From Streptomyces sp. HUAS ZL42 (GTDB lineage: Bacteria; Actinomycetota; Actinomycetes; Streptomycetales; Streptomycetaceae): a DNA stretch of 64,000 bases. Made by a program: the position numbers and the translations under genes. The notes below the pieces were generated by a model. It made no database searches, was not told the DNA's origin, and saw nothing but the letters and a program-made list of their open reading frames with translations. The stretch's first letter is position 1. Every line of letters begins with the position of its first letter. Positions 1 through 64,000 of the stretch are shown here, piece after piece. The stretch lies in contig NZ_CP160403.1 in NCBI RefSeq assembly GCF_040782645.1, positions 3,844,001-3,908,000 on the forward strand. Direction: 5' to 3'.

Positions 1-462
1 CACCTGGCGGCCCTGCACTACTGGTGCGAGAAGTGGCACGGCTCGCGCGAGCTGGCGTACGCGTTCGCCGAGGCGGCCGCGGCCCGCGCCCCCGAGGGCT
101 CCCTGCTCGCCGCGTTGCCGTTGTTCGCGGTCTTCGAGCATTTGCCGGACGTGAACCTGGTGGCCGGCTTCTACCAGAGCGAGGTCGTGACCAAGGCGAT
201 GCACGGCGCGCTGCACGCCGTCCACTCGGCCCGCCCCGACGACCCGATGTCGGCACACGTCCGGCACCTGCTGGTCTTCTTCCTGGTCCGCGCCGAGCGC
301 TGGGCGGAGGCCATGAACCAGCTGATACACGTCGACGGCCATGTCGGCGCCCTCCCCTGGACCCTCTCCCCCGACCCGGCCGCGGAGTTCGCGGTCTACC
401 GGGCGCTGGCCGTGGCCGGCTACGAGGCGAACGGGGGGAGCCCGGCGACGCTCCCGCGCTGA
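1..462 (+). CDS. Hypothetical protein, C-terminal part (5' end outside window)
   Basis: Frame 1 is open from the first base of the window to a TGA at 460-462, giving about 153 residues of a protein whose start lies upstream. The visible part is rich in aromatic and helical segments (HYWCEKWHGS near the start, then alternating Ala/Leu-rich helices) and ends EANGGSPATLPR. It looks like a soluble all-helical protein. I do not recognise the family and see no catalytic motif. It is convergent with msrA, whose stop is 81 bp away. Codon usage (G/C third positions) supports real coding. Confidence 0.72.
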   Translation, partial: HLAALHYWCEKWHGSRELAYAFAEAAAARAPEGSLLAALPLFAVFEHLPDVNLVAGFYQSEVVTKAMHGALHAVHSARPDDPMSAHVRHLLVFFLVRAERWAEAMNQLIHVDGHVGALPWTLSPDPAAEFAVYRALAVAGYEANGGSPATLPR

Positions 463-543
463 GACGCACGGGGGCCGGCGAAGACGGGAGGCCGTCGGCG
501 GAGCCCCGGCCGGCCTCCGCCTTCCGCCCGGGCCGCCTCGCGG

Positions 544-1056
544 TCAGCCCTCCGCGCGGGCGGGCAGCCGCCATCCCGGGCGCGGGAAGTGGCAGGTGTA
601 GCCGTCCGGGTAACGCTGCAGGTAGTCCTGGTGCTCGGGCTCGGCCTCCCAGAACGGGCCGACCGGCTCCACCTCGGTGACGACCTTGCCGGGCCAGAGT
701 CCGGAGGCGTCCACATCCGCGATCGTCTCTTCGGCGATCCGCTTCTGCTCGTCATCCACGTAGTAGATCGCCGAGCGGTAGCTGAGGCCGATGTCGTTGC
801 CCTGGCGGTTCTTGGTGCTCGGGTCGTGGATCTGGAAGAAGAACTCCAGGATCGTGCGGAAGTCGGTCTTCGCGGGGTCGAAAAGGATCTCAATGGCCTC
901 CGCGTGAGAGCCGTGGTTACGGTACGTCGCGTTCGGCACGTCACCCCCCGTGTATCCGACCCGGGTCGCCGTCACGCCCGGGAGTCGGCGGATCAGCTCC
1001 TCCATCCCCCAGAAGCATCCGCCGGCCAGCACGGCCCTCTGCGTCTGCGCCGCCAT
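544..1056 (-). CDS. msrA: Peptide-methionine (S)-S-oxide reductase MsrA
   Basis: 170 residues, normal MsrA length. It reduces methionine-S-sulfoxide in oxidised proteins using thioredoxin. The N-terminal GGCFWGMEE motif carries the catalytic Cys14; the family-typical [10 protein letters not shown] segment lies near the C-terminus, and a later Cys in YTCHFP could be a resolving cysteine. The start at ATG 1056 is chosen because GGAGGGG lies a few bases upstream and the protein then begins right before the conserved core; the open frame continues upstream without conserved sequence. Cytoplasmic, monocistronic. Confidence 0.95.
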
Positions 1057-1319
1057 TTCGGCCCCTCCAATATCTGTCGGCTCGGTCACTCGGGCCACTC
1101 GGCTCACACACCACCGGCATCCCACGTCCACTGTCCTCAACGCGCGAGGGTTCCAGGCGATTCCGTGCCCGTCCAACCCGCCCTGGGGTCGCCGACCACC
1201 GGCCACCGCGGGGAGCGCACCCCCTACGAGATGACCTCGGGGGCGTCGTGCCCGACGGGTAGCGAACGGCAGTCGAAAATCAGTGGCCGCCTGAACCGGC
1301 CGACTCCACGCGGTACGCC

Positions 1320-1553
1320 ATGGAAGAACCGCAACGCAGGATCCGTGCGGCCCACTCGGAATCCAAGATCACCGTCTACCAGGCGTACTCCCCGGAAATC
1401 GGCCTGCCCGCCGCCCGCGACGGCCGCTTCCCCGCCGCATGGAAGCGGGACAGGATGACATGGGTCATCAAGCCGCGCTCACCCCAAGCCGCAGGTGATC
1501 ATCCCTGTCCCGGGTCCGGTCACGATCCTGCTCGTGCTGCTCGCATCGGCTGA
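1320..1553 (+). pseudogene. Remnant of a DUF4291 family gene
   Basis: An ATG at 1320 opens a 77-codon frame whose first ~50 residues read like the N-terminus of DUF4291 proteins: RAAHSES then [31 protein letters not shown] and IKP. Full-length members have about 200 residues and continue with SFLWMMYRSGW after the IKP. Here that conserved block is missing: an extra Val sits inside the motif (TWVIKP), the frame then runs into unrelated sequence and stops at 1553. No continuation was found in the other frames. I infer a decayed gene. It is the only gene-like item in the 578-bp stretch 1057-1634 between msrA and tgmB. Family assignment is from memory of the motif. Confidence 0.55.
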
Positions 1554-1634
1554 GCAGCGGCGGACGGTCGCACTGCCGTGATGCCGACCGGGTGCCGTGC
1601 GCGAAACCGGGGCGGCACTCGCGCGGTGGTTGTC

Positions 1635-2591
1635 TCACCAGTGGGTCTCGGGTACACGGCGAGCCGCCCCGCGCTGTGCGAGCCATAGGGCGACCGCCTC
1701 CGAGACCCGCTGCCCGGTCTCCAGCTCGATGAAGCCGAACTGGCCGCCCTGGTTGCACTCCAGGAACCACCAGATGCCGTCCTCGTCCTCGGCGAAGTCG
1801 AAGGCGGCGTACGCCAGTCCGGCGAGGGCGACGTACTCGTGCACCGACTTGCCTACGCGTTCGGGTACCGGGACCGCTTCCCAGGCGTGCTCGGTGTCGC
1901 CGTAGCGACCGTCGACCTGGCCGGGCTCGGCCCTCTTCCGCGCGGCGAACAACCGGGTGCCGACGCAGGTCAGACGGATGTCGGCGCGCTTGGGTATGTA
2001 CTTCTGCAGCAGGGCGGGACCGGCCGCGACGGCGGAGAAGTCGGCGTCGGGGCCGATCAGTGTGGTGGGCAGGGCCAGCGCGGGGTCACCGGGCGGCGGT
2101 CCGGAAGCGGACTTCACCACCACGTCCCGGTGCTCCTCGGCGAACTGCTGTGCCAGGCGTGGGGCCGTGGTGAAGACGGTCGGCGGTACAGCGAAGCCGC
2201 TGAGATGGGCGATCTTCAACTGCCATGGTTTCAGGCGGGCTCGGTCGGCGTCGATCGGATGATTCATCCATCGTGTGGACGCGGAGAAGAGCATTCCGAA
2301 CAGCGCCTGACGGGTCTCGGCGGTCAGCCACGACGAGGGGTGTGTCGCGTTCGCCGCCGGTTCGCCAGGCCTGCGCACCCATACGGAGCGCATACCTCCC
2401 ATGCCGAGCACATGTCCGTTCAAGGAAAGGTATCCGTCGAAGTCGCCCTGGGCGTAGTGGGCGGACAACACGGCCTTGTCCGGCAGGTCGGCGGGGTCCA
2501 GCCGCATGATGGGCGTCCCCATCTCGTGCAGCTTGGCCACCACCATGTCGGCGGTCACGTCCTCTTCGGACGTGAGGATCAGCACGGTCAT
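1635..2591 (-). CDS. tgmB: ATP-grasp graspetide maturase (TgmB / SAV_5884-like)
   Basis: 318 residues. ATP-grasp ligases of this family join side-chain carboxylates of Asp/Glu to side-chain hydroxyls (or amines) in a ribosomal precursor, making omega-ester or omega-amide macrocycles. The N-terminus (TVLILTSEEDVTADMVVAKLHEMG, broken here as TVLILTSEEDVTADM then VVAKLHEMG) is the pre-ATP-grasp strand-helix pair; the region 110-300 carries the ATP-grasp fold, with VVVKSASGPPPGD as the nucleotide-binding loop, LLQKYIPKRADIRLTCVG, and the Mg-binding ending WWFLECNQGGQFGFIE. It lies 14 bp after the precursor gene tgmA on the same strand, the usual order for this RiPP class. No methyltransferase gene is adjacent. 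Little Shine-Dalgarno sequence precedes the ATG, suggesting translational coupling to tgmA. Confidence 0.9.
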   Translation of the reverse strand: MTVLILTSEEDVTADMVVAKLHEMGTPIMRLDPADLPDKAVLSAHYAQGDFDGYLSLNGHVLGMGGMRSVWVRRPGEPAANATHPSSWLTAETRQALFGMLFSASTRWMNHPIDADRARLKPWQLKIAHLSGFAVPPTVFTTAPRLAQQFAEEHRDVVVKSASGPPPGDPALALPTTLIGPDADFSAVAAGPALLQKYIPKRADIRLTCVGTRLFAARKRAEPGQVDGRYGDTEHAWEAVPVPERVGKSVHEYVALAGLAYAAFDFAEDEDGIWWFLECNQGGQFGFIELETGQRVSEAVALWLAQRGAARRVPETHW

Positions 2592-2605
2592 TCGTTTACG
2601 GGGCG

Positions 2606-2797
2606 TCAGTCATCGAAGTGTGTCTGGGAGCCGGCGGTGGATGTGGTCGTGCCGACGGCCAGCAGCAGATCCGGGTCGCTGACGGCCGGGCGGCCGTCGG
2701 GAAGCACGTTCAACTGACGCGTCTCGTCGAAGTGGTACGGCGTCACTGCGGTCGGAAACCCTTTGGGGAAGGCGTAGTTGAGGGTGAACGGTCGCAC
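2606..2797 (-). CDS. tgmA: Graspetide precursor peptide (TgmA-like, ATP-grasp target RiPP)
   Basis: 63 residues. The leader begins VRPFTLNYAF and contains LNVLPDGRPAVSDP; both blocks are hallmarks of putative ATP-grasp target peptides (TIGR04186 type). The C-terminal core GTTTSTAGSQTHFDD has a Thr/Ser cluster followed by two Asp, i.e. donors and acceptors for ester or amide cross-links. I place the start at GTG 2797, since GGAGG lies 6 bp upstream and other family members start at the RPFTLNYA block; a longer frame from GTG 2818 has no Shine-Dalgarno support. The 284 bp upstream (2798-3081) holds the promoter region, with no other gene visible. Confidence 0.88.
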   Translation of the reverse strand: MRPFTLNYAFPKGFPTAVTPYHFDETRQLNVLPDGRPAVSDPDLLLAVGTTTSTAGSQTHFDD

Positions 2798-3081
2798 TCG
2801 AAACCTCCACGGCTGCACATGGCCTGCATGCGGTCCTCACGCGCCTCGCGTAAGGAATTCTCGCTTTCTGTCACATCGTGGTGAAGGTCGTCACAGGCAC
2901 GCGCTCATGATCCGCATCCGTGCCTCACCAGCCTCACTGTTCTCACCTTCCCCACAAGTCACACATCGAATGGATCGTCAGAACTGTCACAGGGGCACGA
3001 ACGGTGACTGCGTCCTCACGCTCGCGTGCGGTGGGATCCCGAGCGGGAGCTGCGCCGGGCCGGCGTGGGCTTCGGCGGGGG

Positions 3082-3591
3082 TCAGCTCTGCTTTGCTGCC
3101 GCGATCGCCGTGCGCAGCCCCTCCAGAAAGGATCTGCCGTCGGCGTCGTCGCCCAGGGCGATGTAGTAGGAGCCGCGTTCCGGTTGGCCGGACCATGGGG
3201 CGGTGACGCTGATCCCGCTGTCCTCGGGGACCTGGACACGACCGGCGAATCGGGCGGCCAAAGCGCTGTGCTCGGCCAGGGCCATGTCGTCCAGCCGGGC
3301 GGACAGCACGACGGTACCGGCGGACGGCCGGGTCACCGCCACGACCAGATGGCGGGCCGTGAACAGGGCAATCGTGCGGTGCTCGGGGTCCGGGTCCGCC
3401 ATGCCCTTCAGGCGGGAGCGCAGTCCCGGCTTGTACAGGCGCGTGCTGACGGTGGCGCAGCAGCCGGCGGAGTTCGCCAGTACGTCCCCGAGAAGGTGCG
3501 CCTCCGCGTGGGCGGCGATCGCCTCACGGGTGCCCGGATCGATCTCCCCCGGCTCGCAGGACCTGGTGCCGCGCTTGTACAACCGCTCCAT
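3082..3591 (-). CDS. Hypothetical protein upstream of the graspetide genes
   Basis: 169 residues from ATG 3591, which has GAGGGG 6 bp upstream; a longer frame to 3642 lacks support. I do not recognise the family. The protein is soluble, with no signal peptide or membrane segment. Residues ~50-110 alternate as beta strands (HRTIALFTARHLVVAVTRP, GTVVLSARLDDM), which could be a PH-like or similar beta domain; the C-terminus ends in a helix (SFLEGLRTAIAAAKQS). Two adjacent Cys (SAGCCAT) are near residue 43. It is on the same strand as tgmA-tgmB, 284 bp upstream, so it may or may not belong to that locus. Confidence 0.72.
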   Translation of the reverse strand: MERLYKRGTRSCEPGEIDPGTREAIAAHAEAHLLGDVLANSAGCCATVSTRLYKPGLRSRLKGMADPDPEHRTIALFTARHLVVAVTRPSAGTVVLSARLDDMALAEHSALAARFAGRVQVPEDSGISVTAPWSGQPERGSYYIALGDDADGRSFLEGLRTAIAAAKQS

Positions 3592-3792
3592 GTGACCCCT
3601 CGTTTCGTCGCGACCGACTGATCCTTCCGTGGGGGGACGCACAGGTTATCCAAGGGCGTGGTCCGGCCCGCGGAATCGGCGGTGGGGCGAACGTCGGCAG
3701 CACCGGCCGAACCGGGTACCTCACGGGCTCAACTGGCCTAGGATGGCGCGGATTTGACCACTTCTTTCGGATCTCTTGAGGGGGGTGTGCGC

Positions 3793-5268
3793 ATGACCAG
3801 CGCACCGTCAAGACGTACCGTTCTACGCGGACTCACGGTCACCGCAGCGGCGGTGATCGGCTTCGACCCCGCCGCCCGGAGCTGGGCCACGGACACGGCG
3901 GAGTCCACCACGATGCCGGCCGGGATTCCCAGGCTGGACGGCACGCTCGTCACGGACGAGTCGTCGCTCACGGCCGCAGCCGACGACTACGGACACATCG
4001 TGCACCGCCGTCCCTCGGCCGTGCTGCGCCCGGGCTCGGTCCGCGACGTCGTCGCCATGGTGCGGTTCTGCAACGAGCAGTGCCTGCCGGTCGCGCCCCG
4101 TGGCCAGGGACACGCGCCGTTCGGCCAGGCACAGGTGCAGGACGGCCTGGTCATCGAGACGGCGACGCTCGCGGACATCGGCCCCCTGGGGCCGGACAGC
4201 ACCACGGTCACCGTCGGCGCGGGCGCCAGATGGAGCGACGTGGCCCAGGCCACGCTCGCCCACGGACTCACCCCGCCCGTCTTCACCGACTACCTCGAAC
4301 TCTCCGTCGGCGGCACCCTGTCCGTGGGCGGCCTGGGCGGCCAGGCCCACCGGCACGGCGCCCAGGTCGACAACGTCACCGAACTGCTGGTCGTCACCGG
4401 CGAAGGCCGGCTGATCCGCTGTTCCCCGTCCCAGCGCCCCGACCTCTTCCACGCCGTCCTGGCCGGCCTCGGACAGTGCGGCATCATCGTCGAGGCCACC
4501 CTGCGCCTCGTGCGCGCGCCCGAGACCGTGCGCCACTACCAACTGACCTACGACAACCTGGCGACCTTCCTCGACGACCAGCGCATCCTCGTCCAGGAGG
4601 GCCGCTTCGACTACGTCGAGGGCCAGGTCCACGCGGACGCCGACGGATCCTTCCGCGTCTACAGCCTGGAGGCGGTGGCCTACGGCCCGCCGGCCGGCCC
4701 CGCACCGGACAACACGGCGCTGCTGCGCGGCCTGCGCCACGACCCCTCCAGCGTCCAGTACACGGACCTGCCCTACTACGACTTCCTCAACCGGCTGGCC
4801 CCCCTCATCGCCGCCATGAAGGAGGCCGGCATCTGGACGTTCGCCCATCCCTGGCTCAACCTCATGCTCCCCGGCACGTCCGCGGCCACGCTCAGCGGGC
4901 AGGTCCTGGAGGACCTCACGCCGGCCAACCTGGGCCCCGGCGGTGTCATCCTCTTCTACCCCCTGCTCCGCGACCGCCTCACCACCCCGCTGCTGCGCAC
5001 CTCCGACGAGGCCGTGTCGTACCTCTTCGACGTTCTGAGCGCCGCTCCGCCGGACGACACCGCCGCCGTCGACCGCCTCCTGGCGGCCAACCGCTCCGCC
5101 TACGAGGCCACGGCCGCCGCGGGCGGCACGCACTACCCCGTCGGCAGCATCCCGTTCAGCCGCGCGGACTGGCGGGAGCACTTCGGCCCGGCCTGGCCGG
5201 GGCTGGAGTCGGCGAAGCGCACGTACGACCCACGGGGGATCCTGGTCCCGGGTCAGGGCATCTTCTGA
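3793..5268 (+). CDS. Tat-exported FAD-binding oxidoreductase (cytokinin-dehydrogenase-like)
   Basis: 491 residues. The start at ATG 3793 puts SRRTVLRG, a twin-arginine motif, followed by a hydrophobic segment (LTVTAAAVIGF) at the N-terminus, so the protein is probably exported folded. The FAD_binding_4 domain (about residues 60-235) is clear: RPSAVLRPGSVRDVVAMVRF, then VAPRGQGHAPFGQAQ in the flavin-binding loop, and VGGTLSVGGLGGQAHRHG. The C-terminal substrate domain ends DPRGILVPGQGIF as in cytokinin dehydrogenase/BBE-type oxidases. The His of the GQGH motif could be a flavin attachment residue. A run of G (GAGGGGGG) serves as the ribosome binding site. The substrate cannot be deduced. Confidence 0.85.
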   Translation: MTSAPSRRTVLRGLTVTAAAVIGFDPAARSWATDTAESTTMPAGIPRLDGTLVTDESSLTAAADDYGHIVHRRPSAVLRPGSVRDVVAMVRFCNEQCLPVAPRGQGHAPFGQAQVQDGLVIETATLADIGPLGPDSTTVTVGAGARWSDVAQATLAHGLTPPVFTDYLELSVGGTLSVGGLGGQAHRHGAQVDNVTELLVVTGEGRLIRCSPSQRPDLFHAVLAGLGQCGIIVEATLRLVRAPETVRHYQLTYDNLATFLDDQRILVQEGRFDYVEGQVHADADGSFRVYSLEAVAYGPPAGPAPDNTALLRGLRHDPSSVQYTDLPYYDFLNRLAPLIAAMKEAGIWTFAHPWLNLMLPGTSAATLSGQVLEDLTPANLGPGGVILFYPLLRDRLTTPLLRTSDEAVSYLFDVLSAAPPDDTAAVDRLLAANRSAYEATAAAGGTHYPVGSIPFSRADWREHFGPAWPGLESAKRTYDPRGILVPGQGIF

Positions 5269-5609
5269 GGTTCCCCGTGTGATCGCTCGGCTTCGCGCCG
5301 ACGGGAGCCGTCGAGGCCGACGGCATCGTCGCCACGCGCGTTCCTCCGGTTCGCCGAGGGGCGAAGCGCGTGGCCGGGCGGTCGCTGAATGGCCGGCCGA
5401 CGCGCGCTTCTGATCGCCTCGCGGGCCCCGACGTCCGTCGGCGCCCTGGGCACAGCGCCGTCTCCCGGGCGGCCCGCCCAAGTCGCGGGCCCCCGTTTCC
5501 CGTGCGAGCCTGAATTCATGATCAGGCAGCCGCCTGCCCCGCCTCCCGTTCGGGAGGCGATTCGGCCGGGTGGGCACCGGTGGGGGGCGCTCGAAAGGAG
5601 TTGCGCCGC
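5269..5609. other. Intergenic region with a short perfect palindrome
   Basis: 341 bp between the FAD oxidoreductase and the DUF4389 gene. Positions 5540-5559 form a perfect palindrome (CGCCTCCCG, TT, CGGGAGGCG), able to make a 9-bp hairpin about 50 bp before the next start codon. A 31-codon frame (ATG 5518 to TGA 5613) ends overlapping the start of the next gene, but nothing else supports it as a gene. No other structure seen. Confidence 0.4.
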
Positions 5610-6290
5610 ATGATTCCTGTCACGGTGTCACCTGTGCGCCTCGAGGCGTCTGTCGATCCTCGGCTGTCCAGATGGCTGTGGCTGGTGAAGTGGCTCCTCG
5701 CCATCCCGCATTACATCGTGCTGTTCTTCCTGTGGATCGCGTTCTTCTTCGTGACCGTCTTCGCGTTCTTCGCCATCCTGTTCACCGGCCGGTACCCCCG
5801 GTCCCTCTTCGACTTCAATGTCGGCGTCATGCGGTGGAACTGGCGCGTCAGCTATTACGCCCACACCGCGCTCGGCACCGACCGGTACCCGCCGTTCACT
5901 CTCGCGGACGTACCCGACTATCCAGCACGTTTCGACGTCGCGTATCCCGAGCGCCTTTCCCGCGGCCTGGTGCTGGTGAAGTGGTGGCTACTGGCGATTC
6001 CGCAGTACATCGTCGCCGGGATGTTCGTCGGTGGCTGGGGCTGGGGAGAGGAAGGCAGTTGGGCCGGGTGGGGGCTGATTCCCTTTCTCTCCCTGGTCGC
6101 CGTGATCGTCCTGGCGTTCACCGCCCGTTACCCGATGCACCTTTTCGACTTCCTGCTGGGCCTGGCCCGCTGGGTCGCGCGGGTGAGCGCGTATGCCGCG
6201 CTGATGACCGATCAGTACCCGCCGTTCCGTCTCGACATGGGTGGGCAGCAGGCCTCCCCGCTGACGAAGTCCTCGCCGGGCGATCAGTGA
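5610..6290 (+). CDS. DUF4389 membrane protein
   Basis: 226 residues made of two related halves, each with a hydrophobic membrane segment (LLAIPHYIVLFFLWIAFFFV and LLAIPQYIVAGMFVGGW) followed by F/L-rich helix, the motif FTGRYPRSLFDF or FTARYPMHLFDF, then a RW(N)WRV..YA segment and a D(R/Q)YPPF box. This duplicated pattern is characteristic of DUF4389 proteins, whose function is unknown. The start at ATG 5610 is preceded by AAAGGAG at 9 bp; an ATG 30 bp upstream adds no conserved sequence. Confidence 0.85.
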   Translation: MIPVTVSPVRLEASVDPRLSRWLWLVKWLLAIPHYIVLFFLWIAFFFVTVFAFFAILFTGRYPRSLFDFNVGVMRWNWRVSYYAHTALGTDRYPPFTLADVPDYPARFDVAYPERLSRGLVLVKWWLLAIPQYIVAGMFVGGWGWGEEGSWAGWGLIPFLSLVAVIVLAFTARYPMHLFDFLLGLARWVARVSAYAALMTDQYPPFRLDMGGQQASPLTKSSPGDQ

Positions 6291-6373
6291 ATCGGGGCGG
6301 GCAGCAGCCCGGAAGTAAATCCTGCTCGTGACGGGCGGTGACCGGGTACATTTCCCGGCCTAGGGGGGTTTCG

Positions 6374-7102
6374 TTGAGGAATCGTGTGTTTCTGATCGGT
6401 GGCGGATGGGACAGTGCCGCCTCGTGGGTCGTCTACGGCCCCTTCCTCAAGGCTGCCGGGGGCTCGCCCCGCATCGGCTGCCTGATCGTCGACGAGGGCG
6501 ACGGCGTCGAGTACTTCGACCGCTTCGACGCCGTACTGCGCAAGGTCGGCGACTGCACTCCCGTACCGCTGCTGGTGCCCATCGGCGAGCGGTTCGAACC
6601 GGAGCCGGTCCTCGACGACATCGACGGGCTGCTCGTCTGCGGCGGGCTGACGCCCGCCTACCAGGAGGCGCTCGCCGGCGAGCGGCTGCCCCGTCTCCTC
6701 GCCGGACGCGGCATCCCGTACGCCGGTTTCTCCGCGGGGGCTGCGATCGCGGCGCGGGACGCGGTGGTCGGAGGGTGGCTGTCGGACGGGCTTCCGGTGT
6801 GTCCGGAGGACAGCGCGGAGGATCTCGAGGAGATCGAGGTGCGGGCGGGTCTCGGGCTCGTTCCGTTCGCCGTCGATGTGCATGCGGCGCAGTGGGGAAC
6901 CCTGCCTCGGCTCATCGCCGCCGTGGCCCGGCGAGGAATCCGTCACGGCGTCGCGATCGACGAGAACACGGTGGTGGAGGTCGGCGCCGAAGGGCGCGCG
7001 CGGGTGGCGGGCCTCGGGCGGGCGCATTGCGTACGTCCGTCGCCCGAGGGCGGCGCCGTCGTGCGGTCCTACGGCGCGGGCGAGGTCTTCGGCTCCGGCT
7101 GA
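6374..7102 (+). CDS. Type 1 glutamine amidotransferase-like / peptidase S51 family protein
   Basis: 242 residues. It opens with a Rossmann-like VFLIGGGWDSAAS, then LIVDEGDG, LLVCGGLTPAY and FSAGAAIAARDA, the latter carrying the nucleophile Ser of the S51 (cyanophycinase/dipeptidase E) fold. The C-terminal half includes the HAAQWGTLPRL segment and GVAIDENTVVEV typical of this fold. The start is uncertain: TTG 6374 has an AGGGGGG site 6 bp upstream and gives the family-typical N-terminus; GTG 6338 in the same frame lacks one. Substrate unknown; cyanophycinase-like, dipeptidase E-like or amidase roles remain possible. Confidence 0.72.
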   Translation: MRNRVFLIGGGWDSAASWVVYGPFLKAAGGSPRIGCLIVDEGDGVEYFDRFDAVLRKVGDCTPVPLLVPIGERFEPEPVLDDIDGLLVCGGLTPAYQEALAGERLPRLLAGRGIPYAGFSAGAAIAARDAVVGGWLSDGLPVCPEDSAEDLEEIEVRAGLGLVPFAVDVHAAQWGTLPRLIAAVARRGIRHGVAIDENTVVEVGAEGRARVAGLGRAHCVRPSPEGGAVVRSYGAGEVFGSG

Positions 7103-7106
7103 CGCG

Positions 7107-7490
7107 TCAACTGCCGCTGCCGTACGGCCGCGTGAGGATCTCCAGGTTGTGGCCGTTCGGGTCGTCGAAGTAGGCGCCACGGCCGCCGTCGTTGTGGTTG
7201 ATCCGCCCGGGGCGGCTGTGGAAGGGGTCCGCCCAGTACGTCAGCCCGGCGGAGCGGATACGGTCGAAGATCACGTCGAAGTCGTCCTCGGACACGAGGA
7301 AGGCGTAGTGCTGCGGCGTGATCTCGCCGTCGGTCTCGATGTAGTCGAGGGTCACGCCGTTGGGGATGTCGACCGGGGTGAAGGGGCCGTACTGCGGGCT
7401 CACCTCCAGGCCGAGGATGTCGGCGAGGAACCGGGCCGAAGCCTGCTTGTCATGCGCCGCGACGATGGTGTGGTTCAGCTGAACGGTCAT
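7107..7490 (-). CDS. VOC (glyoxalase/bleomycin resistance) family protein
   Basis: 127 residues, one VOC domain of two beta-alpha-beta-beta-beta modules. Likely metal ligands His7 (LNHTIV), His61 (QHYAF) and Glu117 (NLEILT) are in place, as is the GAYFDDPNGHNLEI signature. Such proteins act as small-molecule dioxygenases, lyases or resistance proteins; the substrate is not predictable. GGAGG lies 8 bp before ATG 7490. It ends 4 bp from the stop of the convergent S51-like gene, so the two transcripts must overlap. Confidence 0.9.
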   Translation of the reverse strand: MTVQLNHTIVAAHDKQASARFLADILGLEVSPQYGPFTPVDIPNGVTLDYIETDGEITPQHYAFLVSEDDFDVIFDRIRSAGLTYWADPFHSRPGRINHNDGGRGAYFDDPNGHNLEILTRPYGSGS

Positions 7491-7602
7491 CGTGGAAGCC
7501 TCCTCGGGCCCCCTGCGGCCCACCTCATGAACCATGCGGGGCCCTCACCCCCAACATACTCACCTGTACGGGTGAGGGGCGCCCGCCTCCGGACCGCGAG
7601 GA

Positions 7603-8646
7603 TCAGATCGTCGCCGTGTCGATCACGAACCGGTACCGCACATCGCTGCTGACCACTCGCTCGTACGCCTCGTTGATCTCGGATGCGGCGATCAGCTCGA
7701 TCTCGGCGCCGATGCCGTGCGCCGCGCAGAAGTCCAGCATCTCCTGGGTCTCGCGGATACTTCCGATGCCGGAGCTGCTGAGGCTGCGGCGGTTGCCGAA
7801 GACCGAGGAGAGCAGGATCCGCACCGGCTCCTCGGGTATGCCGACGTTCACCATCGCGCCGTCCGTGCGCAGCAGGGACAGGTACGCGGCGAAGTCGATC
7901 GATGCGGAGACCGTGTTGAGGATCAGGTCGAAGGTGCCCTTCAGGTCCTCGAAGGTCTGCGGGTCGCTGGTGGCGCGGTAGTCGTCGGCACCCAGCTTCA
8001 GACCGTCGTCCTTCTTGCGCAGGGACTGCGACAGGACGGTCACCTCGGCGCCCAGCGCGTGGGCGATCTTCACTCCCATGTGGCCGAGGCCGCCGAGGCC
8101 GACCACGGCGACCTTCTTGCCGGGGCCGGCGTTCCAGTGCTTCAGCGGGGAGTACGTGGTGATGCCGGCGCACAGCAGAGGGGCGGCCTCGTCGAGGCTC
8201 AGCCCGTCGGGGATGCGGACGACGTAGTTCGCGTCGACGACGATCTTCTGCGCGTAGCCGCCGTAAGTGATCTGCCCGTCCTTGTCGACGGCGTTGTACG
8301 TCCAGGTCGGGCCCTGGGTGCAGTACTGCTCCAGGCCGGCCCTGCAGTTGTCGCACTCACGGCAGGAGTCGACCATGCAGCCGACGCCCACACGGTCGCC
8401 GACGGCGAACGTCGTCACTCCGGAGCCGACCGCGGAGACGACGCCCGCGATCTCGTGCCCGGGGACCATCGGGAACGTGGCCGCGCCCCAGCCCTCTCTG
8501 GCCTGGTGGATGTCGGAGTGGCAGATTCCGGCGAACTTGATGTCGATCAGGACGTCGAACTCGCCGACCTCACGGCGCTCGATCGTGGTGCGCTCCAGCG
8601 GAGCCTTGGCGGCGGGTGCGGCGTAAGCGGCAACAACAGTGGTCAT
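7603..8646 (-). CDS. Zinc-dependent NAD(P) alcohol dehydrogenase (YahK/CAD-like)
   Basis: 347 residues, full-length medium-chain dehydrogenase. Catalytic zinc ligands Cys42 (AGICHSD), His64-Glu65 (PGHE) and Cys159 (APLLCAG) and the structural zinc cluster Cys95, 98, 101 and 109 are all present. The nucleotide loop is GLGGLG (183-188). The AGICHSD and YGGYA blocks and lack of a third-domain insertion fit the cinnamyl-alcohol/YahK-type aldehyde reductases, usually NADPH-dependent. It is divergent from an XRE/MmyB-like regulator, a very common pairing in Streptomyces in which the regulator controls the reductase. Confidence 0.92.
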
Positions 8647-8687
8647 GTGTCCAGCGTGCCGTACGGATCGCCGTCCACCCAGGTCGC

Positions 8688-8744
8688 GGTTCTGCGTACG
8701 TCCGCTGTTCCTACCACTGGCGGGGGCAGGTTCCTGTGCGTACG
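8688..8744. promoter_or_regulatory. Direct-repeat candidate operator between ADH and XRE regulator
   Basis: The 116-bp divergent intergenic region contains GGTTCTGCGTACG at 8688-8700 and GGTTCCTGTGCGTACG at 8729-8744, starting 41 bp apart in the same orientation. Repeated GGTTC and GCGTACG half-sites in a divergent regulator/target region are plausible binding sites for the regulator at 8763. This is inference from repetition only. Confidence 0.35.
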
Positions 8745-8762
8745 ACCGTGAATACTGGACGT

Positions 8763-9677
8763 ATGGAGGAACAGCCCGGACCCGTTCAGGAGCGTGCGGC
8801 GCAGGCCGGCGGAACGCTGGACCGGCGTGCCGAGCTCAGCGAGTTCCTGCGCACCCGGCGGGCCCGGCTGAAGCCGGAGGACGTGGGGCTGCCGGACTTC
8901 GGGCGGCACCGCAGGGTGCCCGGGCTGCGCCGCGAGGAGCTCGCCCAGCTGGCCGGGGTGTCGGTGGCGTACTACACGCGCCTGGAGCAGGGCAACGGAC
9001 GGAACGTGTCGGCGGAGGTGCTGGACTCCATCGCCCGCGCGCTGCGGCTGACCGACGCCGAGCACGCGCACCTCACGCACCTGGCCAAGCCGAAGCAGCA
9101 CAAGAAGAAGCCGGCGGCGCGGACGCAGCAGGTGCGCTCGTCGCTGCGGCAGCTGCTGGACACGATGGACGGTGTCCCGGCGTACATCGCGGGGCGGCGG
9201 GTGGAGATCCTCGCCTGGAACCGGATGGCGGCGGCGGTCTTCGGCGACTGGGAAGAGCTGCCGGTGGCCGAGCGGAACTGGGCGCGGCTGGTGTTCCTGC
9301 GGCCCGAGTACCGTGAGCTGTTCGTGGACTGGGAGCAGAAGGCGATCGACATCGTCTGCGCGCTGCGCATGGACGCCGGCTGCTGGCCCGACGACCCGCG
9401 TCTGTCGGCCCTCGTCGGCGAACTGTCCGTGAAGAGCGAGGACTTCCGCCGGTTGTGGGCCACGCATGACGTCAAGGAGAAGGGCCACGGTGTGAAGCGG
9501 CTGCACCATCCGCTGGTGGGCGAGCTGGACCTGCGGTTCGAGTCGTTCCGGGTGCGTGACGACAGCGAGCAGTCGCTGATCGTGTATCACGCGGAGCCGG
9601 GCTCTTCCACGGCGGAGGGGCTACGGCTGCTGGCGAGCTGGGGTGCGGACGCCGCTCGGGCGGGGTCGTCCGCCTGA
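8763..9677 (+). CDS. XRE-family regulator with MmyB-like ligand domain
   Basis: 304 residues. Residues ~20-95 are an HTH_XRE domain ([43 protein letters not shown]). The remainder is the MmyB-like PAS-type domain ([33 protein letters not shown] ... [23 protein letters not shown]), which in this large actinobacterial family is thought to bind fatty-acid-like ligands. ATG 8763 has no Shine-Dalgarno sequence. It is transcribed away from the alcohol dehydrogenase gene and probably controls it. Confidence 0.92.
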
Positions 9678-9719
9678 GCGGCCCGCGTCACATCCCGCCC
9701 GCGGCCCGCGACAGATGCT

Positions 9720-10490
9720 TCACCCCTGATACGGCGGTGCGGCCCCCCAGTTCCACTTCGGCACCGGCTGTTCCGCGGGAGGCTGTGCGTCTGGGCCCGA
9801 GAAGTACAGCGCCAGCCGCGTTCCCCACTCCACGTACGCCAGGAAGGCGGAGCGGAACTCGGCGTCCGTCGGGAGGCCCGCCTCGTCCGCCGCGTCCTGG
9901 ACGAGGTTGACCCAGCGGCGGCGCTGGGGCTCGGTGATGGCGCGGCCGAAGTGTTTGGCGACCATGTGGTTGTGGCCGCCCTGGGTTTCGGAGTAGCGGG
10001 GCGGGCCGCCGAAGACCTCCGCGAGCCAGAGGGCCACGTGTTCCGCGTGCTCGGGGGCCAGGCCCGCGAAGACCGGGGCCAGGAGGTCGTCCTTGAGGAC
10101 CTTGTCGTAGAAGACCTGCGTCAGACGGGAGAAGGCCTCCGCGCCGCCCGCCCAGTCGTACAGCGTCGGGACCGCGGAGCCGGGTCCCCCGACCGTCGTG
10201 GGCGTGTAGTGGCGCATCTCCTCGATGTGCTCGACGTACGGGCGGATCTCCGCGAAGAACCCGGGGAACTGCTCCGACTTGCGGAAACCCTCCAGGTGGT
10301 CCCGCGTCGAGGTCCAGGTGATGCGGAGGATGTGGCTCTGGGGTTCCTCCTCGCAGCGCGTCAGTTCGTAGTCGACGCAGTGGGGCGAGGCGGCCAGGTG
10401 GGTCGCCGCTCGGGCATAGGCGGCCAGGAACTCCGCCGATTTCTCCTCGGGAACGCGGTACCGGATGTACTCGACTGTCTGGTCCGTCAT
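9720..10490 (-). CDS. Fusion of antibiotic-biosynthesis-type monooxygenase and group II truncated hemoglobin
   Basis: 256 residues with two domains. Residues ~1-95 are an ABM-fold domain (VEYIRYRVPEEKSAEFLAAYARA, SPHCVDYELTRCEEEPQSHILRITW, PYVEHIEEMRHY). Residues ~110-235 are a truncated globin: FYDKVLKDDLLAPVFAGL, then HVALWLAEVFGGPPRYSE, and HNHMVAKHFGRAI with the proximal heme His, followed by RRRWVNLVQDA with the group II Trp. The start is placed at ATG 10490; an upstream in-frame GTG adds only non-conserved residues. The fusion suggests an oxygen-consuming or NO/peroxide-related redox reaction on a small substrate; the substrate is unknown. Confidence 0.85.
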   Translation of the reverse strand: MTDQTVEYIRYRVPEEKSAEFLAAYARAATHLAASPHCVDYELTRCEEEPQSHILRITWTSTRDHLEGFRKSEQFPGFFAEIRPYVEHIEEMRHYTPTTVGGPGSAVPTLYDWAGGAEAFSRLTQVFYDKVLKDDLLAPVFAGLAPEHAEHVALWLAEVFGGPPRYSETQGGHNHMVAKHFGRAITEPQRRRWVNLVQDAADEAGLPTDAEFRSAFLAYVEWGTRLALYFSGPDAQPPAEQPVPKWNWGAAPPYQG

Positions 10491-10507
10491 GAGGTCACGC
10501 AAACACG

Positions 10508-10544
10508 AACGGCCTGCCGGAAGCTGCACTTCCGGCAGACCGTT
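10508..10544 (-). terminator. Strong hairpin terminator after the subtilase gene
   Basis: CTGCCGGAAG at 10514-10523 pairs perfectly with CTTCCGGCAG at 10529-10538 around a 5-nt loop, and the stem continues after one mismatch with AACGG/CCGTT (15 bp in all). It begins 10 bp past the stop of the protease gene and just before the upstream end of the globin-fusion gene. Confidence 0.8.
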
Positions 10545-10554
10545 CGCTATCGGC

Positions 10555-13500
10555 TCACTTGCCGTAGTACGCGTTGTAGATCGACACCGCCGACTTGTTG
10601 CCCTTCTTGTCGGTGATGTTGGCGCGGAACGAGATGCTCTTGCCCTTCGCCGGGTTCTTGACGGTGATCTTGCCGTGCTTCACCGTGACCTTCTTCCAGG
10701 TCTTTCCGGAGTCGTACGACACGTACACCGTCAGGGACTTGAGGTTGCTGCCCGCGGCCGCACCCTCGACGGTGACCGGGAAGGTGACCGTCTTGCCGGC
10801 CGGGGCCTTGCTGTCGGAACCCGTGACCGCGTTGAAGCGGAGCGTGGAGGCCGGGAGCTTGACCGGGTCGGTGCCGGACGGCTTCTTCGAGCTGAAGATC
10901 CAGCTCGCGTCGATCCGGGTGGAGGCGGCCGCGACCTTGCTGCTCCGCTTGACGGACGTCGTCAGCTTGTACGAGGCGTTGCCGGCCGGGACCGTGAACA
11001 CCTCCTCGCCGAAGAGCGGGTCCTGGTTGGAGCCGACCTTCTTGCCGTTGCGGTACAGGGTCGTGTTCACCGAGGTGAACAGGGACGACCCGGGGTGCTT
11101 GGCGGCGTCGGCGAACAGCGGCAGGTAGCCGTAGACGAGGTTGCCCTCACGGAACAGACCGAATTCCTTGTTGAGGTGCGGACCGAAGACCGCCGTGTTG
11201 AAGGTCTTCGAGTACTTCTGGCCCGCCTTGAAGGTCTGCGGGGCACCGAGGGTGTAGTACGCCTCGGTGATCGGGAAGCCGTCCGCGTCCTTGCCGCCGT
11301 ACTGCTCGAAGTCGAAGGCCCACTGGATCTTGTCGTTCGTCGAGAGGTACAGCGTGCGCGCACCGGGCAGCTTCTGCTCGACCGGCATACCGAGGACCAT
11401 GTCCTGCGGGAAGAAGCCCCAGGTGGTGAGGCCACCGGTCTTGCCGGGGGCGGCCGCGCCGAGCTTGTTCTTCACCGTGGCGAGCTCACCCGCCTTGTAG
11501 TGGCGGACCTTGTCGCCCTGGATCTTCGTGACCTTGGCGGTGGTGGCCACGTCGTACTCGGCGGCCGCGCCCTTGGTCCACTGGCCGCTCCAGGTCTGCT
11601 GCAGACCGGTGGAGACCGCCGGGCCCAGGTGGGCCATCCGCAGATCGGCGAAGGAGGGCAGGCCCACGCCGATGCCGATGCCCGCGGGGTCGTAGAGGTA
11701 GTCGATGAACCCGCTCAGCTGCTTGGCCTGGGCGTCCGGCACCGTGATGTCGGCCGCCTTGGTGGTGCGGGCGTCGATCGTCACCGAGGTGTTCTTGGTG
11801 ACGGCCAGCTTCGGCTGGACCAGCCAGTCGAGGCCGCCCTCCAGCTTCACGAAGTCCTTCGCGATCCAGGCGTCCAGCAGGTACGTGCCCTTGGGCAGCC
11901 GCATGGTCGTCGTGCCCGACGCGGCGACCGGAACCTGGTAGCCCCGGTCCTTGCCCAGGCCCGCGTAGCCGAGAACGATCGTGTTGTACACGTCGGTCGG
12001 CAGGCCGTCCTTGCCGATGTGCTTGATGGTGACGTCGTACGACTCCACCTCACGCTGCACCGCCGCGGCCGTACGGACGCTCTGTCCGCCACCGGTCGCC
12101 GTCACGTACGCGGAGTACGCGCCGTCGACCGTGCCGCCCAGCCTGGTGTCGACGGTGAAGTCGACGGAGACGTTTCCGCGCGCCGGGACCGTCACCTTCG
12201 TGGCACCGAGCTTGAAGAAGCCCGCCGGGACCGCCTGGCCCTTGGGGTTGGTGGCAGTCGTCGACAGGGTCAGCGTGACGTCCTTCGTACCGAGGTTGCG
12301 GTACGTCAGCTGCTTGGTGACCGGCGTGTCGTCGGTGTGCGGCCACTGCTGCACACCGAAGCTCACCGACACCGGGTCGGCGATCACGGTCTGCTTGACG
12401 GCCTGGTCGACCTGGATACGGCCCGAACCCTGCTGGAACGGCGTGTACTTACCGCCCTTGGTGGAGCCGGTCAGCGCGCCCTTCAGCTCGGCGTAGCCCC
12501 AGTCCGGGTGCTCCTGCTTCAGGATCGCCGCGGCGCCCGCGACATGCGGGGTCGCCATGGACGTACCGGAGATGGTCACGTAGCCGGCCGGCTTCTCGCC
12601 GACCTCCCGGGCGATGACGCTGCCCTTGGCGGACGCGGCCGTGATGTCCACGCCCGGCGCGGTGACGTCCGGCTTGATGGCGCCGTCGCCGACGCGCGGG
12701 CCGGTGCTGGAGAAGTCGGCCAGCTTGTCCTTGTCGTCGACGGCGCCGACGGTGAGCGCGGCTTCCGCGCTGCCCGGCGAACCGATCGACTCGGGGCCGG
12801 AGTTGCCCGCCGCGATCGCGAAGAGGATGCCCTTCTCGGTGGAGAGCTTGTTGACCTCCGCCTCGAGCGGGTCGAGCTCGGGTGTGTCCTGGCCGCCGAG
12901 GCTGAGGTTGACGACGTCGGCGCCCTGCTCGGCCGCCCACTCCATGCCGGCGAGGATGCCGGAGTCGTCACCGGAGCCGCTGTCGTCGAGGACCTTGCCG
13001 TTGAGGATCTTGGCGCCGGGTGCGACGCCCTTGTACTTGCCGCCCGACTTGGCGCCGGTGCCCGCCGCGATGGACGCGACGTGCGTGCCGTGGCCGAAGT
13101 GGTCGGTGGCGTCGGCGGCCGTGGAGAAGTTCTTGGCCGCGACGACCTGGTCCTTGAGGTCCGGGTGGGTCGCGTCGACGCCGGTGTCGAGCACGGCGAT
13201 CTTCACGCCCTTGCCGTCGTAACCGGCGGCCCATGCCTTCGGGGCGCCGATCTGCGGCACGGACTTGTCGAGGCTCACCTTGCGGACGCCGTCGAGCCAG
13301 ACGTGCGCGATACCGGAGGCGGTCCGGTCACCGTTGGTGACCGCGTCCCACAGTTCGCGGGTGTCCTGCTGCGGGGTCTGCACCGCGTCGGCGTTGAGCG
13401 CCTTGAGGGTCCGGCGGAGCGTGCCCGCGTCCCGGACGTCGGCCTTGGCGGCCGTGGCGGCGCCCTGGTAGCCGACGATGACCTTCAGGCCGTTCTTCTG

Positions 13501-13878
13501 GGCCTTGCGGGTCGCGGACTTGTTGAGCTCGGTGATGTCGAACAGCCGCTGGTCGACCTTGCCGGTGGCGACCAGGCGGGCCGCGTCGGCGGGTGTCACG
13601 AACGTGTGCCCGTCGACCTTGCGGATCTGCACGGGTATGTGTTCCCGGCCCTTCGCCCGCTCCAGGCCGACGACCCGCCCCTTGGCATCGACGGCGACCC
13701 GGTCGCCGGTGATGAGGGTGATGCGTTGCTTCGCCGCGCCGGCCGAGATCGGGGCAGCGGCGCCGGACGCGCGCTGCTCGGGCTTCGCCGCCGCCGGGCT
13801 GGTCATACCCGCGGCGAGAGCAACTGCGGCCGCCGTCGCGACGGTTGCGGCGCACGCTCTTTTCATTTGTCTGCGCAA
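10555..13878 (-). CDS. Secreted S8 (subtilisin) family serine peptidase
   Basis: 1107 residues. Signal peptide 1-31 (MKRACAATVATAAAVALAAG, cut after SPAAA). A pro-region follows, then the S8 catalytic domain with Asp231 (AVLDTGVD), His263 (HFGHGTH), oxyanion Asn359 (AAGNSGP) and Ser440 (SGTSMATPHVAG). The ~650 residues after the catalytic core are beta-rich, including several Ig-like/Fn3-like blocks and a final domain with DSGKTWKKVTVKHGK, consistent with large extracellular Streptomyces subtilases. The start is TTG 13878, since AAGGGGG lies 6 bp upstream; ATG 13866 is in frame but 16 bp from that site. It probably degrades extracellular protein. Confidence 0.93.
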   Translation of the reverse strand: MRRQMKRACAATVATAAAVALAAGMTSPAAAKPEQRASGAAAPISAGAAKQRITLITGDRVAVDAKGRVVGLERAKGREHIPVQIRKVDGHTFVTPADAARLVATGKVDQRLFDITELNKSATRKAQKNGLKVIVGYQGAATAAKADVRDAGTLRRTLKALNADAVQTPQQDTRELWDAVTNGDRTASGIAHVWLDGVRKVSLDKSVPQIGAPKAWAAGYDGKGVKIAVLDTGVDATHPDLKDQVVAAKNFSTAADATDHFGHGTHVASIAAGTGAKSGGKYKGVAPGAKILNGKVLDDSGSGDDSGILAGMEWAAEQGADVVNLSLGGQDTPELDPLEAEVNKLSTEKGILFAIAAGNSGPESIGSPGSAEAALTVGAVDDKDKLADFSSTGPRVGDGAIKPDVTAPGVDITAASAKGSVIAREVGEKPAGYVTISGTSMATPHVAGAAAILKQEHPDWGYAELKGALTGSTKGGKYTPFQQGSGRIQVDQAVKQTVIADPVSVSFGVQQWPHTDDTPVTKQLTYRNLGTKDVTLTLSTTATNPKGQAVPAGFFKLGATKVTVPARGNVSVDFTVDTRLGGTVDGAYSAYVTATGGGQSVRTAAAVQREVESYDVTIKHIGKDGLPTDVYNTIVLGYAGLGKDRGYQVPVAASGTTTMRLPKGTYLLDAWIAKDFVKLEGGLDWLVQPKLAVTKNTSVTIDARTTKAADITVPDAQAKQLSGFIDYLYDPAGIGIGVGLPSFADLRMAHLGPAVSTGLQQTWSGQWTKGAAAEYDVATTAKVTKIQGDKVRHYKAGELATVKNKLGAAAPGKTGGLTTWGFFPQDMVLGMPVEQKLPGARTLYLSTNDKIQWAFDFEQYGGKDADGFPITEAYYTLGAPQTFKAGQKYSKTFNTAVFGPHLNKEFGLFREGNLVYGYLPLFADAAKHPGSSLFTSVNTTLYRNGKKVGSNQDPLFGEEVFTVPAGNASYKLTTSVKRSSKVAAASTRIDASWIFSSKKPSGTDPVKLPASTLRFNAVTGSDSKAPAGKTVTFPVTVEGAAAGSNLKSLTVYVSYDSGKTWKKVTVKHGKITVKNPAKGKSISFRANITDKKGNKSAVSIYNAYYGK

Positions 13879-13952
13879 GTTTCCCCCTTGCTGAGGTTCC
13901 GGGTGAATTCCCCGTTCACCCGGCCGGGGGCGGTCCAGTACACATGCGCGTA

Positions 13953-13985
13953 CACCCCCCGGAATACGCAGTATGCCGGGGGGTG
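13953..13985. other. 33-nt near-perfect hairpin upstream of the subtilase gene
   Basis: CACCCCCCGG at 13953-13962 pairs with CCGGGGGGTG at 13976-13985, and inside it ATAC pairs with GTAT around GCA; only one of 15 stem positions is mismatched. It lies 62 bp past the stop of the ABC ATPase gene and 75 bp before the protease start. It could terminate the ABC operon or be an operator of the protease gene. Confidence 0.55.
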
Positions 13986-14046
13986 ATCAGGCCCTTCAAT
14001 ACGCAAGTGCCCTACAGGACAGGACTGTTACGAGCCGTTCATGCCG

Positions 14047-14730
14047 TCAGGAGGCGGCGTTCTCCTTGACGGTGATCCTCCCCTTGCGGATGGTCGCCAC
14101 CCGCGGGGCCTTCTTCGCGATCGCGGAGTCGTGGGTGACCATGACGAAGGTGAGCCCGTGCTCCTTCCACATGCGCTCGAGCACGTCCATGACCTCGTCG
14201 CGCATGCCCTCGTCGAGGTTGCCGGTGGGCTCGTCGGCGAGCAGCACCTTCGGCTGCTTCACCAGCGCGCGGGCGATGGCGACGCGCTGCTGCTGACCGC
14301 CGGACATCTCGCCTGGCAGATGCCCCAGCCGCTCACCGAGCCCCACCGACTTCAGTGCCTCGGCGGCCCGTTCACGCCGTTCCTTCACCTTCACGCCGAG
14401 CGGTACGAGGGCGGTCTCGACGTTCTCCTGCGCGGTGAGCGTCGGAATGAGGTTGAAGCTCTGGAAGACGAAGCCGATGTTCTCGCTGCGCACCCTGGTG
14501 AGCCTGGCCTCGGACAGTTCGGCCAGGTCGGTGCCGTCGAGGACGACCTCGCCCTCAGTGGGCCGGTCCAGCCCGCCGAGCATCTGCAGCAGCGTGGACT
14601 TGCCGCCGCCGGTGGGGCCCTGGATGACGAGCCGGTCGCCGTCGGCGATGGTGAGATCGACGCCGTCGAGGGCGTGTACGGCTTCCTTGCCGCGGGTGTA
14701 GCGCTTGGTGACGCTTCTGAGTTCGTACAT
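14047..14730 (-). CDS. ABC transporter ATP-binding protein (MacB/LolD type)
   Basis: 227 residues. Walker A GPTGGGKST, Q-loop FVFQSFNLIP, signature MSGGQQQRVAIARAL, Walker B VLLADEPTGNLD and switch His (VMVTHDS) are all present; the NLD after DEPTG is typical of the MacB/LolD export subfamily. Start ATG 14730 has AGGAG 8 bp upstream. It follows the permease gene (14894-16354), 163 bp downstream on the same strand, and together they form a mechanotransmission-type exporter or lipoprotein-handling system. One residue is unusual: the P-loop has Thr and Gly-Gly (GPTGGGKST) where GPSGSGKST is common. Confidence 0.93.
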   Translation of the reverse strand: MYELRSVTKRYTRGKEAVHALDGVDLTIADGDRLVIQGPTGGGKSTLLQMLGGLDRPTEGEVVLDGTDLAELSEARLTRVRSENIGFVFQSFNLIPTLTAQENVETALVPLGVKVKERRERAAEALKSVGLGERLGHLPGEMSGGQQQRVAIARALVKQPKVLLADEPTGNLDEGMRDEVMDVLERMWKEHGLTFVMVTHDSAIAKKAPRVATIRKGRITVKENAAS

Positions 14731-14802
14731 GGGGTAGCTCCTGGGAGGCGTAACGGGGGTCGGGGTCGGAGGGGTGCCCGGCGTTGGTGCCGGCCAAGGG
14801 TG

Positions 14803-14877
14803 GGTCGCGCGACCGCGCAAGCGGGGTGCCGCCCGCGCCACCCGTGCCGCCCCGGGCGGCACGCATGCCCGCGGACC
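14803..14877. repeat. Dispersed Streptomyces intergenic repeat (inverted copy)
   Basis: This 75-bp stretch between the permease and ATPase genes contains GTGCCGCCCCGGGCGGCAC, itself a perfect hairpin, followed by GCATGCCCGCGG. Its reverse complement closely matches 22636-22715, including the GCATGCGTGCC, CCGGGGCGGCACGGGTG and GCAAGCGG blocks. It is therefore one copy of an intergenic dispersed element. Confidence 0.55.
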
Positions 14878-14893
14878 AGCGGCCAGCGGACTG

Positions 14894-16354
14894 CTACTCG
14901 ACGCGCCGCAATGCGTCAGCCGGGCGCAATCTGGACGCCCGCCACCCACCGAACGCCCCCGCGATCAGCCCACCGGCCACGGCGAGTCCCACCGCGAGGG
15001 CAACGGTCGTGAGACTGACCGGCGCGGTGAGCGCGACGTCGAGCGTCTTCGCCGCCTGACGACCGGGCCCCCCGAAGCCCCCGCCACCGCCAGGACCGCC
15101 CTGACCGCCGCCGCCTCCGCCCAGCTGCGCCTGCAGCGTCGGGCTGACGCTGGTGACGACATACGCCCCCGCGAGCCCGAGCGCGATACCCAGCGCACCG
15201 CCGAGCAGCCCGTTGACCATGGCCTCACCCACGACCTGCCGGGTCACCCGCCCCGACTTCCACCCCAGCGCCTTCAGCGTGCCGAACTCCCGCACCCGCC
15301 GCGACACGGCGGACGACGTCAGCAGACCCGCGACCAGGAACGCGGCCACCAGCACCGCGATGGACAGCCACTTGCCGACGTCGGTCGCGAGGCTGGACGC
15401 CGTGGAGAGGGAGCCGGAGACCGTGTCCGCGAGGTCCGCGGAGGTCGTCACCGTCGTACCCGAGACGTTCTTCTGGATCGCCGACTTGACGCTGTCGATC
15501 TTCTGCGAGTCGGTCGCCTTGACGTAGATCGTGGTGACCTTGTTCGCCGAGTCGCTGAGCGTCTGTGCCTGCCTCAGCGGGATGTAGAGGTTGGCCGCGG
15601 AGTCACCGCTGTCCGCCGTCGCGATGCCGATCACCGAGAACTTGACGCTCTTGACGGTGACGGTGGAGCCGACCTTGAGCTTCTTCTCCTTGGCGTACGC
15701 CGAGTCGACGACGGCGACCTTCGCATTGGTCTCCGAGGTCTTGAACGTCCGCCCGCTGGTGATCTTCGAGGAGGTCAGCGGGCCGAGCGCCGGCTTGGTG
15801 ACGTCCGTGCCGTACACGGAGTAGTTGTTGACGTCGAAGTCCGCGCCGCCGCCCTGCACTTCGCCCTGCGGCTGGCCGTTGGCACCGCTGTTGCCGCCGG
15901 GGCCGCCCTGCTGGCCGCTGCCCTGGTTCTGCTGGAACTGGCCGCGGGTGAACTGGCCGCTGACCTTGATGACCTGCAGGCTCAGCCCGCCGACCGCGTC
16001 CGAGACACCGCTCTGCTCACCGACCTTGGTCACGGTCGCGGCGGTCAGGGTCTGGAAGCCCTCCACCATCACGCGGTCGCTGCTCTGCTCGTCGTCGGAG
16101 TCGTTGTCCTGCGCGTCGAACTGGAAGCGTGGACGCTCCGAGGAACTGGCCGCGGGCTCCGCGGCCTTGGTGACCGTCATGTCGGTGCCCAGCCCGTACA
16201 GCGACTGGAGGACCTTGTCCTGCGCCTTCCCCATGCCGGAGGACACGGAGTTGACCACGATGACCAGCGCGATGCCCAGCGCGAGACCGGAGGCGACGAC
16301 GAGGGCCGCCTTTCTGCGGCGGCGCAGTTCGCGCCTCAGGTAGGTGAAGAACAT
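14894..16354 (-). CDS. FtsX/MacB-family ABC transporter permease
   Basis: 486 residues. It begins MFFTYLRRELRRRRKAAL with a first membrane segment (ALVVASGLALGIALVIVVNSVSSG), then a ~270-residue extracytoplasmic MacB_PCD-like domain, and three C-terminal membrane segments, the first in WLSIAVLVAAFLVAGLLT and followed by the FtsX signature SSAVSRRVREFGTLKALGWK. Two Gln/Gly-rich linkers stand out: QQNQGSGQQGGPGGNSGANGQ in the outer domain and GGGGGGQGGPGGGGGFGG between membrane segments 3 and 4. Partner of the ATPase at 14047-14730; substrate unknown. Confidence 0.92.
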   Translation of the reverse strand: MFFTYLRRELRRRRKAALVVASGLALGIALVIVVNSVSSGMGKAQDKVLQSLYGLGTDMTVTKAAEPAASSSERPRFQFDAQDNDSDDEQSSDRVMVEGFQTLTAATVTKVGEQSGVSDAVGGLSLQVIKVSGQFTRGQFQQNQGSGQQGGPGGNSGANGQPQGEVQGGGADFDVNNYSVYGTDVTKPALGPLTSSKITSGRTFKTSETNAKVAVVDSAYAKEKKLKVGSTVTVKSVKFSVIGIATADSGDSAANLYIPLRQAQTLSDSANKVTTIYVKATDSQKIDSVKSAIQKNVSGTTVTTSADLADTVSGSLSTASSLATDVGKWLSIAVLVAAFLVAGLLTSSAVSRRVREFGTLKALGWKSGRVTRQVVGEAMVNGLLGGALGIALGLAGAYVVTSVSPTLQAQLGGGGGGQGGPGGGGGFGGPGRQAAKTLDVALTAPVSLTTVALAVGLAVAGGLIAGAFGGWRASRLRPADALRRVE

Positions 16355-16440
16355 GGCGGCAAGCTAGGGACGGCGCGTGATGACTCGATAAGGCCGAAAT
16401 AAAAGAACGATGAGAAGGCTGTGGCGGCTCCCGGAAACAC

Positions 16441-16466
16441 CGATGCCGCCCCTGGGGGCGGCATCG
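16441..16466 (-). terminator. Hairpin terminator after the L,D-transpeptidase gene
   Basis: CGATGCCGCCCC at 16441-16452 pairs perfectly with GGGGCGGCATCG at 16455-16466, separated by TG, 30 bp past the stop codon of the transpeptidase gene. Confidence 0.7.
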
Positions 16467-16495
16467 ATGAGCTGTGGGAATGCTGTGAGGCGACG

Positions 16496-17761
16496 TCAGA
16501 CGGCCGAGCCGGCCTTCCAGTCGGCCCAGCTCAGGTTCCAGCCGTTGAGGCCGTTGTCCGGGGCGACGGTCTTGTCGCCGGTGTTGGAGACGACCACGAC
16601 GTCACCGACGATCGAGTTGGTGTAGAACCAGTAGCCCGCCGTGCCCGTGTCGTTGGCGCCCTTGGTGTCGGACAGGCCCACGCAGCCGTGGCTGGTGTTC
16701 ACGCTGCCGAAGATGGACTTGGCGCCCCAGTAGTTGCCGTGCACGAAGGTGCCGGAGTTGGTCAGGCGGATGGCGTGCGGCACGTCCTTGATGTCGTACT
16801 CGCCCTTGCCGTCGTCGTCGGTGAAGCCCACGGTCGCGCCGTTCATGCGCGTCTCCTTGAACTTCTCCGACATCACCATGACGCCTTCGTACGTCTTGTT
16901 CTCGGGCGAACCGGCGGAGATCGGGATCGTCTTGATGACCGCGCCGTTGTGCGTGACCTTCATCTGCTTGGTCTTCGCGTCGACGTAGGAGACCTGGTTG
17001 CGGCCGATGCGGAAGGTCACCGTCTTCTGCTGCACGCCGTAGACGCCGTTCGCGCCCTCGACGCCGTCGAGCGCGAGCTTCAGCGTGACGGTGGAGTTCT
17101 CCTTCCAGTAGTCCTCGGGGCGGCAGTCCATGCGCACGGTGCTGAACCAGTGGCAGACGACCTCCTGGCCACTGCTGGTGGTGACCGTGATGCCCTTCTG
17201 GACGGCGGCCTTGTTGGTGATCGCCTTGTTGAAGTTGATCGACACCGGCATGCCCACGCCGACCGTGGAGCCGTTCTCCGGCGTGAAGTTGCCGATGAAG
17301 CTGTTGGCCGGGGAGACGGTGGTGAACGAGGCGTTCTCGTGGGCCTCACGGCCGTCGGAGTCCTTGGCGGAGGCCGCGACCTTGTAGGTGGTGGAGCGCT
17401 CCAGCTGGGTAGTGGGCTTCCAGCTGGTCTTGTCGGCGGAAAGCTCGCCCTCGACCTTCGCGCCTTCGGCGGTCGTCATCGTCACCTCGGTGAGCGTGCC
17501 CTTGCTCACGGTGACGGTGGCGGAGTTGTTGATGGAGGCGTTCGTCGAGCCGTCCTTGGGCGTGATGCTGATCTGCGCCTCGGAGGTCTTCTGGGCTGCC
17601 GCCTCGTCGACCTTGGCCTGCGAGGTGTCCTTGCCCTTGTCGTCCCCGGAGGCGTCGCCGCCGCCGGAACACGCCGAGAGCACCAGCACACCGCCGAGCA
17701 GTGCGGACGCGGCTATCAGGCCCTTGCGCCGCTTACCGTCCGTTATCACACGCTTCTCCAT
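16496..17761 (-). CDS. L,D-transpeptidase lipoprotein (Ig-like domains plus YkuD)
   Basis: 421 residues from ATG 17761. A lipobox, VLVLSAC, ends the signal peptide, so it is a membrane-anchored lipoprotein. A charged Ser/Asp linker follows, then two Ig-like domains (SITPKDGSTNASINNSATV; SPANSFIGNFTPENGSTVGVG) and the YkuD catalytic domain with the conserved HGNYW and the active site SHGCVGLSD, whose Cys forms 3-3 cross-links in peptidoglycan. This is the LdtMt2-like architecture of actinobacteria. An upstream in-frame ATG (17803) would lengthen the N-terminus without improving the signal peptide. Confidence 0.93.
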   Translation of the reverse strand: MEKRVITDGKRRKGLIAASALLGGVLVLSACSGGGDASGDDKGKDTSQAKVDEAAAQKTSEAQISITPKDGSTNASINNSATVTVSKGTLTEVTMTTAEGAKVEGELSADKTSWKPTTQLERSTTYKVAASAKDSDGREAHENASFTTVSPANSFIGNFTPENGSTVGVGMPVSINFNKAITNKAAVQKGITVTTSSGQEVVCHWFSTVRMDCRPEDYWKENSTVTLKLALDGVEGANGVYGVQQKTVTFRIGRNQVSYVDAKTKQMKVTHNGAVIKTIPISAGSPENKTYEGVMVMSEKFKETRMNGATVGFTDDDGKGEYDIKDVPHAIRLTNSGTFVHGNYWGAKSIFGSVNTSHGCVGLSDTKGANDTGTAGYWFYTNSIVGDVVVVSNTGDKTVAPDNGLNGWNLSWADWKAGSAV

Positions 17762-17909
17762 CGTTGCCGAATCCCCAAAACCCCGAGAGTCCCCGTTGAC
17801 CATCTTCAACGCTACGGACGGTTCATCCCGTTCCACATTCCTCGCATGTGTGGGGCACACCACGGCGGGTGGTGCGTCTGTCGGTCCGTGCGCCCCCTGA
17901 GACGACGAA

Positions 17910-17937
17910 ACCCCGGACGGCGGTTGCCACCCGGGGT
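17910..17937 (-). terminator. Hairpin terminator
   Basis: ACCCCGG at 17910-17916 is complementary to CCGGGGT at 17931-17937, with an inner GCC/GGC pairing. On the minus strand it follows the stop of the 118-residue gene by 20 bp and is trailed by TTTCG. Confidence 0.55.
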
Positions 17938-17956
17938 CACGAATTCCCCAAGAAGC

Positions 17957-18313
17957 TCAGCCGATGCCGTCCGTGCGGGCGTCTTCCTCGTCGTCTGCGT
18001 CGACATCATCCTCGCCGAGTTCCCACTCGGGCGAGTCGGGGTCGTAGTCAATCTGCTCACTCGACCAGGAGGCCTGCTGGAGTTCGACCCCTGGCACCTC
18101 GCTGACCAGGTCGAACGGATCAACGAGATAGGCGAGCGCCTCCGCGGTGTCTTCGGTCACAGCGCTCTCGGCCTGGGCCCGCTCGGCGTCCGGCATCTCC
18201 TCGTCGGCGGAGATGCGGCGCAGCGCGGCCTTGTTCAGCGCGTCCTCGTCGTGCACCTCGATGACGAGTTCCACGCGAAGCCGTACAAATCGTGATGTCT
18301 CTTCAGTGCTCAT
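17957..18313 (-). CDS. Conserved hypothetical acidic protein
   Basis: 118 residues from ATG 18313. Very acidic, with a long C-terminal Asp/Glu tail (WELGEDDVDADDEEDARTDGIG). The first ~40 residues read RFVRLRVELVIEVHDEDALNKAALRRISADEEMPDAERAQAES (shown in two parts: RFVRLRVELVIEVHDED, then ALNKAALRRI), a beta strand plus helix. No known domain is recognised; homologues in the same position are common in Streptomyces. The frame continues upstream of 18313 only through non-conserved sequence. Confidence 0.8.
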   Translation of the reverse strand: MSTEETSRFVRLRVELVIEVHDEDALNKAALRRISADEEMPDAERAQAESAVTEDTAEALAYLVDPFDLVSEVPGVELQQASWSSEQIDYDPDSPEWELGEDDVDADDEEDARTDGIG

Positions 18314-18422
18314 GCCCGGAGCGTACGGCTCACAGCTCCCGTGACTTTCCCGTGACCCGCGACTTTCACTAACATCGCCCCACACGGCCAATTTGCCAGC
18401 GTCACAAGGGGATCGATATTCC

Positions 18423-18737
18423 GTGTCATCCGTTCGCCGTCCGTTGCTGACCGCCACCGCCGCGGGGACCCTGCTGGGCGCCCTGTGGTTCGTCCCGTCC
18501 GCGAACGCGACCCAGGACAACCCGGCGAGAGCGGCGGGCTCGGCGAGCACGAGGACGCAGGTCACACAGCAGGCGCGGGCTGCGTCCGGGACCACGGCCG
18601 AGTCTCGGGACGGTACCCGGCTCGCCGACACCGGAGGCTTCGACACCACGCCGTACGTCATCGGCGGAACGCTCTGTCTGGGCCTGGGCGCCGGCTTCGT
18701 CGTCTATTCGGTTCGCCGGGAACGTCTGGGTTTTTGA
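18423..18737 (+). CDS. Small LAXTG-type sortase-anchored surface protein
   Basis: 104 residues from GTG 18423, which has AAGGGGAT 8 bp upstream. N-terminal signal peptide (LLTATAAGTLLGALWFVPSANA), a Ser/Thr/Ala-rich spacer of ~40 residues, then LADTGG followed by a hydrophobic segment (YVIGGTLCLGLGAGFVVYSV) and the basic tail RRERLGF. That is a complete cell-wall sorting signal with LADTG in place of LPXTG, matching the LAXTG preference of class E sortases that anchor chaplins in Streptomyces. The mature part is only ~60 residues, so it is likely a small wall-linked spacer or hydrophilic peptide. Confidence 0.82.
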   Translation: MSSVRRPLLTATAAGTLLGALWFVPSANATQDNPARAAGSASTRTQVTQQARAASGTTAESRDGTRLADTGGFDTTPYVIGGTLCLGLGAGFVVYSVRRERLGF

Positions 18738-18743
18738 ATTGAC

Positions 18744-18773
18744 TTGACTCTCCCTTGACGATGACCTCATAGT
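18744..18773 (+). promoter_or_regulatory. Promoter of the lipoprotein gene
   Basis: TTGACT at 18744-18749 and CATAGT at 18768-18773 are separated by 18 bp and resemble a sigma-70-type (HrdB-like) promoter. The expected transcription start coincides with the ATG at 18780, and there is no Shine-Dalgarno sequence, so the mRNA is probably leaderless. Confidence 0.55.
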
Positions 18774-18779
18774 CCGCTC

Positions 18780-19562
18780 ATGAAGAGATCATCGGGGGCG
18801 CGGCTGTGCGCCACGGCTGCTGTGAGCGCACTGTCACTGGCCCTCATCACGGGCTGCTCGGACTCCGGCAAGGAGTCGGAGGACTCCAAGGAATCCGCTG
18901 CCGCGTCGTCCGCTCCGTCGTCGTCGGCTCCGGCGGCGAAGGCCCTGACCGCGGCGGATCTGGAGAAGCTGCTGCTCGTGCAGGGCGAGGTCAAGGGCTA
19001 CAGGGTCACCTCGGGAGACGACACCCTCCCGAAGTCCAAGACCGAGGTGAAGACCGACAAGGCGGCGTGCGACCCGATCGCCTGGTCCACGGCCGGTCTC
19101 GCCCCGGGCGACACGGACGCGAACGCGAGCAACTCCGTCGCGGAGGACAAGGCGTCGACCGCCACCGCGCAGCCGGAGGACGCCGCGGAGGCCTTCGACA
19201 TCGACATGACGTTCGTGGGCCTGTCCTCGTACGAAGGAGACGGCGCCGAGAAGGCCATGAAGGCCGTCTCCGACGGCGTGGCGGCCTGCTCCACGGGGTA
19301 CGGCCTCGCGGCGGGGGGCGAGGACTCGAAGGTCACCAAGGTCGTCTCGGAGAAGGGTTCCGGGCTGGGGGACGAGTCCGTTGCGTTCTCCGAGGACGTC
19401 GACATGGACGGCGAGGGCACGGCCACCTTCCACACCGAGGTGGTGCGCAAGGGCAACACCGTCGCCACGTTCTACACGGTGAACTTCGCCGCGCTCGGCT
19501 CCGGTAAGGCGGCCGAGATACCGGCGGCCGTGGTCGAGGCGCAGATCGCCAAGCTCAAGTGA
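18780..19562 (+). CDS. Secreted lipoprotein
   Basis: 260 residues. Signal peptide with lipobox LITGC (Cys ~26), then a Ser/Glu/Ala-rich linker and a mature domain of about 200 residues starting AAKALTAADLEKLLLVQGEV. The domain has two Cys (ACDPIAW; ACSTGYG) that could form a disulfide. It resembles the abundant Streptomyces lipoproteins that carry a PknH-sensor-like fold, but I cannot name a function. Monocistronic, ended by a strong hairpin. Confidence 0.85.
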   Translation: MKRSSGARLCATAAVSALSLALITGCSDSGKESEDSKESAAASSAPSSSAPAAKALTAADLEKLLLVQGEVKGYRVTSGDDTLPKSKTEVKTDKAACDPIAWSTAGLAPGDTDANASNSVAEDKASTATAQPEDAAEAFDIDMTFVGLSSYEGDGAEKAMKAVSDGVAACSTGYGLAAGGEDSKVTKVVSEKGSGLGDESVAFSEDVDMDGEGTATFHTEVVRKGNTVATFYTVNFAALGSGKAAEIPAAVVEAQIAKLK

Positions 19563-19568
19563 GCCGAA

Positions 19569-19603
19569 GGGCCGCCGTCGATTGGGGAGTACGACGGCGG
19601 CCC
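19569..19603. terminator. Bidirectional hairpin terminator
   Basis: GGGCCGCCGTCG at 19569-19580 pairs with CGACGGCGGCCC at 19592-19603 around an 11-nt loop. It sits between the ends of two convergent genes: the lipoprotein (+) and hutH (-). Confidence 0.8.
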
Positions 19604-19620
19604 CGTATGAACTGAAGCGG

Positions 19621-21165
19621 TCAGGCGAGCGGTCCCGTCACTCTCTCGACCGCGGCCACCAACTCCCCGCCGCGCACGAACGCGTCCGCCGCGGCGAGGT
19701 CGGGCGCGAGGAAGCGGTCCGGACCGGGTCCCTGAACGCCCGCTTCCCGTACGGCCTCGATGACCGCCTGCGACGCAGGTGCCGGGGTCAGGCCCTCGCG
19801 CAGCTCGACGGCGCGGGTGGCGGCGTACAGCTCGATGGCGAGCACACGCGTGAGGTTGTCGACGGCGGTGCGCAGCTTGCGTGCCGCGGACCAGCCCATG
19901 GACACGTGGTCCTCCTGCATGGCGGAGGAGGGGATGGAGTCCGCGGACGCCGGTACGGCGAGCCGCTTCATCTCACTCACCAGGGCGGCCTGCGTGTACT
20001 GGGCGATCATCAGTCCCGAGTCGACGCCGGCGTCGTCGGCGAGGAACGGCGGCAACCCGTGGCTGCGGTTCTTGTCCAGCAGCCGGTCGGTCCGCCGCTC
20101 GGCGATGGACGCGAGGTCGGCGGCGGCGATGGCGAGGAAGTCCAGGACGTAGGCCACCGGGGCCCCGTGGAAGTTGCCGTTGGACTCGACGCGCCCGTCC
20201 GGGAGGACGACCGGGTTGTCGACGGAGGACGCCAGTTCGCGGTCGGCGACCAGCCGGGCATGGGTGATGGTGTCGCGTCCGGCGCCGGCGACCTGCGGTG
20301 CGCAGCGCACGGAGTAGGCGTCCTGGACCCGTGGGGCGTCGTCCTGGTGGTGTCCGGTGAGCCCCGAACCCTTCAGCACGGCCAGCATGTTGGCGGCGGC
20401 GGCACCCTGGCCGGGGTGCGGGCGGATGGCGTGCAGTTCGGGGGCGAGGACCTTGTCCGTCCCGAGGAGCGCTTCAAGGCTGAGGGCGGCCGTGACGTCG
20501 GCGGACTTGTAGAGCATGTCCAGGTCGGCGAGGGCCATGACCAGCATGCCGAGCATGCCGTCGGTGCCGTTGAGGAGGGCGAGGCCCTCCTTCTCGCGCA
20601 GTTCGACGGGGGCGATCCGGTGCTCGGCGAGGAGCTCGCCCGCGGGCCGTACCGTCCCGTCCGGACCCTCCGCGTCCCCCTCGCCCATGAGCGTGAGTGC
20701 GCAGTGGGAGAGCGGGGCGAGGTCTCCCGAGCAGCCGAGGGAGCCGTACTCGTGGACGACGGGGGTGATGCCGGCGTTGAGCACGTCGGCCATGGTCCGG
20801 GCGACCTCGGGCCGTACGCCGGTGTGTCCGGAGCAGACGGTCTTGAGCCGCAGGAACATCAGGGCCCGTACGACTTCCCGCTCCACCCGCGGACCCAGGC
20901 CGGCGGCGTGCGAGCGGACGATGTTGCGCTGCAGCTGAGCGCGCAGTTCCTGGCTGATGTGCCGGGTCGCCAGGGCGCCGAAGCCGGTGGAGACGCCGTA
21001 GACGGGATCGGGCTTGGCCGCCAGGGCGTCCACGATCCCGCGGGCCGCGGCGAGAGCCGCCACCGCCTCCTCGGAGAGCTCGACCCGGGCGCCGCCGCGC
21101 GCCACGGCGAGAACGTCGGACGCGGTCACGCCGGACGTCCCCACCACCACAGTGTGCATATCCAT
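19621..21165 (-). CDS. hutH: Histidine ammonia-lyase
   Basis: 514 residues. Converts L-histidine to trans-urocanate and ammonia, the first step of histidine degradation. The MIO prosthetic group forms from Cys145-Ser146-Gly147 in GSLGCSGDLAPLSH; most family members have Ala at the first position, and Cys is a known variant. The catalytic Tyr55 lies in VYGVSTGFG. Further conserved blocks, such as NGTDGMLG and QEDHVSMGW, are intact. ATG 21165 has no Shine-Dalgarno site, but TACGCT (21173-21178) is placed 7 bp upstream, which would give a leaderless transcript. Other hut genes are not in the window. Confidence 0.93.
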   Translation of the reverse strand: MDMHTVVVGTSGVTASDVLAVARGGARVELSEEAVAALAAARGIVDALAAKPDPVYGVSTGFGALATRHISQELRAQLQRNIVRSHAAGLGPRVEREVVRALMFLRLKTVCSGHTGVRPEVARTMADVLNAGITPVVHEYGSLGCSGDLAPLSHCALTLMGEGDAEGPDGTVRPAGELLAEHRIAPVELREKEGLALLNGTDGMLGMLVMALADLDMLYKSADVTAALSLEALLGTDKVLAPELHAIRPHPGQGAAAANMLAVLKGSGLTGHHQDDAPRVQDAYSVRCAPQVAGAGRDTITHARLVADRELASSVDNPVVLPDGRVESNGNFHGAPVAYVLDFLAIAAADLASIAERRTDRLLDKNRSHGLPPFLADDAGVDSGLMIAQYTQAALVSEMKRLAVPASADSIPSSAMQEDHVSMGWSAARKLRTAVDNLTRVLAIELYAATRAVELREGLTPAPASQAVIEAVREAGVQGPGPDRFLAPDLAAADAFVRGGELVAAVERVTGPLA

Positions 21166-21259
21166 ATTCAGGAGCGTACGCAGTGAAGACGAGGATGTCA
21201 CCAGTGGGGGGCGGGTTCGCCCCTTACCGAGGGTCACAAGCCGGCCTCCCGGCTCGGGC

Positions 21260-22402
21260 TCAGGGGCGTCCGCGGAACTGCCGCCGCTCCGGTGTCCCCG
21301 TCCGGGACGGCTCGTTGGCCAGCTGTACGACGGGATCGTCGGGCCCTGCCCGGCCGGCGACGACGGGCCTGGTGGCACGTACGGCCTTGGCCCGGTACTG
21401 GGCCGCGTCCGCGAGCCGGAACAGCCGGCGGGCCGAGCGGACCGGCCCGATGGGATCCCCGGTGGACGCGATCCCGCACGCCACCCCCTCGCCGAGATCG
21501 AGTTCGGCGGCGCGACGGCAGAGTTCGTCGGCGACCTTCACCACGTCGTCGGCGGGCGGACCGACGGCGAGCAGGCAGAACTCGTCGCCGCCGAGGCGGC
21601 CGGCGAGGGCGCCCGGCAGCATGGCGCCGCACAGGGAGAGGACGGACCCGAACCGCTCGAGGAGCCGGTCGCCGACGGCGTGTCCACGGCTGTCGTTGAC
21701 ACGCTTGAGCCCGTTGAGATCACAGACGAGGAGGCTGACGACCACACCGTGCGCGCGATGCCGCTCCACGGCCTCGTCGAGCCGTACGTCGATGGCGCGC
21801 CGGTTGGCGAGACCGGTGAGGGCGTCCGTGAAGGCGAGGCGCCGGGCCTCTTCGAGGCGCTCGGTCTGCGCGAGACCGGCGGCGACGACGGAGGCGAGGA
21901 CGGTGGCGAAGTCGGCGTCGGCGCGGTCGAAGACGGGGGCGCCGGTCGAGCGGGCCACGTAGAGCTCGCCCCAGGCGCGGCCGTGCAGCACGATCGGGGC
22001 GACGACGCAGGAACCGCGGCCGCGGCGGCGCAGGGCGGCGACCCGCTGGTGGGAGTAACCGGGGTGACCGGCGGCCGGACCGTCGGCCGTCTCCACCCAG
22101 GCGTTGGGCTCACCGCCCGCGACCCATCTCTCGTGCAGGAACTCGGTGATCTCGGGGAACTGGTGCACAGGGTAGGCCTCGGCGTCGGGGAACTCGTCCT
22201 CGCCCGGCGCACGGTCCCCCGCGTTCACGAGGACACGCAGCCGCCCGAGATCCCGCTCCCACACCGAGAGCGCGGCAAAGCTCCCGGCCAGGGCCCGGCA
22301 CGCCCCGAGGGCCGCCGCCCGCCACGACTCACGCGGAGCCTGCGCAGCGGCCATCCCCTGCGCCAACGCGACCACAGCGGCGAGCCGCCTGTCCTCACCC
22401 AT
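21260..22402 (-). CDS. cdgE: GAF-GGDEF diguanylate cyclase (CdgE-like)
   Basis: 380 residues. Residues ~25-180 form a GAF-like sensor domain (SFAALSVWERDLGRLRVLV ... SCVVAPIVLHGRAWGELYVARS). Residues ~190-350 are a GGDEF domain starting FTDALTGLANRRAID, with the active motif RLGGDEFCLL at about residue 271 and LVCDLNGLKRVND supplying the metal-binding Asp. It should make cyclic di-GMP from GTP. The RxxD inhibitory site expected five residues before GGDEF is not there. The gene adjoining hutH and cya is where S. coelicolor carries cdgE, so I use that name by position and architecture. Confidence 0.85.
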   Translation of the reverse strand: MGEDRRLAAVVALAQGMAAAQAPRESWRAAALGACRALAGSFAALSVWERDLGRLRVLVNAGDRAPGEDEFPDAEAYPVHQFPEITEFLHERWVAGGEPNAWVETADGPAAGHPGYSHQRVAALRRRGRGSCVVAPIVLHGRAWGELYVARSTGAPVFDRADADFATVLASVVAAGLAQTERLEEARRLAFTDALTGLANRRAIDVRLDEAVERHRAHGVVVSLLVCDLNGLKRVNDSRGHAVGDRLLERFGSVLSLCGAMLPGALAGRLGGDEFCLLAVGPPADDVVKVADELCRRAAELDLGEGVACGIASTGDPIGPVRSARRLFRLADAAQYRAKAVRATRPVVAGRAGPDDPVVQLANEPSRTGTPERRQFRGRP

Positions 22403-22465
22403 CACTCCAGGCTAGGGATGTTTGGGGCTAAACAGGACATTGATGCGGCGCTTGGGGTGAACTCA

Positions 22466-22720
22466 GGGTGACCGCCGCCCGGGGGCTGCGCCCCCAGAAC
22501 CCCCATCGGCCCGAACGGCCTCGTCCTCAAACGCCGGACGGGCTGAGTTTGGCTGGTTGATCCGCGGTCGGGCGCGGCACCCCGTCACGCCACCCGTCCG
22601 CGGTCGCCCGCGGCGCCCAGCCACCCCGTCCCTCCGCGGGCATGCGTGCCCCCCCGGGGCGGCACGGGTGGGCACGAGCGGCGCCCCCCGCAAGCGGCCG
22701 GGCCACGCAACCCACCCCGC
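22466..22720. repeat. Dispersed intergenic repeat cluster (REP-like hairpins)
   Basis: This stretch contains GGGGGCTGCGCCCCC (a hairpin near 22483) and CCTCGTCCTCAAACGCCGG, a block that recurs in reverse orientation at 37825-37845 and, altered, at 55617-55633. It is followed by sequence matching the inverted copy at 14803-14877 (GCATGCGTGCC, CGGGGCGGCACGGGTG). These are common non-coding elements between convergent or tail-end Streptomyces genes. Confidence 0.65.
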
Positions 22721-22724
22721 GCCG

Positions 22725-23220
22725 GCCACACCGCACGGCACCCCCATACCGACCCCCGCCCGCCACACCGCACCCCCTTACCAACCCCCGCCCGCCACAA
22801 CGCCGGGCACCCCCATACCGACCCCCGCCCGCCACAGGCACACGCGCGGGCCGCACCCGCAAGCGCCGGGCCACGCGACCCACCCCCGCCCGCCACACCG
22901 CACGGCACCCCCTTACCAACCCCCGCCCGCCACAGGCACACGCGCAGGCCGCACCCGCAAGCGCCGGGCCACGCGACCCACGCCCCGCCCGCCACAACGC
23001 CGGGCACCCCCTTACCAACCCCCGCCCGCCACAGGCACACGCGCGGACCGCACCCGCAAGCGCCGGGCCACGCGACCCACGCCCCGCCCGCCACAACGCC
23101 GGGCACCCCCTTACCAACCCCCGCCCGCCACAGGCACACGCGCGGACCGCACCCGCAAGCGCCGGGCCGCGCGACCCACCCCGCGCCGACCGCAACGCCG
23201 GGCACCAGTACCGCCGACGC
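22725..23220. repeat. Tandem array of ~99-bp non-coding units
   Basis: Units beginning GCCACAGGCACACGCGC start at 22831, 22929, 23028 and 23127, i.e. spacing 98, 99 and 99 bp. Each continues with CCGCACCCGCAAGCGCCGGG, a CGCGACCCAC block and CACCCCCTTACCAACCCC. Partial, degraded units lie at 22725-22830. Both strands have long open frames because of composition, but the 98-bp unit shifts the frame of the repeat, so no protein repeat is conserved. It is part of an 818-bp gap (22406-23223) with no gene. Confidence 0.8.
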
Positions 23221-23223
23221 CCC

Positions 23224-24024
23224 CTACTCCCCCGGCCACCGAGGCGCACGCTTCTCGTTGAACGCCGCCACCCCCTCCGCCCGGTCCCCCGAAAACGCCA
23301 CCGCCCGCCAAGCCGCGTCCTCGACCTCCAGCCCCGCCCGCAGATCCAGCCCCTGCCCCAACCGCAACGCCCGCTTCGCCGCCCGCAACCCCACCGGCGA
23401 GTTCCCGGCGATCCTGGACGCCATCGTCAGCGCCTCCTCCCGGTCCCGCCCGTCCTCCACCAGCACGTCCACCAGCCCCAGCTCCCGCGCCTCGGCAGCC
23501 TCCACCCTCCGCGCCGTGAAGATCAGCTCGGCCGCCCGCGCACCGCCCACCCGCCGGGGCAGCAACTGCGTACCCCCGCCCCCCGGAATCACCCCCACGG
23601 ACACCTCCGGCAACCCCACCACCGCCGTACGGTCGGCCACGATCACGTCACACGACAGCGCCAGTTCGAACCCCCCACCCAGCGCGAACCCGTGCACCGC
23701 CGCGATCGTCGGCACCGGCAGCTCCAGCACCCCGGTGTACGCCCCCCGCGTCACCGGCCGCTGCCGCAGCAGATCCGCGTCGCTGAAGGAGTTCCGCTCC
23801 TTCAGATCGGCCCCCACGCAGAACGCCCGCTCGTGCGTCGACGTCAGTACCACCACGCGTACGTCCCGGTTCTCCCCCAGCGCCGCGCACGCCGCCGCGA
23901 CGGACCGCGCCATGTCCGTCGAGACGGCGTTCATGGCCTTGGGCCGGTCGAGGGCCAGCTCCGCGACATGCCCGTCCCCGTGTCGCCGCACCAGCACGAA
24001 CTCCCCGAACCGTTCCTCGCTCAT
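23224..24024 (-). CDS. Enoyl-CoA hydratase/isomerase family protein
   Basis: 266 residues. Crotonase fold, with the oxyanion-hole segments ERAFCVGADLKER and AAVHGFALGGGFELALSCD. The catalytic Glu positions map to SVGVIPGGGGTQLLPRRVG, where GGGGTQ is typical; the residues around it (LPEVSVGVIPG) keep the first Glu (PE) but have Val where the second Glu of hydratases is often found, so specificity is uncertain. Start at ATG 24024 with GGAGGG 5 bp upstream. Likely a beta-oxidation or CoA-thioester hydratase. Confidence 0.9.
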   Translation of the reverse strand: MSEERFGEFVLVRRHGDGHVAELALDRPKAMNAVSTDMARSVAAACAALGENRDVRVVVLTSTHERAFCVGADLKERNSFSDADLLRQRPVTRGAYTGVLELPVPTIAAVHGFALGGGFELALSCDVIVADRTAVVGLPEVSVGVIPGGGGTQLLPRRVGGARAAELIFTARRVEAAEARELGLVDVLVEDGRDREEALTMASRIAGNSPVGLRAAKRALRLGQGLDLRAGLEVEDAAWRAVAFSGDRAEGVAAFNEKRAPRWPGE

Positions 24025-24036
24025 GACACCCTCCTG

Positions 24037-24052
24037 GTTAACGCCGGTTAAC
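24037..24052. promoter_or_regulatory. Candidate operator GTTAAC-N4-GTTAAC
   Basis: Two GTTAAC hexamers at 24037-24042 and 24047-24052 are separated by 4 bp, immediately upstream of the Shine-Dalgarno site of the enoyl-CoA hydratase gene. Such AT-rich symmetric boxes are rare in this genome and resemble TetR-family operators controlling acyl-CoA metabolism. The regulator is not identified. Confidence 0.45.
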
Positions 24053-24228
24053 AGAACTGGCCCGATCATCGCAGCCGATCCCCACCGGGGAAAGACACCA
24101 CCCGTCTCCCCGTTCGAGTGACATCCCGCCCAACCCCCACCCACACGCCCACGGGAGTGCATAACGTGCGTTCCGCCCCCGGGCGCCGGGGCGCGAGCGC
24201 GTCGGGAGGGGATCGGGAGGGGATCGGG

Positions 24229-24837
24229 ATGACGAAGACGGCAACGAAGACGGAGAGCGGTCAGCCGCACGGGGAACACGTCGAGAGCCCCCGTGTCCGC
24301 GCCCGCGGCCGTCACCGCCGCCCGCGCCCCCGCAAGGTCCTGATGGCCGCCGGGGGCCTGGCCCTGGCCGCCGGTGCGCTGAGTCTCGTACGGCTGGCGC
24401 CCGACGGCGGTACCGACAGGCCCGGCGCGGCGGAGGCAGAGGCCGAACCCCGTACGGACCCGGGCGGTGACGCGGGCCGCTCGACCCGCGCAGCGGCCAC
24501 GACCCTCGGCGCCGCCCCCGGAGCGAGCCCCTCGGCGACCTCCGTCATGGGCGGGATCAGCACATCACCGGCCCCGGGCATGAGCCTCGTCCCGCACCCC
24601 TCGGCGACCACCGTGCCGACGTCCGGGACGGCCGTTCCCGACCTCGCCACGCCCCTCCCCGACGCCCCCGCGACCAGGCCAGGGTCACCCGCCACGACGA
24701 CCTCCGCGCCACCCGCACCCGGCCCGTCCGGCACCACCAGCCCTCCGGCCCCACAGCCGAGCCAACCCGACCAGCCGGACGTGTGCGTGCCGATCATCGG
24801 CCTGTGCCTGGACGAGCTGGGAGCGGCCATCCACTGA
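24229..24837 (+). CDS. Ser/Thr/Pro-rich membrane-anchored or secreted protein
   Basis: 202 residues from ATG 24229, with GGAGGGGATCGGG directly upstream. A basic N-terminus (RGRHRRPRPRK) precedes one hydrophobic segment (VLMAAGGLALAAGALSLVRLA), giving a signal anchor. The rest is a long low-complexity Pro/Thr/Ser/Ala/Gly stretch ending in QPDVCVPIIGLCLDELGAAIH, where the two Cys could make a small disulfide loop. No domain recognised. Convergent with cya, 24 bp away. Confidence 0.68.
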   Translation: MTKTATKTESGQPHGEHVESPRVRARGRHRRPRPRKVLMAAGGLALAAGALSLVRLAPDGGTDRPGAAEAEAEPRTDPGGDAGRSTRAAATTLGAAPGASPSATSVMGGISTSPAPGMSLVPHPSATTVPTSGTAVPDLATPLPDAPATRPGSPATTTSAPPAPGPSGTTSPPAPQPSQPDQPDVCVPIIGLCLDELGAAIH

Positions 24838-24861
24838 CGGCCGTGGGCCGAAGCGAGGCCC

Positions 24862-25983
24862 CTACGGCTTCCCCTCGGCCCTCCGTGTCAGCAGCCAGGG
24901 CTCGACCACGCCCAGCCCGCGCACCGGCCGCTGCCACATCGGCTGGAGCGCGAAGCGGTACGTCGGCGGCTCCTCGCCCTCCTTCTCGGCGGACGCCGCC
25001 GCTTCCGCGGCCTCCGCCTCGGAGGCCGGCGCGTCCGTCGTACGGATCAGCTCCTCGGCGAGGGCGGTGTCAACGAGGACCGCGTCGCGCGGAGCTATCG
25101 AGGTCAGCCGGGAGGCCAGGTTGACCGTCGTACCGAAGACGTCGCCCATACGGGTCGTCACCGTGCCGAACGCCATGCCGACCCGCAGCTCCGGCATCGT
25201 CTCGTCGTGGGCCATGGTCTCGATGAGCCGCAGCGCGATCTCCGCGGCGACACCGGCGTCGTCGGCGGCGAACAGCACCTCGTCGCCGAGGGTCTTGATG
25301 AGTCGTCCGCCGTGCGCGGCGACCAGGTCGGCGGCCGTCGTCTCGAAGGCCTCGACGAGCTCGCCGAGCTCCTCTTCCTCCATACGGCGGGTCAGCCGGG
25401 TGAAGCCGACGAGGTCGGCGAAGCCGACTGTCAGCCGGCGGTCGACCATCTCCTCGTCGTCGGCGGCCTGCACGACCCGGCCGGCCGATGCGGCGAGCTG
25501 GCGCCGCCAGACGTAGACGAGGAACTCCTCCAGCTCGGGCAGCAGCAGCTCGACGATGGGGTACGTCACCTCGGTCCGGGTCATCCCCGGCTCGGGCGGC
25601 TCGGTCAGGCCCTCGAGGAAGGAGTCGATCTGCCACTCCGCCAAACGGGCGGTGGTCTGCCCGGTCGACCGGGCCACCTGCACCGCCATGGCCTCGCTCA
25701 GCAGCCCCGCCTCGACCAGACCGGCGAGCCGCCGCAGCGCGAGCACGTCGGCCTCTGTCAGCGCCTTGGCCTGCCCGATGTCCGCGAAGCCCATCGCCCG
25801 CCAGAAGCGTGAGGCCAGCTCCATGGAGACACCGGCGCTGCGGGCCGCCTGAAAGGGGGTGTAGCGGCGCTCGGCGCCCAGAATGAGCTGTTCGAGGCGG
25901 AGCGCGAGGGGGTCCTCACCGTTGTCGGTGCCGTCGGGCGCTGGGTTACGACCCATGCCGGAGCCCGTGTCGTCGACGGTCAC
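24862..25983 (-). CDS. cya: Class III adenylate cyclase
   Basis: 373 residues from GTG 25983. Residues ~25-170 form an N-terminal helical regulatory region. The class III catalytic domain (~183-330) has metal-binding Asp190 (FADLVGFT) and Asp234 (GDEVLF), base-recognising Lys230 (LIKTLGDE) and Asp281 (MGDVFGTT), and transition-state Asn288 and Arg292 (VNLASRL). The Lys/Asp pair is diagnostic for ATP rather than GTP. It makes cAMP; in Streptomyces the cya-Crp system affects germination and secondary metabolism. No membrane segment, so it is cytoplasmic. Confidence 0.93.
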   Translation of the reverse strand: MTVDDTGSGMGRNPAPDGTDNGEDPLALRLEQLILGAERRYTPFQAARSAGVSMELASRFWRAMGFADIGQAKALTEADVLALRRLAGLVEAGLLSEAMAVQVARSTGQTTARLAEWQIDSFLEGLTEPPEPGMTRTEVTYPIVELLLPELEEFLVYVWRRQLAASAGRVVQAADDEEMVDRRLTVGFADLVGFTRLTRRMEEEELGELVEAFETTAADLVAAHGGRLIKTLGDEVLFAADDAGVAAEIALRLIETMAHDETMPELRVGMAFGTVTTRMGDVFGTTVNLASRLTSIAPRDAVLVDTALAEELIRTTDAPASEAEAAEAAASAEKEGEEPPTYRFALQPMWQRPVRGLGVVEPWLLTRRAEGKP

Positions 25984-26115
25984 GCCTGCTGCCCTTCCGA
26001 TCTGCCACGGTCAGGTTCGACCGGCCTCAACTCTACGGCAGGTGTGCGGTAGCTCACTCCTGCGAAGCCGACGGTAGGTCCCCTGCACCGGTGAGCGCAC
26101 CGGACGCCTGGAAAC

Positions 26116-26976
26116 TCACGCCACCCGCAAGTGAACGATGTCCCCCGCCCCCACCGGCTCCTGCACCCCGTCCTCCGTCGCGATCACCAACCGCCCGTCC
26201 CCGTCGACGGCCACCGCCTCCCCCACCAGGGACCGGTCACCCGGCAGCTCCGCCCGCACCACCCGGCCGAGCGTCGCGCACCCCGCCGCATACGTCTCCT
26301 GCAGCCCGCTCGCCGCCGGATCGCCCCCGGCGTCCCGCCACCGCCCGTACCAGTCCTCCAGTCCCCGCAGCACAGCCCTCAGCAGCGGATCCCGATCCGT
26401 GGTCGCGGCCCCGGCCAGCAACAGCGATCCCGCCGCCGGCACCGGCAGCTCGTCCGCACGCAGCGAGACATTGATGCCGACCCCGACGACCACCGCGTCG
26501 TCCCCGGCCCGCTCCGCGAGGATCCCGCCGGCCTTCCGCTCCTCCCCGCCCACGGTCACCAGCAGGTCGTTGGGCCACTTGAGTGCCGTGTCCACCCCGG
26601 CGGCCCGCGACAGCCCCGTCGCCACCGCCACCCCGGTGAGCAGCGGCAGCCACCCCCAGCGCGCCACCGGCACCCCGCTCGGGTTCAGCAGCACGGAGAA
26701 GAACAGCCCCGACCGAGCGGGCGCCGTCCACTGCCGGTCCAGGCGGCCGCGCCCGGCCGTCTGCTCCTCGGCGACGAGGACCGTGCCCTCGGCCGCCTTG
26801 CCCGCGGCCGCCAGGGCCACCAGGTCCGAGTTGGTGGAGCCCGTGCGCTGCACGAGCTCCACGCCCGTCCACAGTCCGCCCTCCCGCACGAGCCCACGCC
26901 GCAACGCGGCGGCGTTGAGCGGCGGACGGTCCAGGTCGGACCAACGGCTGTCGTCTGAAGCATCTTGCGGCGTCAT
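26116..26976 (-). CDS. birA: Biotin--[acetyl-CoA-carboxylase] ligase (BirA, no DNA-binding domain)
   Basis: 286 residues from ATG 26976. The biotin/ATP site is clear: GSTNSDL, then GRGRLDRQW (biotinyl-AMP loop), and ALKWPNDLLV with the catalytic Lys. A C-terminal SH3-like cap follows (VGEAVAVDGDGRLVI). The N-terminus (about 35 residues before the ligase core) is too short for a winged helix, so this is a class I enzyme without repressor activity. It biotinylates the BCCP domain of AccA2. Divergent from pccB. Confidence 0.94.
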   Translation of the reverse strand: MTPQDASDDSRWSDLDRPPLNAAALRRGLVREGGLWTGVELVQRTGSTNSDLVALAAAGKAAEGTVLVAEEQTAGRGRLDRQWTAPARSGLFFSVLLNPSGVPVARWGWLPLLTGVAVATGLSRAAGVDTALKWPNDLLVTVGGEERKAGGILAERAGDDAVVVGVGINVSLRADELPVPAAGSLLLAGAATTDRDPLLRAVLRGLEDWYGRWRDAGGDPAASGLQETYAAGCATLGRVVRAELPGDRSLVGEAVAVDGDGRLVIATEDGVQEPVGAGDIVHLRVA

Positions 26977-27086
26977 GCAAGCCACCCTAGGTGTGGTAAA
27001 CGCCGCACTGCCGATTGATAGGCACCCCACTACGCTACGGATGAGTAACCGTCCCCCCTTTTGAGCAGGCAGGGAGCCGTATCCCG

Positions 27087-28691
<1,605 letters not shown>

Positions 28692-28700
28692 GGAGCCGCT

Positions 28701-28907
28701 GTGATCAAGGTCGTACGGGGCAACCCGACCCCGGAGGAGCTGGCCGCCGCCCTGGCGGTGGTCAGGGCACGCGCCGCGGCGGCAGCCTCGATACCGCCCG
28801 GCGCACCCACAGAACGCGACTCCTGGTCCGACCCGGCAAGGATCGCCTCCCACCGCCTGCCCCAGCCGGGGCCAAGCTCATGGGCGCGCACTTACTGGCC
28901 GGGCTAG
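28701..28907 (+). CDS. pccE: Acyl-CoA carboxylase epsilon subunit
   Basis: 68 residues from GTG 28701, with AAGGAG 6 bp upstream. The N-terminal VIKVVRGNPTPEELAAALAV motif is diagnostic of the small epsilon subunits that bridge alpha and beta subunits in actinobacterial acyl-CoA carboxylases. The C-terminus is Pro/Ala-rich and ends in RTYWPG. It follows pccB with 9 bp between them. Confidence 0.92.
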   Translation: MIKVVRGNPTPEELAAALAVVRARAAAAASIPPGAPTERDSWSDPARIASHRLPQPGPSSWARTYWPG

Positions 28908-29071
28908 CAGCAGCCGACCCAAGGGGTGCGGGGCTGTATCAATGTGCGGCTCCGCCGCGTGGGCGCGACAAGCCCCCGCCGGCCCGCAGCCGACCAAAAA
29001 CCGACTGCGGGCCACAAACTTGAGTACCCGTACTCAGGCGCCCTGACGGCAGCCCCCCGCAGGCTGGTCTC

Positions 29072-29200
29072 ATGCTGTGGTCCGACCCCGAGAACGAGCC
29101 CCCCAAAGAACTCCGCGACATGCAGGAGATGTTGCGGCGGCTGGGCGTTCTCATGGCACTGGCCATGGTGCTCGCGATGATCGTCCTCGGCACGAGATGA
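29072..29200 (+). CDS. Small single-pass membrane protein
   Basis: 42 residues, ATG 29072 to TGA 29198-29200. The first 25 residues are charged ([21 protein letters not shown]); the rest is a hydrophobic helix ([17 protein letters not shown]). It is located between pccE and maf on the same strand. Too short for most gene callers. Charge distribution and codon bias support it; no Shine-Dalgarno of strength is visible. Function unknown. Confidence 0.55.
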
Positions 29201-29222
29201 CGGCCGCCGATACGCTGACCGC

Positions 29223-29843
29223 ATGACAGATCAGCCGCGCCGCCGACTCGTGCTCGCCTCCCAGTCCCCCGCCCGGCTCAACCTGCTGCGCCAGGCCGGT
29301 CTCGAACCCGAGGTGATCGTGAGCGGCGTCGACGAGGACGCCGTCCACGCGCCCACCCCCGCCGAGCTGGCGCTCGCCCTCGCCGAGGCGAAGGCCTCCG
29401 TCGTGGCCGCGAAACCCGAGGTCAAGGGTGCGATCGTGATCGGCTGCGACTCGGTGCTCGACCTGGACGGCGAGGCCCTCGGCAAGCCCGCCGACGCCGA
29501 GGAGGCGACGGCCAGGTGGAAGTCGATGCGCGGACGGGCCGGGACGCTCCAGACCGGCCACTGCGTCTACGACACCGTCACCGGGCGGTACGCCTCAGGC
29601 ATCGCCTCCACCGTCGTCCGCTTCGGGGAGCCCACCGACGACGAGATCGCCGCGTACGTCGCCTCGGGCGAGCCCCTCTACGTCGCCGGCGCGTTCACCC
29701 TCGACGGGCGCTCGGCGCCGTTCATCGACGGCATCGACGGCGACCACGGCAACGTGATCGGCATCAGCCTGCCCCTCGTTCGGCGGCTGCTGGCACAACT
29801 GGGCGTCGGCATCACGGAGTTGTGGGCGCCACCGGAGGCGTGA
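29223..29843 (+). CDS. maf: Maf-family nucleotide pyrophosphatase
   Basis: 206 residues. Hallmarks: [18 protein letters not shown] at the N-terminus, the catalytic [16 protein letters not shown], and the C-terminal [20 protein letters not shown]. Maf proteins hydrolyse non-canonical nucleoside triphosphates (for example dTTP/UTP or modified pyrimidine NTPs), a house-cleaning role that fits the nucleoside context. It begins 22 bp after the small membrane gene. The 3' end overlaps the convergent membrane protein gene by 32 bp. Confidence 0.93.
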
Positions 29844-30327
29844 CCGGGGAGCCCTCGTCCCCCTTGCCGTCGTCGCCCGCCCCTTCGTCGCCCGCGCCGC
29901 CCTCGGGCGGCGCGTCAACGGGCTGCTCCGGCCGCGGCGGGCTGTCGTAGGTCATCAGCAGCAGCACGATCAGCGCGAGCACGACCATCATGAACAGGAA
30001 CGCGGGCCAGCCCACCAGTCCCCACACGAACGCCCCCAGCAGGCCGTGCACCACGGCCGCGCTGATCAGCAGGACGCGGCCGAAGCCGGCGGGCGGGCGG
30101 TTGCGCAGGGCGACGAGGAGCGCGACCAGGCCGCACAGGGCGTAGTAGAGGCCGAAGACGACCCCGCCGATCTTCGAGGACACCGACATCATGTCCGGGT
30201 CCAGACCCGCCAGGGACATGTCCTGGCGGTCGACGACGATCCCCAGGAACCAGTTCAGCGCCGCGATGCCGAGCGCCTCGGCGAAGAGCACGATCGCCAC
30301 CACCCACGCCACCGGTCTGCGCACCAC
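29812..30327 (-). CDS. Conserved four-helix membrane protein
   Basis: 171 residues. Four hydrophobic segments: [57 protein letters not shown] and [20 protein letters not shown]-terminal cytoplasmic tail rich in Glu/Asp/Gly/Pro follows. No known domain. The stop lies inside the maf gene, giving a 32-bp antisense overlap. Confidence 0.82.
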
Positions 30328-30734
30328 CGGTCCCCACCCACTTCCGAGCCGTCGATCAGTTCGAGCGCCCGTCCGTTCGAGCGCCGTACGAGCAAGCCTG
30401 TTGTTACTCCAAGTACGTTCGAGACATCGCGAACGCTACTAACGGGTAAACCGCGGGACAAGGGTTCTGCGGAGGGCAAAGAATCATTGGGCCATTCGTA
30501 GGGACTCCACAAAGAAACGAAGTGGTCCGCAGCACGCTCTCACAGAGACCTTGACCACAGCGGAGGGCTAGGGTTTCCGGGAGGAGTCCTGCCTACCGAG
30601 GCGCGACAAGGGATTTCTCCGGTCGAGCGAGCCTCGCATCACGCTCCGTGTGGGCAAGCTCACCACTGGGGACGGGTCGAAGTGCCGTGTCAGCAGTCCC
30701 TAAACTCGGCTTGTTTCAAGGAGGGAGCCTCATC
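30328..30734. other. Long intergenic region upstream of accA2
   Basis: 407 bp between two genes reading away from each other. It must contain both promoters. A TAAACT hexamer near 30700 matches the -10 consensus TANNNT. No hairpin, operator or additional frame stands out. Confidence 0.35.
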
Positions 30735-32510
<1,776 letters not shown>

Positions 32511-32535
32511 GTCGTACGACGTGCGTACGACGTGA

Positions 32536-32580
32536 CGGTGCGCCCGGTGGACCGGATCATACGGTCCACCGGGCGCACCG
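32536..32580. terminator. Very strong hairpin terminator after accA2
   Basis: GGTGCGCCCGGTGGACCG (32537-32554) pairs perfectly with its complement at 32562-32579 around the loop GATCATA; an extra C-G pair makes 19 bp. The plus strand continues GCTTTTCCCC. It also sits at the end of the convergent DeoR-family gene (stop at 32617), so it may act in both directions. Confidence 0.9.
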
Positions 32581-32616
32581 CTTTTCCCCGTCCCCGTGGT
32601 GGTCGCGCCCCCCGCT

Positions 32617-33585
32617 TCAGCGGCGGCGGAGGTCGGCGACCCGGGCCCTTTCGGTGCCCGGTGCCTGCTCGCCCAGGACCGTGGCCGTCCGCAGCGCCGG
32701 ACCGGCGCCCGGGACCTGACCGCGGCGCGGGGCCGGGAGCGGCACGTCCCGGCGCGGCTGCCGCGCCGGGCCCGCATCACCCCCCGGGTTTCCCGAGCCC
32801 CCCGACGCCCCGGCCACGGCGATCTGCACGCCCTGGTCGGCGAGGGCCTGCAACTCGGTGGCGGCCCGGTCGTCATGGGCGGGCGGCTCGTCCGTCACGA
32901 GACGGGTGATGAGATCCGTCGGCACCGTCTGGAACATCGTGTCCGTGCCCAGCTTGGTGTGGTCGGCGAGGACGACGACTTCGGCGGCCGCCTGAACCAG
33001 CGCACGGTCGACGGACGCCGACAGCATGTTGGACGTGGAGAGACCGCGTTCGGCGGTCAGTCCGCTCCCGGAGAGGAAGGCCCGCGAGACCCTGAGCCCC
33101 TGCAGGGACTGTTCGGCCCCGCTGCCGACCAGGGCGTAGTTGGAACCGCGCAGGGTGCCGCCGGTCATCACGACCTCCACTCGGTTGGCATGGGCCAGCG
33201 CCTGGGCCACCAGCAGGGAGTTGGTGACGACGGTCAGGCCGGGGACCCGGGCGAGCCGGCGCGCCAGCTCCTGGGTGGTGGTCCCGGCGCCGACCACAAT
33301 GGCCTCGCCCTCTTCGACGAAGTTGGCGGCCAGGTCGGCGATGGCCGTCTTCTCGGCGGTCGCGAGATGAGACTTCTGCGGAAAGCCGGACTCCCGCGTG
33401 AATCCACCCGGCAATACCGCACCGCCATGCCGGCGGTCGAGGAGTCCTTCTGCCTCCAGCGCGCGCACGTCCCGCCGTACGGTCACTTCGGAGGTCTGGA
33501 CGACGCGGGCGAGCTCACGGAGCGACACGGCTCCGTTCGCTCGCACCATTTCGAGGATCAATTGGCGACGTTCTGCAGCGAACAC
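32617..33585 (-). CDS. DeoR-family transcriptional repressor
   Basis: 322 residues from GTG 33585. The N-terminal DeoR winged helix is clear (RRQLILEMVRANGAVSLRELA, TSEVTVRRDVRALEAEGLL, RRHGGAV), followed by the DeoRC sensor domain (ATAEKTAIADLAANFVEEGE, GTTTQELARRLA, ADHTKLGTDT). Such proteins usually sense a sugar phosphate. The last ~65 residues are an added Ala/Gly/Arg/Pro-rich tail not typical of the family. TACTGT (33593-33598, minus strand) lies 7 bp before GTG with no Shine-Dalgarno, suggesting a leaderless mRNA. It sits between accA2 and the nucleoside genes, so it is one candidate repressor for the local nucleoside operators. Confidence 0.9.
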   Translation of the reverse strand: MFAAERRQLILEMVRANGAVSLRELARVVQTSEVTVRRDVRALEAEGLLDRRHGGAVLPGGFTRESGFPQKSHLATAEKTAIADLAANFVEEGEAIVVGAGTTTQELARRLARVPGLTVVTNSLLVAQALAHANRVEVVMTGGTLRGSNYALVGSGAEQSLQGLRVSRAFLSGSGLTAERGLSTSNMLSASVDRALVQAAAEVVVLADHTKLGTDTMFQTVPTDLITRLVTDEPPAHDDRAATELQALADQGVQIAVAGASGGSGNPGGDAGPARQPRRDVPLPAPRRGQVPGAGPALRTATVLGEQAPGTERARVADLRRR

Positions 33586-33612
33586 GAAACTGACAGTAAC
33601 CCCAACGACCGT

Positions 33613-33625
33613 CTGCTTTCAGCAG
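33613..33625. promoter_or_regulatory. Inverted repeat CTGCT-TTC-AGCAG at the DeoR promoter
   Basis: CTGCT at 33613-33617 and AGCAG at 33621-33625 form a 5-bp inverted repeat in the -35 region of the DeoR-family gene, a natural place for autoregulation. It is short, so the call is tentative, and it does not resemble the nucleoside palindrome. Confidence 0.3.
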
Positions 33626-33752
33626 TTTGCGCCGAATAACAGAAGTTGTTCGCACAGAAGCTCGCGGAGTGGTATAGGAGCCTAGTTGTGCCGCCTATGC
33701 CGTCCGCATGGTCGGCAACTCCCCGTGACCGCAGGGGAGTCGGATCCGGCCG

Positions 33753-35201
33753 TCAGGCCTCGCCGGTCGCCTTGCGCGTGTGCAGCTGCCGTGCCACCTC
33801 GGCGATCGACCCCGAAAGGGACGGGTACACGGTGAACGCGTTCGCGATCTGTTCGACCGTCAGATTGTTGTCGACGGCGATCGAGATGGGGTGGATGAGT
33901 TCCGAGGCGCGCGGGGACACGACCACTCCGCCGACCACGATGCCCGTACCCGGCCGGCAGAAGATCTTGACGAAGCCGTCGCGGATGCCCTGCATCTTCG
34001 CGCGCGGGTTGCGCAGGAGGGGGAGCTTCACCACGCGGGCGTCGATCTTGCCCGCGTCCACGTCCGCCTGGCTGTAGCCGACGGTGGCGATCTCCGGGTC
34101 CGTGAAGACGTTCGAGGAGACCGTCTTCAGGTTGAGCGGGGCCACCGCGTCGCCGAGGAAGTGGTACATGGCGATACGTCCCTGCATGGCGGCGACGGAG
34201 GCGAGCGCGAAGACGCCGGTCACGTCACCGGCGGCGTACACGCCGGGGGCGGTGGTGCGGGAGACCTTGTCCGTCCAGATGTGACCCGACTCGCGCAGCC
34301 TGACCCCGGCCTCCTCCAGGCCCAGGCCCGCGCTGTTGGGTATCGCGCCGACCGCCATGAGGCAGTGCGAGCCGGCGATGACCCGGCCGTCCGCGAGGGT
34401 GACCTCGACCCGGTCCCCGACCCGCTTGGCGGCGGCGGCACGGGAGCGGGACATGACGTTCATGCCGCGACGCCGGAAGACGTCCTCGAGGACGGCGGCG
34501 GCGTCCGGGTCCTCCCCGGGCAGGACGCGGTCGCGGGAGGAGACGAGGGTGACCTTGGAGCCGAGGGCCTGGTAGGCACCGGCGAACTCGGCGCCCGTGA
34601 CACCGGAACCGACCACGATGAGCTCCTCGGGGAGCTCCGTGAGGTCGTAGACCTGGGTCCAGTTGAGGATGCGCTCGCCGTCCGGCTGGGCGTCGGGGAG
34701 CTCGCGCGGGTGACCACCGGTGGCGATGAGGACGGCGTCCGCGGTGAGGGTCTCCTCGGTGCCGTCGGCGGCGGTGACGACGACCTTCCGGGAGCCGTCG
34801 AGAGCCTGCATGCCCTCCAGCCGGCCACGGCCGCGCATGACCCGGGCGCCGGCGCGCGTGACGGAGGCGGTGATGTCGTGCGACTGTGCGAGCGCGAGGC
34901 GCTTGACCCGTCGGTTGACCTTGTCGAGGTCGACCCCGACGACCCGGGCGGCCTGCTCCAGCGGCGGCGTGTCGTCGGCGACGATGATGCCGAGCTCCTC
35001 GTAGGAGGAATCGAAGGTGGTCATCACCTCGGCCGTGGCGATAAGGGTCTTCGACGGCACGCAGTCGGTGAGCACCGACGCCCCGCCCAGACCGTCGCAG
35101 TCGACGACGGTCACCTCCGCACCGAGCTGGGCGGCCACCAGGGCCGCCTCGTATCCGCCGGGTCCGCCACCGATGATCACGATCCGAGTCACGTACCCCA
35201 T
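33753..35201 (-). CDS. LpdA-type NAD(P)H flavoprotein (quinone reductase, not a lipoamide dehydrogenase)
   Basis: 482 residues, flavoprotein disulfide reductase fold with GGGPGGYEAA (FAD), VVGSGVTGAEFAGA (NAD(P)) and GVYAAGDVTG. In true dihydrolipoamide dehydrogenases the redox motif is CxxxxC; here the corresponding segment is GGASVLTDCVPSKTL, with only one of the two Cys. The same change characterises the M. tuberculosis LpdA (Rv3303c), which acts as an NAD(P)H:quinone reductase. The C-terminal dimerisation domain lacks the HPT(H/F)SE catalytic His/Glu pair and has SELIHPISIAVDN instead. The first start is ATG 35201; GTG 35192 is possible. Confidence 0.88.
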   Translation of the reverse strand: MGYVTRIVIIGGGPGGYEAALVAAQLGAEVTVVDCDGLGGASVLTDCVPSKTLIATAEVMTTFDSSYEELGIIVADDTPPLEQAARVVGVDLDKVNRRVKRLALAQSHDITASVTRAGARVMRGRGRLEGMQALDGSRKVVVTAADGTEETLTADAVLIATGGHPRELPDAQPDGERILNWTQVYDLTELPEELIVVGSGVTGAEFAGAYQALGSKVTLVSSRDRVLPGEDPDAAAVLEDVFRRRGMNVMSRSRAAAAKRVGDRVEVTLADGRVIAGSHCLMAVGAIPNSAGLGLEEAGVRLRESGHIWTDKVSRTTAPGVYAAGDVTGVFALASVAAMQGRIAMYHFLGDAVAPLNLKTVSSNVFTDPEIATVGYSQADVDAGKIDARVVKLPLLRNPRAKMQGIRDGFVKIFCRPGTGIVVGGVVVSPRASELIHPISIAVDNNLTVEQIANAFTVYPSLSGSIAEVARQLHTRKATGEA

Positions 35202-35297
35202 TGTCCCGTACGCCTCGGGGTGGTACTGCCTGGGGGGCCGCTCGAGATACCACTGTTACGGGAGGGGCGGGCGAGTCGGCTGCCGTACCCTCGATCC

Positions 35298-35735
35298 ATG
35301 TCGCTCTACGCCGCGTACGCCGGCAATCTCGACGCGCGGCTGATGACCCGCCGCGCCCCCCACTCGCCGATGCGTGCCACCGGCTGGCTGAACGGGTGGC
35401 GGCTGACCTTCGGCGGCGAGCAGCTCGGCTGGGAGGGGGCGCTGGCGACGATCGTCGAGGACCCGATCTCGCAGGTCTTCGTCGCGCTGTACGACATCGC
35501 GCCGATGGACGAGGAGTCCATGGACCGCTGGGAGGGCGTGGGGCTCGGCATCTACCGGCGGCTGCGGGTACGGGTGCACACCCTGGAGGGGGAGGAGCCC
35601 GCGTGGGTGTACGTCCTCGACGGCTACGAGGGCGGTCTGCCGTCGGCACGCTATCTGGGGGAGATCGCGGACGCGGCGGAGTCGGCGGGGGCGCCGCACG
35701 ACTATGTGATGGAGCTGCGGAAGCGGCCGTGTTGA
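35298..35735 (+). CDS. Gamma-glutamylcyclotransferase-fold protein
   Basis: 145 residues. Starts MSLYAAYAGNLDARLM, the YGSN-like P-loop of the GGCT fold with AYAGN in place of YGSN. A later MDRWEGVGLGIYRRLRV supplies the catalytic-type Glu (WEG) and Tyr. The terminal RYLGEIADAAESAGAPHDYV matches the typical YL..I.dGa..hglp end. Possible roles are release of 5-oxoproline from gamma-glutamyl compounds or another AIG2-like reaction. Divergent from the LpdA-like gene. Confidence 0.85.
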   Translation: MSLYAAYAGNLDARLMTRRAPHSPMRATGWLNGWRLTFGGEQLGWEGALATIVEDPISQVFVALYDIAPMDEESMDRWEGVGLGIYRRLRVRVHTLEGEEPAWVYVLDGYEGGLPSARYLGEIADAAESAGAPHDYVMELRKRPC

Positions 35736-35826
35736 CTCCGATCACCCGGCTCACCTGAGCTTCCCCAAGTCACACCCGTCGTTGGAAACGACAAGACAAC
35801 GATCGCCATCCCGTGAGCTCTGTCAT

Positions 35827-35838
35827 CTACGCGCGTAG
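35827..35838. promoter_or_regulatory. Nucleoside-regulon operator 1 (CTACGCGCGTAG) at the PNP promoter
   Basis: A perfect 12-bp palindrome 26 bp before the start codon of the PNP gene. A -10-like TACTCT at 35851-35856 places the operator at the -35 position, and the transcription start would fall at the GTG, giving a leaderless mRNA. The same palindrome is upstream of deoC, add and the nucleoside transporter operon. Confidence 0.75.
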
Positions 35839-35863
35839 GCCCTGACCGGCTACTCTCGTCGGC

Positions 35864-36688
35864 GTGAACGCATCTCTTCTTCCGGACGACATCCAGGGCG
35901 ACCCCCACGCCGCCGCCGACGCCGCGGCCGCGCGCCTGCGCGAACTGACGCGCGCCGAGACCCACGACGTCGCCCTCGTGATGGGCTCCGGCTGGGCACC
36001 GGCCGTCGACGCACTGGGCGCGCCCGACGCCGAGCTCCAGGTCACCGAGCTGCCCGGCTTCCCGCCGCCGGCGGTCGAGGGACACGGCGGCAAGATCCGC
36101 TCGTACAAGATCGGTCACAAGCGTGCGCTGGTCTTCCTGGGCCGCACGCACTACTACGAGGGGCGCGGGGTCGCCGCGGTGGCGCACGGTGTGCGTACGG
36201 CGGTGGCGGCGGGCTGCAAGACCGTCGTCCTCACCAACGGCTGCGGTGGGCTGCGCGAGGGCATGCGTCCCGGGCAGCCGGTGCTGATCAGCGACCACAT
36301 CAACCTCACGGCCACGTCGCCGATCGTGGGGGCGAACTTCGTCGACCTGACGGACCTGTACTCGCCGCGGCTGCGGGCGCTGTGCAAGGAGATCGACGCC
36401 ACGCTGGAGGAGGGCGTCTACGCGCAGTTCCCCGGGCCGCACTACGAGACGCCGGCGGAGATCCGGATGGCGCGGGTCATCGGGGCGGATCTGGTGGGCA
36501 TGTCGACGGTGCTGGAAGCGATTGCTGCGCGGGAGGCCGGGGCCGAGGTGCTGGGCATCTCGTTGGTGACGAATCTTGCGGCGGGGATGACGGGGGAGCC
36601 GCTGAACCATGAGGAGGTTCTGCAGGCGGGGCGGGATTCTGCCGCGCGGATGGGGGCGTTGCTGGTGCAGGTGCTGGGGCGTTTGTAG
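35864..36688 (+). CDS. Purine-nucleoside phosphorylase (trimeric class)
   Basis: 274 residues from GTG 35864. Motifs: LVMGSGWAP with the phosphate-binding Ser, [34 protein letters not shown], and the purine-binding [25 protein letters not shown]. The final [19 protein letters not shown] matches the trimeric PNP/MTAP fold. It cleaves purine (deoxy)ribonucleosides to base and (deoxy)ribose-1-phosphate. The next gene along is a phosphomutase that would convert the sugar phosphate. Operator 1 overlaps the promoter. Confidence 0.93.
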
Positions 36689-36689
36689 G

Positions 36690-37790
36690 AGGGGGTTCGC
36701 CCACCCGCCCACCCGACTCGGTCGGATGAGGGGCCACCGTCCCTGGGGCTCCGCCCCAGACCCCGGACGCCGCGCCCGTCGGACGGCGGGCACCCTCGAC
36801 CTGGGGCTCCGCGACTCGGTTGGACAAGAAGGCACCCCGGCTGGGGCTCCGCCCCAGACCCGGCGGGGACTGCGTCCCCAGCACCCCGCGGAGCCCGGCC
36901 CCCGCACCTCAGGGGATCGGGAACCTGCACCCCCAGGCTCCGCCCCCGCAACCTGCGGAGGTCCGGCCCCAGCACCCCGCGGAGCCCGGCCCCTGCACCT
37001 CGGGGGGATCCGGAACCTGCACCCCCAGGCACCGCCCCCGCAACCCGCGGAGGTCCGGCCCCAGCACCCCGCGGAGCCCGGCCCCTGCACCTCGGGGGGA
37101 TCCGGAACCTGCACCCCCAGGCACCGCCCCCGCAACCCGCGGAGGTCCGGCCCCAGCACCTCGGGGGGATCCGGAACCTGCACCCCCAGGCTCCACCACA
37201 ACCCGCGGAGGTCCGGCCCCAGCACCCCGCGGAGCCCGGCCCCTGCACCTCGGGGGGATCCGGAACCTGCACCCCCAGGCACCGCCCCCGCAACCCGCGG
37301 AGGTCCGGCCCCAGCACCCCGCGGAGCCCGGCCCCTGCACCTCGGGGGGATCCGGAACCTGCACCCCCAGGCTCCACCCCACAACCCGCGGAGGTCCGGC
37401 CCCTGCACCTCGGAGGGATCCGCACCCTGCACCCCCAGGCTCCACCCCACAACCCGCGGAGATCCGGCCCCTGCACCTCGGAGGGATCCGCAACCTGCAC
37501 CCCACAAGGCTCCACCCCCGCAACCCGCGGAGGTCCGGCCCCAGCACCCCGCGGAGCCCGCCCCCCGCACCTCGGGGGATCCGATCCCCGCACCACGGGG
37601 GGATCCGGCCCCCGCACCCCGGGGGGATCCGGCCCCCGCACCTCGGGAGGGATCAGGAACCGCACCCCCACAAGGCTCCACCCCCGCAACCCACCCGGGC
37701 ACGGCGATCCCACAGCCCATGTCCCCACATCCCTGGACCAAGGCAAGACCCCGCACTCCTCCGGCACAATGTCCCGCTCCTTCCCCGTTC
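36690..37790. repeat. Nested GC-rich tandem repeats with a ~23-bp base unit
   Basis: After the PNP stop the sequence contains hairpins such as GGGGCTCCGCCCC (around 36745 and 36805) and then, at about 36860-37680, an array of related ~23-bp units with cores like CCGGAACCTGCACCCC, CCGGCCCCAGCACCCC and CCGGCCCCTGCACCTC. Copies of CGGGGGGATCCGGAACCTGC begin near 37001, 37093, 37162, 37251 and 37343; spacings of 92, 69, 89 and 92 are close to multiples of 23. Further units with GGAGGGATCCG begin at 37411 and 37479. No gene is visible, and the long open frames on both strands reflect composition. Together with the segment up to 38068 it makes a 1.4-kb gene-free gap. Confidence 0.8.
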
Positions 37791-37819
37791 CCCTCCCAAT
37801 CCCGGCCCCCTCAACCCCG

Positions 37820-37925
37820 GCCCGTCCGGCGTTTGAGGACGAGGCCGTTCAGGTCGGCTGTGGGGGTCTGGGGGCGCAGCCCCCGGCGGGGTCGAAGGGG
37901 CGGAGCCCCCGAGGTGGGACGGGCA
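37820..37925. repeat. Dispersed intergenic repeat (inverted copy)
   Basis: CCGGCGTTTGAGGACGAGG is the reverse complement of the block in the 22466-22720 repeat. It is followed by GGGGGCGCAGCCCCC and GGGGCGGAGCCCCC hairpins. Located 145 bp before the phosphomutase gene. The rest of the 37926-38068 stretch presumably holds its promoter. Confidence 0.7.
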
Positions 37926-38068
37926 GGGGCGGCGGGGGCGAGAAACCACGCCGTGCCGAACAGCGGCGGCCCGCCGCGGGTACCCATCCCCCAGGGGCAC
38001 ACGGGCGCATACTCCATAGGCACCCGCACACACTACGAACCGCACACCGAACGAGAGGTTGACCCGAC

Positions 38069-39700
38069 GTGCACGACGATCTCATCGCCCGGGCCAAGGC
38101 GTGGCTGGCCGAGGACCCCGACGCGGAAACCCGTGCGGAACTCGCCAAGCTGATCGACGCCGAGGACCACGCCGAGCTCGCCTCGCGTTTCAGCGGCACC
38201 CTCCAGTTCGGCACCGCGGGCCTGCGCGGCGAGCTCGGCGCCGGCCCCATGCGCATGAACCGCTCCGTCGTCATCCGCGCCGCCGCCGGCCTCGCCGCGT
38301 ACCTGAAGAAGCACGGCCGCACCGACGGCCTCGTGGTCATCGGCTACGACGCCCGTCACAAGTCCGCCGACTTCGCCCGCGACACCGCCGCCGTGATGAC
38401 GGGTGCCGGTCTCCGGGCCGCCGTGCTGCCCCGCCCCCTCCCCACCCCCGTCCTGGCCTTCGCCATAAGGCACCTCGGCGCCGCCGCCGGCGTGGAGGTC
38501 ACCGCCAGCCACAACCCGCCCCGCGACAACGGCTACAAGGTGTACCTCGGGGACGGATCCCAGATCGTTCCCCCCGCGGACGCGGACATCGCCGCCGAGA
38601 TCGACGCGATCACCACCCTCACCACCGTCGCCCGCCCGTCCGACGGCTGGGAGACCCTCGACGACTCCGTCCTCGACGCCTATCTCGCCCGCACGGACGC
38701 CGTACTCGCCCCGGATTCCCCCCGCACCGCCCGCACCGTCTACACCGCCATGCACGGCGTCGGCAAGGACGTCCTCCTGGCCGCCTTCGAACGCGCCGGC
38801 TTCCCCACCCCCGACCTCGTCGCCGAGCAGGCGGAGCCCGACCCGGACTTCCCGACCGTCGCCTTCCCCAACCCGGAAGAGCCCGGCGCCATGGACCTCG
38901 CGTTCGCCAAGGCCCACGAGACCGGCCCCGACCTCGTCATCGCCAACGACCCCGACGCCGACCGCTGCGCCGTCGCGGTCCAGGACGGCGACGGCTGGCG
39001 CATGCTCCGGGGCGACGAGGTCGGCTCCCTCCTCGCCGCACACCTCGTCGAGCGCGGGGCGACCGGTACCTTCGCCGAGTCGATCGTGTCCTCCACTCTC
39101 CTCGGCCGGATCGCCGAGAAGGCGAACCTGCGCCACGAGGAGACCCTCACCGGCTTCAAGTGGATCGCCCGCGTCGACGGCCTTCGCTACGGCTACGAGG
39201 AGGCCCTCGGCTACTGCGTCGACCCGGACGGCGTGCGCGACAAGGACGGCATCACCGCCGCCCTGCTCATCACCGAACTGGCCTCCGAGCTCAAGGAGCG
39301 GGGGCGCAGCCTCCTCGACCTCCTCGACGACCTCGCGGTCGAGCACGGGCTGCACGCCACCGACCAGCTCTCGGTCCGGGTCCAGGACCTGTCGGTCATC
39401 GCCGATGCCATGCGGCGGCTGCGCGAGCAGCCTCCGACCGAGCTCGCCGGGCTGCCCGTCACCCGCGCCGAAGACCTCACGCTGGGCACCGCCAAGCTCC
39501 CGCCCACCGACGGCCTGCGCTACACCCTCACCGGCGCCCGCGTCATCGTCCGCCCCAGCGGCACCGAGCCCAAGCTGAAGTGCTACCTGGAGGTCGTCGT
39601 GCCCGTGTCCTCGCGCGGCGACCTCCCGGCCGCCCGCGCCAAGGCGGCGGACCTGCTGGCCGCGATCAAGCGGGACCTCTCGGCGGCCGCCGGCATCTGA
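38069..39700 (+). CDS. Phosphomannomutase/phosphopentomutase family enzyme
   Basis: 543 residues from GTG 38069, with GAGAGG about 9 bp upstream. Alpha-D-phosphohexomutase fold: FGTAGLRGELGAGPMRMN, the phosphoserine loop VEVTASHNPPRDNGYKVY (Ser ~145), Mg loop NDPDADRCAV, sugar loop EEALGYCVDP and phosphate loop VRPSGTEPKLK. Enzymes of this branch include PgmB2-type phosphopentomutases; beside PNP and deoC the likely role is interconversion of (deoxy)ribose-1- and -5-phosphate. A glucose/mannose phosphate role cannot be excluded from sequence alone. Confidence 0.88.
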   Translation: MHDDLIARAKAWLAEDPDAETRAELAKLIDAEDHAELASRFSGTLQFGTAGLRGELGAGPMRMNRSVVIRAAAGLAAYLKKHGRTDGLVVIGYDARHKSADFARDTAAVMTGAGLRAAVLPRPLPTPVLAFAIRHLGAAAGVEVTASHNPPRDNGYKVYLGDGSQIVPPADADIAAEIDAITTLTTVARPSDGWETLDDSVLDAYLARTDAVLAPDSPRTARTVYTAMHGVGKDVLLAAFERAGFPTPDLVAEQAEPDPDFPTVAFPNPEEPGAMDLAFAKAHETGPDLVIANDPDADRCAVAVQDGDGWRMLRGDEVGSLLAAHLVERGATGTFAESIVSSTLLGRIAEKANLRHEETLTGFKWIARVDGLRYGYEEALGYCVDPDGVRDKDGITAALLITELASELKERGRSLLDLLDDLAVEHGLHATDQLSVRVQDLSVIADAMRRLREQPPTELAGLPVTRAEDLTLGTAKLPPTDGLRYTLTGARVIVRPSGTEPKLKCYLEVVVPVSSRGDLPAARAKAADLLAAIKRDLSAAAGI

Positions 39701-39857
39701 GGATCAGACACCAGCATTCAGCCCGACCACTGAGGTCCTTGTGGGGTGCCCCGGCCGGCGGCACCCCATCGGGTGATTCGCACACGGCGGCCGACGCATG
39801 CTCCACGGTGTGCCCGATCGGTCACGCGGGCGGCACACCCGGGCCGGCAAGTCCCAA

Positions 39858-40574
39858 CTACCCCACCGCCACCAGAATCACCAACAACAACGCCCCCGCC
39901 ACCGCCGGCCCCACAACCTCCCAGGCCCACCGCACGGTCACCTCACCCTGCGCCGTCGCGGCCTTCTCCCGTGCCGCCAGCAGCTCCCGCAGGTCGTCCA
40001 TGATCTTGTCGGCCTCCGCCCTGGCCGGTCCGTCCTCCACGAAGCCGCCGTGCTGCCTCGAGAAGCCACCGGCCAGGCCACCGCCGAGACCGCCGGCCAG
40101 GCCGCCGCGCCGCCCGCGCCCGTCCCGCCCCGCGGCCTTCTCCGCCGCCGCCCGGGCCTCCTGCCGTGCCGCGCGCTTCCTGGCCCGCAGGGAGACGGGA
40201 ATGGACCACAGCTGGAACTTCGCGCCCGCCTTGTCGACGACCTCGTTCGAGTAGCCGGACCGCAGGGAGGCCACCTGCCCCCAGGGCAGCACGACGACAC
40301 GGAACGGGTTGCGGACGCGCAGCCGGTCGTCGCCGGCGTAGACCGCGGGACGGAGCGTGAACGCCGTGATCAGTGGCACGACGAAGATCAACGCAGCGAG
40401 CGCCAGCCAGGGTGTCCGTCCGTGCCCGGCGACGATCGCGTCGACACCGAGCCAGCCCGCGACGGCGAGCAGCAGGACACCGCCGACGATGCCCATGGGC
40501 GACCGGTAGATCCGGTCCTTGGAGCCGGGTGCCGAGGGCTTCGGCGGTGGTGACTGGTGCTCGGGGGTCGTCAT
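39858..40574 (-). CDS. Membrane-anchored PH-domain protein
   Basis: 238 residues. Cytoplasmic N-terminus, two membrane helices (GIVGGVLLLAVAGWLGVDAIVAG; WLALAALIFVVPLITAFTL), then a bacterial PH-like domain (VYAGDDRLRVRNPFRVVVLPWGQVASLRSGYSNEV). A Gly/Arg-rich region (GRRGGLAGGLGGGLAGGF) precedes a final hydrophobic helix (VVGPAVAGALLLVILVAVG). Proteins of this type are common in Streptomyces; the function is unknown. Divergent from deoC, 106 bp away. Confidence 0.85.
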   Translation of the reverse strand: MTTPEHQSPPPKPSAPGSKDRIYRSPMGIVGGVLLLAVAGWLGVDAIVAGHGRTPWLALAALIFVVPLITAFTLRPAVYAGDDRLRVRNPFRVVVLPWGQVASLRSGYSNEVVDKAGAKFQLWSIPVSLRARKRAARQEARAAAEKAAGRDGRGRRGGLAGGLGGGLAGGFSRQHGGFVEDGPARAEADKIMDDLRELLAAREKAATAQGEVTVRWAWEVVGPAVAGALLLVILVAVG

Positions 40575-40655
40575 GGTCCCGATTCTGCCCGACGCCTGCG
40601 ACGAGGCTCGTTCCGGTACCTCCGCACAGGATGAGCAGTGGGGGGTGTACAGTCG

Positions 40656-40667
40656 CTACGCGCGTAG
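40656..40667. promoter_or_regulatory. Nucleoside-regulon operator 2 (CTACGCGCGTAG) at the deoC promoter
   Basis: A perfect copy of the 12-bp palindrome. TATGCT at 40669-40674 follows at once as the likely -10, and TGTACA (40646-40651) is a possible -35 17 bp away, so a bound repressor would sit between the two elements. The -10 puts transcription start near GTG 40681. Confidence 0.75.
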
Positions 40668-40680
40668 ATATGCTCGTCTG

Positions 40681-41646
40681 GTGACCATGCCCACCACTGC
40701 AACAGCCGCACACCCGCTCGCAGACGTCACCGCGTCGAACAGCACGCTGCGCCGCTTCCTCCACGGGCTGCCCGGCGTCGACGCGGTCGGCCTGGAGGCG
40801 CGTGCCGCCTCCCTCGGCACCCGTTCCATCAAGACGACCGCGAAGGCGTACGCCATCGACCTCGCCATCTCGATGGTCGACCTGACGACGCTGGAAGGCG
40901 CGGACACCCCGGGCAAGGTCCGGGCGCTCGGCGCCAAGGCGGTCCGCCCCGACCCGACCGACCGTACGACCCCCACGACGGCCGCTGTCTGCGTCTACCC
41001 GGACATGGTGGCCGTCGCCAAGGAGGCCGTCGCCGGCTCCGGCGTGAAGGTCGCTTCCGTCGCCACGGCCTTCCCGGCCGGGCGTGCCGCCCTCGACGTG
41101 AAGCTGGCCGACGTGCGTGACGCGGTCTCCGCGGGCGCCGACGAGATCGACATGGTCATCGACCGCGGGGCGTTCCTCGCGGGCAACTACCTGAAGGTGT
41201 ACGACGAGATCGTCGCGGTGAAGGAGACCTGCGGGACGTCGGCCCGTCTGAAGGTCATCTTCGAGACGGGCGAGCTGTCGACGTACGACAACATCCGGCG
41301 CGCGAGCTGGCTCGGCATGCTGGCGGGCGCCGACTTCATCAAGACGTCCACCGGCAAGGTGGCGGTCAACGCCACCCCCGCGAACACCCTGCTGATGCTG
41401 GAAGCCGTGCGTGACTTCCGTACCGCCACCGGGGTACAGGTGGGTGTGAAGCCCGCCGGCGGCATCCGCACCTCCAAGGACGCCATCAAGTTCCTCGTCC
41501 TGGTCAACGAGACCGCCGGCGAGGACTGGCTGGACAACCACTGGTTCCGCTTCGGCGCCTCCTCGCTTCTGAACGACTTGCTGATGCAGCGTCAGAAGCT
41601 GGCCACCGGCCGCTACTCCGGCCCCGACTACGTGACGGTGGACTGA
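40681..41646 (+). CDS. deoC: Deoxyribose-phosphate aldolase
   Basis: 321 residues from GTG 40681 (ATG 40687 is an alternative). Cleaves 2-deoxyribose-5-phosphate to acetaldehyde and glyceraldehyde-3-phosphate. The Schiff-base Lys is Lys221 in ADFIKTSTG, and the DeoC blocks AVCVYPDMV, VATAFPAG, and GVKPAGGIRT are present. The upstream in-frame extension crosses the promoter and is rejected. The start is right after the -10, with no Shine-Dalgarno, consistent with a leaderless mRNA. It is the first gene of an operon with two aldehyde-dehydrogenase-family genes. Confidence 0.95.
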   Translation: MTMPTTATAAHPLADVTASNSTLRRFLHGLPGVDAVGLEARAASLGTRSIKTTAKAYAIDLAISMVDLTTLEGADTPGKVRALGAKAVRPDPTDRTTPTTAAVCVYPDMVAVAKEAVAGSGVKVASVATAFPAGRAALDVKLADVRDAVSAGADEIDMVIDRGAFLAGNYLKVYDEIVAVKETCGTSARLKVIFETGELSTYDNIRRASWLGMLAGADFIKTSTGKVAVNATPANTLLMLEAVRDFRTATGVQVGVKPAGGIRTSKDAIKFLVLVNETAGEDWLDNHWFRFGASSLLNDLLMQRQKLATGRYSGPDYVTVD

Positions 41647-41651
41647 TCACC

Positions 41652-43088
41652 ATGGCTTCCGTATTTGAGTACGCACCGGCGCCCGAGTCCCGCTCGATCG
41701 TCGACATCGCCCCCTCCTACGGCCTCTTCATCGACGGCGAGTTCGTGGATGCGGCCGACGGCAAGGTCTTCAAGACGGTCTCTCCGTCGACGGAGGAGGC
41801 CCTCTCCGAGATCGCGCAGGCCGGCGCCGAGGACGTCGACCGTGCCGTGAAGGCCGCCCGCAAGGCCTTCGAGAAGTGGTCCGCGCTGCCCGGTTCCGAG
41901 CGCGCCAAGTACCTCTTCCGCATCGCCCGCATCATCCAGGAGCGCAGCCGCGAACTCGCCGTCCTGGAAACCCTGGACAACGGCAAGCCCATCAAGGAGA
42001 CGCGGGACGCCGACCTGCCCCTGGTGGCCGCGCACTTCTTCTACTACGCGGGCTGGGCCGACAAGCTCGGGCACGCCGGCTTCGGCGCGAACCCGCAGCC
42101 GCTGGGCGTGGCCGGCCAGGTCATCCCGTGGAACTTCCCCCTCCTGATGCTGGCGTGGAAGATCGCCCCGGCGCTCGCGACCGGCAACACGGTCGTTCTG
42201 AAGCCGGCGGAGACCACCCCGCTGTCGGCCCTGTTCTTCGCGGACATCTGCCGTCAGGCGGGACTGCCCAAGGGCGTCGTCAACATCCTTCCCGGGTACG
42301 GCGACACGGGCGCCGCGGTCGTCGCCCACCCGGACGTGAACAAGGTCGCCTTCACCGGCTCCACGGCGGTCGGCAAGGAGATCGCCCGCACGGTCGCCGG
42401 CACACGCAAGAAGGTCACCCTCGAACTCGGCGGCAAGGGCGCCAACATCGTCTTCGACGACGCCCCGATCGACCAGGCCGTCGAGGGCATCGTGAACGGC
42501 ATCTTCTTCAACCAGGGCCAGGTGTGCTGCGCGGGCAGCCGGCTGCTGGTCCAGGAGTCGATCCAGGACGAGCTGCTGGACTCCCTGAAGCGCAGGCTCT
42601 CCACGCTGCGCCTCGGCGACCCCCTCGACAAGAACACGGACATCGGCGCGATCAACTCCGCCGAGCAGCTCTCGCGCATCACCTCGCTCGTGGAACTGGG
42701 CGAGGCGGAGGGCGCCGAGCGCTGGTCCCCGGAGTGCGAACTGCCCTCCTCCGGCTACTGGTTCGCGCCGACGCTCTTCACCAAGGTCACCCAGGCCCAC
42801 ACCGTCGCCCGGGACGAGATCTTCGGCCCGGTGCTGTCGGTCCTCACCTTCCGCACCCCGGACGAGGCCGTGGCCAAGGCCAACAACACCCCGTACGGCC
42901 TGTCGGCGGGCGTCTGGACGGAGAAGGGCTCGCGCATCCTGGCGGTGGCGAACAAGCTCCGCGCGGGCGTGATCTGGTCCAACACGTTCAACAAGTTCGA
43001 CCCGGCCTCGCCGTTCGGCGGCTACAAGGAGTCGGGCTTCGGCCGCGAGGGCGGCCGCCACGGCCTGGAGGCGTACCTCGATGTCTGA
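41652..43088 (+). CDS. Aldehyde dehydrogenase (NAD-dependent family)
   Basis: 478 residues, starting 5 bp after deoC. All catalytic features are present: PWNFPLLMLAWK with the NAD-binding region, FTGSTAVGK, catalytic Glu258 (TLELGGKGANIV) and nucleophile Cys292 (FFNQGQVCCAGSR), and the terminal PFGGYKESGFGREGG. The operon position after deoC suggests oxidation of acetaldehyde, or of a related aldehyde, formed by the aldolase. Cytoplasmic. Its 3' end overlaps the next ALDH-like gene by 8 bp. Confidence 0.94.
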   Translation: MASVFEYAPAPESRSIVDIAPSYGLFIDGEFVDAADGKVFKTVSPSTEEALSEIAQAGAEDVDRAVKAARKAFEKWSALPGSERAKYLFRIARIIQERSRELAVLETLDNGKPIKETRDADLPLVAAHFFYYAGWADKLGHAGFGANPQPLGVAGQVIPWNFPLLMLAWKIAPALATGNTVVLKPAETTPLSALFFADICRQAGLPKGVVNILPGYGDTGAAVVAHPDVNKVAFTGSTAVGKEIARTVAGTRKKVTLELGGKGANIVFDDAPIDQAVEGIVNGIFFNQGQVCCAGSRLLVQESIQDELLDSLKRRLSTLRLGDPLDKNTDIGAINSAEQLSRITSLVELGEAEGAERWSPECELPSSGYWFAPTLFTKVTQAHTVARDEIFGPVLSVLTFRTPDEAVAKANNTPYGLSAGVWTEKGSRILAVANKLRAGVIWSNTFNKFDPASPFGGYKESGFGREGGRHGLEAYLDV

Positions 43089-44022
43089 CAAGTCCCAGAA
43101 GACCGAGCGCGCCGAGCGCCTGTCCGTCTTCAAGACCTACAAGCTGTACGTCGGCGGGAAGTTCCCGCGTTCCGAGAGCGGCCGGGTGTACGAGGTGACG
43201 GACTCCAAGGGCAACTGGCTGGCGAACGCGCCGCTTTCGTCGCGCAAGGACGCCCGGGACGCGGTCGTCGCCGCACGCAAGGCGTTCGGGGTGTGGTCGG
43301 GCGCCACGGCGTACAACCGCGGTCAGATCCTGTACCGCGTCGCCGAGATGCTCGAGGGCCGCCGCGACCAGTTCGTCCGCGAGGTCGCCGACGCGGAGGG
43401 GCTGTCGCCCGCGAAAGCAAAATCAAACGCAGCGAAGGCGGCCGCCGTCGTGGACGCGACGATCGACCGCTGGGTCTGGTACGCGGGCTGGACCGACAAG
43501 ATCGCCCAGGTCGTGGGCGGCGGCAACCCGGTGGCCGGCCCGTACTTCAACCTCTCCTCCCCCGAGCCGACCGGCGTGGTCGCGGTCCTCGCCCCCCAGG
43601 AGTCGTCCTTCCTGGGCCTGGTCTCGGTGGTCGCCCCGGTGATCGCGACCGGCAACACGGCGGTCGTCGTGGCGAGCGAGAAGTCCCCGCTCCCGGCCCT
43701 GTCGCTCGCCGAGGTCCTGGCGACCTCCGACCTCCCCGGCGGTGTGGTCAACGTCCTCTCCGGCCGTACGGCGGAGATCGCGGCGCCCCTGGCCGCCCAC
43801 CAGGACGTGAACGCCATCGATCTCGCGGGCGCCGACGACGTACTGGCGAAGGAACTGGAGATCGCGGCAGCGGACAACCTGAAGCGAGTCCTTCGTCCAC
43901 AGCCTGTGGACGAAGCCGGCTGGTCGGCGACTCCCGGCCTCGACCGCATGACGGCGTTCCTGGAGACGAAGACGGTCTGGCACCCGACGGGGTCGCTGGG
44001 CGTGTCCGGCTCCTCCTACTGA
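43081..44022 (+). CDS. Truncated aldehyde-dehydrogenase-like protein lacking the catalytic domain
   Basis: 313 residues from ATG 43081, overlapping the full-length ALDH gene by 8 bp. The sequence follows the N-terminal two thirds of the ALDH fold (KLYVGGKFPRSESGRVYEV; RVAEMLEGRRDQFVREV; WVWYAGWTDKIAQVVGGGNP; GLVSVVAPVIATGNTAVVVASEKSPLPALSLAEVLATSDLPGGVVNVLSGR is given here only by its ends). The segment with the Glu and the catalytic Cys is missing: after LAGADDVLAKELEIAAADN the chain ends with a short DRMTAFLETKTVWHPTGSLG tail. No frameshift is seen; the reading frame is closed by TGA at 44020. It is a conserved pseudo-enzyme partner of the ALDH in deoC operons, not obviously a decayed gene. 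Confidence 0.85.
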   Translation: MSDKSQKTERAERLSVFKTYKLYVGGKFPRSESGRVYEVTDSKGNWLANAPLSSRKDARDAVVAARKAFGVWSGATAYNRGQILYRVAEMLEGRRDQFVREVADAEGLSPAKAKSNAAKAAAVVDATIDRWVWYAGWTDKIAQVVGGGNPVAGPYFNLSSPEPTGVVAVLAPQESSFLGLVSVVAPVIATGNTAVVVASEKSPLPALSLAEVLATSDLPGGVVNVLSGRTAEIAAPLAAHQDVNAIDLAGADDVLAKELEIAAADNLKRVLRPQPVDEAGWSATPGLDRMTAFLETKTVWHPTGSLGVSGSSY

Positions 44023-44037
44023 GGGCCGCAACAGACC

Positions 44038-44081
44038 GGAGAGCCGCGTCTCCCCTCCGTCCGGGGGAGGCGCGGCTCTCC
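44038..44081. terminator. Bidirectional hairpin terminator
   Basis: GGAGAGCCGCG (44038-44048) pairs with CGCGGCTCTCC (44071-44081), and CTCCCC (44050-44055) with GGGGAG (44064-44069), leaving a single mismatch and a short loop. It ends the deoC operon and also lies 8 bp past the stop of the convergent secreted-protein gene. Confidence 0.85.
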
Positions 44082-44088
44082 GCCGTCG

Positions 44089-44496
44089 TCAGCCGTTGTT
44101 CAGCAGCCCGGCCGCCTCGCCCACCACCGGAACGCTGCCGATCGACCGCGCCTGCGTGACCGGCCCGGTCAGCGCCTGCGAGGAAACGGGCGCGAAGTCG
44201 GCGACCTGCGTGCCGACGCCGTTGTCGAGCGGGTCGACGCCGGTGCCCGCGAGCGGGTTGGGCCTGAGGTCCGAGACCGGACCCGTGACGTGGCCGACGG
44301 TGCCCTTCAGGGCGTGCAGTCCGGACTGCGGGTCGATCTCGCCGAGCGAGGTGGGGTGCGTACGCAACACGTCCACGACGGGCTCGGAGCCGGCGCAGGC
44401 CGTCCCCGCGCCCGCCCCCAGGGCCACCCCCGCGGTCGCGAGGGCGACCAGCGCGCGCCGGCCGGTCGGGTTCTGGGGGATGCGGTGTCGGCCCAT
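44089..44496 (-). CDS. Secreted protein of unknown function
   Basis: 135 residues from ATG 44496, which has AAGGTGG 7 bp upstream; an ATG seven codons earlier lacks that support. Signal peptide RRALVALATAGVALGAGAGTACA. The mature part is Pro/Gly/Val-rich with repeated GPV and VGxV blocks (GTVGHVTGPVSDL, ALTGPVTQARSIGSVPVVG). No domain recognised. It resembles in style the secreted protein at 50523, and both flank the sigQ-afsQ region. Confidence 0.75.
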   Translation of the reverse strand: MGRHRIPQNPTGRRALVALATAGVALGAGAGTACAGSEPVVDVLRTHPTSLGEIDPQSGLHALKGTVGHVTGPVSDLRPNPLAGTGVDPLDNGVGTQVADFAPVSSQALTGPVTQARSIGSVPVVGEAAGLLNNG

Positions 44497-44625
44497 GTCT
44501 ACTGCCACCTTTTCCATGCACTGGGTAATCGGATCGACACGCAGGGTAGTTGACGTGTGACCCGCGCTTCAAAGCCGACCCGCGGGGTCGTTCGGGGCCC
44601 GTCGTATGCCTCACACTGGTGTCCC

Positions 44626-45264
44626 GTGAGTTCCCATCCGCCCATACCGACGCGAGTCGTGCTGCTCTGCGGCCCCTCCGGCTCCGGCAAGTCCCTTCTC
44701 GCGGCCCACTCCGGCCTCCCGGTGCTGCGGCTCGACGACTTCTACAAGGAGGGCGACGACCCGACTCTGCCCCAGGTGGCGGGGAGCTCCGACATCGACT
44801 GGGACCACCCCGGCTCGTGGGACGCGGATACGGCGGTCGCCGCGATCACGGACCTGTGCCGCACGGGTCGTACGACGGTCCCCGTGTACGACATCTCGCT
44901 CAGCGCCCGCACGGGCGAGGAGACGATCGAGACAGGGCGTACACCCCTCTTCATCGCGGAGGGCATCTTCGCGGCCGAGATCGTGACGCGCTGCCGGGAA
45001 CTGGGCGTCCTGGCGGACGCGCTGTGCCTGAGCCGCGGCCCGGTGAAGACGTTCCGCCGCCGTTTCATGCGCGACCTGAAGGAGGGCCGCAAGTCGGTCC
45101 CGTTCCTGCTGCGCCGCGGCTGGCGCCTGATGAGGCTCGAACGCTCGATCATCGCCCGCCAGACGGCGCTGGGCGCGTACGCATGCGACCGGGACGAGGC
45201 GATGGGCCGTCTGGCGGCCGCGGCAGCCGGCCGGTGCGCCACGACGGCGCGTACTGCGGCGTGA
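44626..45264 (+). CDS. Uridine kinase-like P-loop kinase
   Basis: 212 residues from GTG 44626. Walker A GPSGSGKSLL, followed by the uridine-kinase-like LDDFYKEGDDPTLPQ (Asp-Asp motif), DWDHPGSWD, PVYDISLSARTG, FIAEGIFAAEIV, and a lid with RFMRDLKEGRKSV. Phosphorylation of a nucleoside (uridine/cytidine) or related substrate is likely; it is smaller than classical Udk and belongs to the ATP-binding subfamily common in Streptomyces. Upstream sequence in the same frame is not conserved. Terminator follows. Confidence 0.85.
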   Translation: MSSHPPIPTRVVLLCGPSGSGKSLLAAHSGLPVLRLDDFYKEGDDPTLPQVAGSSDIDWDHPGSWDADTAVAAITDLCRTGRTTVPVYDISLSARTGEETIETGRTPLFIAEGIFAAEIVTRCRELGVLADALCLSRGPVKTFRRRFMRDLKEGRKSVPFLLRRGWRLMRLERSIIARQTALGAYACDRDEAMGRLAAAAAGRCATTARTAA

Positions 45265-45321
45265 GCGGACGCGCGTACGGCGGGTGAACCGACGTACGCG
45301 CACAGGACAGGGCGACACGAA

Positions 45322-45364
45322 AGAGCGGGACTGGACGGACCCCCCGGCCCTCCAGTCCCGCTCT
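45322..45364. terminator. Hairpin terminator between the kinase gene and sigQ
   Basis: AGAGCGGGACTGGA (45322-45335) pairs perfectly with TCCAGTCCCGCTCT (45351-45364) around a C/G-rich 15-nt loop, followed by CCTTTGG. The next ~85 bp contain short CCCCCGTTGGTCCCCC-type repeats before the sigQ stop at 45458. Confidence 0.85.
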
Positions 45365-45457
45365 CCTTTGGTGCTCCCCCGAGCTACCCCCGTTGGTCCC
45401 CCGTGACCCCCGTTGGTCCCCCCCTGTTACTGCTCCCCCGTGCGTCCCCCCGGACCC

Positions 45458-46201
45458 TCAGGCGACAAGCTCCCCGAAGGCGTCCTCCTCGTCACGGCCG
45501 AAGCTGAGGACCTCGTCCTCGCGCAGCCGGCGGAGCGACCGCCAGATGCTGGACTTCACCGTGCCGACACTGATGTCGAGGATCTCCGCGATCTCCGGGT
45601 CGGTGCGGCCCTCGTAGTAGCGCAGGACCAGCATCGTCCGCTGGAGTTCGGGCAGCCGGGCCAGCGCCTGCCACAGGACCGCGCGCAGCTCGGTGCCGCG
45701 CATCGCGTCCGTGTCGCCGGGCGTCTCCGGCAGTTCCTCGGTCGGGTACTCGTTGAGCTTGCGGCGCCGCCAGGCGCTGATGTGCAGGTTCGTCATGGTG
45801 CGGCGGAGGTATCCGCCGACCGCCGCCTTGTCACTGATCCGGTCCCACGCCTTGTACGTCGAGAACAGCGCGCTCTGCAGCAGGTCCTCGGCCTCGAAGC
45901 GGTCGCCGGTGAGGTGGTAGGCGGTTGCGTACAGGGAGGCGCGGCGCTCCTGGACGTAGGCGGTGAACTCCGCCTCCGACAGGGAACGACGCTCCCCCGT
46001 GCCCTCCCCGTACGCGGCTCCCCCGTGAGCATCCCCCGTGTGCGCGTCAACCACCGTCATGAACGCGGTGTGCTGACGCCCGGTGCCGCGAGCGCACCCC
46101 CGCCCGCTCACGGCACCGGACTTCTCGGAACCCCGGTGCGCGTTCACGTCGTGCAGACGCGTGATCACTGCGCTGGTGCTGGTGCCGTGCAGCGTGTTCA
46201 T
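45458..46201 (-). CDS. sigQ: ECF RNA polymerase sigma factor SigQ
   Basis: 247 residues from ATG 46201. Sigma-70 region 2 (LYATAYHLTGDRFEAEDLLQSALFSTYKAWDRI, where AEDLLQ and WDRI are landmarks) and region 4 (LPELQRTMLVLRYYEGRTDPEIAEILDISVGTVKSSIWRSL, where DPEIAEILDISVGTVKS is the HTH) place it in the actinobacterial SigE-fam group. The ~60-residue N-terminal extension before region 2 is Gly/Ala-rich. It is divergent from afsQ1, as in S. coelicolor, where SigQ and AfsQ1/Q2 together act on antibiotic production in nitrogen-rich (glutamate) conditions. An AfsQ1 box lies in the divergent promoter region. Confidence 0.92.
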   Translation of the reverse strand: MNTLHGTSTSAVITRLHDVNAHRGSEKSGAVSGRGCARGTGRQHTAFMTVVDAHTGDAHGGAAYGEGTGERRSLSEAEFTAYVQERRASLYATAYHLTGDRFEAEDLLQSALFSTYKAWDRISDKAAVGGYLRRTMTNLHISAWRRRKLNEYPTEELPETPGDTDAMRGTELRAVLWQALARLPELQRTMLVLRYYEGRTDPEIAEILDISVGTVKSSIWRSLRRLREDEVLSFGRDEEDAFGELVA

Positions 46202-46308
46202 CTCGCGCCCCCCGTCGTGGACTTCCGGTTGTTCTCGTTGTTCCGTCTTGCTTCCTTGCCTGTGCCGAAAAGCTTGCCCGGGCGACTTCATGGCCGTGTC
46301 CGCCGACT

Positions 46309-46324
46309 GTCACAGACCTGTCAC
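46309..46324. promoter_or_regulatory. AfsQ1-binding box GTCAC-N6-GTCAC
   Basis: GTCAC at 46309-46313 and GTCAC at 46320-46324 are separated by six bases, an exact match to the published GTnAC-N6-GTnAC consensus of AfsQ1. It lies in the 294-bp region between sigQ and afsQ1. A second imperfect pair (GTCAC-N6-TGCAC) is at 46344-46359. The arrangement supports autoregulation of afsQ1 and control of sigQ. Confidence 0.8.
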
Positions 46325-46495
46325 AGGGGTCGGGCACAGGGGTGTCACAGGCGGTGCACAGAGGGGATGTGTAGGTGCCACGTACGGCCACGGAAGGGAC
46401 GAACCCTCGTCCCCGCACAGCCGCCCCGCCCCCGCGGAGCCCGCATCTGAACCCACAGGTCGATCCACACCCCCTCCATGGGCCAGAATGAGCCC

Positions 46496-47173
46496 GTGCC
46501 TTCCCTGTTGCTGATCGAGGACGACGACGCCATCCGGACGGCCCTGGAGCTCTCACTGACGCGCCAGGGACACCGCGTGGCGACCGCTGCCAGCGGTGAG
46601 GACGGTCTGAAGCTGCTGCGTGAGCAGCGGCCGGATCTGATCGTGCTGGACGTGATGCTGCCCGGCATCGACGGATTCGAGGTGTGCCGGCGCATCCGGC
46701 GCACGGACCAGTTGCCGATCATTCTGCTCACCGCGCGGAGTGATGACATCGACGTCGTCGTCGGGCTCGAGTCCGGCGCCGACGACTACGTCGTCAAGCC
46801 CGTGCAGGGGCGAGTGCTCGACGCCCGTATCCGGGCCGTGCTGCGGCGCGGCGAGCGGGAGGCCAATGACGCCGCGTCCTTCGGGAGCCTCGTCATCGAC
46901 CGCGCCGCCATGACGGTCACCAAGAACGGCCAGGATCTCCAGCTCACCCCGACCGAGCTGCGGCTGCTGCTCGAGCTAAGCCGACGGCCGGGGCAGGCCC
47001 TGTCGCGGCAGCAGTTGCTGCGGCTGGTGTGGGAGCACGACTACCTCGGTGACTCGCGGCTCGTCGACGCCTGTGTGCAGCGGCTGCGCGCCAAGGTCGA
47101 GGACGTTCCGTCGTCCCCGACGCTCATCCGTACCGTGCGTGGCGTCGGCTACCGGCTGGACACGCCTCAGTGA
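46496..47173 (+). CDS. afsQ1: Response regulator AfsQ1
   Basis: 225 residues from GTG 46496, the same length as the S. coelicolor protein, which it matches almost throughout. Receiver domain with phosphorylated Asp52 (LIVLDVMLPG), acidic cluster (LIEDDDA) and Lys (VKPV), followed by an OmpR-type winged helix (LVIDRAAMTVTKNGQDLQLTPTEL ... GVGYRL). The start codon lies 6 bp from a CAGAAT hexamer, suggesting leaderless initiation. The gene overlaps afsQ2 by 4 bp (GTGA). Confidence 0.96.
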   Translation: MPSLLLIEDDDAIRTALELSLTRQGHRVATAASGEDGLKLLREQRPDLIVLDVMLPGIDGFEVCRRIRRTDQLPIILLTARSDDIDVVVGLESGADDYVVKPVQGRVLDARIRAVLRRGEREANDAASFGSLVIDRAAMTVTKNGQDLQLTPTELRLLLELSRRPGQALSRQQLLRLVWEHDYLGDSRLVDACVQRLRAKVEDVPSSPTLIRTVRGVGYRLDTPQ

Positions 47174-48726
47174 CACGTGAGCAAGGGGGCGTCCGCGGGT
47201 GGGCCGCGGCTCGTAAGGGACATCTGTCACGGCTGCGCTTCACCAGTCTGCGACTCCGGCTCGTCGTCGTGTTCGGGCTGGTCGCGCTCACCGCCGCCGT
47301 GTCCGCTTCCGGTATCGCCTACTGGCTCAACCGCGAGGCCGTGCTCACCCGCACCCAGGGTGCGGTGCTACGCGACTTCGAGCAGGAGATGCAGAACCGC
47401 GCGGGTGCTCTGCCCGAGCATCCGTCGCAGGACGAGCTCCAGCACACCGCGGGACAGATGGCCAACAGCAGCCAGCGGTTCAGTGTGCTGCTGGTCGCCG
47501 AGGACGGGAGCGGGAAGACCGTCTACGGCAGCTCCGGCGGGCTCAGCGGGTTCTCCCTGGACGACGTGCCCGCCTCCCTGCGTGCCGCCGTGAACAAGCA
47601 GCAGGACGTCTCCGGCAGCAACAAGTCGCCGTACCACCTGTACTGGCAGCGCGTCGTCGACGACGGCAACCCCTACCTCGTCGCCGGTACGAAGGTGATC
47701 GGCGGCGGCCCGACCGGCTACATGCTCAAGTCCCTCGACCAGGAGGCCAAGGACCTCAACTCGCTGGCCTGGTCGCTCGGCATCGCCACGGGCCTCGCTC
47801 TGATCGGCGCCGCGCTGCTCGCGCAGGCCGCCGCCACGACCGTACTGAAGCCCGTGCACCGGCTCGGGGTCGCCGCACGCCGGCTCGGCGAGGGCAAGCT
47901 CGACACCCGGCTGCGGGTGTCGGGGACCGACGAACTCGCGGATCTTTCAAGGACTTTCAACCTGGCTGCGGAGGCGCTCGAGAAACGGGTCGCCGACATG
48001 GCGGCCCGGGACGACGCCTCGCGCCGCTTCGTCGCGGATATGTCGCACGAGCTGCGTACGCCGCTCACGGCCATCACCGCCGTCACCGAAGTGCTGGAGG
48101 AGGAGCTCGGCTCCGAGGCCGGCGGCATCGATCCGATGATCGAGCCCGCGGTGCGGTTGGTCGTGAGCGAGACACGGCGGCTCAACGACCTCGTCGAGAA
48201 CCTCATGGAGGTCACCCGCTTCGACGCGGGCACCGCCCGGCTCGTCCTGGACGACGTCGATCTGGCCGACCAGATCACCGCCTGCATCGACGCCCGGGCC
48301 TGGCTGGACGCCGTCGAGCTGGACGCGGAGCGCGGCATCCACGCGCGCCTCGACCCGCGTCGCCTGGACGTGATACTCGCCAACCTCATCGGCAACGCCC
48401 TCAAGCACGGCGGCTCACCCGTGCGGGTCTCCGTCCGCGCCGCGGACGACGAGATCGTCATCGCCGTGCGCGACCACGGTCCCGGCATCCCGGAGGACGT
48501 CCTGCCGCACGTCTTCGACCGCTTCTACAAGGCCAGCGCATCCCGGCCGCGCTCCGAGGGCAGCGGGCTCGGCCTGTCCATCGCCCTGGAGAACGCCCAC
48601 ATCCACGGCGGCGAGATCACCGCCGCGAACTCGCCCGAGGGCGGTGCGGTGTTCACGCTGCGGCTGCCGCGGGACGCCTCCGAGCTGGCGGAGCAGGCCG
48701 AGAAGGACAAGGGGGATGCCTCGTGA
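47170..48726 (+). CDS. afsQ2: Sensor histidine kinase AfsQ2
   Basis: 518 residues. Short cytoplasmic N-terminus, membrane helix 1 (~30-52), an extracytoplasmic sensor loop of ~150 residues, helix 2 (~200-222), a HAMP domain, then HisKA with His293 (MSHELRTPLTAI), N-box (IGNALKHG), G1 (DHGPGIPEDVL) and G2 (GSGLGLSIALENAHIHGG). It phosphorylates AfsQ1. In S. coelicolor the pair activates antibiotic production under glutamate conditions and responds to nitrogen. Overlap with afsQ1 (4 bp) and the next gene (4 bp) indicates translational coupling. Confidence 0.95.
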   Translation: MTREQGGVRGWAAARKGHLSRLRFTSLRLRLVVVFGLVALTAAVSASGIAYWLNREAVLTRTQGAVLRDFEQEMQNRAGALPEHPSQDELQHTAGQMANSSQRFSVLLVAEDGSGKTVYGSSGGLSGFSLDDVPASLRAAVNKQQDVSGSNKSPYHLYWQRVVDDGNPYLVAGTKVIGGGPTGYMLKSLDQEAKDLNSLAWSLGIATGLALIGAALLAQAAATTVLKPVHRLGVAARRLGEGKLDTRLRVSGTDELADLSRTFNLAAEALEKRVADMAARDDASRRFVADMSHELRTPLTAITAVTEVLEEELGSEAGGIDPMIEPAVRLVVSETRRLNDLVENLMEVTRFDAGTARLVLDDVDLADQITACIDARAWLDAVELDAERGIHARLDPRRLDVILANLIGNALKHGGSPVRVSVRAADDEIVIAVRDHGPGIPEDVLPHVFDRFYKASASRPRSEGSGLGLSIALENAHIHGGEITAANSPEGGAVFTLRLPRDASELAEQAEKDKGDAS

Positions 48727-49325
48727 ACGTACGCCGCCTGTTCGCGCTGCCGTTACTGGCCGCGCTGCTCACCGGCTGCGGGATCCGGGCCACGGAGGTC
48801 CCGACCGACTTCGGGCCCGCGCCCTCCCGCGTACGTTGCTCGCTGACCGAGCCGGATGTCTCGACGCAGTCCTCGCGCGGGGTCCCCGTGCAGGTGTTCC
48901 TGCTGTGCGGCTCGTCCCTGGTGGCCGTCGACCGGTCCGTGCGCGTCCCGGACGGTGCGGCGGACTCGAAGCGGCGCGTACTGGTGGCGCAGGGGCTGCT
49001 CGACGAGCTCGCCGAGACGCCGTCGCCCGCCGAGAAGGAGGCCGGGTACACGACGGACGTGCGCGGTGGGATGAACGTGAGCGGGCCGGGCCCGAAGGAC
49101 CCGGACGACGCACTGCGGCTGAGCACTCCGCCGGACGCCCTCACCTCGTACGCCCTCGCGCAGATCGTCTGTACGTTCTCCGACTCGGCGGCGGCCGAGG
49201 GCGACGGCTCCGTCATCCTGGGCGGGCCGGGCAGCGAGCCGCTGCGCCGCTACGAGTGCACGGCCGAGGTGCGTTCCCGTCCCGGCAGCACGGAGCCGCC
49301 TTCCGCGGAGGTCGCCGGGGGCTGA
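48723..49325 (+). CDS. AfsQ-operon lipoprotein
   Basis: 200 residues from GTG 48723. Signal peptide RLFALPLLAALLTGC with lipobox LLTGC. The mature region has two or three Cys (SRVRCSLTEPDV; VFLLCGSSLV; IVCTFSD) and RRVLVAQGLLDELAETPSPAEKEAGY, reminiscent of the GerMN-like domain of LpqB-type lipoproteins. It overlaps afsQ2 by 4 bp, so it is co-translated with the sensor kinase and could modulate it. Homologues occupy the same position in other Streptomyces. Confidence 0.88.
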   Translation: MNVRRLFALPLLAALLTGCGIRATEVPTDFGPAPSRVRCSLTEPDVSTQSSRGVPVQVFLLCGSSLVAVDRSVRVPDGAADSKRRVLVAQGLLDELAETPSPAEKEAGYTTDVRGGMNVSGPGPKDPDDALRLSTPPDALTSYALAQIVCTFSDSAAAEGDGSVILGGPGSEPLRRYECTAEVRSRPGSTEPPSAEVAGG

Positions 49326-49406
49326 ATTCCGGGTGTGGCGGAAGCCTCATCCGGGTACGGGGGTCTTCCCGGAACCGATCGTGCCGACGGTCGCGTCTAG
49401 GGGGGC

Positions 49407-49958
49407 GTGCAGCGTCAAGGCTCCATCGGCGGCAGCGCCGCGATCCGCATACGTGTGACAGGGGGTGTCCTCCTCGTCGCACACCTCGCGTTCGTCGCCT
49501 GGTTCGCGCTGCGGCCCCTGGACGTCCCCTGGGTGGCACCCGCCAACCTCCGCCCGTTCGCCGGCATCCGGGCCGATCTGGCGCTGGGCGGGCCGGAGGC
49601 GGTTCGGCGCATCGGCGAGGGGCTCGGCCTCCTCGCTCCCCTCGGCGTCCTGCTCCCGACCGCCCACGGCCGGGTCTCCGTCTCACCCCTCGCGTCCCTG
49701 GTCCGTACGGTGACCGCCGGCGCCCTGCTCTCCCTGGCCATCGCCCTGCTGCAGACCGGCGTGCCCGGCCGGGTCCCGGACGTCGACTCGGTGCTTCTGA
49801 ACACCGTGGGCGTGGCGCTGGCGCACATCGCCGTCGTCCCCGCCGCCCGCTCCTGGCTCCGCCGCAGGACCGAGCGCCGCAACCGATCGGCTGTCCGCCA
49901 GGAGGAGACCTCTCAGGGACGGACCCCGACGATTCCCAGGGTCGGGATCGCACCGTAG
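49407..49958 (+). CDS. VanZ-like membrane protein
   Basis: 183 residues from GTG 49407, with a G-rich site (GGGGGGC) directly upstream. Four hydrophobic segments, beginning GGVLLVAHLAFVAWFALRPL. The VanZ signature NLRPFAGI (usually NxxPF) and the C-terminal VDSVLLNTVGVALAH (often D(x)xxNxxG) are present. VanZ-like proteins are linked to teicoplanin tolerance in vancomycin clusters, but this stand-alone chromosomal copy has no neighbouring van genes. A basic cytoplasmic tail of ~35 residues follows. Confidence 0.85.
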   Translation: MQRQGSIGGSAAIRIRVTGGVLLVAHLAFVAWFALRPLDVPWVAPANLRPFAGIRADLALGGPEAVRRIGEGLGLLAPLGVLLPTAHGRVSVSPLASLVRTVTAGALLSLAIALLQTGVPGRVPDVDSVLLNTVGVALAHIAVVPAARSWLRRRTERRNRSAVRQEETSQGRTPTIPRVGIAP

Positions 49959-50108
49959 AGCGACGCTTTGCCTGTTTCGGCTGAGTACCGTGGTTGGCAG
50001 ATGGGCAACCAACCAGTCCACACCAACCGACGGCGAGGGCCGTGCAAGAGCACGATTCCCAACACGCCGGCCGCGAGGGAGCCGAAGGGCGCGCCGGTGT
50101 CGAGGCGG

Positions 50109-50152
50109 CATGGGGGCACCTCCCGCTCGAGCGAAGCCGAGAGTGGGGGAGC
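50109..50152. repeat. Dispersed Streptomyces repeat (GGGGGCACCTCCC type)
   Basis: GGGGGCACCTCCCGCTCGAG followed by GAGAGTGGGGGAG is a frequent intergenic element in Streptomyces genomes, from general experience with such genomes. It is the main content of the 290-bp gap 49959-50248 before the PspC-like gene. Confidence 0.55.
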
Positions 50153-50248
50153 GCGGAGGCCCGAAGGGCTGAGCACGATCGGCGCCTCGACACCGGCAGA
50201 AGGCGCCCGTAGGCGACCGAGCCATCCAACACACACGGGAGAAATGAC

Positions 50249-50449
50249 ATGACCGCCCTCGCCCGCCCCACCGACGGCCGCATGATCGGCGGAGTCTGCG
50301 CAGCGCTGGCACGGCGCTTCGGTACCTCCGCGACGACGATGCGAGTGATCTTCCTGCTGTCCTGCCTGCTTCCGGGCCCGCAGTTCCTGCTCTACATAGC
50401 GCTGTGGATCCTGCTTCCCTCGGAGGACAAGGCGCGGACGGCCTGGTGA
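50249..50449 (+). CDS. PspC-domain small membrane protein
   Basis: 66 residues. MTALARPTDGRMIGGVCAAL is the PspC signature (RMIGGVCAGLA-like), followed by ARRFGTSATTMRVIFLLSCLL and a membrane helix (GPQFLLYIALWILLP). Stand-alone PspC modules of this size are frequent in Streptomyces. Related to envelope stress protein PspC; precise role unknown. ATG 50249 follows GGGAGAAA. Terminated by the hairpin at 50469. Confidence 0.9.
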   Translation: MTALARPTDGRMIGGVCAALARRFGTSATTMRVIFLLSCLLPGPQFLLYIALWILLPSEDKARTAW

Positions 50450-50468
50450 GTCACCGCCGTACGAACGC

Positions 50469-50508
50469 CGGCGGGGCGCACCTCCGGACATGGAGGTGCG
50501 CCCCGCCG
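50469..50508. terminator. Bidirectional hairpin terminator
   Basis: CGGCGGGGCGCACCTCC (50469-50485) pairs perfectly with GGAGGTGCGCCCCGCCG (50492-50508) around a 6-nt loop. It lies between the PspC-like gene and the convergent repeat-containing secreted protein. Confidence 0.9.
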
Positions 50509-50522
50509 ACGCGCTCAGGGGT

Positions 50523-51023
50523 TCAGCTCACCGGGAGCGTGTGCACCAGACCCGGGGCGTTCACGTCGTCGTGCACGGGGAGGGTGTGCACCAGACCGGG
50601 GGCGTTCACGTCGTCGTGCACGGGGAGGGTGTGCACCAGACCCGGGGTGGGCACGTCGTCCTGGACCGGGAGCGTGTGCACGAGACCGGGCGCGGGGACG
50701 CCGTGCGCGGGCACCCCGTGCACCGGCAGACCGCCCAGCAGCCCGGAGACCGGCTTGGCGGGGCCGTCGGCGAGCAGTTCCCCGGCGACCGGCTGCGCGG
50801 CGGCGAGGCTCGCGCCGGCCGCGTTCTGTCCCTGAGTCAGCGCCTGGTCGGCACCCGGCAGCGCCTTGGAGACGTTCTCCGCCGGCAGCGTCCGGGTGAC
50901 GGTGTCCAGTGCCTGGGATGCGTCGGGGACGGCCGGGGCGGCGTTCGCGGCGCCCGCGCCGGCGGCGGCGAAGGCGGCACCGAGAGCGGCGACACCGAGG
51001 GTCTTGGCGGCAGACTGCTTCAT
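50523..51023 (-). CDS. Secreted protein with C-terminal 15-residue repeats
   Basis: 166 residues from ATG 51023. Signal peptide MKQSAAKTLGVAALGAAFAA ending AANAA. The mature N-terminal part is Ala/Gln-rich (ASQALDTVTRTLPAENVSKA; DQALTQGQNAAGASL). The C-terminus carries four nearly identical units of the form (A/T)PGLVHTLPV(H/Q)DDV(N/P), the last truncated after PV. No domain recognised. It could be a surface-exposed structural or binding protein; the open frame upstream of ATG 51023 is not conserved. Confidence 0.78.
   Translation of the reverse strand: MKQSAAKTLGVAALGAAFAAAGAGAANAAPAVPDASQALDTVTRTLPAENVSKALPGADQALTQGQNAAGASLAAAQPVAGELLADGPAKPVSGLLGGLPVHGVPAHGVPAPGLVHTLPVQDDVPTPGLVHTLPVHDDVNAPGLVHTLPVHDDVNAPGLVHTLPVS
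50526..50705. repeat. Four tandem 45-bp repeats inside the secreted protein gene
   Basis: The block GTGTGCACCAGACC (fourth copy GTGTGCACGAGACC) begins at 50539, 50584, 50629 and 50674, exactly 45 bp apart, encoding the 15-residue repeats of the protein. Identity is high between units 1-3, lower in unit 4, indicating recent expansion. Confidence 0.9.
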
Positions 51024-51160
51024 GAAATGCGTCCTCGAAATGGATGACGGGAACCGAGCGGTCCACGACCGTAAACACGCGAACCGGCCCGCCGCAAACA
51101 TCGAAATGCGGACGGATTGTGAATACCCGTCCGCATTCCGTGCCCCCGGATACCCCCGGA

Positions 51161-52324
51161 TCAGCCCGCCGATTCCTCGGAACCGCTGGTCGAAGCGGTC
51201 TGCTGGAACAGCCATTCGGCCTTCAGCTCTGCATATCCGGGCTTGATGACGTCATTGATCATCGCCAGTCGTTCATCGAAAGGAATGAACGCTGATTTCA
51301 TCGCATTGACGGAGAACCACTGCATGTCGTCGAGCGTGTAACCGAATGCGCCGACCAGGTGCTCGAATTCCCGGCTCATGCTCGTGCCCGACATCAGGCG
51401 GTTGTCCGTGTTGACGGTGGCGCGGAAGTGCAGGCGCCGCAGCAGGCCGATCGGATGCTCGGCGTACGACGCCGCCGCCCCGGTCTGGAGGTTGGAGCTG
51501 GGGCACATCTCGAGGGGGATGCGCTTGTCGCGGACGTAGGAGGCGAGCCGCCCGAGCTTGACCGAGCCGTCGGCGTGCACCTGGATGTCGTCGATGATGC
51601 GCACCCCGTGTCCGAGCCGGTCGGCGCCGCACCACTGCAGGGCCTGCCAGATGGACGGCAGGCCGAACGCTTCGCCGGCGTGGATGGTGAAGTGGTTGTT
51701 CTCGCGCTTGAGGTACTCGAAGGCGTCCAGGTGCCGGGTGGGCGGGTAGCCGGCCTCGGCGCCGGCGATGTCGAAGCCCACGACGCCCAGGTCCCGGTAC
51801 CGGTTGGCGAGTTCGGCGATCTCCAGGGCGCGGGCGGCGTGGCGCATGGCGGTGAGCAGGGCGCCGACGCGGATGCGGTGGCCGTTCGCCCTCGCCCGCC
51901 GCTCCCCTTCCCGGAAGCCCTCGTTGACGGCCTCGACGACCTCTTCCAGGGTCAGTCCGCCCTCGAGGTGCTGCTCGGGCGCGTACCGCACCTCGGCGTA
52001 GACGACGCCGTCCTCGGCGAGGTCCTCGGCGCACTCGGTGGCGACCCGCACGAGCGCGTCGCGCGTCTGCATGACGCCGACGGTGTGGGAGAAGGTCTCC
52101 AGATACCGCTCCAGGGAGCCGGAGTCGGCGGCCTCCCGGAACCAGACGCCGAGCTTGTCGGGGTCCGTTTCGGGCAGGTGGGAGTACCCGGTTTCCCGGG
52201 CGAGTTCGACGATCGTGCCGGGGCGCAGCCCGCCGTCGAGGTGGTCGTGCAGCAGAACCTTGGGCGCCCGGCGGATCTGGTCCGAGCTCGGGGTGCTGCC
52301 CGTCTGGATGCTCTGGCTCGTCAT
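51161..52324 (-). CDS. add: Adenosine deaminase
   Basis: 387 residues. Deaminates adenosine/deoxyadenosine to inosine/deoxyinosine. Metal and catalytic motifs are in place: HDHLDGGL (first His pair), TIHAGE (catalytic Glu), [10 protein letters not shown] and the [13 protein letters not shown] end. TAGAGT (52331-52336, minus strand) lies 6 bp upstream of ATG with no Shine-Dalgarno site, suggesting a leaderless transcript. Operator 3 is directly upstream. Supplies the PNP with inosine. The C-terminal ~15 residues are Ser/Gly-rich. Confidence 0.96.
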
Positions 52325-52340
52325 TTCCGCACTCTAACTC

Positions 52341-52352
52341 CTACGCGCGTAG
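52341..52352. promoter_or_regulatory. Nucleoside-regulon operator 3 (CTACGCGCGTAG) at the add promoter
   Basis: A perfect copy of the 12-bp palindrome, 17 bp before the add start codon and 4 bp upstream of the probable -10 TAGAGT (52331-52336). A bound repressor would occupy the promoter spacer. It also lies in the divergent region shared with the hydrolase-like gene at 52437. Confidence 0.75.
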
Positions 52353-52436
52353 ATCACCCGTTGTACGAATCGGTCGATACGTAACGGTGACCGCACGGAC
52401 GGGTCGCGTACGGCCCACTTCTGACACTGTTCTGTC

Positions 52437-53213
52437 ATGGCACAGCAAGCGACGCCGGTCCGAACGGCCCGGCTGGGCAGGGCGCTCGGCCCGGAGCCGA
52501 CGGCGGTGAGCGGGGTGGTGCTGCTGCTCCCGGGCGGCGACGAGGTCTCCCACCGCAGGCCCTCCCCCATGCTCTCCGCCGCCTCCGTACGAGCGCTCGG
52601 CCGCCGCCTCACGCGCGCGGGACACGACAAGGGCCTGGCCACGCATGTCGTGCACTACCGCTACCGCGGATGGAACGGCACCGACGCGAACCTGGCGAGC
52701 GACGCACTGTGGGCTGCCGACGAGGCCGTACGACGCTACGGGGACGTCCCGGTCTGTCTCGCCGGACCCGGCATGGGCGGCCGGGCCGCGCTGCACGCCG
52801 GTGGGCACGAGGCCGTCAACTCCGTACTCGCGCTCGCTCCTTGGCTGCCGGAGGAGGATGTGGCCGCGTCGCCCGAACCGGTGAAGCAGCTTGTGGGGCG
52901 GCGGGTGTTGATCGTGCACGGCACGAATGACGAGCGGACCGATCCCGAGTTGTCGTTCCGGCTGGCCGCTCGGGCGAAGAAGGCGAACCGGGACGTGTGC
53001 CGGTTCGAAGTGCATGCGGACGGACACGGGTTGCAGCAGTACCGGGATGAAGTCCTCGCGTTGGCCGAGGACTTCGTCATGGGGGCGCTGTTCGGCCGGG
53101 TGATTTCACGTCCGTTGGAGGATGCGATGGCGGCTCCGCCTCCCTTGGGGTTGCGGATGCCGTTGGCCGCGGGGTTCGGCAAGTCCTTGGGACGGTCTGT
53201 TCGGGGGGGTTGA
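52437..53213 (+). CDS. Alpha/beta-hydrolase-fold protein lacking the nucleophile
   Basis: 258 residues. Core hydrolase features: VVLLLPGGDEVSHRRPSP, a strand-helix VHYRYRGWNGTD, and RVLIVHGTNDERTDPELS as the Asp-bearing strand; the C-terminal half has the His-containing FEVHADGHGL. The nucleophile elbow, normally G-x-S-x-G, reads CLAGPGMGGRAAL, i.e. Gly in place of Ser. The protein may therefore be a non-catalytic hydrolase homologue. Divergent from add, with 112 bp between the starts. Confidence 0.85.
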   Translation: MAQQATPVRTARLGRALGPEPTAVSGVVLLLPGGDEVSHRRPSPMLSAASVRALGRRLTRAGHDKGLATHVVHYRYRGWNGTDANLASDALWAADEAVRRYGDVPVCLAGPGMGGRAALHAGGHEAVNSVLALAPWLPEEDVAASPEPVKQLVGRRVLIVHGTNDERTDPELSFRLAARAKKANRDVCRFEVHADGHGLQQYRDEVLALAEDFVMGALFGRVISRPLEDAMAAPPPLGLRMPLAAGFGKSLGRSVRGG

Positions 53214-53227
53214 GGTGCCGCGCCCCC

Positions 53228-54148
53228 TCAGGTGAGCAAGCTCCCCTTTCTTGAAAGCAGGAACTTCTTGAAGGCTGCCACCGGGGGTGTGTCCGGGTGG
53301 CCTGTCAGCCAGGCCACGCCGATTTCTCGGGCCGCTCTTGGGGCTGTGACCGTCAGTTCCACCACCCCGGGGCGGGGTACGGCGGGCGGGGGCAGGAGGG
53401 CGACGCCCAGGCCTGCCGCGACCAGGCCCCGCAGCGTCTCCGCCTCCTCGCCCTCGAAGGCGATGCGCGGCTTGAAGCCCGCCTCCCTGCACAGGTGGTC
53501 GGTGATGCGGCGCATGCCGTAGCCGGGCTCCAGAGTCACGAACGTCTCTTCGGCGGCCTCCGCGAGGCGGACGCGCCTGCGGGCGGCGAGGCGATGGTCG
53601 GCGGGTACGACGAGGCGCAGCTTCTGCTCGTCGAGGCGGCGGGCGACGAGGTCGGGGGCGTCCGGGACCGGGGAGGTCAGGCACAGGTCCAGCTCGCCCG
53701 CCCGCAGCCGCTCGAGCATCGCCTCGCCGGCGTCCTGGACGAGGCTGAAGCGGACGCGGGGGTGGTCGGCACGGAAGGCCTGGAGGAGGCCGGGGACCGT
53801 CTCGGCGCCCATGGTGTGCAGGAAGCCGAACGCGACCTTTCCGGTGGCCGGGTCGGCGTCGGCGCGCACCTCGTCGGCGGCGCGCTCCATCTCGGCGAGG
53901 GCGCGCTCGACGGAGGTGAGGAAGGTGCGGCCGGCGGGTGTCAGGGAGACCGTACGGCCGTGGCGGGCGAACAGGTCGACGCCGAGGTCCGCTTCGAGGC
54001 GGACCATGGCGCGGGAGAGGGTGGACTGCGGGACGTTCATCTCCTGCGCGGCGCGGGTGACGTGCTCGGTGCGGGCGACGCCGGCGAAGTGGGCGAGGCG
54101 CGGGGCGAGCAACATGACGATGTCTTCTGTGTCACTGGACGGTGACAT
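53228..54148 (-). CDS. LysR-family transcriptional regulator
   Basis: 306 residues. N-terminal HTH (LLAPRLAHFAGVARTEHVTR, AAQEMNVPQSTLSRAMVRLE, DLGVDLFARHGRTVSLTPAG) and a substrate-binding domain (KVAFGFLHTMGAETVPGLLQ; FSLVQDAGEAMLERLRAGELDL; ERLRLVVPADH-like LRLVVPADHRLA). Start at ATG 54148; an earlier in-frame ATG (54175) adds only MHQQRSSAR. It is divergent from an MFS transporter gene (54242) that it probably regulates. Confidence 0.92.
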   Translation of the reverse strand: MSPSSDTEDIVMLLAPRLAHFAGVARTEHVTRAAQEMNVPQSTLSRAMVRLEADLGVDLFARHGRTVSLTPAGRTFLTSVERALAEMERAADEVRADADPATGKVAFGFLHTMGAETVPGLLQAFRADHPRVRFSLVQDAGEAMLERLRAGELDLCLTSPVPDAPDLVARRLDEQKLRLVVPADHRLAARRRVRLAEAAEETFVTLEPGYGMRRITDHLCREAGFKPRIAFEGEEAETLRGLVAAGLGVALLPPPAVPRPGVVELTVTAPRAAREIGVAWLTGHPDTPPVAAFKKFLLSRKGSLLT

Positions 54149-54169
54149 CCGAGCCGATGACCTCTGTTG

Positions 54170-54206
54170 ATGCATCACGGGAACGATTATGACGATTCCG
54201 TGCATT
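54170..54206. promoter_or_regulatory. Candidate LysR operator between LysR and MFS genes
   Basis: An imperfect inverted repeat: ATGCATCACGGGAAC at 54170-54184 and GATTCCGTGCAT at 54194-54205, with an AT-rich centre. The length and the ATTATGAC centre suit a LysR regulatory box, which typically controls both the regulator and the divergent MFS gene. Confidence 0.45.
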
Positions 54207-54241
54207 GGACGGATGAGCCGGGGCGTACGTAGCTTCGAGGC

Positions 54242-55519
54242 ATGACTCCCGCCAGTACCGGGGCGTCCACGATCGTGGGCGCCGCACCGTCCGTCTCCCC
54301 CTCCGACTCCCGTATGACCCCGGGTGGCCCCGGCTACCGCCGGATGAGCTTCGCGTTGTTCCTCGCGGGTGTCGCGACCTTCGCCCTCCTGTACTCCACG
54401 CAGGCGCTGCTGCCGCTGATCTCCGGTGAGTTCGGGGTCGCGGCGAGCGAGGCGAGCTGGACCGTGGCGGCCGCGACGGGTGGGCTGGCACTGTTCGTCC
54501 TGCCGATGAGCGCGCTGTCGGAGCGGTACGGCCGCCGTACGGTCATGACGGCGTCGCTCGTGATCGCGGTGGCGCTGAGTCTGCTGGTCCCGTTCGCTCC
54601 CTCGCTGACCGCCCTGGTCGTGCTGCGGGCGCTGCAGGGCGCGGCTCTGGCCGGTCTGCCGGCCTCCGCGACGGCGTACCTCGCGGAGGAGGTCCGGCCG
54701 CGAGCCCTGGTCACGGCGATCGGCCTGTTCGTGGCGGGCAACAGCGTCGGCGGGATGAGCGGCCGGGTCATCACGGGATGGGTCGCGCAGGAGTGGGGCT
54801 GGCGGGTGGCCCTCGGGGTGATCGGCGCGATCGCGGTGGCGTGCGCGGTGGCCTTCCGGGTGCTGCTGCCGGCGCCCCGGCACTTCAGGGCGGGCTCGCT
54901 GCGCCCGCTCGTCCTGGCCCGCACGGTCCGCGACCATCTCGCCGATCCGCTGCTGCGCCGTCTGTACGCCATCGGCGCCCTGTTCATGACGGTGTTCGGC
55001 GGTGTGTACACCGTGATCGGGTACCGCCTGACGGAGGCACCGTTCTCGCTGCCCCAGGGCATCGTCGGCTCGATCTTCCTGGTGTACCTGGTGGGCACGG
55101 TGTCGGCGTCGACGGCGGGCAGGCTGGTCGGCCGGCTGGGCCGACGCGGCGCGCTGTACCTGGCCGGCGGCACGACGGCGGCGGGCCTGCTGCTCTCCCT
55201 GGCCGGCTCGCTGGCACTGGTCCTGCTGGGCCTGGTCCTGATCACGGCCGGTTTCTTCGCGGGCCACGCGGTGGCGTCGTCGGCGGTCAGCAAGGCGGCG
55301 ACGAGCGGGCGTGCGCAGGCGTCGGCGCTGTACCAGTCGGCGTACTACATCGGTTCCAGCGCGGGCAGTACGGCGGGGGCGATGGCGTTCCACGCGGCGG
55401 GCTGGGCCGGGACGGTGGGGGTCGGGGTGCTGGCGGTGCTGGGGGTCGTGACGATCACGGTGTCGGGGTCGCGGGCGGCACGGGTCGCTGCGCGGCGGGG
55501 GCCGGTACCGGTGCACTGA
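54242..55519 (+). CDS. Major facilitator superfamily transporter
   Basis: 425 residues with about 12 membrane helices. The MFS loop 2-3 motif appears as SALSERYGRRTVMTASL. Further features of drug/sugar efflux members of the MFS are seen in the ALQGAALAGLPASATAYLAEEVRP and VAGNSVGGMSGRVI stretches, the latter matching a 14-TM/12-TM DHA1-type subfamily (YtbD/NepI-like). The substrate is unknown; the divergent LysR partner suggests inducible export. The first ~30 residues are Ser/Pro-rich and cytoplasmic. Confidence 0.92.
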   Translation: MTPASTGASTIVGAAPSVSPSDSRMTPGGPGYRRMSFALFLAGVATFALLYSTQALLPLISGEFGVAASEASWTVAAATGGLALFVLPMSALSERYGRRTVMTASLVIAVALSLLVPFAPSLTALVVLRALQGAALAGLPASATAYLAEEVRPRALVTAIGLFVAGNSVGGMSGRVITGWVAQEWGWRVALGVIGAIAVACAVAFRVLLPAPRHFRAGSLRPLVLARTVRDHLADPLLRRLYAIGALFMTVFGGVYTVIGYRLTEAPFSLPQGIVGSIFLVYLVGTVSASTAGRLVGRLGRRGALYLAGGTTAAGLLLSLAGSLALVLLGLVLITAGFFAGHAVASSAVSKAATSGRAQASALYQSAYYIGSSAGSTAGAMAFHAAGWAGTVGVGVLAVLGVVTITVSGSRAARVAARRGPVPVH

Positions 55520-55571
55520 GCCTGCGGCCCGCGTCCCGTCCCAGGGGTTCAGCCCCTTCGGCCCCGCCGGC

Positions 55572-55655
55572 CTTCGCCCACCCGCCACCCGACTCGGTGG
55601 GACAGAAGGTGGCCCCCGTCCTCGAACGCCGGACGTCCAGGGGGCGGAGCCCCCT
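55572..55655. repeat. Dispersed intergenic repeat
   Basis: CGCCCACCCGCCACCCGACTCGGTGGG is related to CGCCCACCCGCCCACCCGACTCGGT after the PNP gene (36697), both given in part: CACCCGACTCGGT is shared. It ends with CCTCGAACGCCGGACGTCC and the hairpin AGGGGGCGGAGCCCCCT. It lies in the 244-bp gap before the ECF sigma gene. Confidence 0.6.
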
Positions 55656-55763
55656 CGGCGGCGCCCCGTCTGAGCTGCACCTTCTTCCGCTCGAGGGGCC
55701 ATTGTCAGTGGGCTGCGGTAGCTTCCGAGGTGCACAGGAAACGGCCACAGGGGTGGGTGGACG

Positions 55764-56780
55764 ATGAGCAACAGCACGGCTCCACCGACAGACCTCGACA
55801 TCCGGCTGGAGAAACACCGGGTCGAGCTGACCGGCTACTGCTATCGCATGCTCGGCTCCTCCTTCGAGGCCGAGGACGCGGTGCAGGACACGATGGTCCG
55901 CGCCTGGCGGAGCTACGACAAGTTCGAGGGCCGCTCCAGCCTCCGCTCCTGGCTCTACCGCATCGCGACGAACGTGTGCCTGGACATGCTGACCGCGGGA
56001 AACAAGCGCGCCCGTCCCATGGACCTCTCCGAGTCCACCCCGCTCGCCCAGGCCGCCCTCTCCCCCCGCCCGGACAACACCTGGCTGGAGCCGATGCCGG
56101 ACGCGCGCATCCTGCCCACCACCGACGATCCTGCCGAGGCGGCCGTCGCCAAGGAGTCCGTCCGCCTCGCCTTCATGGCCGCGCTGCAGCAGCTCCCGCC
56201 CAAGCAGCGGGCGGTGCTGGTCCTGCGTGAGGTCCTGGCGTGGAAGGCGAGCGAGGTCGCCGAGCTGCTCGGCACCTCGGTCGCGTCGGTCAACAGCGCA
56301 CTGCAGCGGGCGCGCGCGACCCTCGCCGAGCGGGACGGGGATGCGGCCCGAGCCGCGGTCTCCGATCCGCTGGACGAGGAGCAGCAGAAGCTCCTGGAGC
56401 GCTACGTGGCCGCGTTCGAGGGGTACGACATGACGGCACTGACGGCGTTGCTGCACGAGGACGCCGTGATGACCATGCCGCCGTTCGACCTGTGGCTGAC
56501 CGGCCACGACGACATCACGGGCTTCATGACGACGCTGGGTTCCGCCTGCGCCGGCTCGCGCCTGCTGCCGGTGCAGGTGAACGGCCTGCCGGGCTTCGCG
56601 CAGTACAAGCCGGACCCGGAGAAGGGCGGCTTCGCTCCCTGGGCGATCCAGGTGCTGGAGATCTCAGACGGCCGCCTCACCGGGTTCCACTTCTTCCTCG
56701 ACACCCAGAGATGGTTCCCGCTGTTCGGGCTGCCCCTCCGACTCGAGGCGGAGACCGACCAGGTCGAGGAGGGCGTGTAG
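55764..56780 (+). CDS. ECF sigma factor with SnoaL-like C-terminal domain (SigX5/TIGR02960 type)
   Basis: 338 residues. Region 2 (RVELTGYCYRMLGSSFEAED, AVQDTMVRAWRSYDKFEG, SLRSWLYRIATNVCLDML) and region 4 (LPPKQRAVLVLREVLAWKAS, EVAELLGTSVASVNSALQRA). A SnoaL-like/NTF2-fold domain follows (~210-338: LLERYVAAFEGYDMTALTAL, LHEDAVMTMPPFDLWLTGHD, RLTGFHFFLDTQRWFPLFGL). Such fused sigma factors often need no separate anti-sigma factor, because the SnoaL domain controls activity. The last 117 bp are overlapped antisense by the STAS gene. Confidence 0.93.
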   Translation: MSNSTAPPTDLDIRLEKHRVELTGYCYRMLGSSFEAEDAVQDTMVRAWRSYDKFEGRSSLRSWLYRIATNVCLDMLTAGNKRARPMDLSESTPLAQAALSPRPDNTWLEPMPDARILPTTDDPAEAAVAKESVRLAFMAALQQLPPKQRAVLVLREVLAWKASEVAELLGTSVASVNSALQRARATLAERDGDAARAAVSDPLDEEQQKLLERYVAAFEGYDMTALTALLHEDAVMTMPPFDLWLTGHDDITGFMTTLGSACAGSRLLPVQVNGLPGFAQYKPDPEKGGFAPWAIQVLEISDGRLTGFHFFLDTQRWFPLFGLPLRLEAETDQVEEGV

Positions 56781-57008
56781 CGCGGGAGACGGGTCGCGCA
56801 GCCGGATCCGGCCCCCGGACCGGCGTGCCGCCAGTTCCAGCCGTGCCAGCAGTTCGACGGCGCCGAGCCCCGGCGGCCCCAGCCCGGCGACATCGCAGAC
56901 GACCGCTCCGGCACCGGTGGCCTCCAGCAGCGCACGGACGTCGTCGCAGAGCCCCGCCACCTCGTTCCTGGTGACGGGGCCGGTCAGCACGAGCACTCCG
57001 GGTGTCAT
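56664..57008 (-). CDS. STAS-domain protein (anti-sigma-factor-antagonist-like)
   Basis: 114 residues from ATG 57008. N-terminal VLVLTGPVTRNEVAGLCDDVRALLE and VVCDVAGLGPPGLGAVELLARLE fit a STAS fold. The residues where canonical antagonists have Asp-Ser (phosphorylated) are Pro-Gly here (LGPPGLGAVELL), so it is not a phospho-switch in the usual sense. The C-terminal third (LRLESEGQPEQREPSLGVEEEVEPGEAAV, given in part) is acidic and lies antisense to the sigma-factor gene for 117 bp. Homologues in Streptomyces frequently sit near sigma-factor genes. Expression of this gene would give an antisense RNA to the sigma gene's 3' end. Confidence 0.7.
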   Translation of the reverse strand: MTPGVLVLTGPVTRNEVAGLCDDVRALLEATGAGAVVCDVAGLGPPGLGAVELLARLELAARRSGGRIRLRDPSPALHALLDLVGLRLESEGQPEQREPSLGVEEEVEPGEAAV

Positions 57009-57105
57009 GGCGTCCACGAGCGGTAGACCGGGCCGACGGCCCTAACTCATCGCGTCCGCACCCGTACCGCCCCGGGAGGGTCGGGCGTTTCGAGAAACGC
57101 GCAGG

Positions 57106-58389
57106 TCACGCGATGCGTTCCAGGACAACCGGCGACGCCTGGAACTCCGTCCCCGCCGCCCCGATGTCGTACGACCCGTCCACGGCCTGCAGCGCGTACT
57201 CGAAGCGTTCCGGGGTGTCCGTGTGGAGGGTGAGCAGGGGCCGGCCCTCGGTCACGGTGTCTCCCGGCTTGGCGTGGAGTTCCACGCCCGCCGCCGCCTG
57301 CACCGGGTCCTCCTTGCGGGCGCGCCCCGCGCCCAGGCGCCATGCCGCGATGCCGATGTCGTAGGCGTCCAGGCGGGTCAGGACGCCCGAAAACGGGGCC
57401 TTCACCACGTGCTGCTCACGCGACGTGGGCAGCGGTGCGTCCGGGTCGCCACCCTGGGCCGCGATCATGCGGCGCCAGACGTCCATCGCCGAACCGTCGG
57501 CCAGGGCCTTCGCCGGGTCGGCGTCCTTCACCCCGGCGGCGTCCAGCATTTCGCGGGCCAGGGCCAGGGTCAGCTCCACGACGTCCGCCGGACCGCCGCC
57601 CGCCAGGACCTCCACCGACTCGCGGACCTCCAGCGCGTTGCCCGCCGTCAGGCCCAGCGGGGTCGACATGTCCGTCAGGAGCGCGACCGTCTTCACGCCG
57701 TGGTCGGTGCCGAGGCCCACCATCGTGGACGCCAGTTCGCGCGCGTCCTCGATCGTCTTCATGAAGGCTCCCGTGCCCACCTTCACGTCCAGGACCAGGG
57801 AGCCCGTGCCCTCGGCGATCTTCTTCGACATGATCGAGGAGGCGATGAGCGGGATGGCCTCTACCGTGCCGGTCACATCCCGCAGCGCGTACAGCTTCTT
57901 GTCCGCCGGTGCCAGGCCGTCGCCCGCCGCGCAGATCACCGCGCCCGTGGTGTCCAGGACGTGCAGCATCTCCTCGTTCGAGAGCAGGGCCCGCCAGCCG
58001 GGGATCGACTCCAGCTTGTCCAGCGTGCCGCCCGTGTGTCCGAGGCCGCGGCCGGACAGCTGCGGGACCGCGGCCCCGCAGGCCGCCACCAGGGGGGCCA
58101 GCGGCAGCGTGATCTTGTCGCCCACGCCACCCGTGGAGTGCTTGTCCGCCGTCGGCCGGGACAGGGACGAGAAGTCCATGCGCTCGCCCGAGGCGATCAT
58201 GGCGGCGGTCCAGCGGGCGATCTCACGGCGGTTCATGCCGTTGAGCAGGATGGCCATGGCGAGGGCCGACATCTGCTCGTCGGCGACCTCGCCGCGGGTG
58301 TACGCGTCGATGACCCAGTCGATCTGCTCGTCACTGAGCTCACCGCGGTCCCGCTTGGTGCGGATGACGGAGATGGCGTCCATGGCCAT
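57106..58389 (-). CDS. deoA: Thymidine phosphorylase
   Basis: 427 residues from ATG 58389 (a second ATG two codons later is possible; GGAAGGAAAG lies just upstream). Cleaves thymidine/deoxyuridine with phosphate to base and deoxyribose-1-phosphate. Signature: DKHSTGGVGDKITLPLAPLV, then SGRGLGHTGGTLDKLESIPG, LALREVTATV-like KKLYALRDVTGTVEAIPLIA, and GSLVLDVKVGTGAFM. C-terminal barrel domain ends YDIGAAGTEFQASPVVLERIA. Last gene of the transporter-cdd-deoA cluster. A hairpin separates it from cdd. Confidence 0.95.
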   Translation of the reverse strand: MAMDAISVIRTKRDRGELSDEQIDWVIDAYTRGEVADEQMSALAMAILLNGMNRREIARWTAAMIASGERMDFSSLSRPTADKHSTGGVGDKITLPLAPLVAACGAAVPQLSGRGLGHTGGTLDKLESIPGWRALLSNEEMLHVLDTTGAVICAAGDGLAPADKKLYALRDVTGTVEAIPLIASSIMSKKIAEGTGSLVLDVKVGTGAFMKTIEDARELASTMVGLGTDHGVKTVALLTDMSTPLGLTAGNALEVRESVEVLAGGGPADVVELTLALAREMLDAAGVKDADPAKALADGSAMDVWRRMIAAQGGDPDAPLPTSREQHVVKAPFSGVLTRLDAYDIGIAAWRLGAGRARKEDPVQAAAGVELHAKPGDTVTEGRPLLTLHTDTPERFEYALQAVDGSYDIGAAGTEFQASPVVLERIA

Positions 58390-58428
58390 GGCTTTCCTTC
58401 CGGTGTTGCCGGGTAGTGCGAAGAGCAC

Positions 58429-58463
58429 GGCCCCTCCGAGCACCTGACAGGCTCGGAGGGGCC
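58429..58463. other. Intra-operon hairpin between cdd and deoA
   Basis: GGCCCCTCCGAGC (58429-58441) pairs perfectly with GCTCGGAGGGGCC (58451-58463) around a 9-nt loop. The cdd stop is at 58472 and the deoA start at 58389, so this strong stem lies in the 82-bp gap of an operon. It could be a terminator, an RNA-processing signal, or an attenuator that lowers deoA expression relative to the transporter. Confidence 0.75.
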
Positions 58464-58471
58464 GCATGGGG

Positions 58472-58864
58472 TTACTGGCCGAGATGGCCGGGGCCGAAGG
58501 CCTGGGGCAGCATCTCCGACAGCGGCAGGATCCCCTCGGGGGTCTCCAGGAGCAGGTCGGGGCCCCCGAACTCGTACAGCAGCTGCCTGCACCGGCCGCA
58601 CGGTACGAGGATCTCGCCCCTGCCGTCCACGCACGTGAAGTGCGTGAGCCGGCCGCCGCCGGTGTTCTGCAGCTCCGAGACCAGGCCGCACTCGGCGCAC
58701 AGGCCGAGGCCGTAGGAGGCGTTCTCCACGTTGCAGCCCGACACGAAACGCCCGTCGTCGACGAGGGCCGCCACGCCGACCGGGTAGCCGGAGTACGGGG
58801 CGTACGCCCGGGACATGGCGTCCCGGGCCACCGCACGCAGCTTCTCCCAGTCGACGGGGGTCAC
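58472..58864 (-). CDS. cdd: Cytidine deaminase
   Basis: 130 residues from GTG 58864, overlapping the permease stop by 4 bp. Converts cytidine/deoxycytidine to uridine/deoxyuridine. Zinc-binding motifs CAEC (in GLGLCAECGLVSEL, with catalytic Glu) and PCGRCRQLLYEFGG are intact; SGCNVENASYGL is the substrate loop. Typical tetrameric CDA of 130 residues. Confidence 0.96.
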   Translation of the reverse strand: MTPVDWEKLRAVARDAMSRAYAPYSGYPVGVAALVDDGRFVSGCNVENASYGLGLCAECGLVSELQNTGGGRLTHFTCVDGRGEILVPCGRCRQLLYEFGGPDLLLETPEGILPLSEMLPQAFGPGHLGQ

Positions 58865-60147
58865 TTGCCCTGTCCCTTCCGGTACCGCATGCCGTCGGCC
58901 TTGGGCATCCTGAGGCGCTGCGCGGACAGCGACAGCACGAGCAGGGTGACGACGTACGGCGTGGCGCCGACGAAGTCGTTCGGCACCTCGTCGGTGAACA
59001 GGTACCAGAGCAGGACGAGCGCGGCGACGAAGAGGGCGATCCCGCCCTGCCAGTGCGCCTTGCGGTACAGCTTCCAGCCCGCGAGCAGGGCGAGCAGGAC
59101 GACCAGCACGAGCAGCAGCGCGTGCACGGTCTCGCCGCCGCTGCGCAGCTGCAGCGCGTCCGAGTAGCCGAACAGGCCGGCGCCCATCGCCAGTCCACCG
59201 GGTCGCCAGTTGCCGAAGATCATGGCCGCGAGACCGATGTAGCCGCGGCCTCCGGTCTGGCCCTCAAGGTAGATGTGCGAGGTGACCAGCGCGAGGAAGG
59301 CGCCGCCGAGTCCGGCGAGACCGCCGGAGACGGCCACGGCCGCGTACTTGTACTTGTAGACGTTGACGCCGAGGGACTCCGCGGCGATCGGGTTCTCACC
59401 GCAGGAGCGCAGCCGCAGACCGAACGGGGTGCGCCACAGCAGCCACCAGCTGCCGACGAACAGCAGCACGGCCAGGATCGTCACCACGGACAGGTTGGTG
59501 ACCAGTCCGCCGAGGATGCCCGCGAGGTCGGAGATCAGGAACCAGTGGTGGTTCTCGACGGACTGGAGGCCGTCGGAGAGACCGGGCACGTCGACGTGGG
59601 GCAGCGAGTCGGCGGGCGGGGACTGCTTGGGGTTGCCGCCCGCGTCCGCGGCCTCGCCCTCCGAGAAGAAGAGCTTGGCGAGGTACTGGGTGATGCCGAG
59701 CGCGAGCAGGTTGACGGCGACACCGGAGACGATGTGGTCGACGCCGAAGGTGATGGTGGCGACGGCGTGCACCAGGCCGCCGAGGACACCGAAGCCGATG
59801 CCGCACAGCAGGCCGAGCCAGGGGCTGGACTGCCAGCCGATCCAGCCGGCGCCGAAGGTGCCGAGGATCATCATGCCCTCGAGGCCGATGTTGACCACGC
59901 CGGACCGCTCGGACCACAGGCCGGCGAGACCGGCGAGCGCGATGGGCACGGCGAGGCTGAGTGCCGCGGAGACCTGTCCGTCGGCGGTGAGCTGGTCGGC
60001 GCCGGTGATGACGCGGACCGCGGACACGAGGATCAGGGCACCCGCGACGATCATGAGGATCTGGCCGAGCGAGCGGCCCGACCGGGTGCGTCCGGTGTCC
60101 GCCTTGGGTGCCGCGGGCGGCGGCGTGTCTGTCATCGTGGCAGTCAT
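58861..60147 (-). CDS. Nucleoside ABC transporter permease (second subunit)
   Basis: 428 residues. Branched-chain-amino-acid/ribose-type permease with ~9-10 membrane helices: LAVPIALAGLAGLWSERSG, VVNIGLEGMMILGTFGAGW, HAVATITFGVDHIVSGVAVN and SGGLAGLGGAFLALVTSHIY. The GLEGMMILG block is characteristic of the BMP-nucleoside importers (YufQ/NupC-like). A Pro/Ala-rich cytoplasmic N-terminus precedes the first helix. ATG 60147 overlaps the TGA stop of the preceding permease by one base (TGATG). It is co-transcribed with the ATPase and cdd. Confidence 0.93.
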   Translation of the reverse strand: MTATMTDTPPPAAPKADTGRTRSGRSLGQILMIVAGALILVSAVRVITGADQLTADGQVSAALSLAVPIALAGLAGLWSERSGVVNIGLEGMMILGTFGAGWIGWQSSPWLGLLCGIGFGVLGGLVHAVATITFGVDHIVSGVAVNLLALGITQYLAKLFFSEGEAADAGGNPKQSPPADSLPHVDVPGLSDGLQSVENHHWFLISDLAGILGGLVTNLSVVTILAVLLFVGSWWLLWRTPFGLRLRSCGENPIAAESLGVNVYKYKYAAVAVSGGLAGLGGAFLALVTSHIYLEGQTGGRGYIGLAAMIFGNWRPGGLAMGAGLFGYSDALQLRSGGETVHALLLVLVVLLALLAGWKLYRKAHWQGGIALFVAALVLLWYLFTDEVPNDFVGATPYVVTLLVLSLSAQRLRMPKADGMRYRKGQGK

Positions 60148-61274
60148 CACGCCACCTCCTGCTTCTTGGTCGGGGCGGCGGCCTGGGCGGCGAGCTCGGC
60201 GCCGACCCGCTGCTGCTGGCGCTTGAGGCCGTAGCGGCGTACGACCTCGTAGGCGATGACGACGCACAGGACGATGACGCCCTGGATGACGCCGAGGATC
60301 TCCTTGTCGTAGCCCTCGAACTCGAGGTGGTTGGTGGTGCGCTCCAGGAAGCCCCAGAGCAGCGCGCCGAGCGCGATGCCGATCGGGTGGTTGCGGCCGA
60401 GCAGCGCGATGGCGATGCCGGTGAAGCCGATGCCCGAGGGGAAGTCGTTGCTGAACTGGTGGCTGTCGTTGAGGAGCGTCGGCATGCCGATCAGACCGGC
60501 CACGGCACCCGAGATGATCATGCTGGTGGCGATCATGCGCTTGACGCTGACACCGCTCGCCGTGGCGGCGGACTCGGACTGGCCGACGGTGCGCAGGTCG
60601 AACCCGAAGCGGGTGCGGCCGAGCACGAACCAGTACGCCACACCGACGACCACGGCGATCACGATGAAGCCCCAGAGCATGCCCGACGCGCCCGTGTCGA
60701 TGGTGAAGAACCACGAGTCCTCCGGCAGCGGCGTGGTCGACACCACGGTGCCGCCGGCCTGGAGCTCGGCGAGCTTCCCGGGCTGGAGGAGGTAGGCGAT
60801 GATCGCGGTGGCGATGGAGTTCAGCATGATCGTCGAGATGACCTCGCTGACGCCCCGGGTCACCTTGAGAATGCCGGCGATACCCGCCCAGAGGGCGCCC
60901 ACGCCCATCGCGCAGAGGATGATCAGCGGGACCGAGATGAAGCCCGGCAGGGTCAGCGCGCCGCCGAGCACCGCCGCGAAGAACGCGGCGAGCCGGTACT
61001 GGCCGTCGACGCCGATGTTGAACAGGTTCATGCGGAAGCCGATGGCCACCGCGACGCCCGCGAGGTAGTACGTGGTCGCCTTGTTGAGGATGTAGACCTG
61101 ACTGTCGCTGGCGGAGCCGTAGGTCACCATGTCGCTGAACGCGGCGCCCGGGTTCTTGCCGGTGGCGAGGATCACCAAGGTGGTGACGACGAGCGCGGCG
61201 ACGAGCGCGAGCAGCGGTGCCGCGATCCCGAGGAGCAGCCGCTCCTTGTCCATGCGTTGGGTGAACTTCTTCAT
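60147..61274 (-). CDS. Nucleoside ABC transporter permease (first subunit)
   Basis: 375 residues from ATG 61274, which overlaps the ATPase stop codon (ATGA). About 9 membrane helices. The FNIGVDGQYRLAAFFAAVLG motif and RGVSEVISTIMLNSIATAII are typical of YufP/NupB-like nucleoside permeases. The large loop near the middle (GGTVVSTTPLPEDSWFFTID) is extracytoplasmic. With the second permease and BMP lipoprotein it forms a nucleoside importer. Confidence 0.93.
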   Translation of the reverse strand: MKKFTQRMDKERLLLGIAAPLLALVAALVVTTLVILATGKNPGAAFSDMVTYGSASDSQVYILNKATTYYLAGVAVAIGFRMNLFNIGVDGQYRLAAFFAAVLGGALTLPGFISVPLIILCAMGVGALWAGIAGILKVTRGVSEVISTIMLNSIATAIIAYLLQPGKLAELQAGGTVVSTTPLPEDSWFFTIDTGASGMLWGFIVIAVVVGVAYWFVLGRTRFGFDLRTVGQSESAATASGVSVKRMIATSMIISGAVAGLIGMPTLLNDSHQFSNDFPSGIGFTGIAIALLGRNHPIGIALGALLWGFLERTTNHLEFEGYDKEILGVIQGVIVLCVVIAYEVVRRYGLKRQQQRVGAELAAQAAAPTKKQEVA

Positions 61275-62830
61275 CGGTCGTCGTCCTCTGCGTGCTCCAG
61301 GTGGCCGGTGGCCGCACCCGTCATGGCGGAGCCCAGCTCCTCGGGGGTGATCGTGGCGGGGTCGGCGTCGGCGACCAGACGGCCGCGGTACATCACCCGC
61401 AGGGTGTCGGAGAGCCCGATGAGCTCGTCCAGGTCGGCGGAGACCAGCAGTACGGCCATGCCCTCGCGGCGCGCCTCGCGGATGTGGTCCCAGATCGCGG
61501 CCTGCGCACCGACGTCCACACCGCGGGTGGGGTGGGCGGCGATGAGGAGCTTGGGTGCGTGGCTCATCTCGCGGCCGACGATCAGCTTCTGCTGGTTGCC
61601 TCCGGACAGCGAGGCGGCGGTCACCTCGATGCCGGGCGTGCGGACGTCGTAGGCGCTGATGATGCGTGCGGTGTCGGCGCGGGCCGCCTTGATGTCGATC
61701 ATCCCGCCGCGCGAGTTGGGCCGCTCGGTGACATGGCCGAGGATGCGGTTCTCCCACAGCGGCGCCTCGAGGAGCAGGCCGTGGCGGTGGCGGTCCTCGG
61801 GGATGTAGCCGACGCCGGCCTCGCGGCGCCGCCGGGTGGGGGCGTGGGAGATGTCGGTGCCGTCGAGCGTGATGACGCCGACGTCGGGATCGCGGATGCC
61901 CATGATCGCCTCGACCAGTTCGGACTGGCCGTTGCCCTCCACACCGGCGATGCCGAGGACTTCACCCTTGTGGATGGTGAAGGAGATCTCGTCGAGGATG
62001 ACCCGCTCGACGCCGTCGAGGTCCGTCTGGGTGAGGTGCAGCCCGTCCACCTTGAGGAGCGGGACGTCCGTGACGGTCGACTCCTCGGTTTCCGGGGTGG
62101 GCAGTTCGCTGCCGACCATCAGCTCGGCGAGCTGCTTGGCGGTGGTGGTCCTGGGCTCGACGGTGCCGACCGTGGTGCCGCGCCGGATGACGGTGATCTC
62201 GTCGGCGACGGACAGGACCTCTCCCAGCTTGTGGGAGATGAAGATGACGGTGAGCCCCTCGGCCTTCAGCTCGCGCAGGTTGTCGAAGAGGGCGTCGACC
62301 TCCTGCGGAACGAGGACGGCGGTGGGCTCGTCGAGGATGAGGGTCTTGGCGCCGCGGTAGAGGACCTTGAGGATCTCCACGCGCTGGCGGTCGGCGACGC
62401 CGAGCTCCTCCATGAGGACGTCGGGCCGGACGTTCAGCCCGTACGCGTCGGAGAGCTCCTTGATCTTCGCTCGGGCCTGGCCGCCGATGCCGTACAGCTT
62501 CTCCGCGCCGAGGACGACGTTCTCGAGGACGGTGAGGTTGTCGGCGAGCATGAAGTGCTGGTGCACCATGCCGATGCCGCGGGCGATGGCGTCGGCGGGG
62601 TTGTGGAAGGTGACCCGCTCGCCGTTCACGGTGATGGTGCCCTCGTCCGGCTGCTGCATGCCGTAGAGGATCTTCATCAGCGTGGACTTGCCGGCGCCGT
62701 TCTCACCGCACAGGGCGTGGACGGTGCCCGTGCGGACGGTGATGTCGATGTCCTTGTTGGCCACGACACCTGGGAAACGCTTGGTGATGCCGCGCAGTTC
62801 GACGGCAGCGGGAGGGCTGGACGCGTTGAT
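61271..62830 (-). CDS. Nucleoside ABC transporter ATP-binding protein (two-domain)
   Basis: Two ABC domains. Domain 1: Walker A GENGAGKSTLM, signature-like GVADRQRVEILKVL, Walker B TLILDEPTAVL. Domain 2 has VEGNGQSELVEAIMG in the P-loop (degenerate Walker A, as usual in this family), and SLSGGNQQKLIVGREMS. I extend the gene to 62830: the codons there read I-N-A-S-S-P-P-A-A-V-E-L-R-G-I-T-K-R-F-P-G-V, which is the conserved first beta strand of ABC domains, and a GAGGAG Shine-Dalgarno is 8 bp upstream of an ATC. No ATG, GTG or TTG occurs in frame there. If initiation needs GTG 62764, the protein (497 residues) would lack that strand. Confidence 0.9.
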   Translation of the reverse strand: MNASSPPAAVELRGITKRFPGVVANKDIDITVRTGTVHALCGENGAGKSTLMKILYGMQQPDEGTITVNGERVTFHNPADAIARGIGMVHQHFMLADNLTVLENVVLGAEKLYGIGGQARAKIKELSDAYGLNVRPDVLMEELGVADRQRVEILKVLYRGAKTLILDEPTAVLVPQEVDALFDNLRELKAEGLTVIFISHKLGEVLSVADEITVIRRGTTVGTVEPRTTTAKQLAELMVGSELPTPETEESTVTDVPLLKVDGLHLTQTDLDGVERVILDEISFTIHKGEVLGIAGVEGNGQSELVEAIMGIRDPDVGVITLDGTDISHAPTRRRREAGVGYIPEDRHRHGLLLEAPLWENRILGHVTERPNSRGGMIDIKAARADTARIISAYDVRTPGIEVTAASLSGGNQQKLIVGREMSHAPKLLIAAHPTRGVDVGAQAAIWDHIREARREGMAVLLVSADLDELIGLSDTLRVMYRGRLVADADPATITPEELGSAMTGAATGHLEHAEDDDR

Positions 62831-62905
62831 GGCGCACTCTCCTCGGGGAAAAGGGGCTGCGTAGGGGAGGGCAGGCGTCGGCGACGCTAGCGCGGCAACT
62901 CCATG

Positions 62906-62917
62906 CTACACGCGTAG
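62906..62917. promoter_or_regulatory. Nucleoside-regulon operator 4 (CTACACGCGTAG) before the transporter-cdd-deoA operon
   Basis: One base differs from the perfect palindrome of the other three sites. On the minus strand it overlaps TAGCAT (62903-62908), the likely -10 of the ATPase gene, about 75 bp before its start. On the far side, a 7-bp stem (CGGCGAG 62939-62945, CTCGCCG 62964-62970) lies just past the stop of the BMP gene and may end its transcript. Confidence 0.7.
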
Positions 62918-62997
62918 AGTTGACACATTGTTATGGCCCGGCGAGTGGCCGTGGAAAGCGCCTCTCGCCGAGCCGAGGTCCGACGGGAACCGTCAGG

Positions 62998-64000
62998 TCA
63001 CGGGGTGGTCTTGACCGTGATGGAGCCGTCGACGATCTTCTGCTTGGCCGTGTCCAGCTGGGACTTGATGTCGTCGATGAAGCCACCGCTGGTGGCCAGC
63101 GAGACACCGCCCTTGGCGAGCGAGTAGTTGTTCTGGCCCGTCAGCGGCTTGCCGTCGTGCACGGACTTGATGAAGTCGTAGACACCGACGTCGACGTTCT
63201 TGACCATCGAGGTCAGGATCGAGTTCTTGTACTTGGCCAGACCCGGGATGTTGTACTGGTCGGAGTCCACGCCGATGGCCCAGGTGCCCTTGACGCCGCT
63301 GACGGCCTCGATCGAGCCGTTGCCGGAGGAGCCGGCCGCCGAGTAGATGACGTCGGCGCCCTTGTCGAGCATGCCCGACGCGGCCTCCTTGCCCTTGTCG
63401 GGGCTGGAGAAGCCGGAGAGGTCGGAGCCGTGCGTCAGGTACTGGACGTCGACCGTGACCTTCGGGTTGGTGTCCTTGACGCCCTGGACGTAACCCGCCT
63501 CGAACTTCTTGATCAGCGGAGTGTCGACGCCGCCGATGAAGCCGACGTGGTTCTTCTTGGTCTTCAGTGCCGCGGCGACGCCGGCAAGGTAGGAGCCCTG
63601 CTCCTCGGTGAACGTGATGCTGTTGACGTTCGGGGCGTCCACGACCGAGTCGACGATGCCGAAGCTGATCTTCGGGTACTTCGCGGCGACCTTGGTCATC
63701 GACGTGGCGTAGGAGAAGCCGACACCGATGATCGGGTTGTAGCCGGCGTCGGCGAGGTCGGTGAGACGCTGCTCGCGGTCGGCCTCGGTGTCGGAGGTCT
63801 TGGCGGTCAGCTCCTTGATCTCGCCGCCGAACTCCGCCTTGGCCTTGTCGGCGCCACGCGCGGCGGAGTCGTTGAAGGAACGGTCACCACGGCCGCCCAC
63901 GTCGAAGGCGAGACCGATCTTGACACCCTTGTCGCTGCCGGCAGTGCCGGTGGCCGCGGTGTCGTTGTCGGAGGAGGTGCTGCCACAGGCTGTGGCAGAC
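62998..64000 (-). CDS. BMP-family nucleoside-binding lipoprotein (N-terminus outside window)
   Basis: About 334 residues are visible; the signal peptide start is beyond the window end. The first visible residues are SATACGSTSSDN, so the lipobox Cys is inside the window and the mature protein is complete. The BMP fold (Med/TmpC/PnrA-like) is recognisable: KIGLAFDVGGRGDRSFND, NPIIGVGFSYATSMTKVA, NSITFTEEQGSYLAGVAAAL, VGFIGGVDTPLIKKFEAGYV, IYSAAGSSGNGSIEAV and GVDSDQYNIPGLA. It is the receptor for the importer encoded downstream, and probably binds nucleosides. Confidence 0.93.
   Translation of the reverse strand, partial: SATACGSTSSDNDTAATGTAGSDKGVKIGLAFDVGGRGDRSFNDSAARGADKAKAEFGGEIKELTAKTSDTEADREQRLTDLADAGYNPIIGVGFSYATSMTKVAAKYPKISFGIVDSVVDAPNVNSITFTEEQGSYLAGVAAALKTKKNHVGFIGGVDTPLIKKFEAGYVQGVKDTNPKVTVDVQYLTHGSDLSGFSSPDKGKEAASGMLDKGADVIYSAAGSSGNGSIEAVSGVKGTWAIGVDSDQYNIPGLAKYKNSILTSMVKNVDVGVYDFIKSVHDGKPLTGQNNYSLAKGGVSLATSGGFIDDIKSQLDTAKQKIVDGSITVKTTP

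What the first reader, a model, noticed from the sequence alone, without database searches (positions are those of the whole stretch)
35827..62917. Four copies of one 12-bp palindrome mark the local nucleoside regulon
CTACGCGCGTAG occurs exactly at 35827-35838, 40656-40667 and 52341-52352, and with one mismatch (CTACACGCGTAG) at 62906-62917. Each copy overlaps or adjoins a -10/-35 pair of a nucleoside gene: PNP, deoC, add, and the ABC transporter-cdd-deoA operon. A random 12-mer is not expected even once per 64 kb. The position (over the -35, in the spacer, or over the -10) suggests repression. The regulator is unknown; the in-window DeoR-family protein (32617-33585) is a natural candidate, but its own promoter lacks the palindrome.
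Basis: partly seen in the sequence, partly recalled or inferred. Interest (0 to 1): 0.8.

Follow-up and report, generated by a model that had tools for sequence, protein, structure and literature searches.

The report
Family-wide nucleoside operator in Streptomyces
A 12-letter mirror-image DNA switch sits at the promoters of nucleoside-recycling genes throughout the sampled Streptomyces family, and near-copies also mark secreted nucleotidases and nucleases and a purine-synthesis operon, so one still unidentified regulator probably controls how these soil bacteria feed on nucleic acids.

Summary
CTACGCGCGTAG is at 35827, 40656 and 52341, and CTACACGCGTAG at 62906. The three exact copies are the only ones in the 9.87-Mb genome. 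Exact copies occur in 199 of 199 sampled Streptomyces, 2-6 each, in 60 of 61 sampled Streptomycetaceae, and in 10 of 268 genomes elsewhere in the class. In 80 named Streptomyces loci chosen by PNP alone, all 80 PNP and all 65 deoC promoters found carry it exactly. It lies at the -35 or spacer, as a repressor site would. Recurring near-copies widen the regulon to purSQL, nucleotidases, secreted nucleases, a purine-type permease and a C-N hydrolase. In published S. lividans RNA-seq, PNP, deoC and add rise together. The regulator is unknown. The neighbouring DeoR-family protein was found in 31 of 31 family genomes but is a weak candidate: its promoter lacks the palindrome in 80 of 80 loci, and so do relatives outside the family. 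My searches of an open-access library found no description. Verdict: a real, widely conserved operator of an apparently undescribed nucleic-acid-scavenging regulon.

The parts
35827..35838 (.). Operator 1, CTACGCGCGTAG, over the -35 side/spacer of the PNP promoter
   Evidence: exact in 80 of 80 named Streptomyces PNP promoters
35851..35856 (+). Candidate -10 (TACTCT) of PNP, 12 nt after operator 1, 7 nt before the GTG
   Evidence: sequence; conserved TAc.CTC in the 41 of 42 promoters with <=1 mismatch, a sample enriched for the palindrome
35864..36688 (+). Purine nucleoside phosphorylase (PNP_UDP_1)
   Evidence: Pfam PF01048 E 8.6e-45
38069..39700 (+). Phosphohexo/pentomutase-like gene downstream of PNP
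   Evidence: NCBIfam mutase models below cut-off; gene
40656..40667 (.). Operator 2, CTACGCGCGTAG, in the -35/-10 spacer of deoC
   Evidence: exact in 65 of 65 deoC promoters found in the named Streptomyces loci
40646..40651 (+). Candidate -35 (TGTACA) of deoC
   Evidence: sequence
40669..40674 (+). Candidate -10 (TATGCT) of deoC
   Evidence: sequence; conserved ATATGCTC in 11 of 12 promoters with <=1 mismatch
   Evidence: gene; orthologs
41652..43088 (+). Aldehyde dehydrogenase following deoC
   Evidence: superfamily matches below cut-offs
43081..44022 (+). Second, short aldehyde-dehydrogenase gene
   Evidence: Aldedh profile 6-232 of 461
52341..52352 (.). Operator 3, CTACGCGCGTAG, in the add promoter spacer
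   Evidence: add promoters
52331..52336 (-). Candidate -10 (TAGAGT) of add
   Evidence: sequence
51161..52324 (-). Adenosine deaminase (add)
   Evidence: PF00962 E 6.6e-105
62906..62917 (.). Operator 4, CTACACGCGTAG, upstream of the ABC-cdd-deoA genes
   Evidence: same place in G013 (L360)
62903..62908 (-). Candidate -10 (TAGCAT) overlapping operator 4
   Evidence: sequence
62998..63900 (-). Bmp (PnrA-like) substrate-binding protein, upstream of operator 4
   Evidence: PF02608 E 3.3e-61
61271..62764 (-). ABC transporter ATPase (nucleoside type inferred from its neighbours)
   Evidence: PF00005 E 5.7e-49
58861..61274 (-). Two genes taken as ABC permeases from their position
   Evidence: gene calls, (no family scan)
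58472..58864 (-). Cytidine deaminase (cdd)
   Evidence: NF004064 above cut-off
57106..58389 (-). Thymidine/pyrimidine-nucleoside phosphorylase (deoA)
   Evidence: NF004490 above cut-off
32617..33585 (-). DeoR-family regulator; considered as the regulator and judged unlikely
   Evidence: HTH_DeoR and DeoRC

Best explanation
CTACGCGCGTAG is the operator of one dimeric transcriptional repressor that controls a nucleic-acid-scavenging regulon throughout Streptomycetaceae. With no inducer the dimer sits on the palindrome over the -35/spacer/-10 of each promoter and blocks RNA polymerase. When nucleic acids or nucleosides are broken down, an inducer releases it; a pentose-phosphate or a nucleoside is most likely. 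Enzymes for extracellular digestion, uptake, deamination, phosphorolysis and pentose catabolism are then made together. Near-consensus copies at purSQL and at secreted enzymes give weaker, lineage-specific control. Shown: the sites, their family-wide conservation, their placement and the target classes. Supported by published data: joint induction of PNP, deoC and add. Inferred: repression, a dimeric protein, the inducer, and that one protein serves all sites. The protein is probably encoded elsewhere in the chromosome rather than by the neighbouring deoR-family gene.
For: Family-wide: exact copies in 199 of 199 Streptomyces and 60 of 61 Streptomycetaceae, 16 of 17 genera, against 10 of 268 non-Streptomyces genomes of the class. 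Sample not chosen by the motif: PNP 80 of 80, deoC 65 of 65, and no other exact copy in 1.08 Mb. Six other genera: the 17 PNP, deoC and add promoters that could be located carry it with 0, 1 or (once) 2 mismatches, including those of G492, which has no exact copy. Own genome, <=1 mismatch: 17 of 23 places non-coding or at a gene start against 12 of 40 for the reversed palindrome, p 0.0009. Targets in nucleic-acid use: 10 of 23 against 0 of 40, p 9e-6; without the two least certain labels (C-N hydrolase, GmrSD_C protein) 8 of 23, p 1e-4; without also the four given sites 4 of 19, p 0.009 (labels were given after seeing the genes). purSQL promoter: 16 of 30 genomes at <=1 mismatch; 60 control palindromes mean 0.07, max 1. 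Expression: S. lividans PNP 5 to 64, deoC 7 to 69, add 11 to 49 TPM in one comparison with 136 up of 7496 genes.
Against: No regulator is identified: no regulator gene with a conserved copy was found (GntR: 1 of 24 orthologs). The transporter operon's site is not fixed, and that operon is absent from the S. lividans tables I read. Those three genes rose in a stressed CelA-producing strain, so the cause is unknown. Published argR-mutant data do not show the targets moving together: the SCO4914 aldolase protein is lower while a secreted nucleotidase (SCO2015) and another adenosine deaminase (SCO5662) are higher, and ArgR binds the pyk1-SCO2015 region (passages); WblC binds the SCO4914 promoter (passage). 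So at least some targets have other regulators too. purN and 5'-nucleotidase sites are lineage-specific (5 and 3 of 30; for purN one control palindrome reached 3). Some extra sites may be fixed by other constraints: rpoB leader, GmrSD_C within codons, purS leader in close relatives. Repression rather than activation is inferred from position and low basal expression.
Confidence: 0.8

Rival explanations
1. The in-window DeoR-family protein (32617-33585) is the repressor of these sites, with a deoxyribose- or ribose-phosphate as inducer.
For: Linked to PNP; present in 31 of 31 family genomes, best hits of the others at 75-96% identity; in the 21 family rows printed in frame (11 genera) the HTH is nearly invariant; HTH_DeoR and DeoRC domains; the only PDB sequence match is 7l6l, named deoxyribose operon repressor, E 1.7e-7.
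Against: No palindrome (best 3-5 mismatches) within 400 bp of deoR in 80 of 80 loci, and none at <=1 mismatch in 30 family loci of about 4 kb (two of them have a 2-mismatch hit, away from the promoter), though much of its promoter is conserved. Orthologs in 19 non-Streptomyces genomes (of 197 genomes searched) were read at 14 loci: other gene contexts and no palindrome at <=2 mismatches near deoR (four have a 3-mismatch hit); the three closest have GNTCR-N5-GNTCR repeats. Curated models are below cut-off (AgaR 185 of 260 bits, DeoR 73 of 244). A published network module centred on SCO4920 is described without nucleoside genes (PMC3224704, passages; that SCO4920 is this gene is recalled).
Confidence: 0.2
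2. Two or more unrelated regulators use the same palindrome: one for core salvage, another for secreted nucleases, nucleotidases or purSQL.
For: Core sites are exact or nearly so and fixed; the others are usually one mismatch away and lineage-specific. ArgR and WblC data show that some targets have further regulators.
Against: Exact copies also occur at purS, purN, a 5'-nucleotidase, a nuclease-like gene and a secreted family in some genomes, so the same sequence serves both.
Confidence: 0.12
3. The palindrome is not an operator but a promoter element, for instance part of an alternative sigma factor's recognition sequence or a structural element.
For: It lies in the core promoter.
Against: Perfect dyad symmetry with variable distance to the candidate -10 (12 nt in PNP, 1 in deoC, 4 in add) and sometimes two copies per promoter (L349; L101 with one exact and one 2-mismatch copy) fits a protein dimer, not a sigma contact.
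Confidence: 0.05
4. Chance or ancestry: the copies persist because the surrounding DNA is conserved.
For: purS, rpoB and M23-peptidase leaders are conserved as blocks.
Against: In the sample not chosen by the motif the palindrome is invariant across 80 species while most columns upstream of it vary; it is kept in rearranged clusters of other genera.
Confidence: 0.02

Closest known systems
E. coli DeoR/CytR control of nucleoside catabolism (recalled, apart from the calls cited)
   Same: Nucleoside phosphorylases, aldolase, deaminases and nucleoside uptake under common repression; a DeoR-family gene lies nearby
   Different: Operator differs from the 16-bp TGTTAGAA dyad (recalled); the target set adds purSQL, secreted nucleases and nucleotidases; the linked DeoR-family protein is below the DeoR model cut-off (73 of 244 bits) and is probably not the regulator
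PurR regulons of E. coli (LacI type) and B. subtilis (recalled; PunR paper PMC8376909 seen as passages)
   Same: Purine synthesis genes and a purine-type permease share one palindrome
   Different: Here mostly catabolic and salvage genes; operator sequence different from ACGCAAACGTTTGCGT (recalled). In E. coli add and purine synthesis respond in opposite directions to adenine
LacI-family operators with a central CpG (recalled)
   Same: 12-bp perfect dyad centred on CpG
   Different: No LacI-family gene was linked to the motif here; a lead only
NupR of Bacillus thuringiensis (GntR/HutC; seen as search listing and start of abstract)
   Same: Regulator of nucleoside uptake
   Different: Different lineage; operator not compared

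Membership tests
E. coli-type DeoR regulon | Nucleoside-catabolism genes share an operator | tested here: met
E. coli-type DeoR regulon | Operator is the TGTTAGAA/TTCTAACA dyad (recalled) | tested here: not met
   The shared sites are CTACGCGCGTAG-type; the E. coli dyad itself was not searched for
E. coli-type DeoR regulon | Linked regulator is a DeoR equivalog | tested here: not met
   NF007961 73 bits, cut-off 244
E. coli-type DeoR regulon | Linked protein has the HTH_DeoR and DeoRC domains | tested here: met
E. coli-type DeoR regulon | Regulator binds the operator; deoxyribose-5-phosphate induces | not testable with these tools
   needs EMSA and expression
PurR-type regulon | Purine biosynthesis operons carry the operator | tested here: inconclusive
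   purSQL 16 of 30 and purN 5 of 30 at <=1 mismatch; other pur genes not tested
PurR-type regulon | Operator ACGCAAACGTTTGCGT (recalled) | tested here: not met
   The shared sites are CTACGCGCGTAG-type; the E. coli operator itself was not searched for
GntR/FCD regulator at G000:4590370 as regulator | Autoregulatory palindrome conserved in orthologs | tested here: not met
   1 of 24 orthologous loci at <=1 mismatch; no ortholog at E<=1e-40 in 7 of 31 genomes

The most novel reading that the evidence does not exclude
A single, undescribed regulator encoded away from the cluster coordinates the whole route from extracellular DNA/RNA to cell metabolism in all Streptomycetaceae: secreted nucleases, 2',3'-cyclic and 5'-nucleotidases, nucleoside and nucleobase uptake, deamination, phosphorolysis, pentose and acetaldehyde oxidation, and purSQL. 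It would be a nucleic-acid recycling switch that couples lysis of old mycelium to feeding of new growth.
Probability: 0.48. Interest if true: 0.72.

Novelty: new variant of a known kind. Interest (0 to 1): 0.6.

Why it matters
Streptomyces make many antibiotics and recycle their own lysed mycelium; how nucleic-acid recycling is switched on is, as far as my searches go, not described. An operator this short and this constant across a family is an ideal bait for finding the regulator, and the target list makes clear predictions, including for unknown secreted proteins. If repression is confirmed, it also gives native inducible promoters likely to work across the genus.

Tried and rejected
GntR/FCD gene next to an own-genome near-copy (L009): not conserved. 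DeoR: see the rivals. LysR gene g46 near add: it lies by add and an MFS gene in several genera; LysR sites (T-N11-A, recalled) do not match; not tested further. Copies outside Streptomycetaceae: 9 of 12 copies in 7 of 10 genomes were read; none lay at a recognisable nucleoside gene (judged from N-terminal residues only). rpoB: the near-copy 30 nt upstream is in 4 of 4 genomes, but the whole leader is conserved, so it proves nothing. Direct-repeat operator for DeoR: 3 of 14 outside loci, shuffles mean 0.89 and max 3, and 3 of 43 family loci, shuffles mean 2.32, so weak evidence. Literature: ten searches showed no paper on this motif or regulon in the held open library; several lists were cut at 12-20 rows. 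I followed up seven papers by passages or sections (PMC3224704, PMC4848846, PMC6036246, PMC6302529, PMC3293853, PMC8376909, PMC7244524) and an eighth, PMC7157823. The exact 12-mer is in two papers on DNA structure or GapR (listing only); TACGCGCGTA with Streptomyces only in a telomere-resolvase paper (listing only). SAV4189, a MarR regulator, was reported not to bind an S. avermitilis add promoter and has another motif (passages).

Limits: gene calls came from my own GC-frame script, so starts are approximate. The promoter alignment mixes loci fetched because they hold the palindrome, so its counts are biased; one search is not chosen by the motif, but its 80 loci are the best-matching PNP relatives, all Streptomyces. 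Searches returned 31 matches but only 30 loci each were examined. In one search, 41 of 43 deoR promoters were read (two starts not found). In one search three of ten sequences (proteins 4-6) were wrong frames and gave nothing. The labels purS, purQ, purN, mshD and deoC are recognised from sequence, not from a family scan (mshD: GNAT domain only).
Full report
CHECK. The genome has 9,866,886 bases and the window is its 3,844,001-3,908,000 stretch; the three exact copies in the window are the only exact copies, with 23 places at up to one mismatch and 40 for the reversed palindrome. A Markov-2 estimate from the window gives 0.28 exact copies expected per genome and 0.0018 per 64 kb. At up to two mismatches the window count alone is not significant; the strength lies in exactness, position and conservation.

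CONSERVATION. The exact 12-mer occurs in 199 of 199 sampled Streptomyces (own genome included), 2-6 copies each, against 0-3 for the reversed control; in 60 of 61 sampled Streptomycetaceae, 16 of 17 genera; and in 38 of 296 genomes of the class, of which 28 are Streptomyces and 10 (of 268) are not, where the reversed control is no rarer. One locus per genome, the first listed, was fetched for 80 family genomes: 69 lie at PNP, deoC, add, the nucleoside ABC operon or a second add gene; the other 11 are L029, L033, L035, L053, L065, L076, L082, L088, L092, L093, L101. Of these 11, two are 5'-nucleotidase/mshD regions, one purS, two purN and two a secreted protein family; L029, L035, L076 and L082 have no such link.

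SAMPLE NOT CHOSEN BY THE MOTIF. A scan with the PNP protein gave 80 named Streptomyces loci, the best of 498 confirmed relatives. PNP promoters: 80 of 80 exact, 24-25 nt before the start codon. deoC promoters within reach: 65 of 65 exact. deoR: 80 of 80 without it (3-5 mismatches at best within 400 bp). The loci hold 145 exact copies in 1,079,493 bases, the sum of these two sets. In six other genera the 17 PNP, deoC and add promoters that could be located carry it with 0, 1 or, once, 2 mismatches (add was not recovered in G486), including G492, the one family genome without an exact copy.

REGULON. Places with up to one mismatch were read in four genomes (own genome, G013, G494, G506). Targets recurring in at least two of these genomes or in other family genomes: C-N hydrolase (L004, L318, L362); CpdB-like 2',3'-cyclic phosphodiesterase/3'-nucleotidase beside a pyruvate-kinase-like gene (L365, L349 with two sites, L321; by neighbourhood probably SCO2015, an inference); secreted 5'-nucleotidase-like (L013, L331, L336, L354; exact in L033, L053); ExeM/NucH-type extracellular nuclease (L366, L347, L333; exact in L105); GmrSD_C-domain secreted protein (L015, L345, L350, site inside the first codons); Xan_ur_permease family (L329, L340, L352); purSQL (L011); a secreted family with sequence RVLFDN (L372; exact in L088, L101, L109, L110, L115). 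Family assignments. L347 and L350 were assigned by likeness to their counterparts (L347 gave no Pfam match). NCBIfam matches of the nucleotidases and nucleases are below their cut-offs, partly because the loci cut the genes, and the C-N hydrolase's best model (N-carbamoylputrescine amidase) is also below cut-off, so its link to pyrimidine breakdown is a guess.

CHANCE CONTROL. In the own genome 17 of 23 places are non-coding or at a gene start and 10 belong to nucleic-acid use by my labels; for the reversed palindrome 12 of 40 are non-coding and none of those 12 has such a neighbour. The 12 neighbouring control proteins were all sent to Pfam; one is DisA, a c-di-AMP synthase, which I did not count. 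Functions at coding sites were not looked up in either set. The labels were given after seeing the genes; without the C-N hydrolase and GmrSD_C labels it is 8 of 23 (p 1e-4), and without also the four given sites 4 of 19 (p 0.009). Own-genome places with no such link include a PhoX phosphatase, a GntR gene, an M23 peptidase, DUF2530 and rpoB.

PURINE LINK. Upstream of purS, 16 of 30 family genomes carry a copy with one mismatch, 7 more have a two-mismatch hit (five of them at the purS position), 7 have none; 60 control palindromes of the same half-site composition average 0.07 regions at <=1 mismatch (max 1) and 1.52 at <=2 (max 14). purN: 5 of 30 (control mean 0.12, max 3); mshD/5'-nucleotidase: 3 of 30 (control mean 0.07, max 1).

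GEOMETRY. PNP: operator, 12 nt, TACTCT, 7 nt, GTG start. deoC: TGTACA-17-TATGCT with the operator in the spacer. add: operator, 4 nt, TAGAGT. Transporter: operator overlaps TAGCAT. The distance to the -10 varies while the dyad does not, which fits a protein dimer covering the promoter. Two copies stand in some promoters (L349, L101).

REGULATOR. The linked DeoR-family protein is in 31 of 31 family genomes. It has an HTH_DeoR and a DeoRC domain, and the only PDB sequence match is 7l6l, a deoxyribose operon repressor fragment. Against it: no operator at its own promoter, much of which is conserved, less so in the most distant genera; orthologs in 19 non-Streptomyces genomes, of which 14 loci were read, lie beside sugar transporters, an epimerase, glycosyltransferases or other genes and lack the palindrome at <=2 mismatches. 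I put it at 0.2. The GntR gene is not supported. No other candidate emerged; regulators elsewhere in the genome were not surveyed, and all genome-search calls are spent.

EXPRESSION. In S. lividans RNA-seq (PMC6302529; section 16 parts 1 and 2 of 3 read) PNP (SCO4917) rises from 5 to 64, deoC (SCO4914) from 7 to 69 and add (SCO4901) from 11 to 49 TPM in a CelA-producing strain; 136 of 7496 genes were up. Three of three by chance has p about 6e-6 if genes are independent. The strain shows DNA-damage and secretion stress, and the authors list these genes as not solely due to CelA. The transporter-cdd-deoA genes are not in the printed tables, which list genes of known function; the supplement was not read. 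That these SCO genes are the window's orthologs is inferred from product and order; I did not check the palindrome in S. lividans itself (S. coelicoflavus, L492, is among the 80). Other passages: PMC7244524 reports putative nucleases and SCO4901 more abundant together in S. coelicolor than in S. lividans; PMC7157823 lists the SCO4914 promoter among WblC-repressed promoters. In an argR mutant the SCO4914 protein is lower while SCO2015 and SCO5662 are higher (PMC3293853), so the targets do not always move together.

NOVELTY. Ten searches of the held open library showed no paper on this motif or regulon; subscription papers are not held, so it may be described there. A palindromic operator of a nucleoside regulon is a known kind; the sequence, the breadth from secreted nucleases to purSQL, and the missing regulator make it a new variant.

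Noticed in passing
L008:1501-1512, L328:1210, L339:1201, L359:1249: GTACGCGCGTAG lies 30 nt before rpoB in 4 of 4 genomes, but the entire leader from that point to the start codon is conserved, so it may be an RNA leader feature rather than an operator.
   Followed up: partly
window 33586-33665 (-): The deoR promoter is conserved over about 75 bp in most of the 41 family loci read, less in the most distant genera, with an imperfect inverted repeat GAACAAC-N4-GTTATTC and a TACTGT box 7 nt before a GTG start that suggests a leaderless transcript.
   Followed up: partly
window 43081-44022 (+): A 313-aa aldehyde-dehydrogenase-like gene matching only the first half of the family profile follows a full-length one after deoC, and is kept in related genera.
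   Followed up: no
L372:1331-2401, L088:1557-3011, L101:1538-2470, L109:1550-3001, L110, L115: A secreted family of unknown function (sequence RVLFDN...ETAGNADWI, some with a He_PIG domain) repeatedly carries the palindrome at its promoter; a nucleic-acid-related function is a prediction.
   Followed up: partly
L190, L191, L192 upstream of the deoR ortholog: Tandem GNTCR-N5-GNTCR repeats before DeoR-family genes followed by an ABC-transporter ATPase gene, a possible DeoR operator of another type.
   Followed up: partly
L005:1501-1512: A one-mismatch copy 215 nt before a PhoX-type alkaline phosphatase in the own genome; not recognised among the places read in the other three genomes.
   Followed up: no
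L036, L038, L041, L064, L108: A second adenosine deaminase gene, 61-64% identical to add in the four loci measured, also carries the exact palindrome at its start in several Streptomyces.
   Followed up: partly
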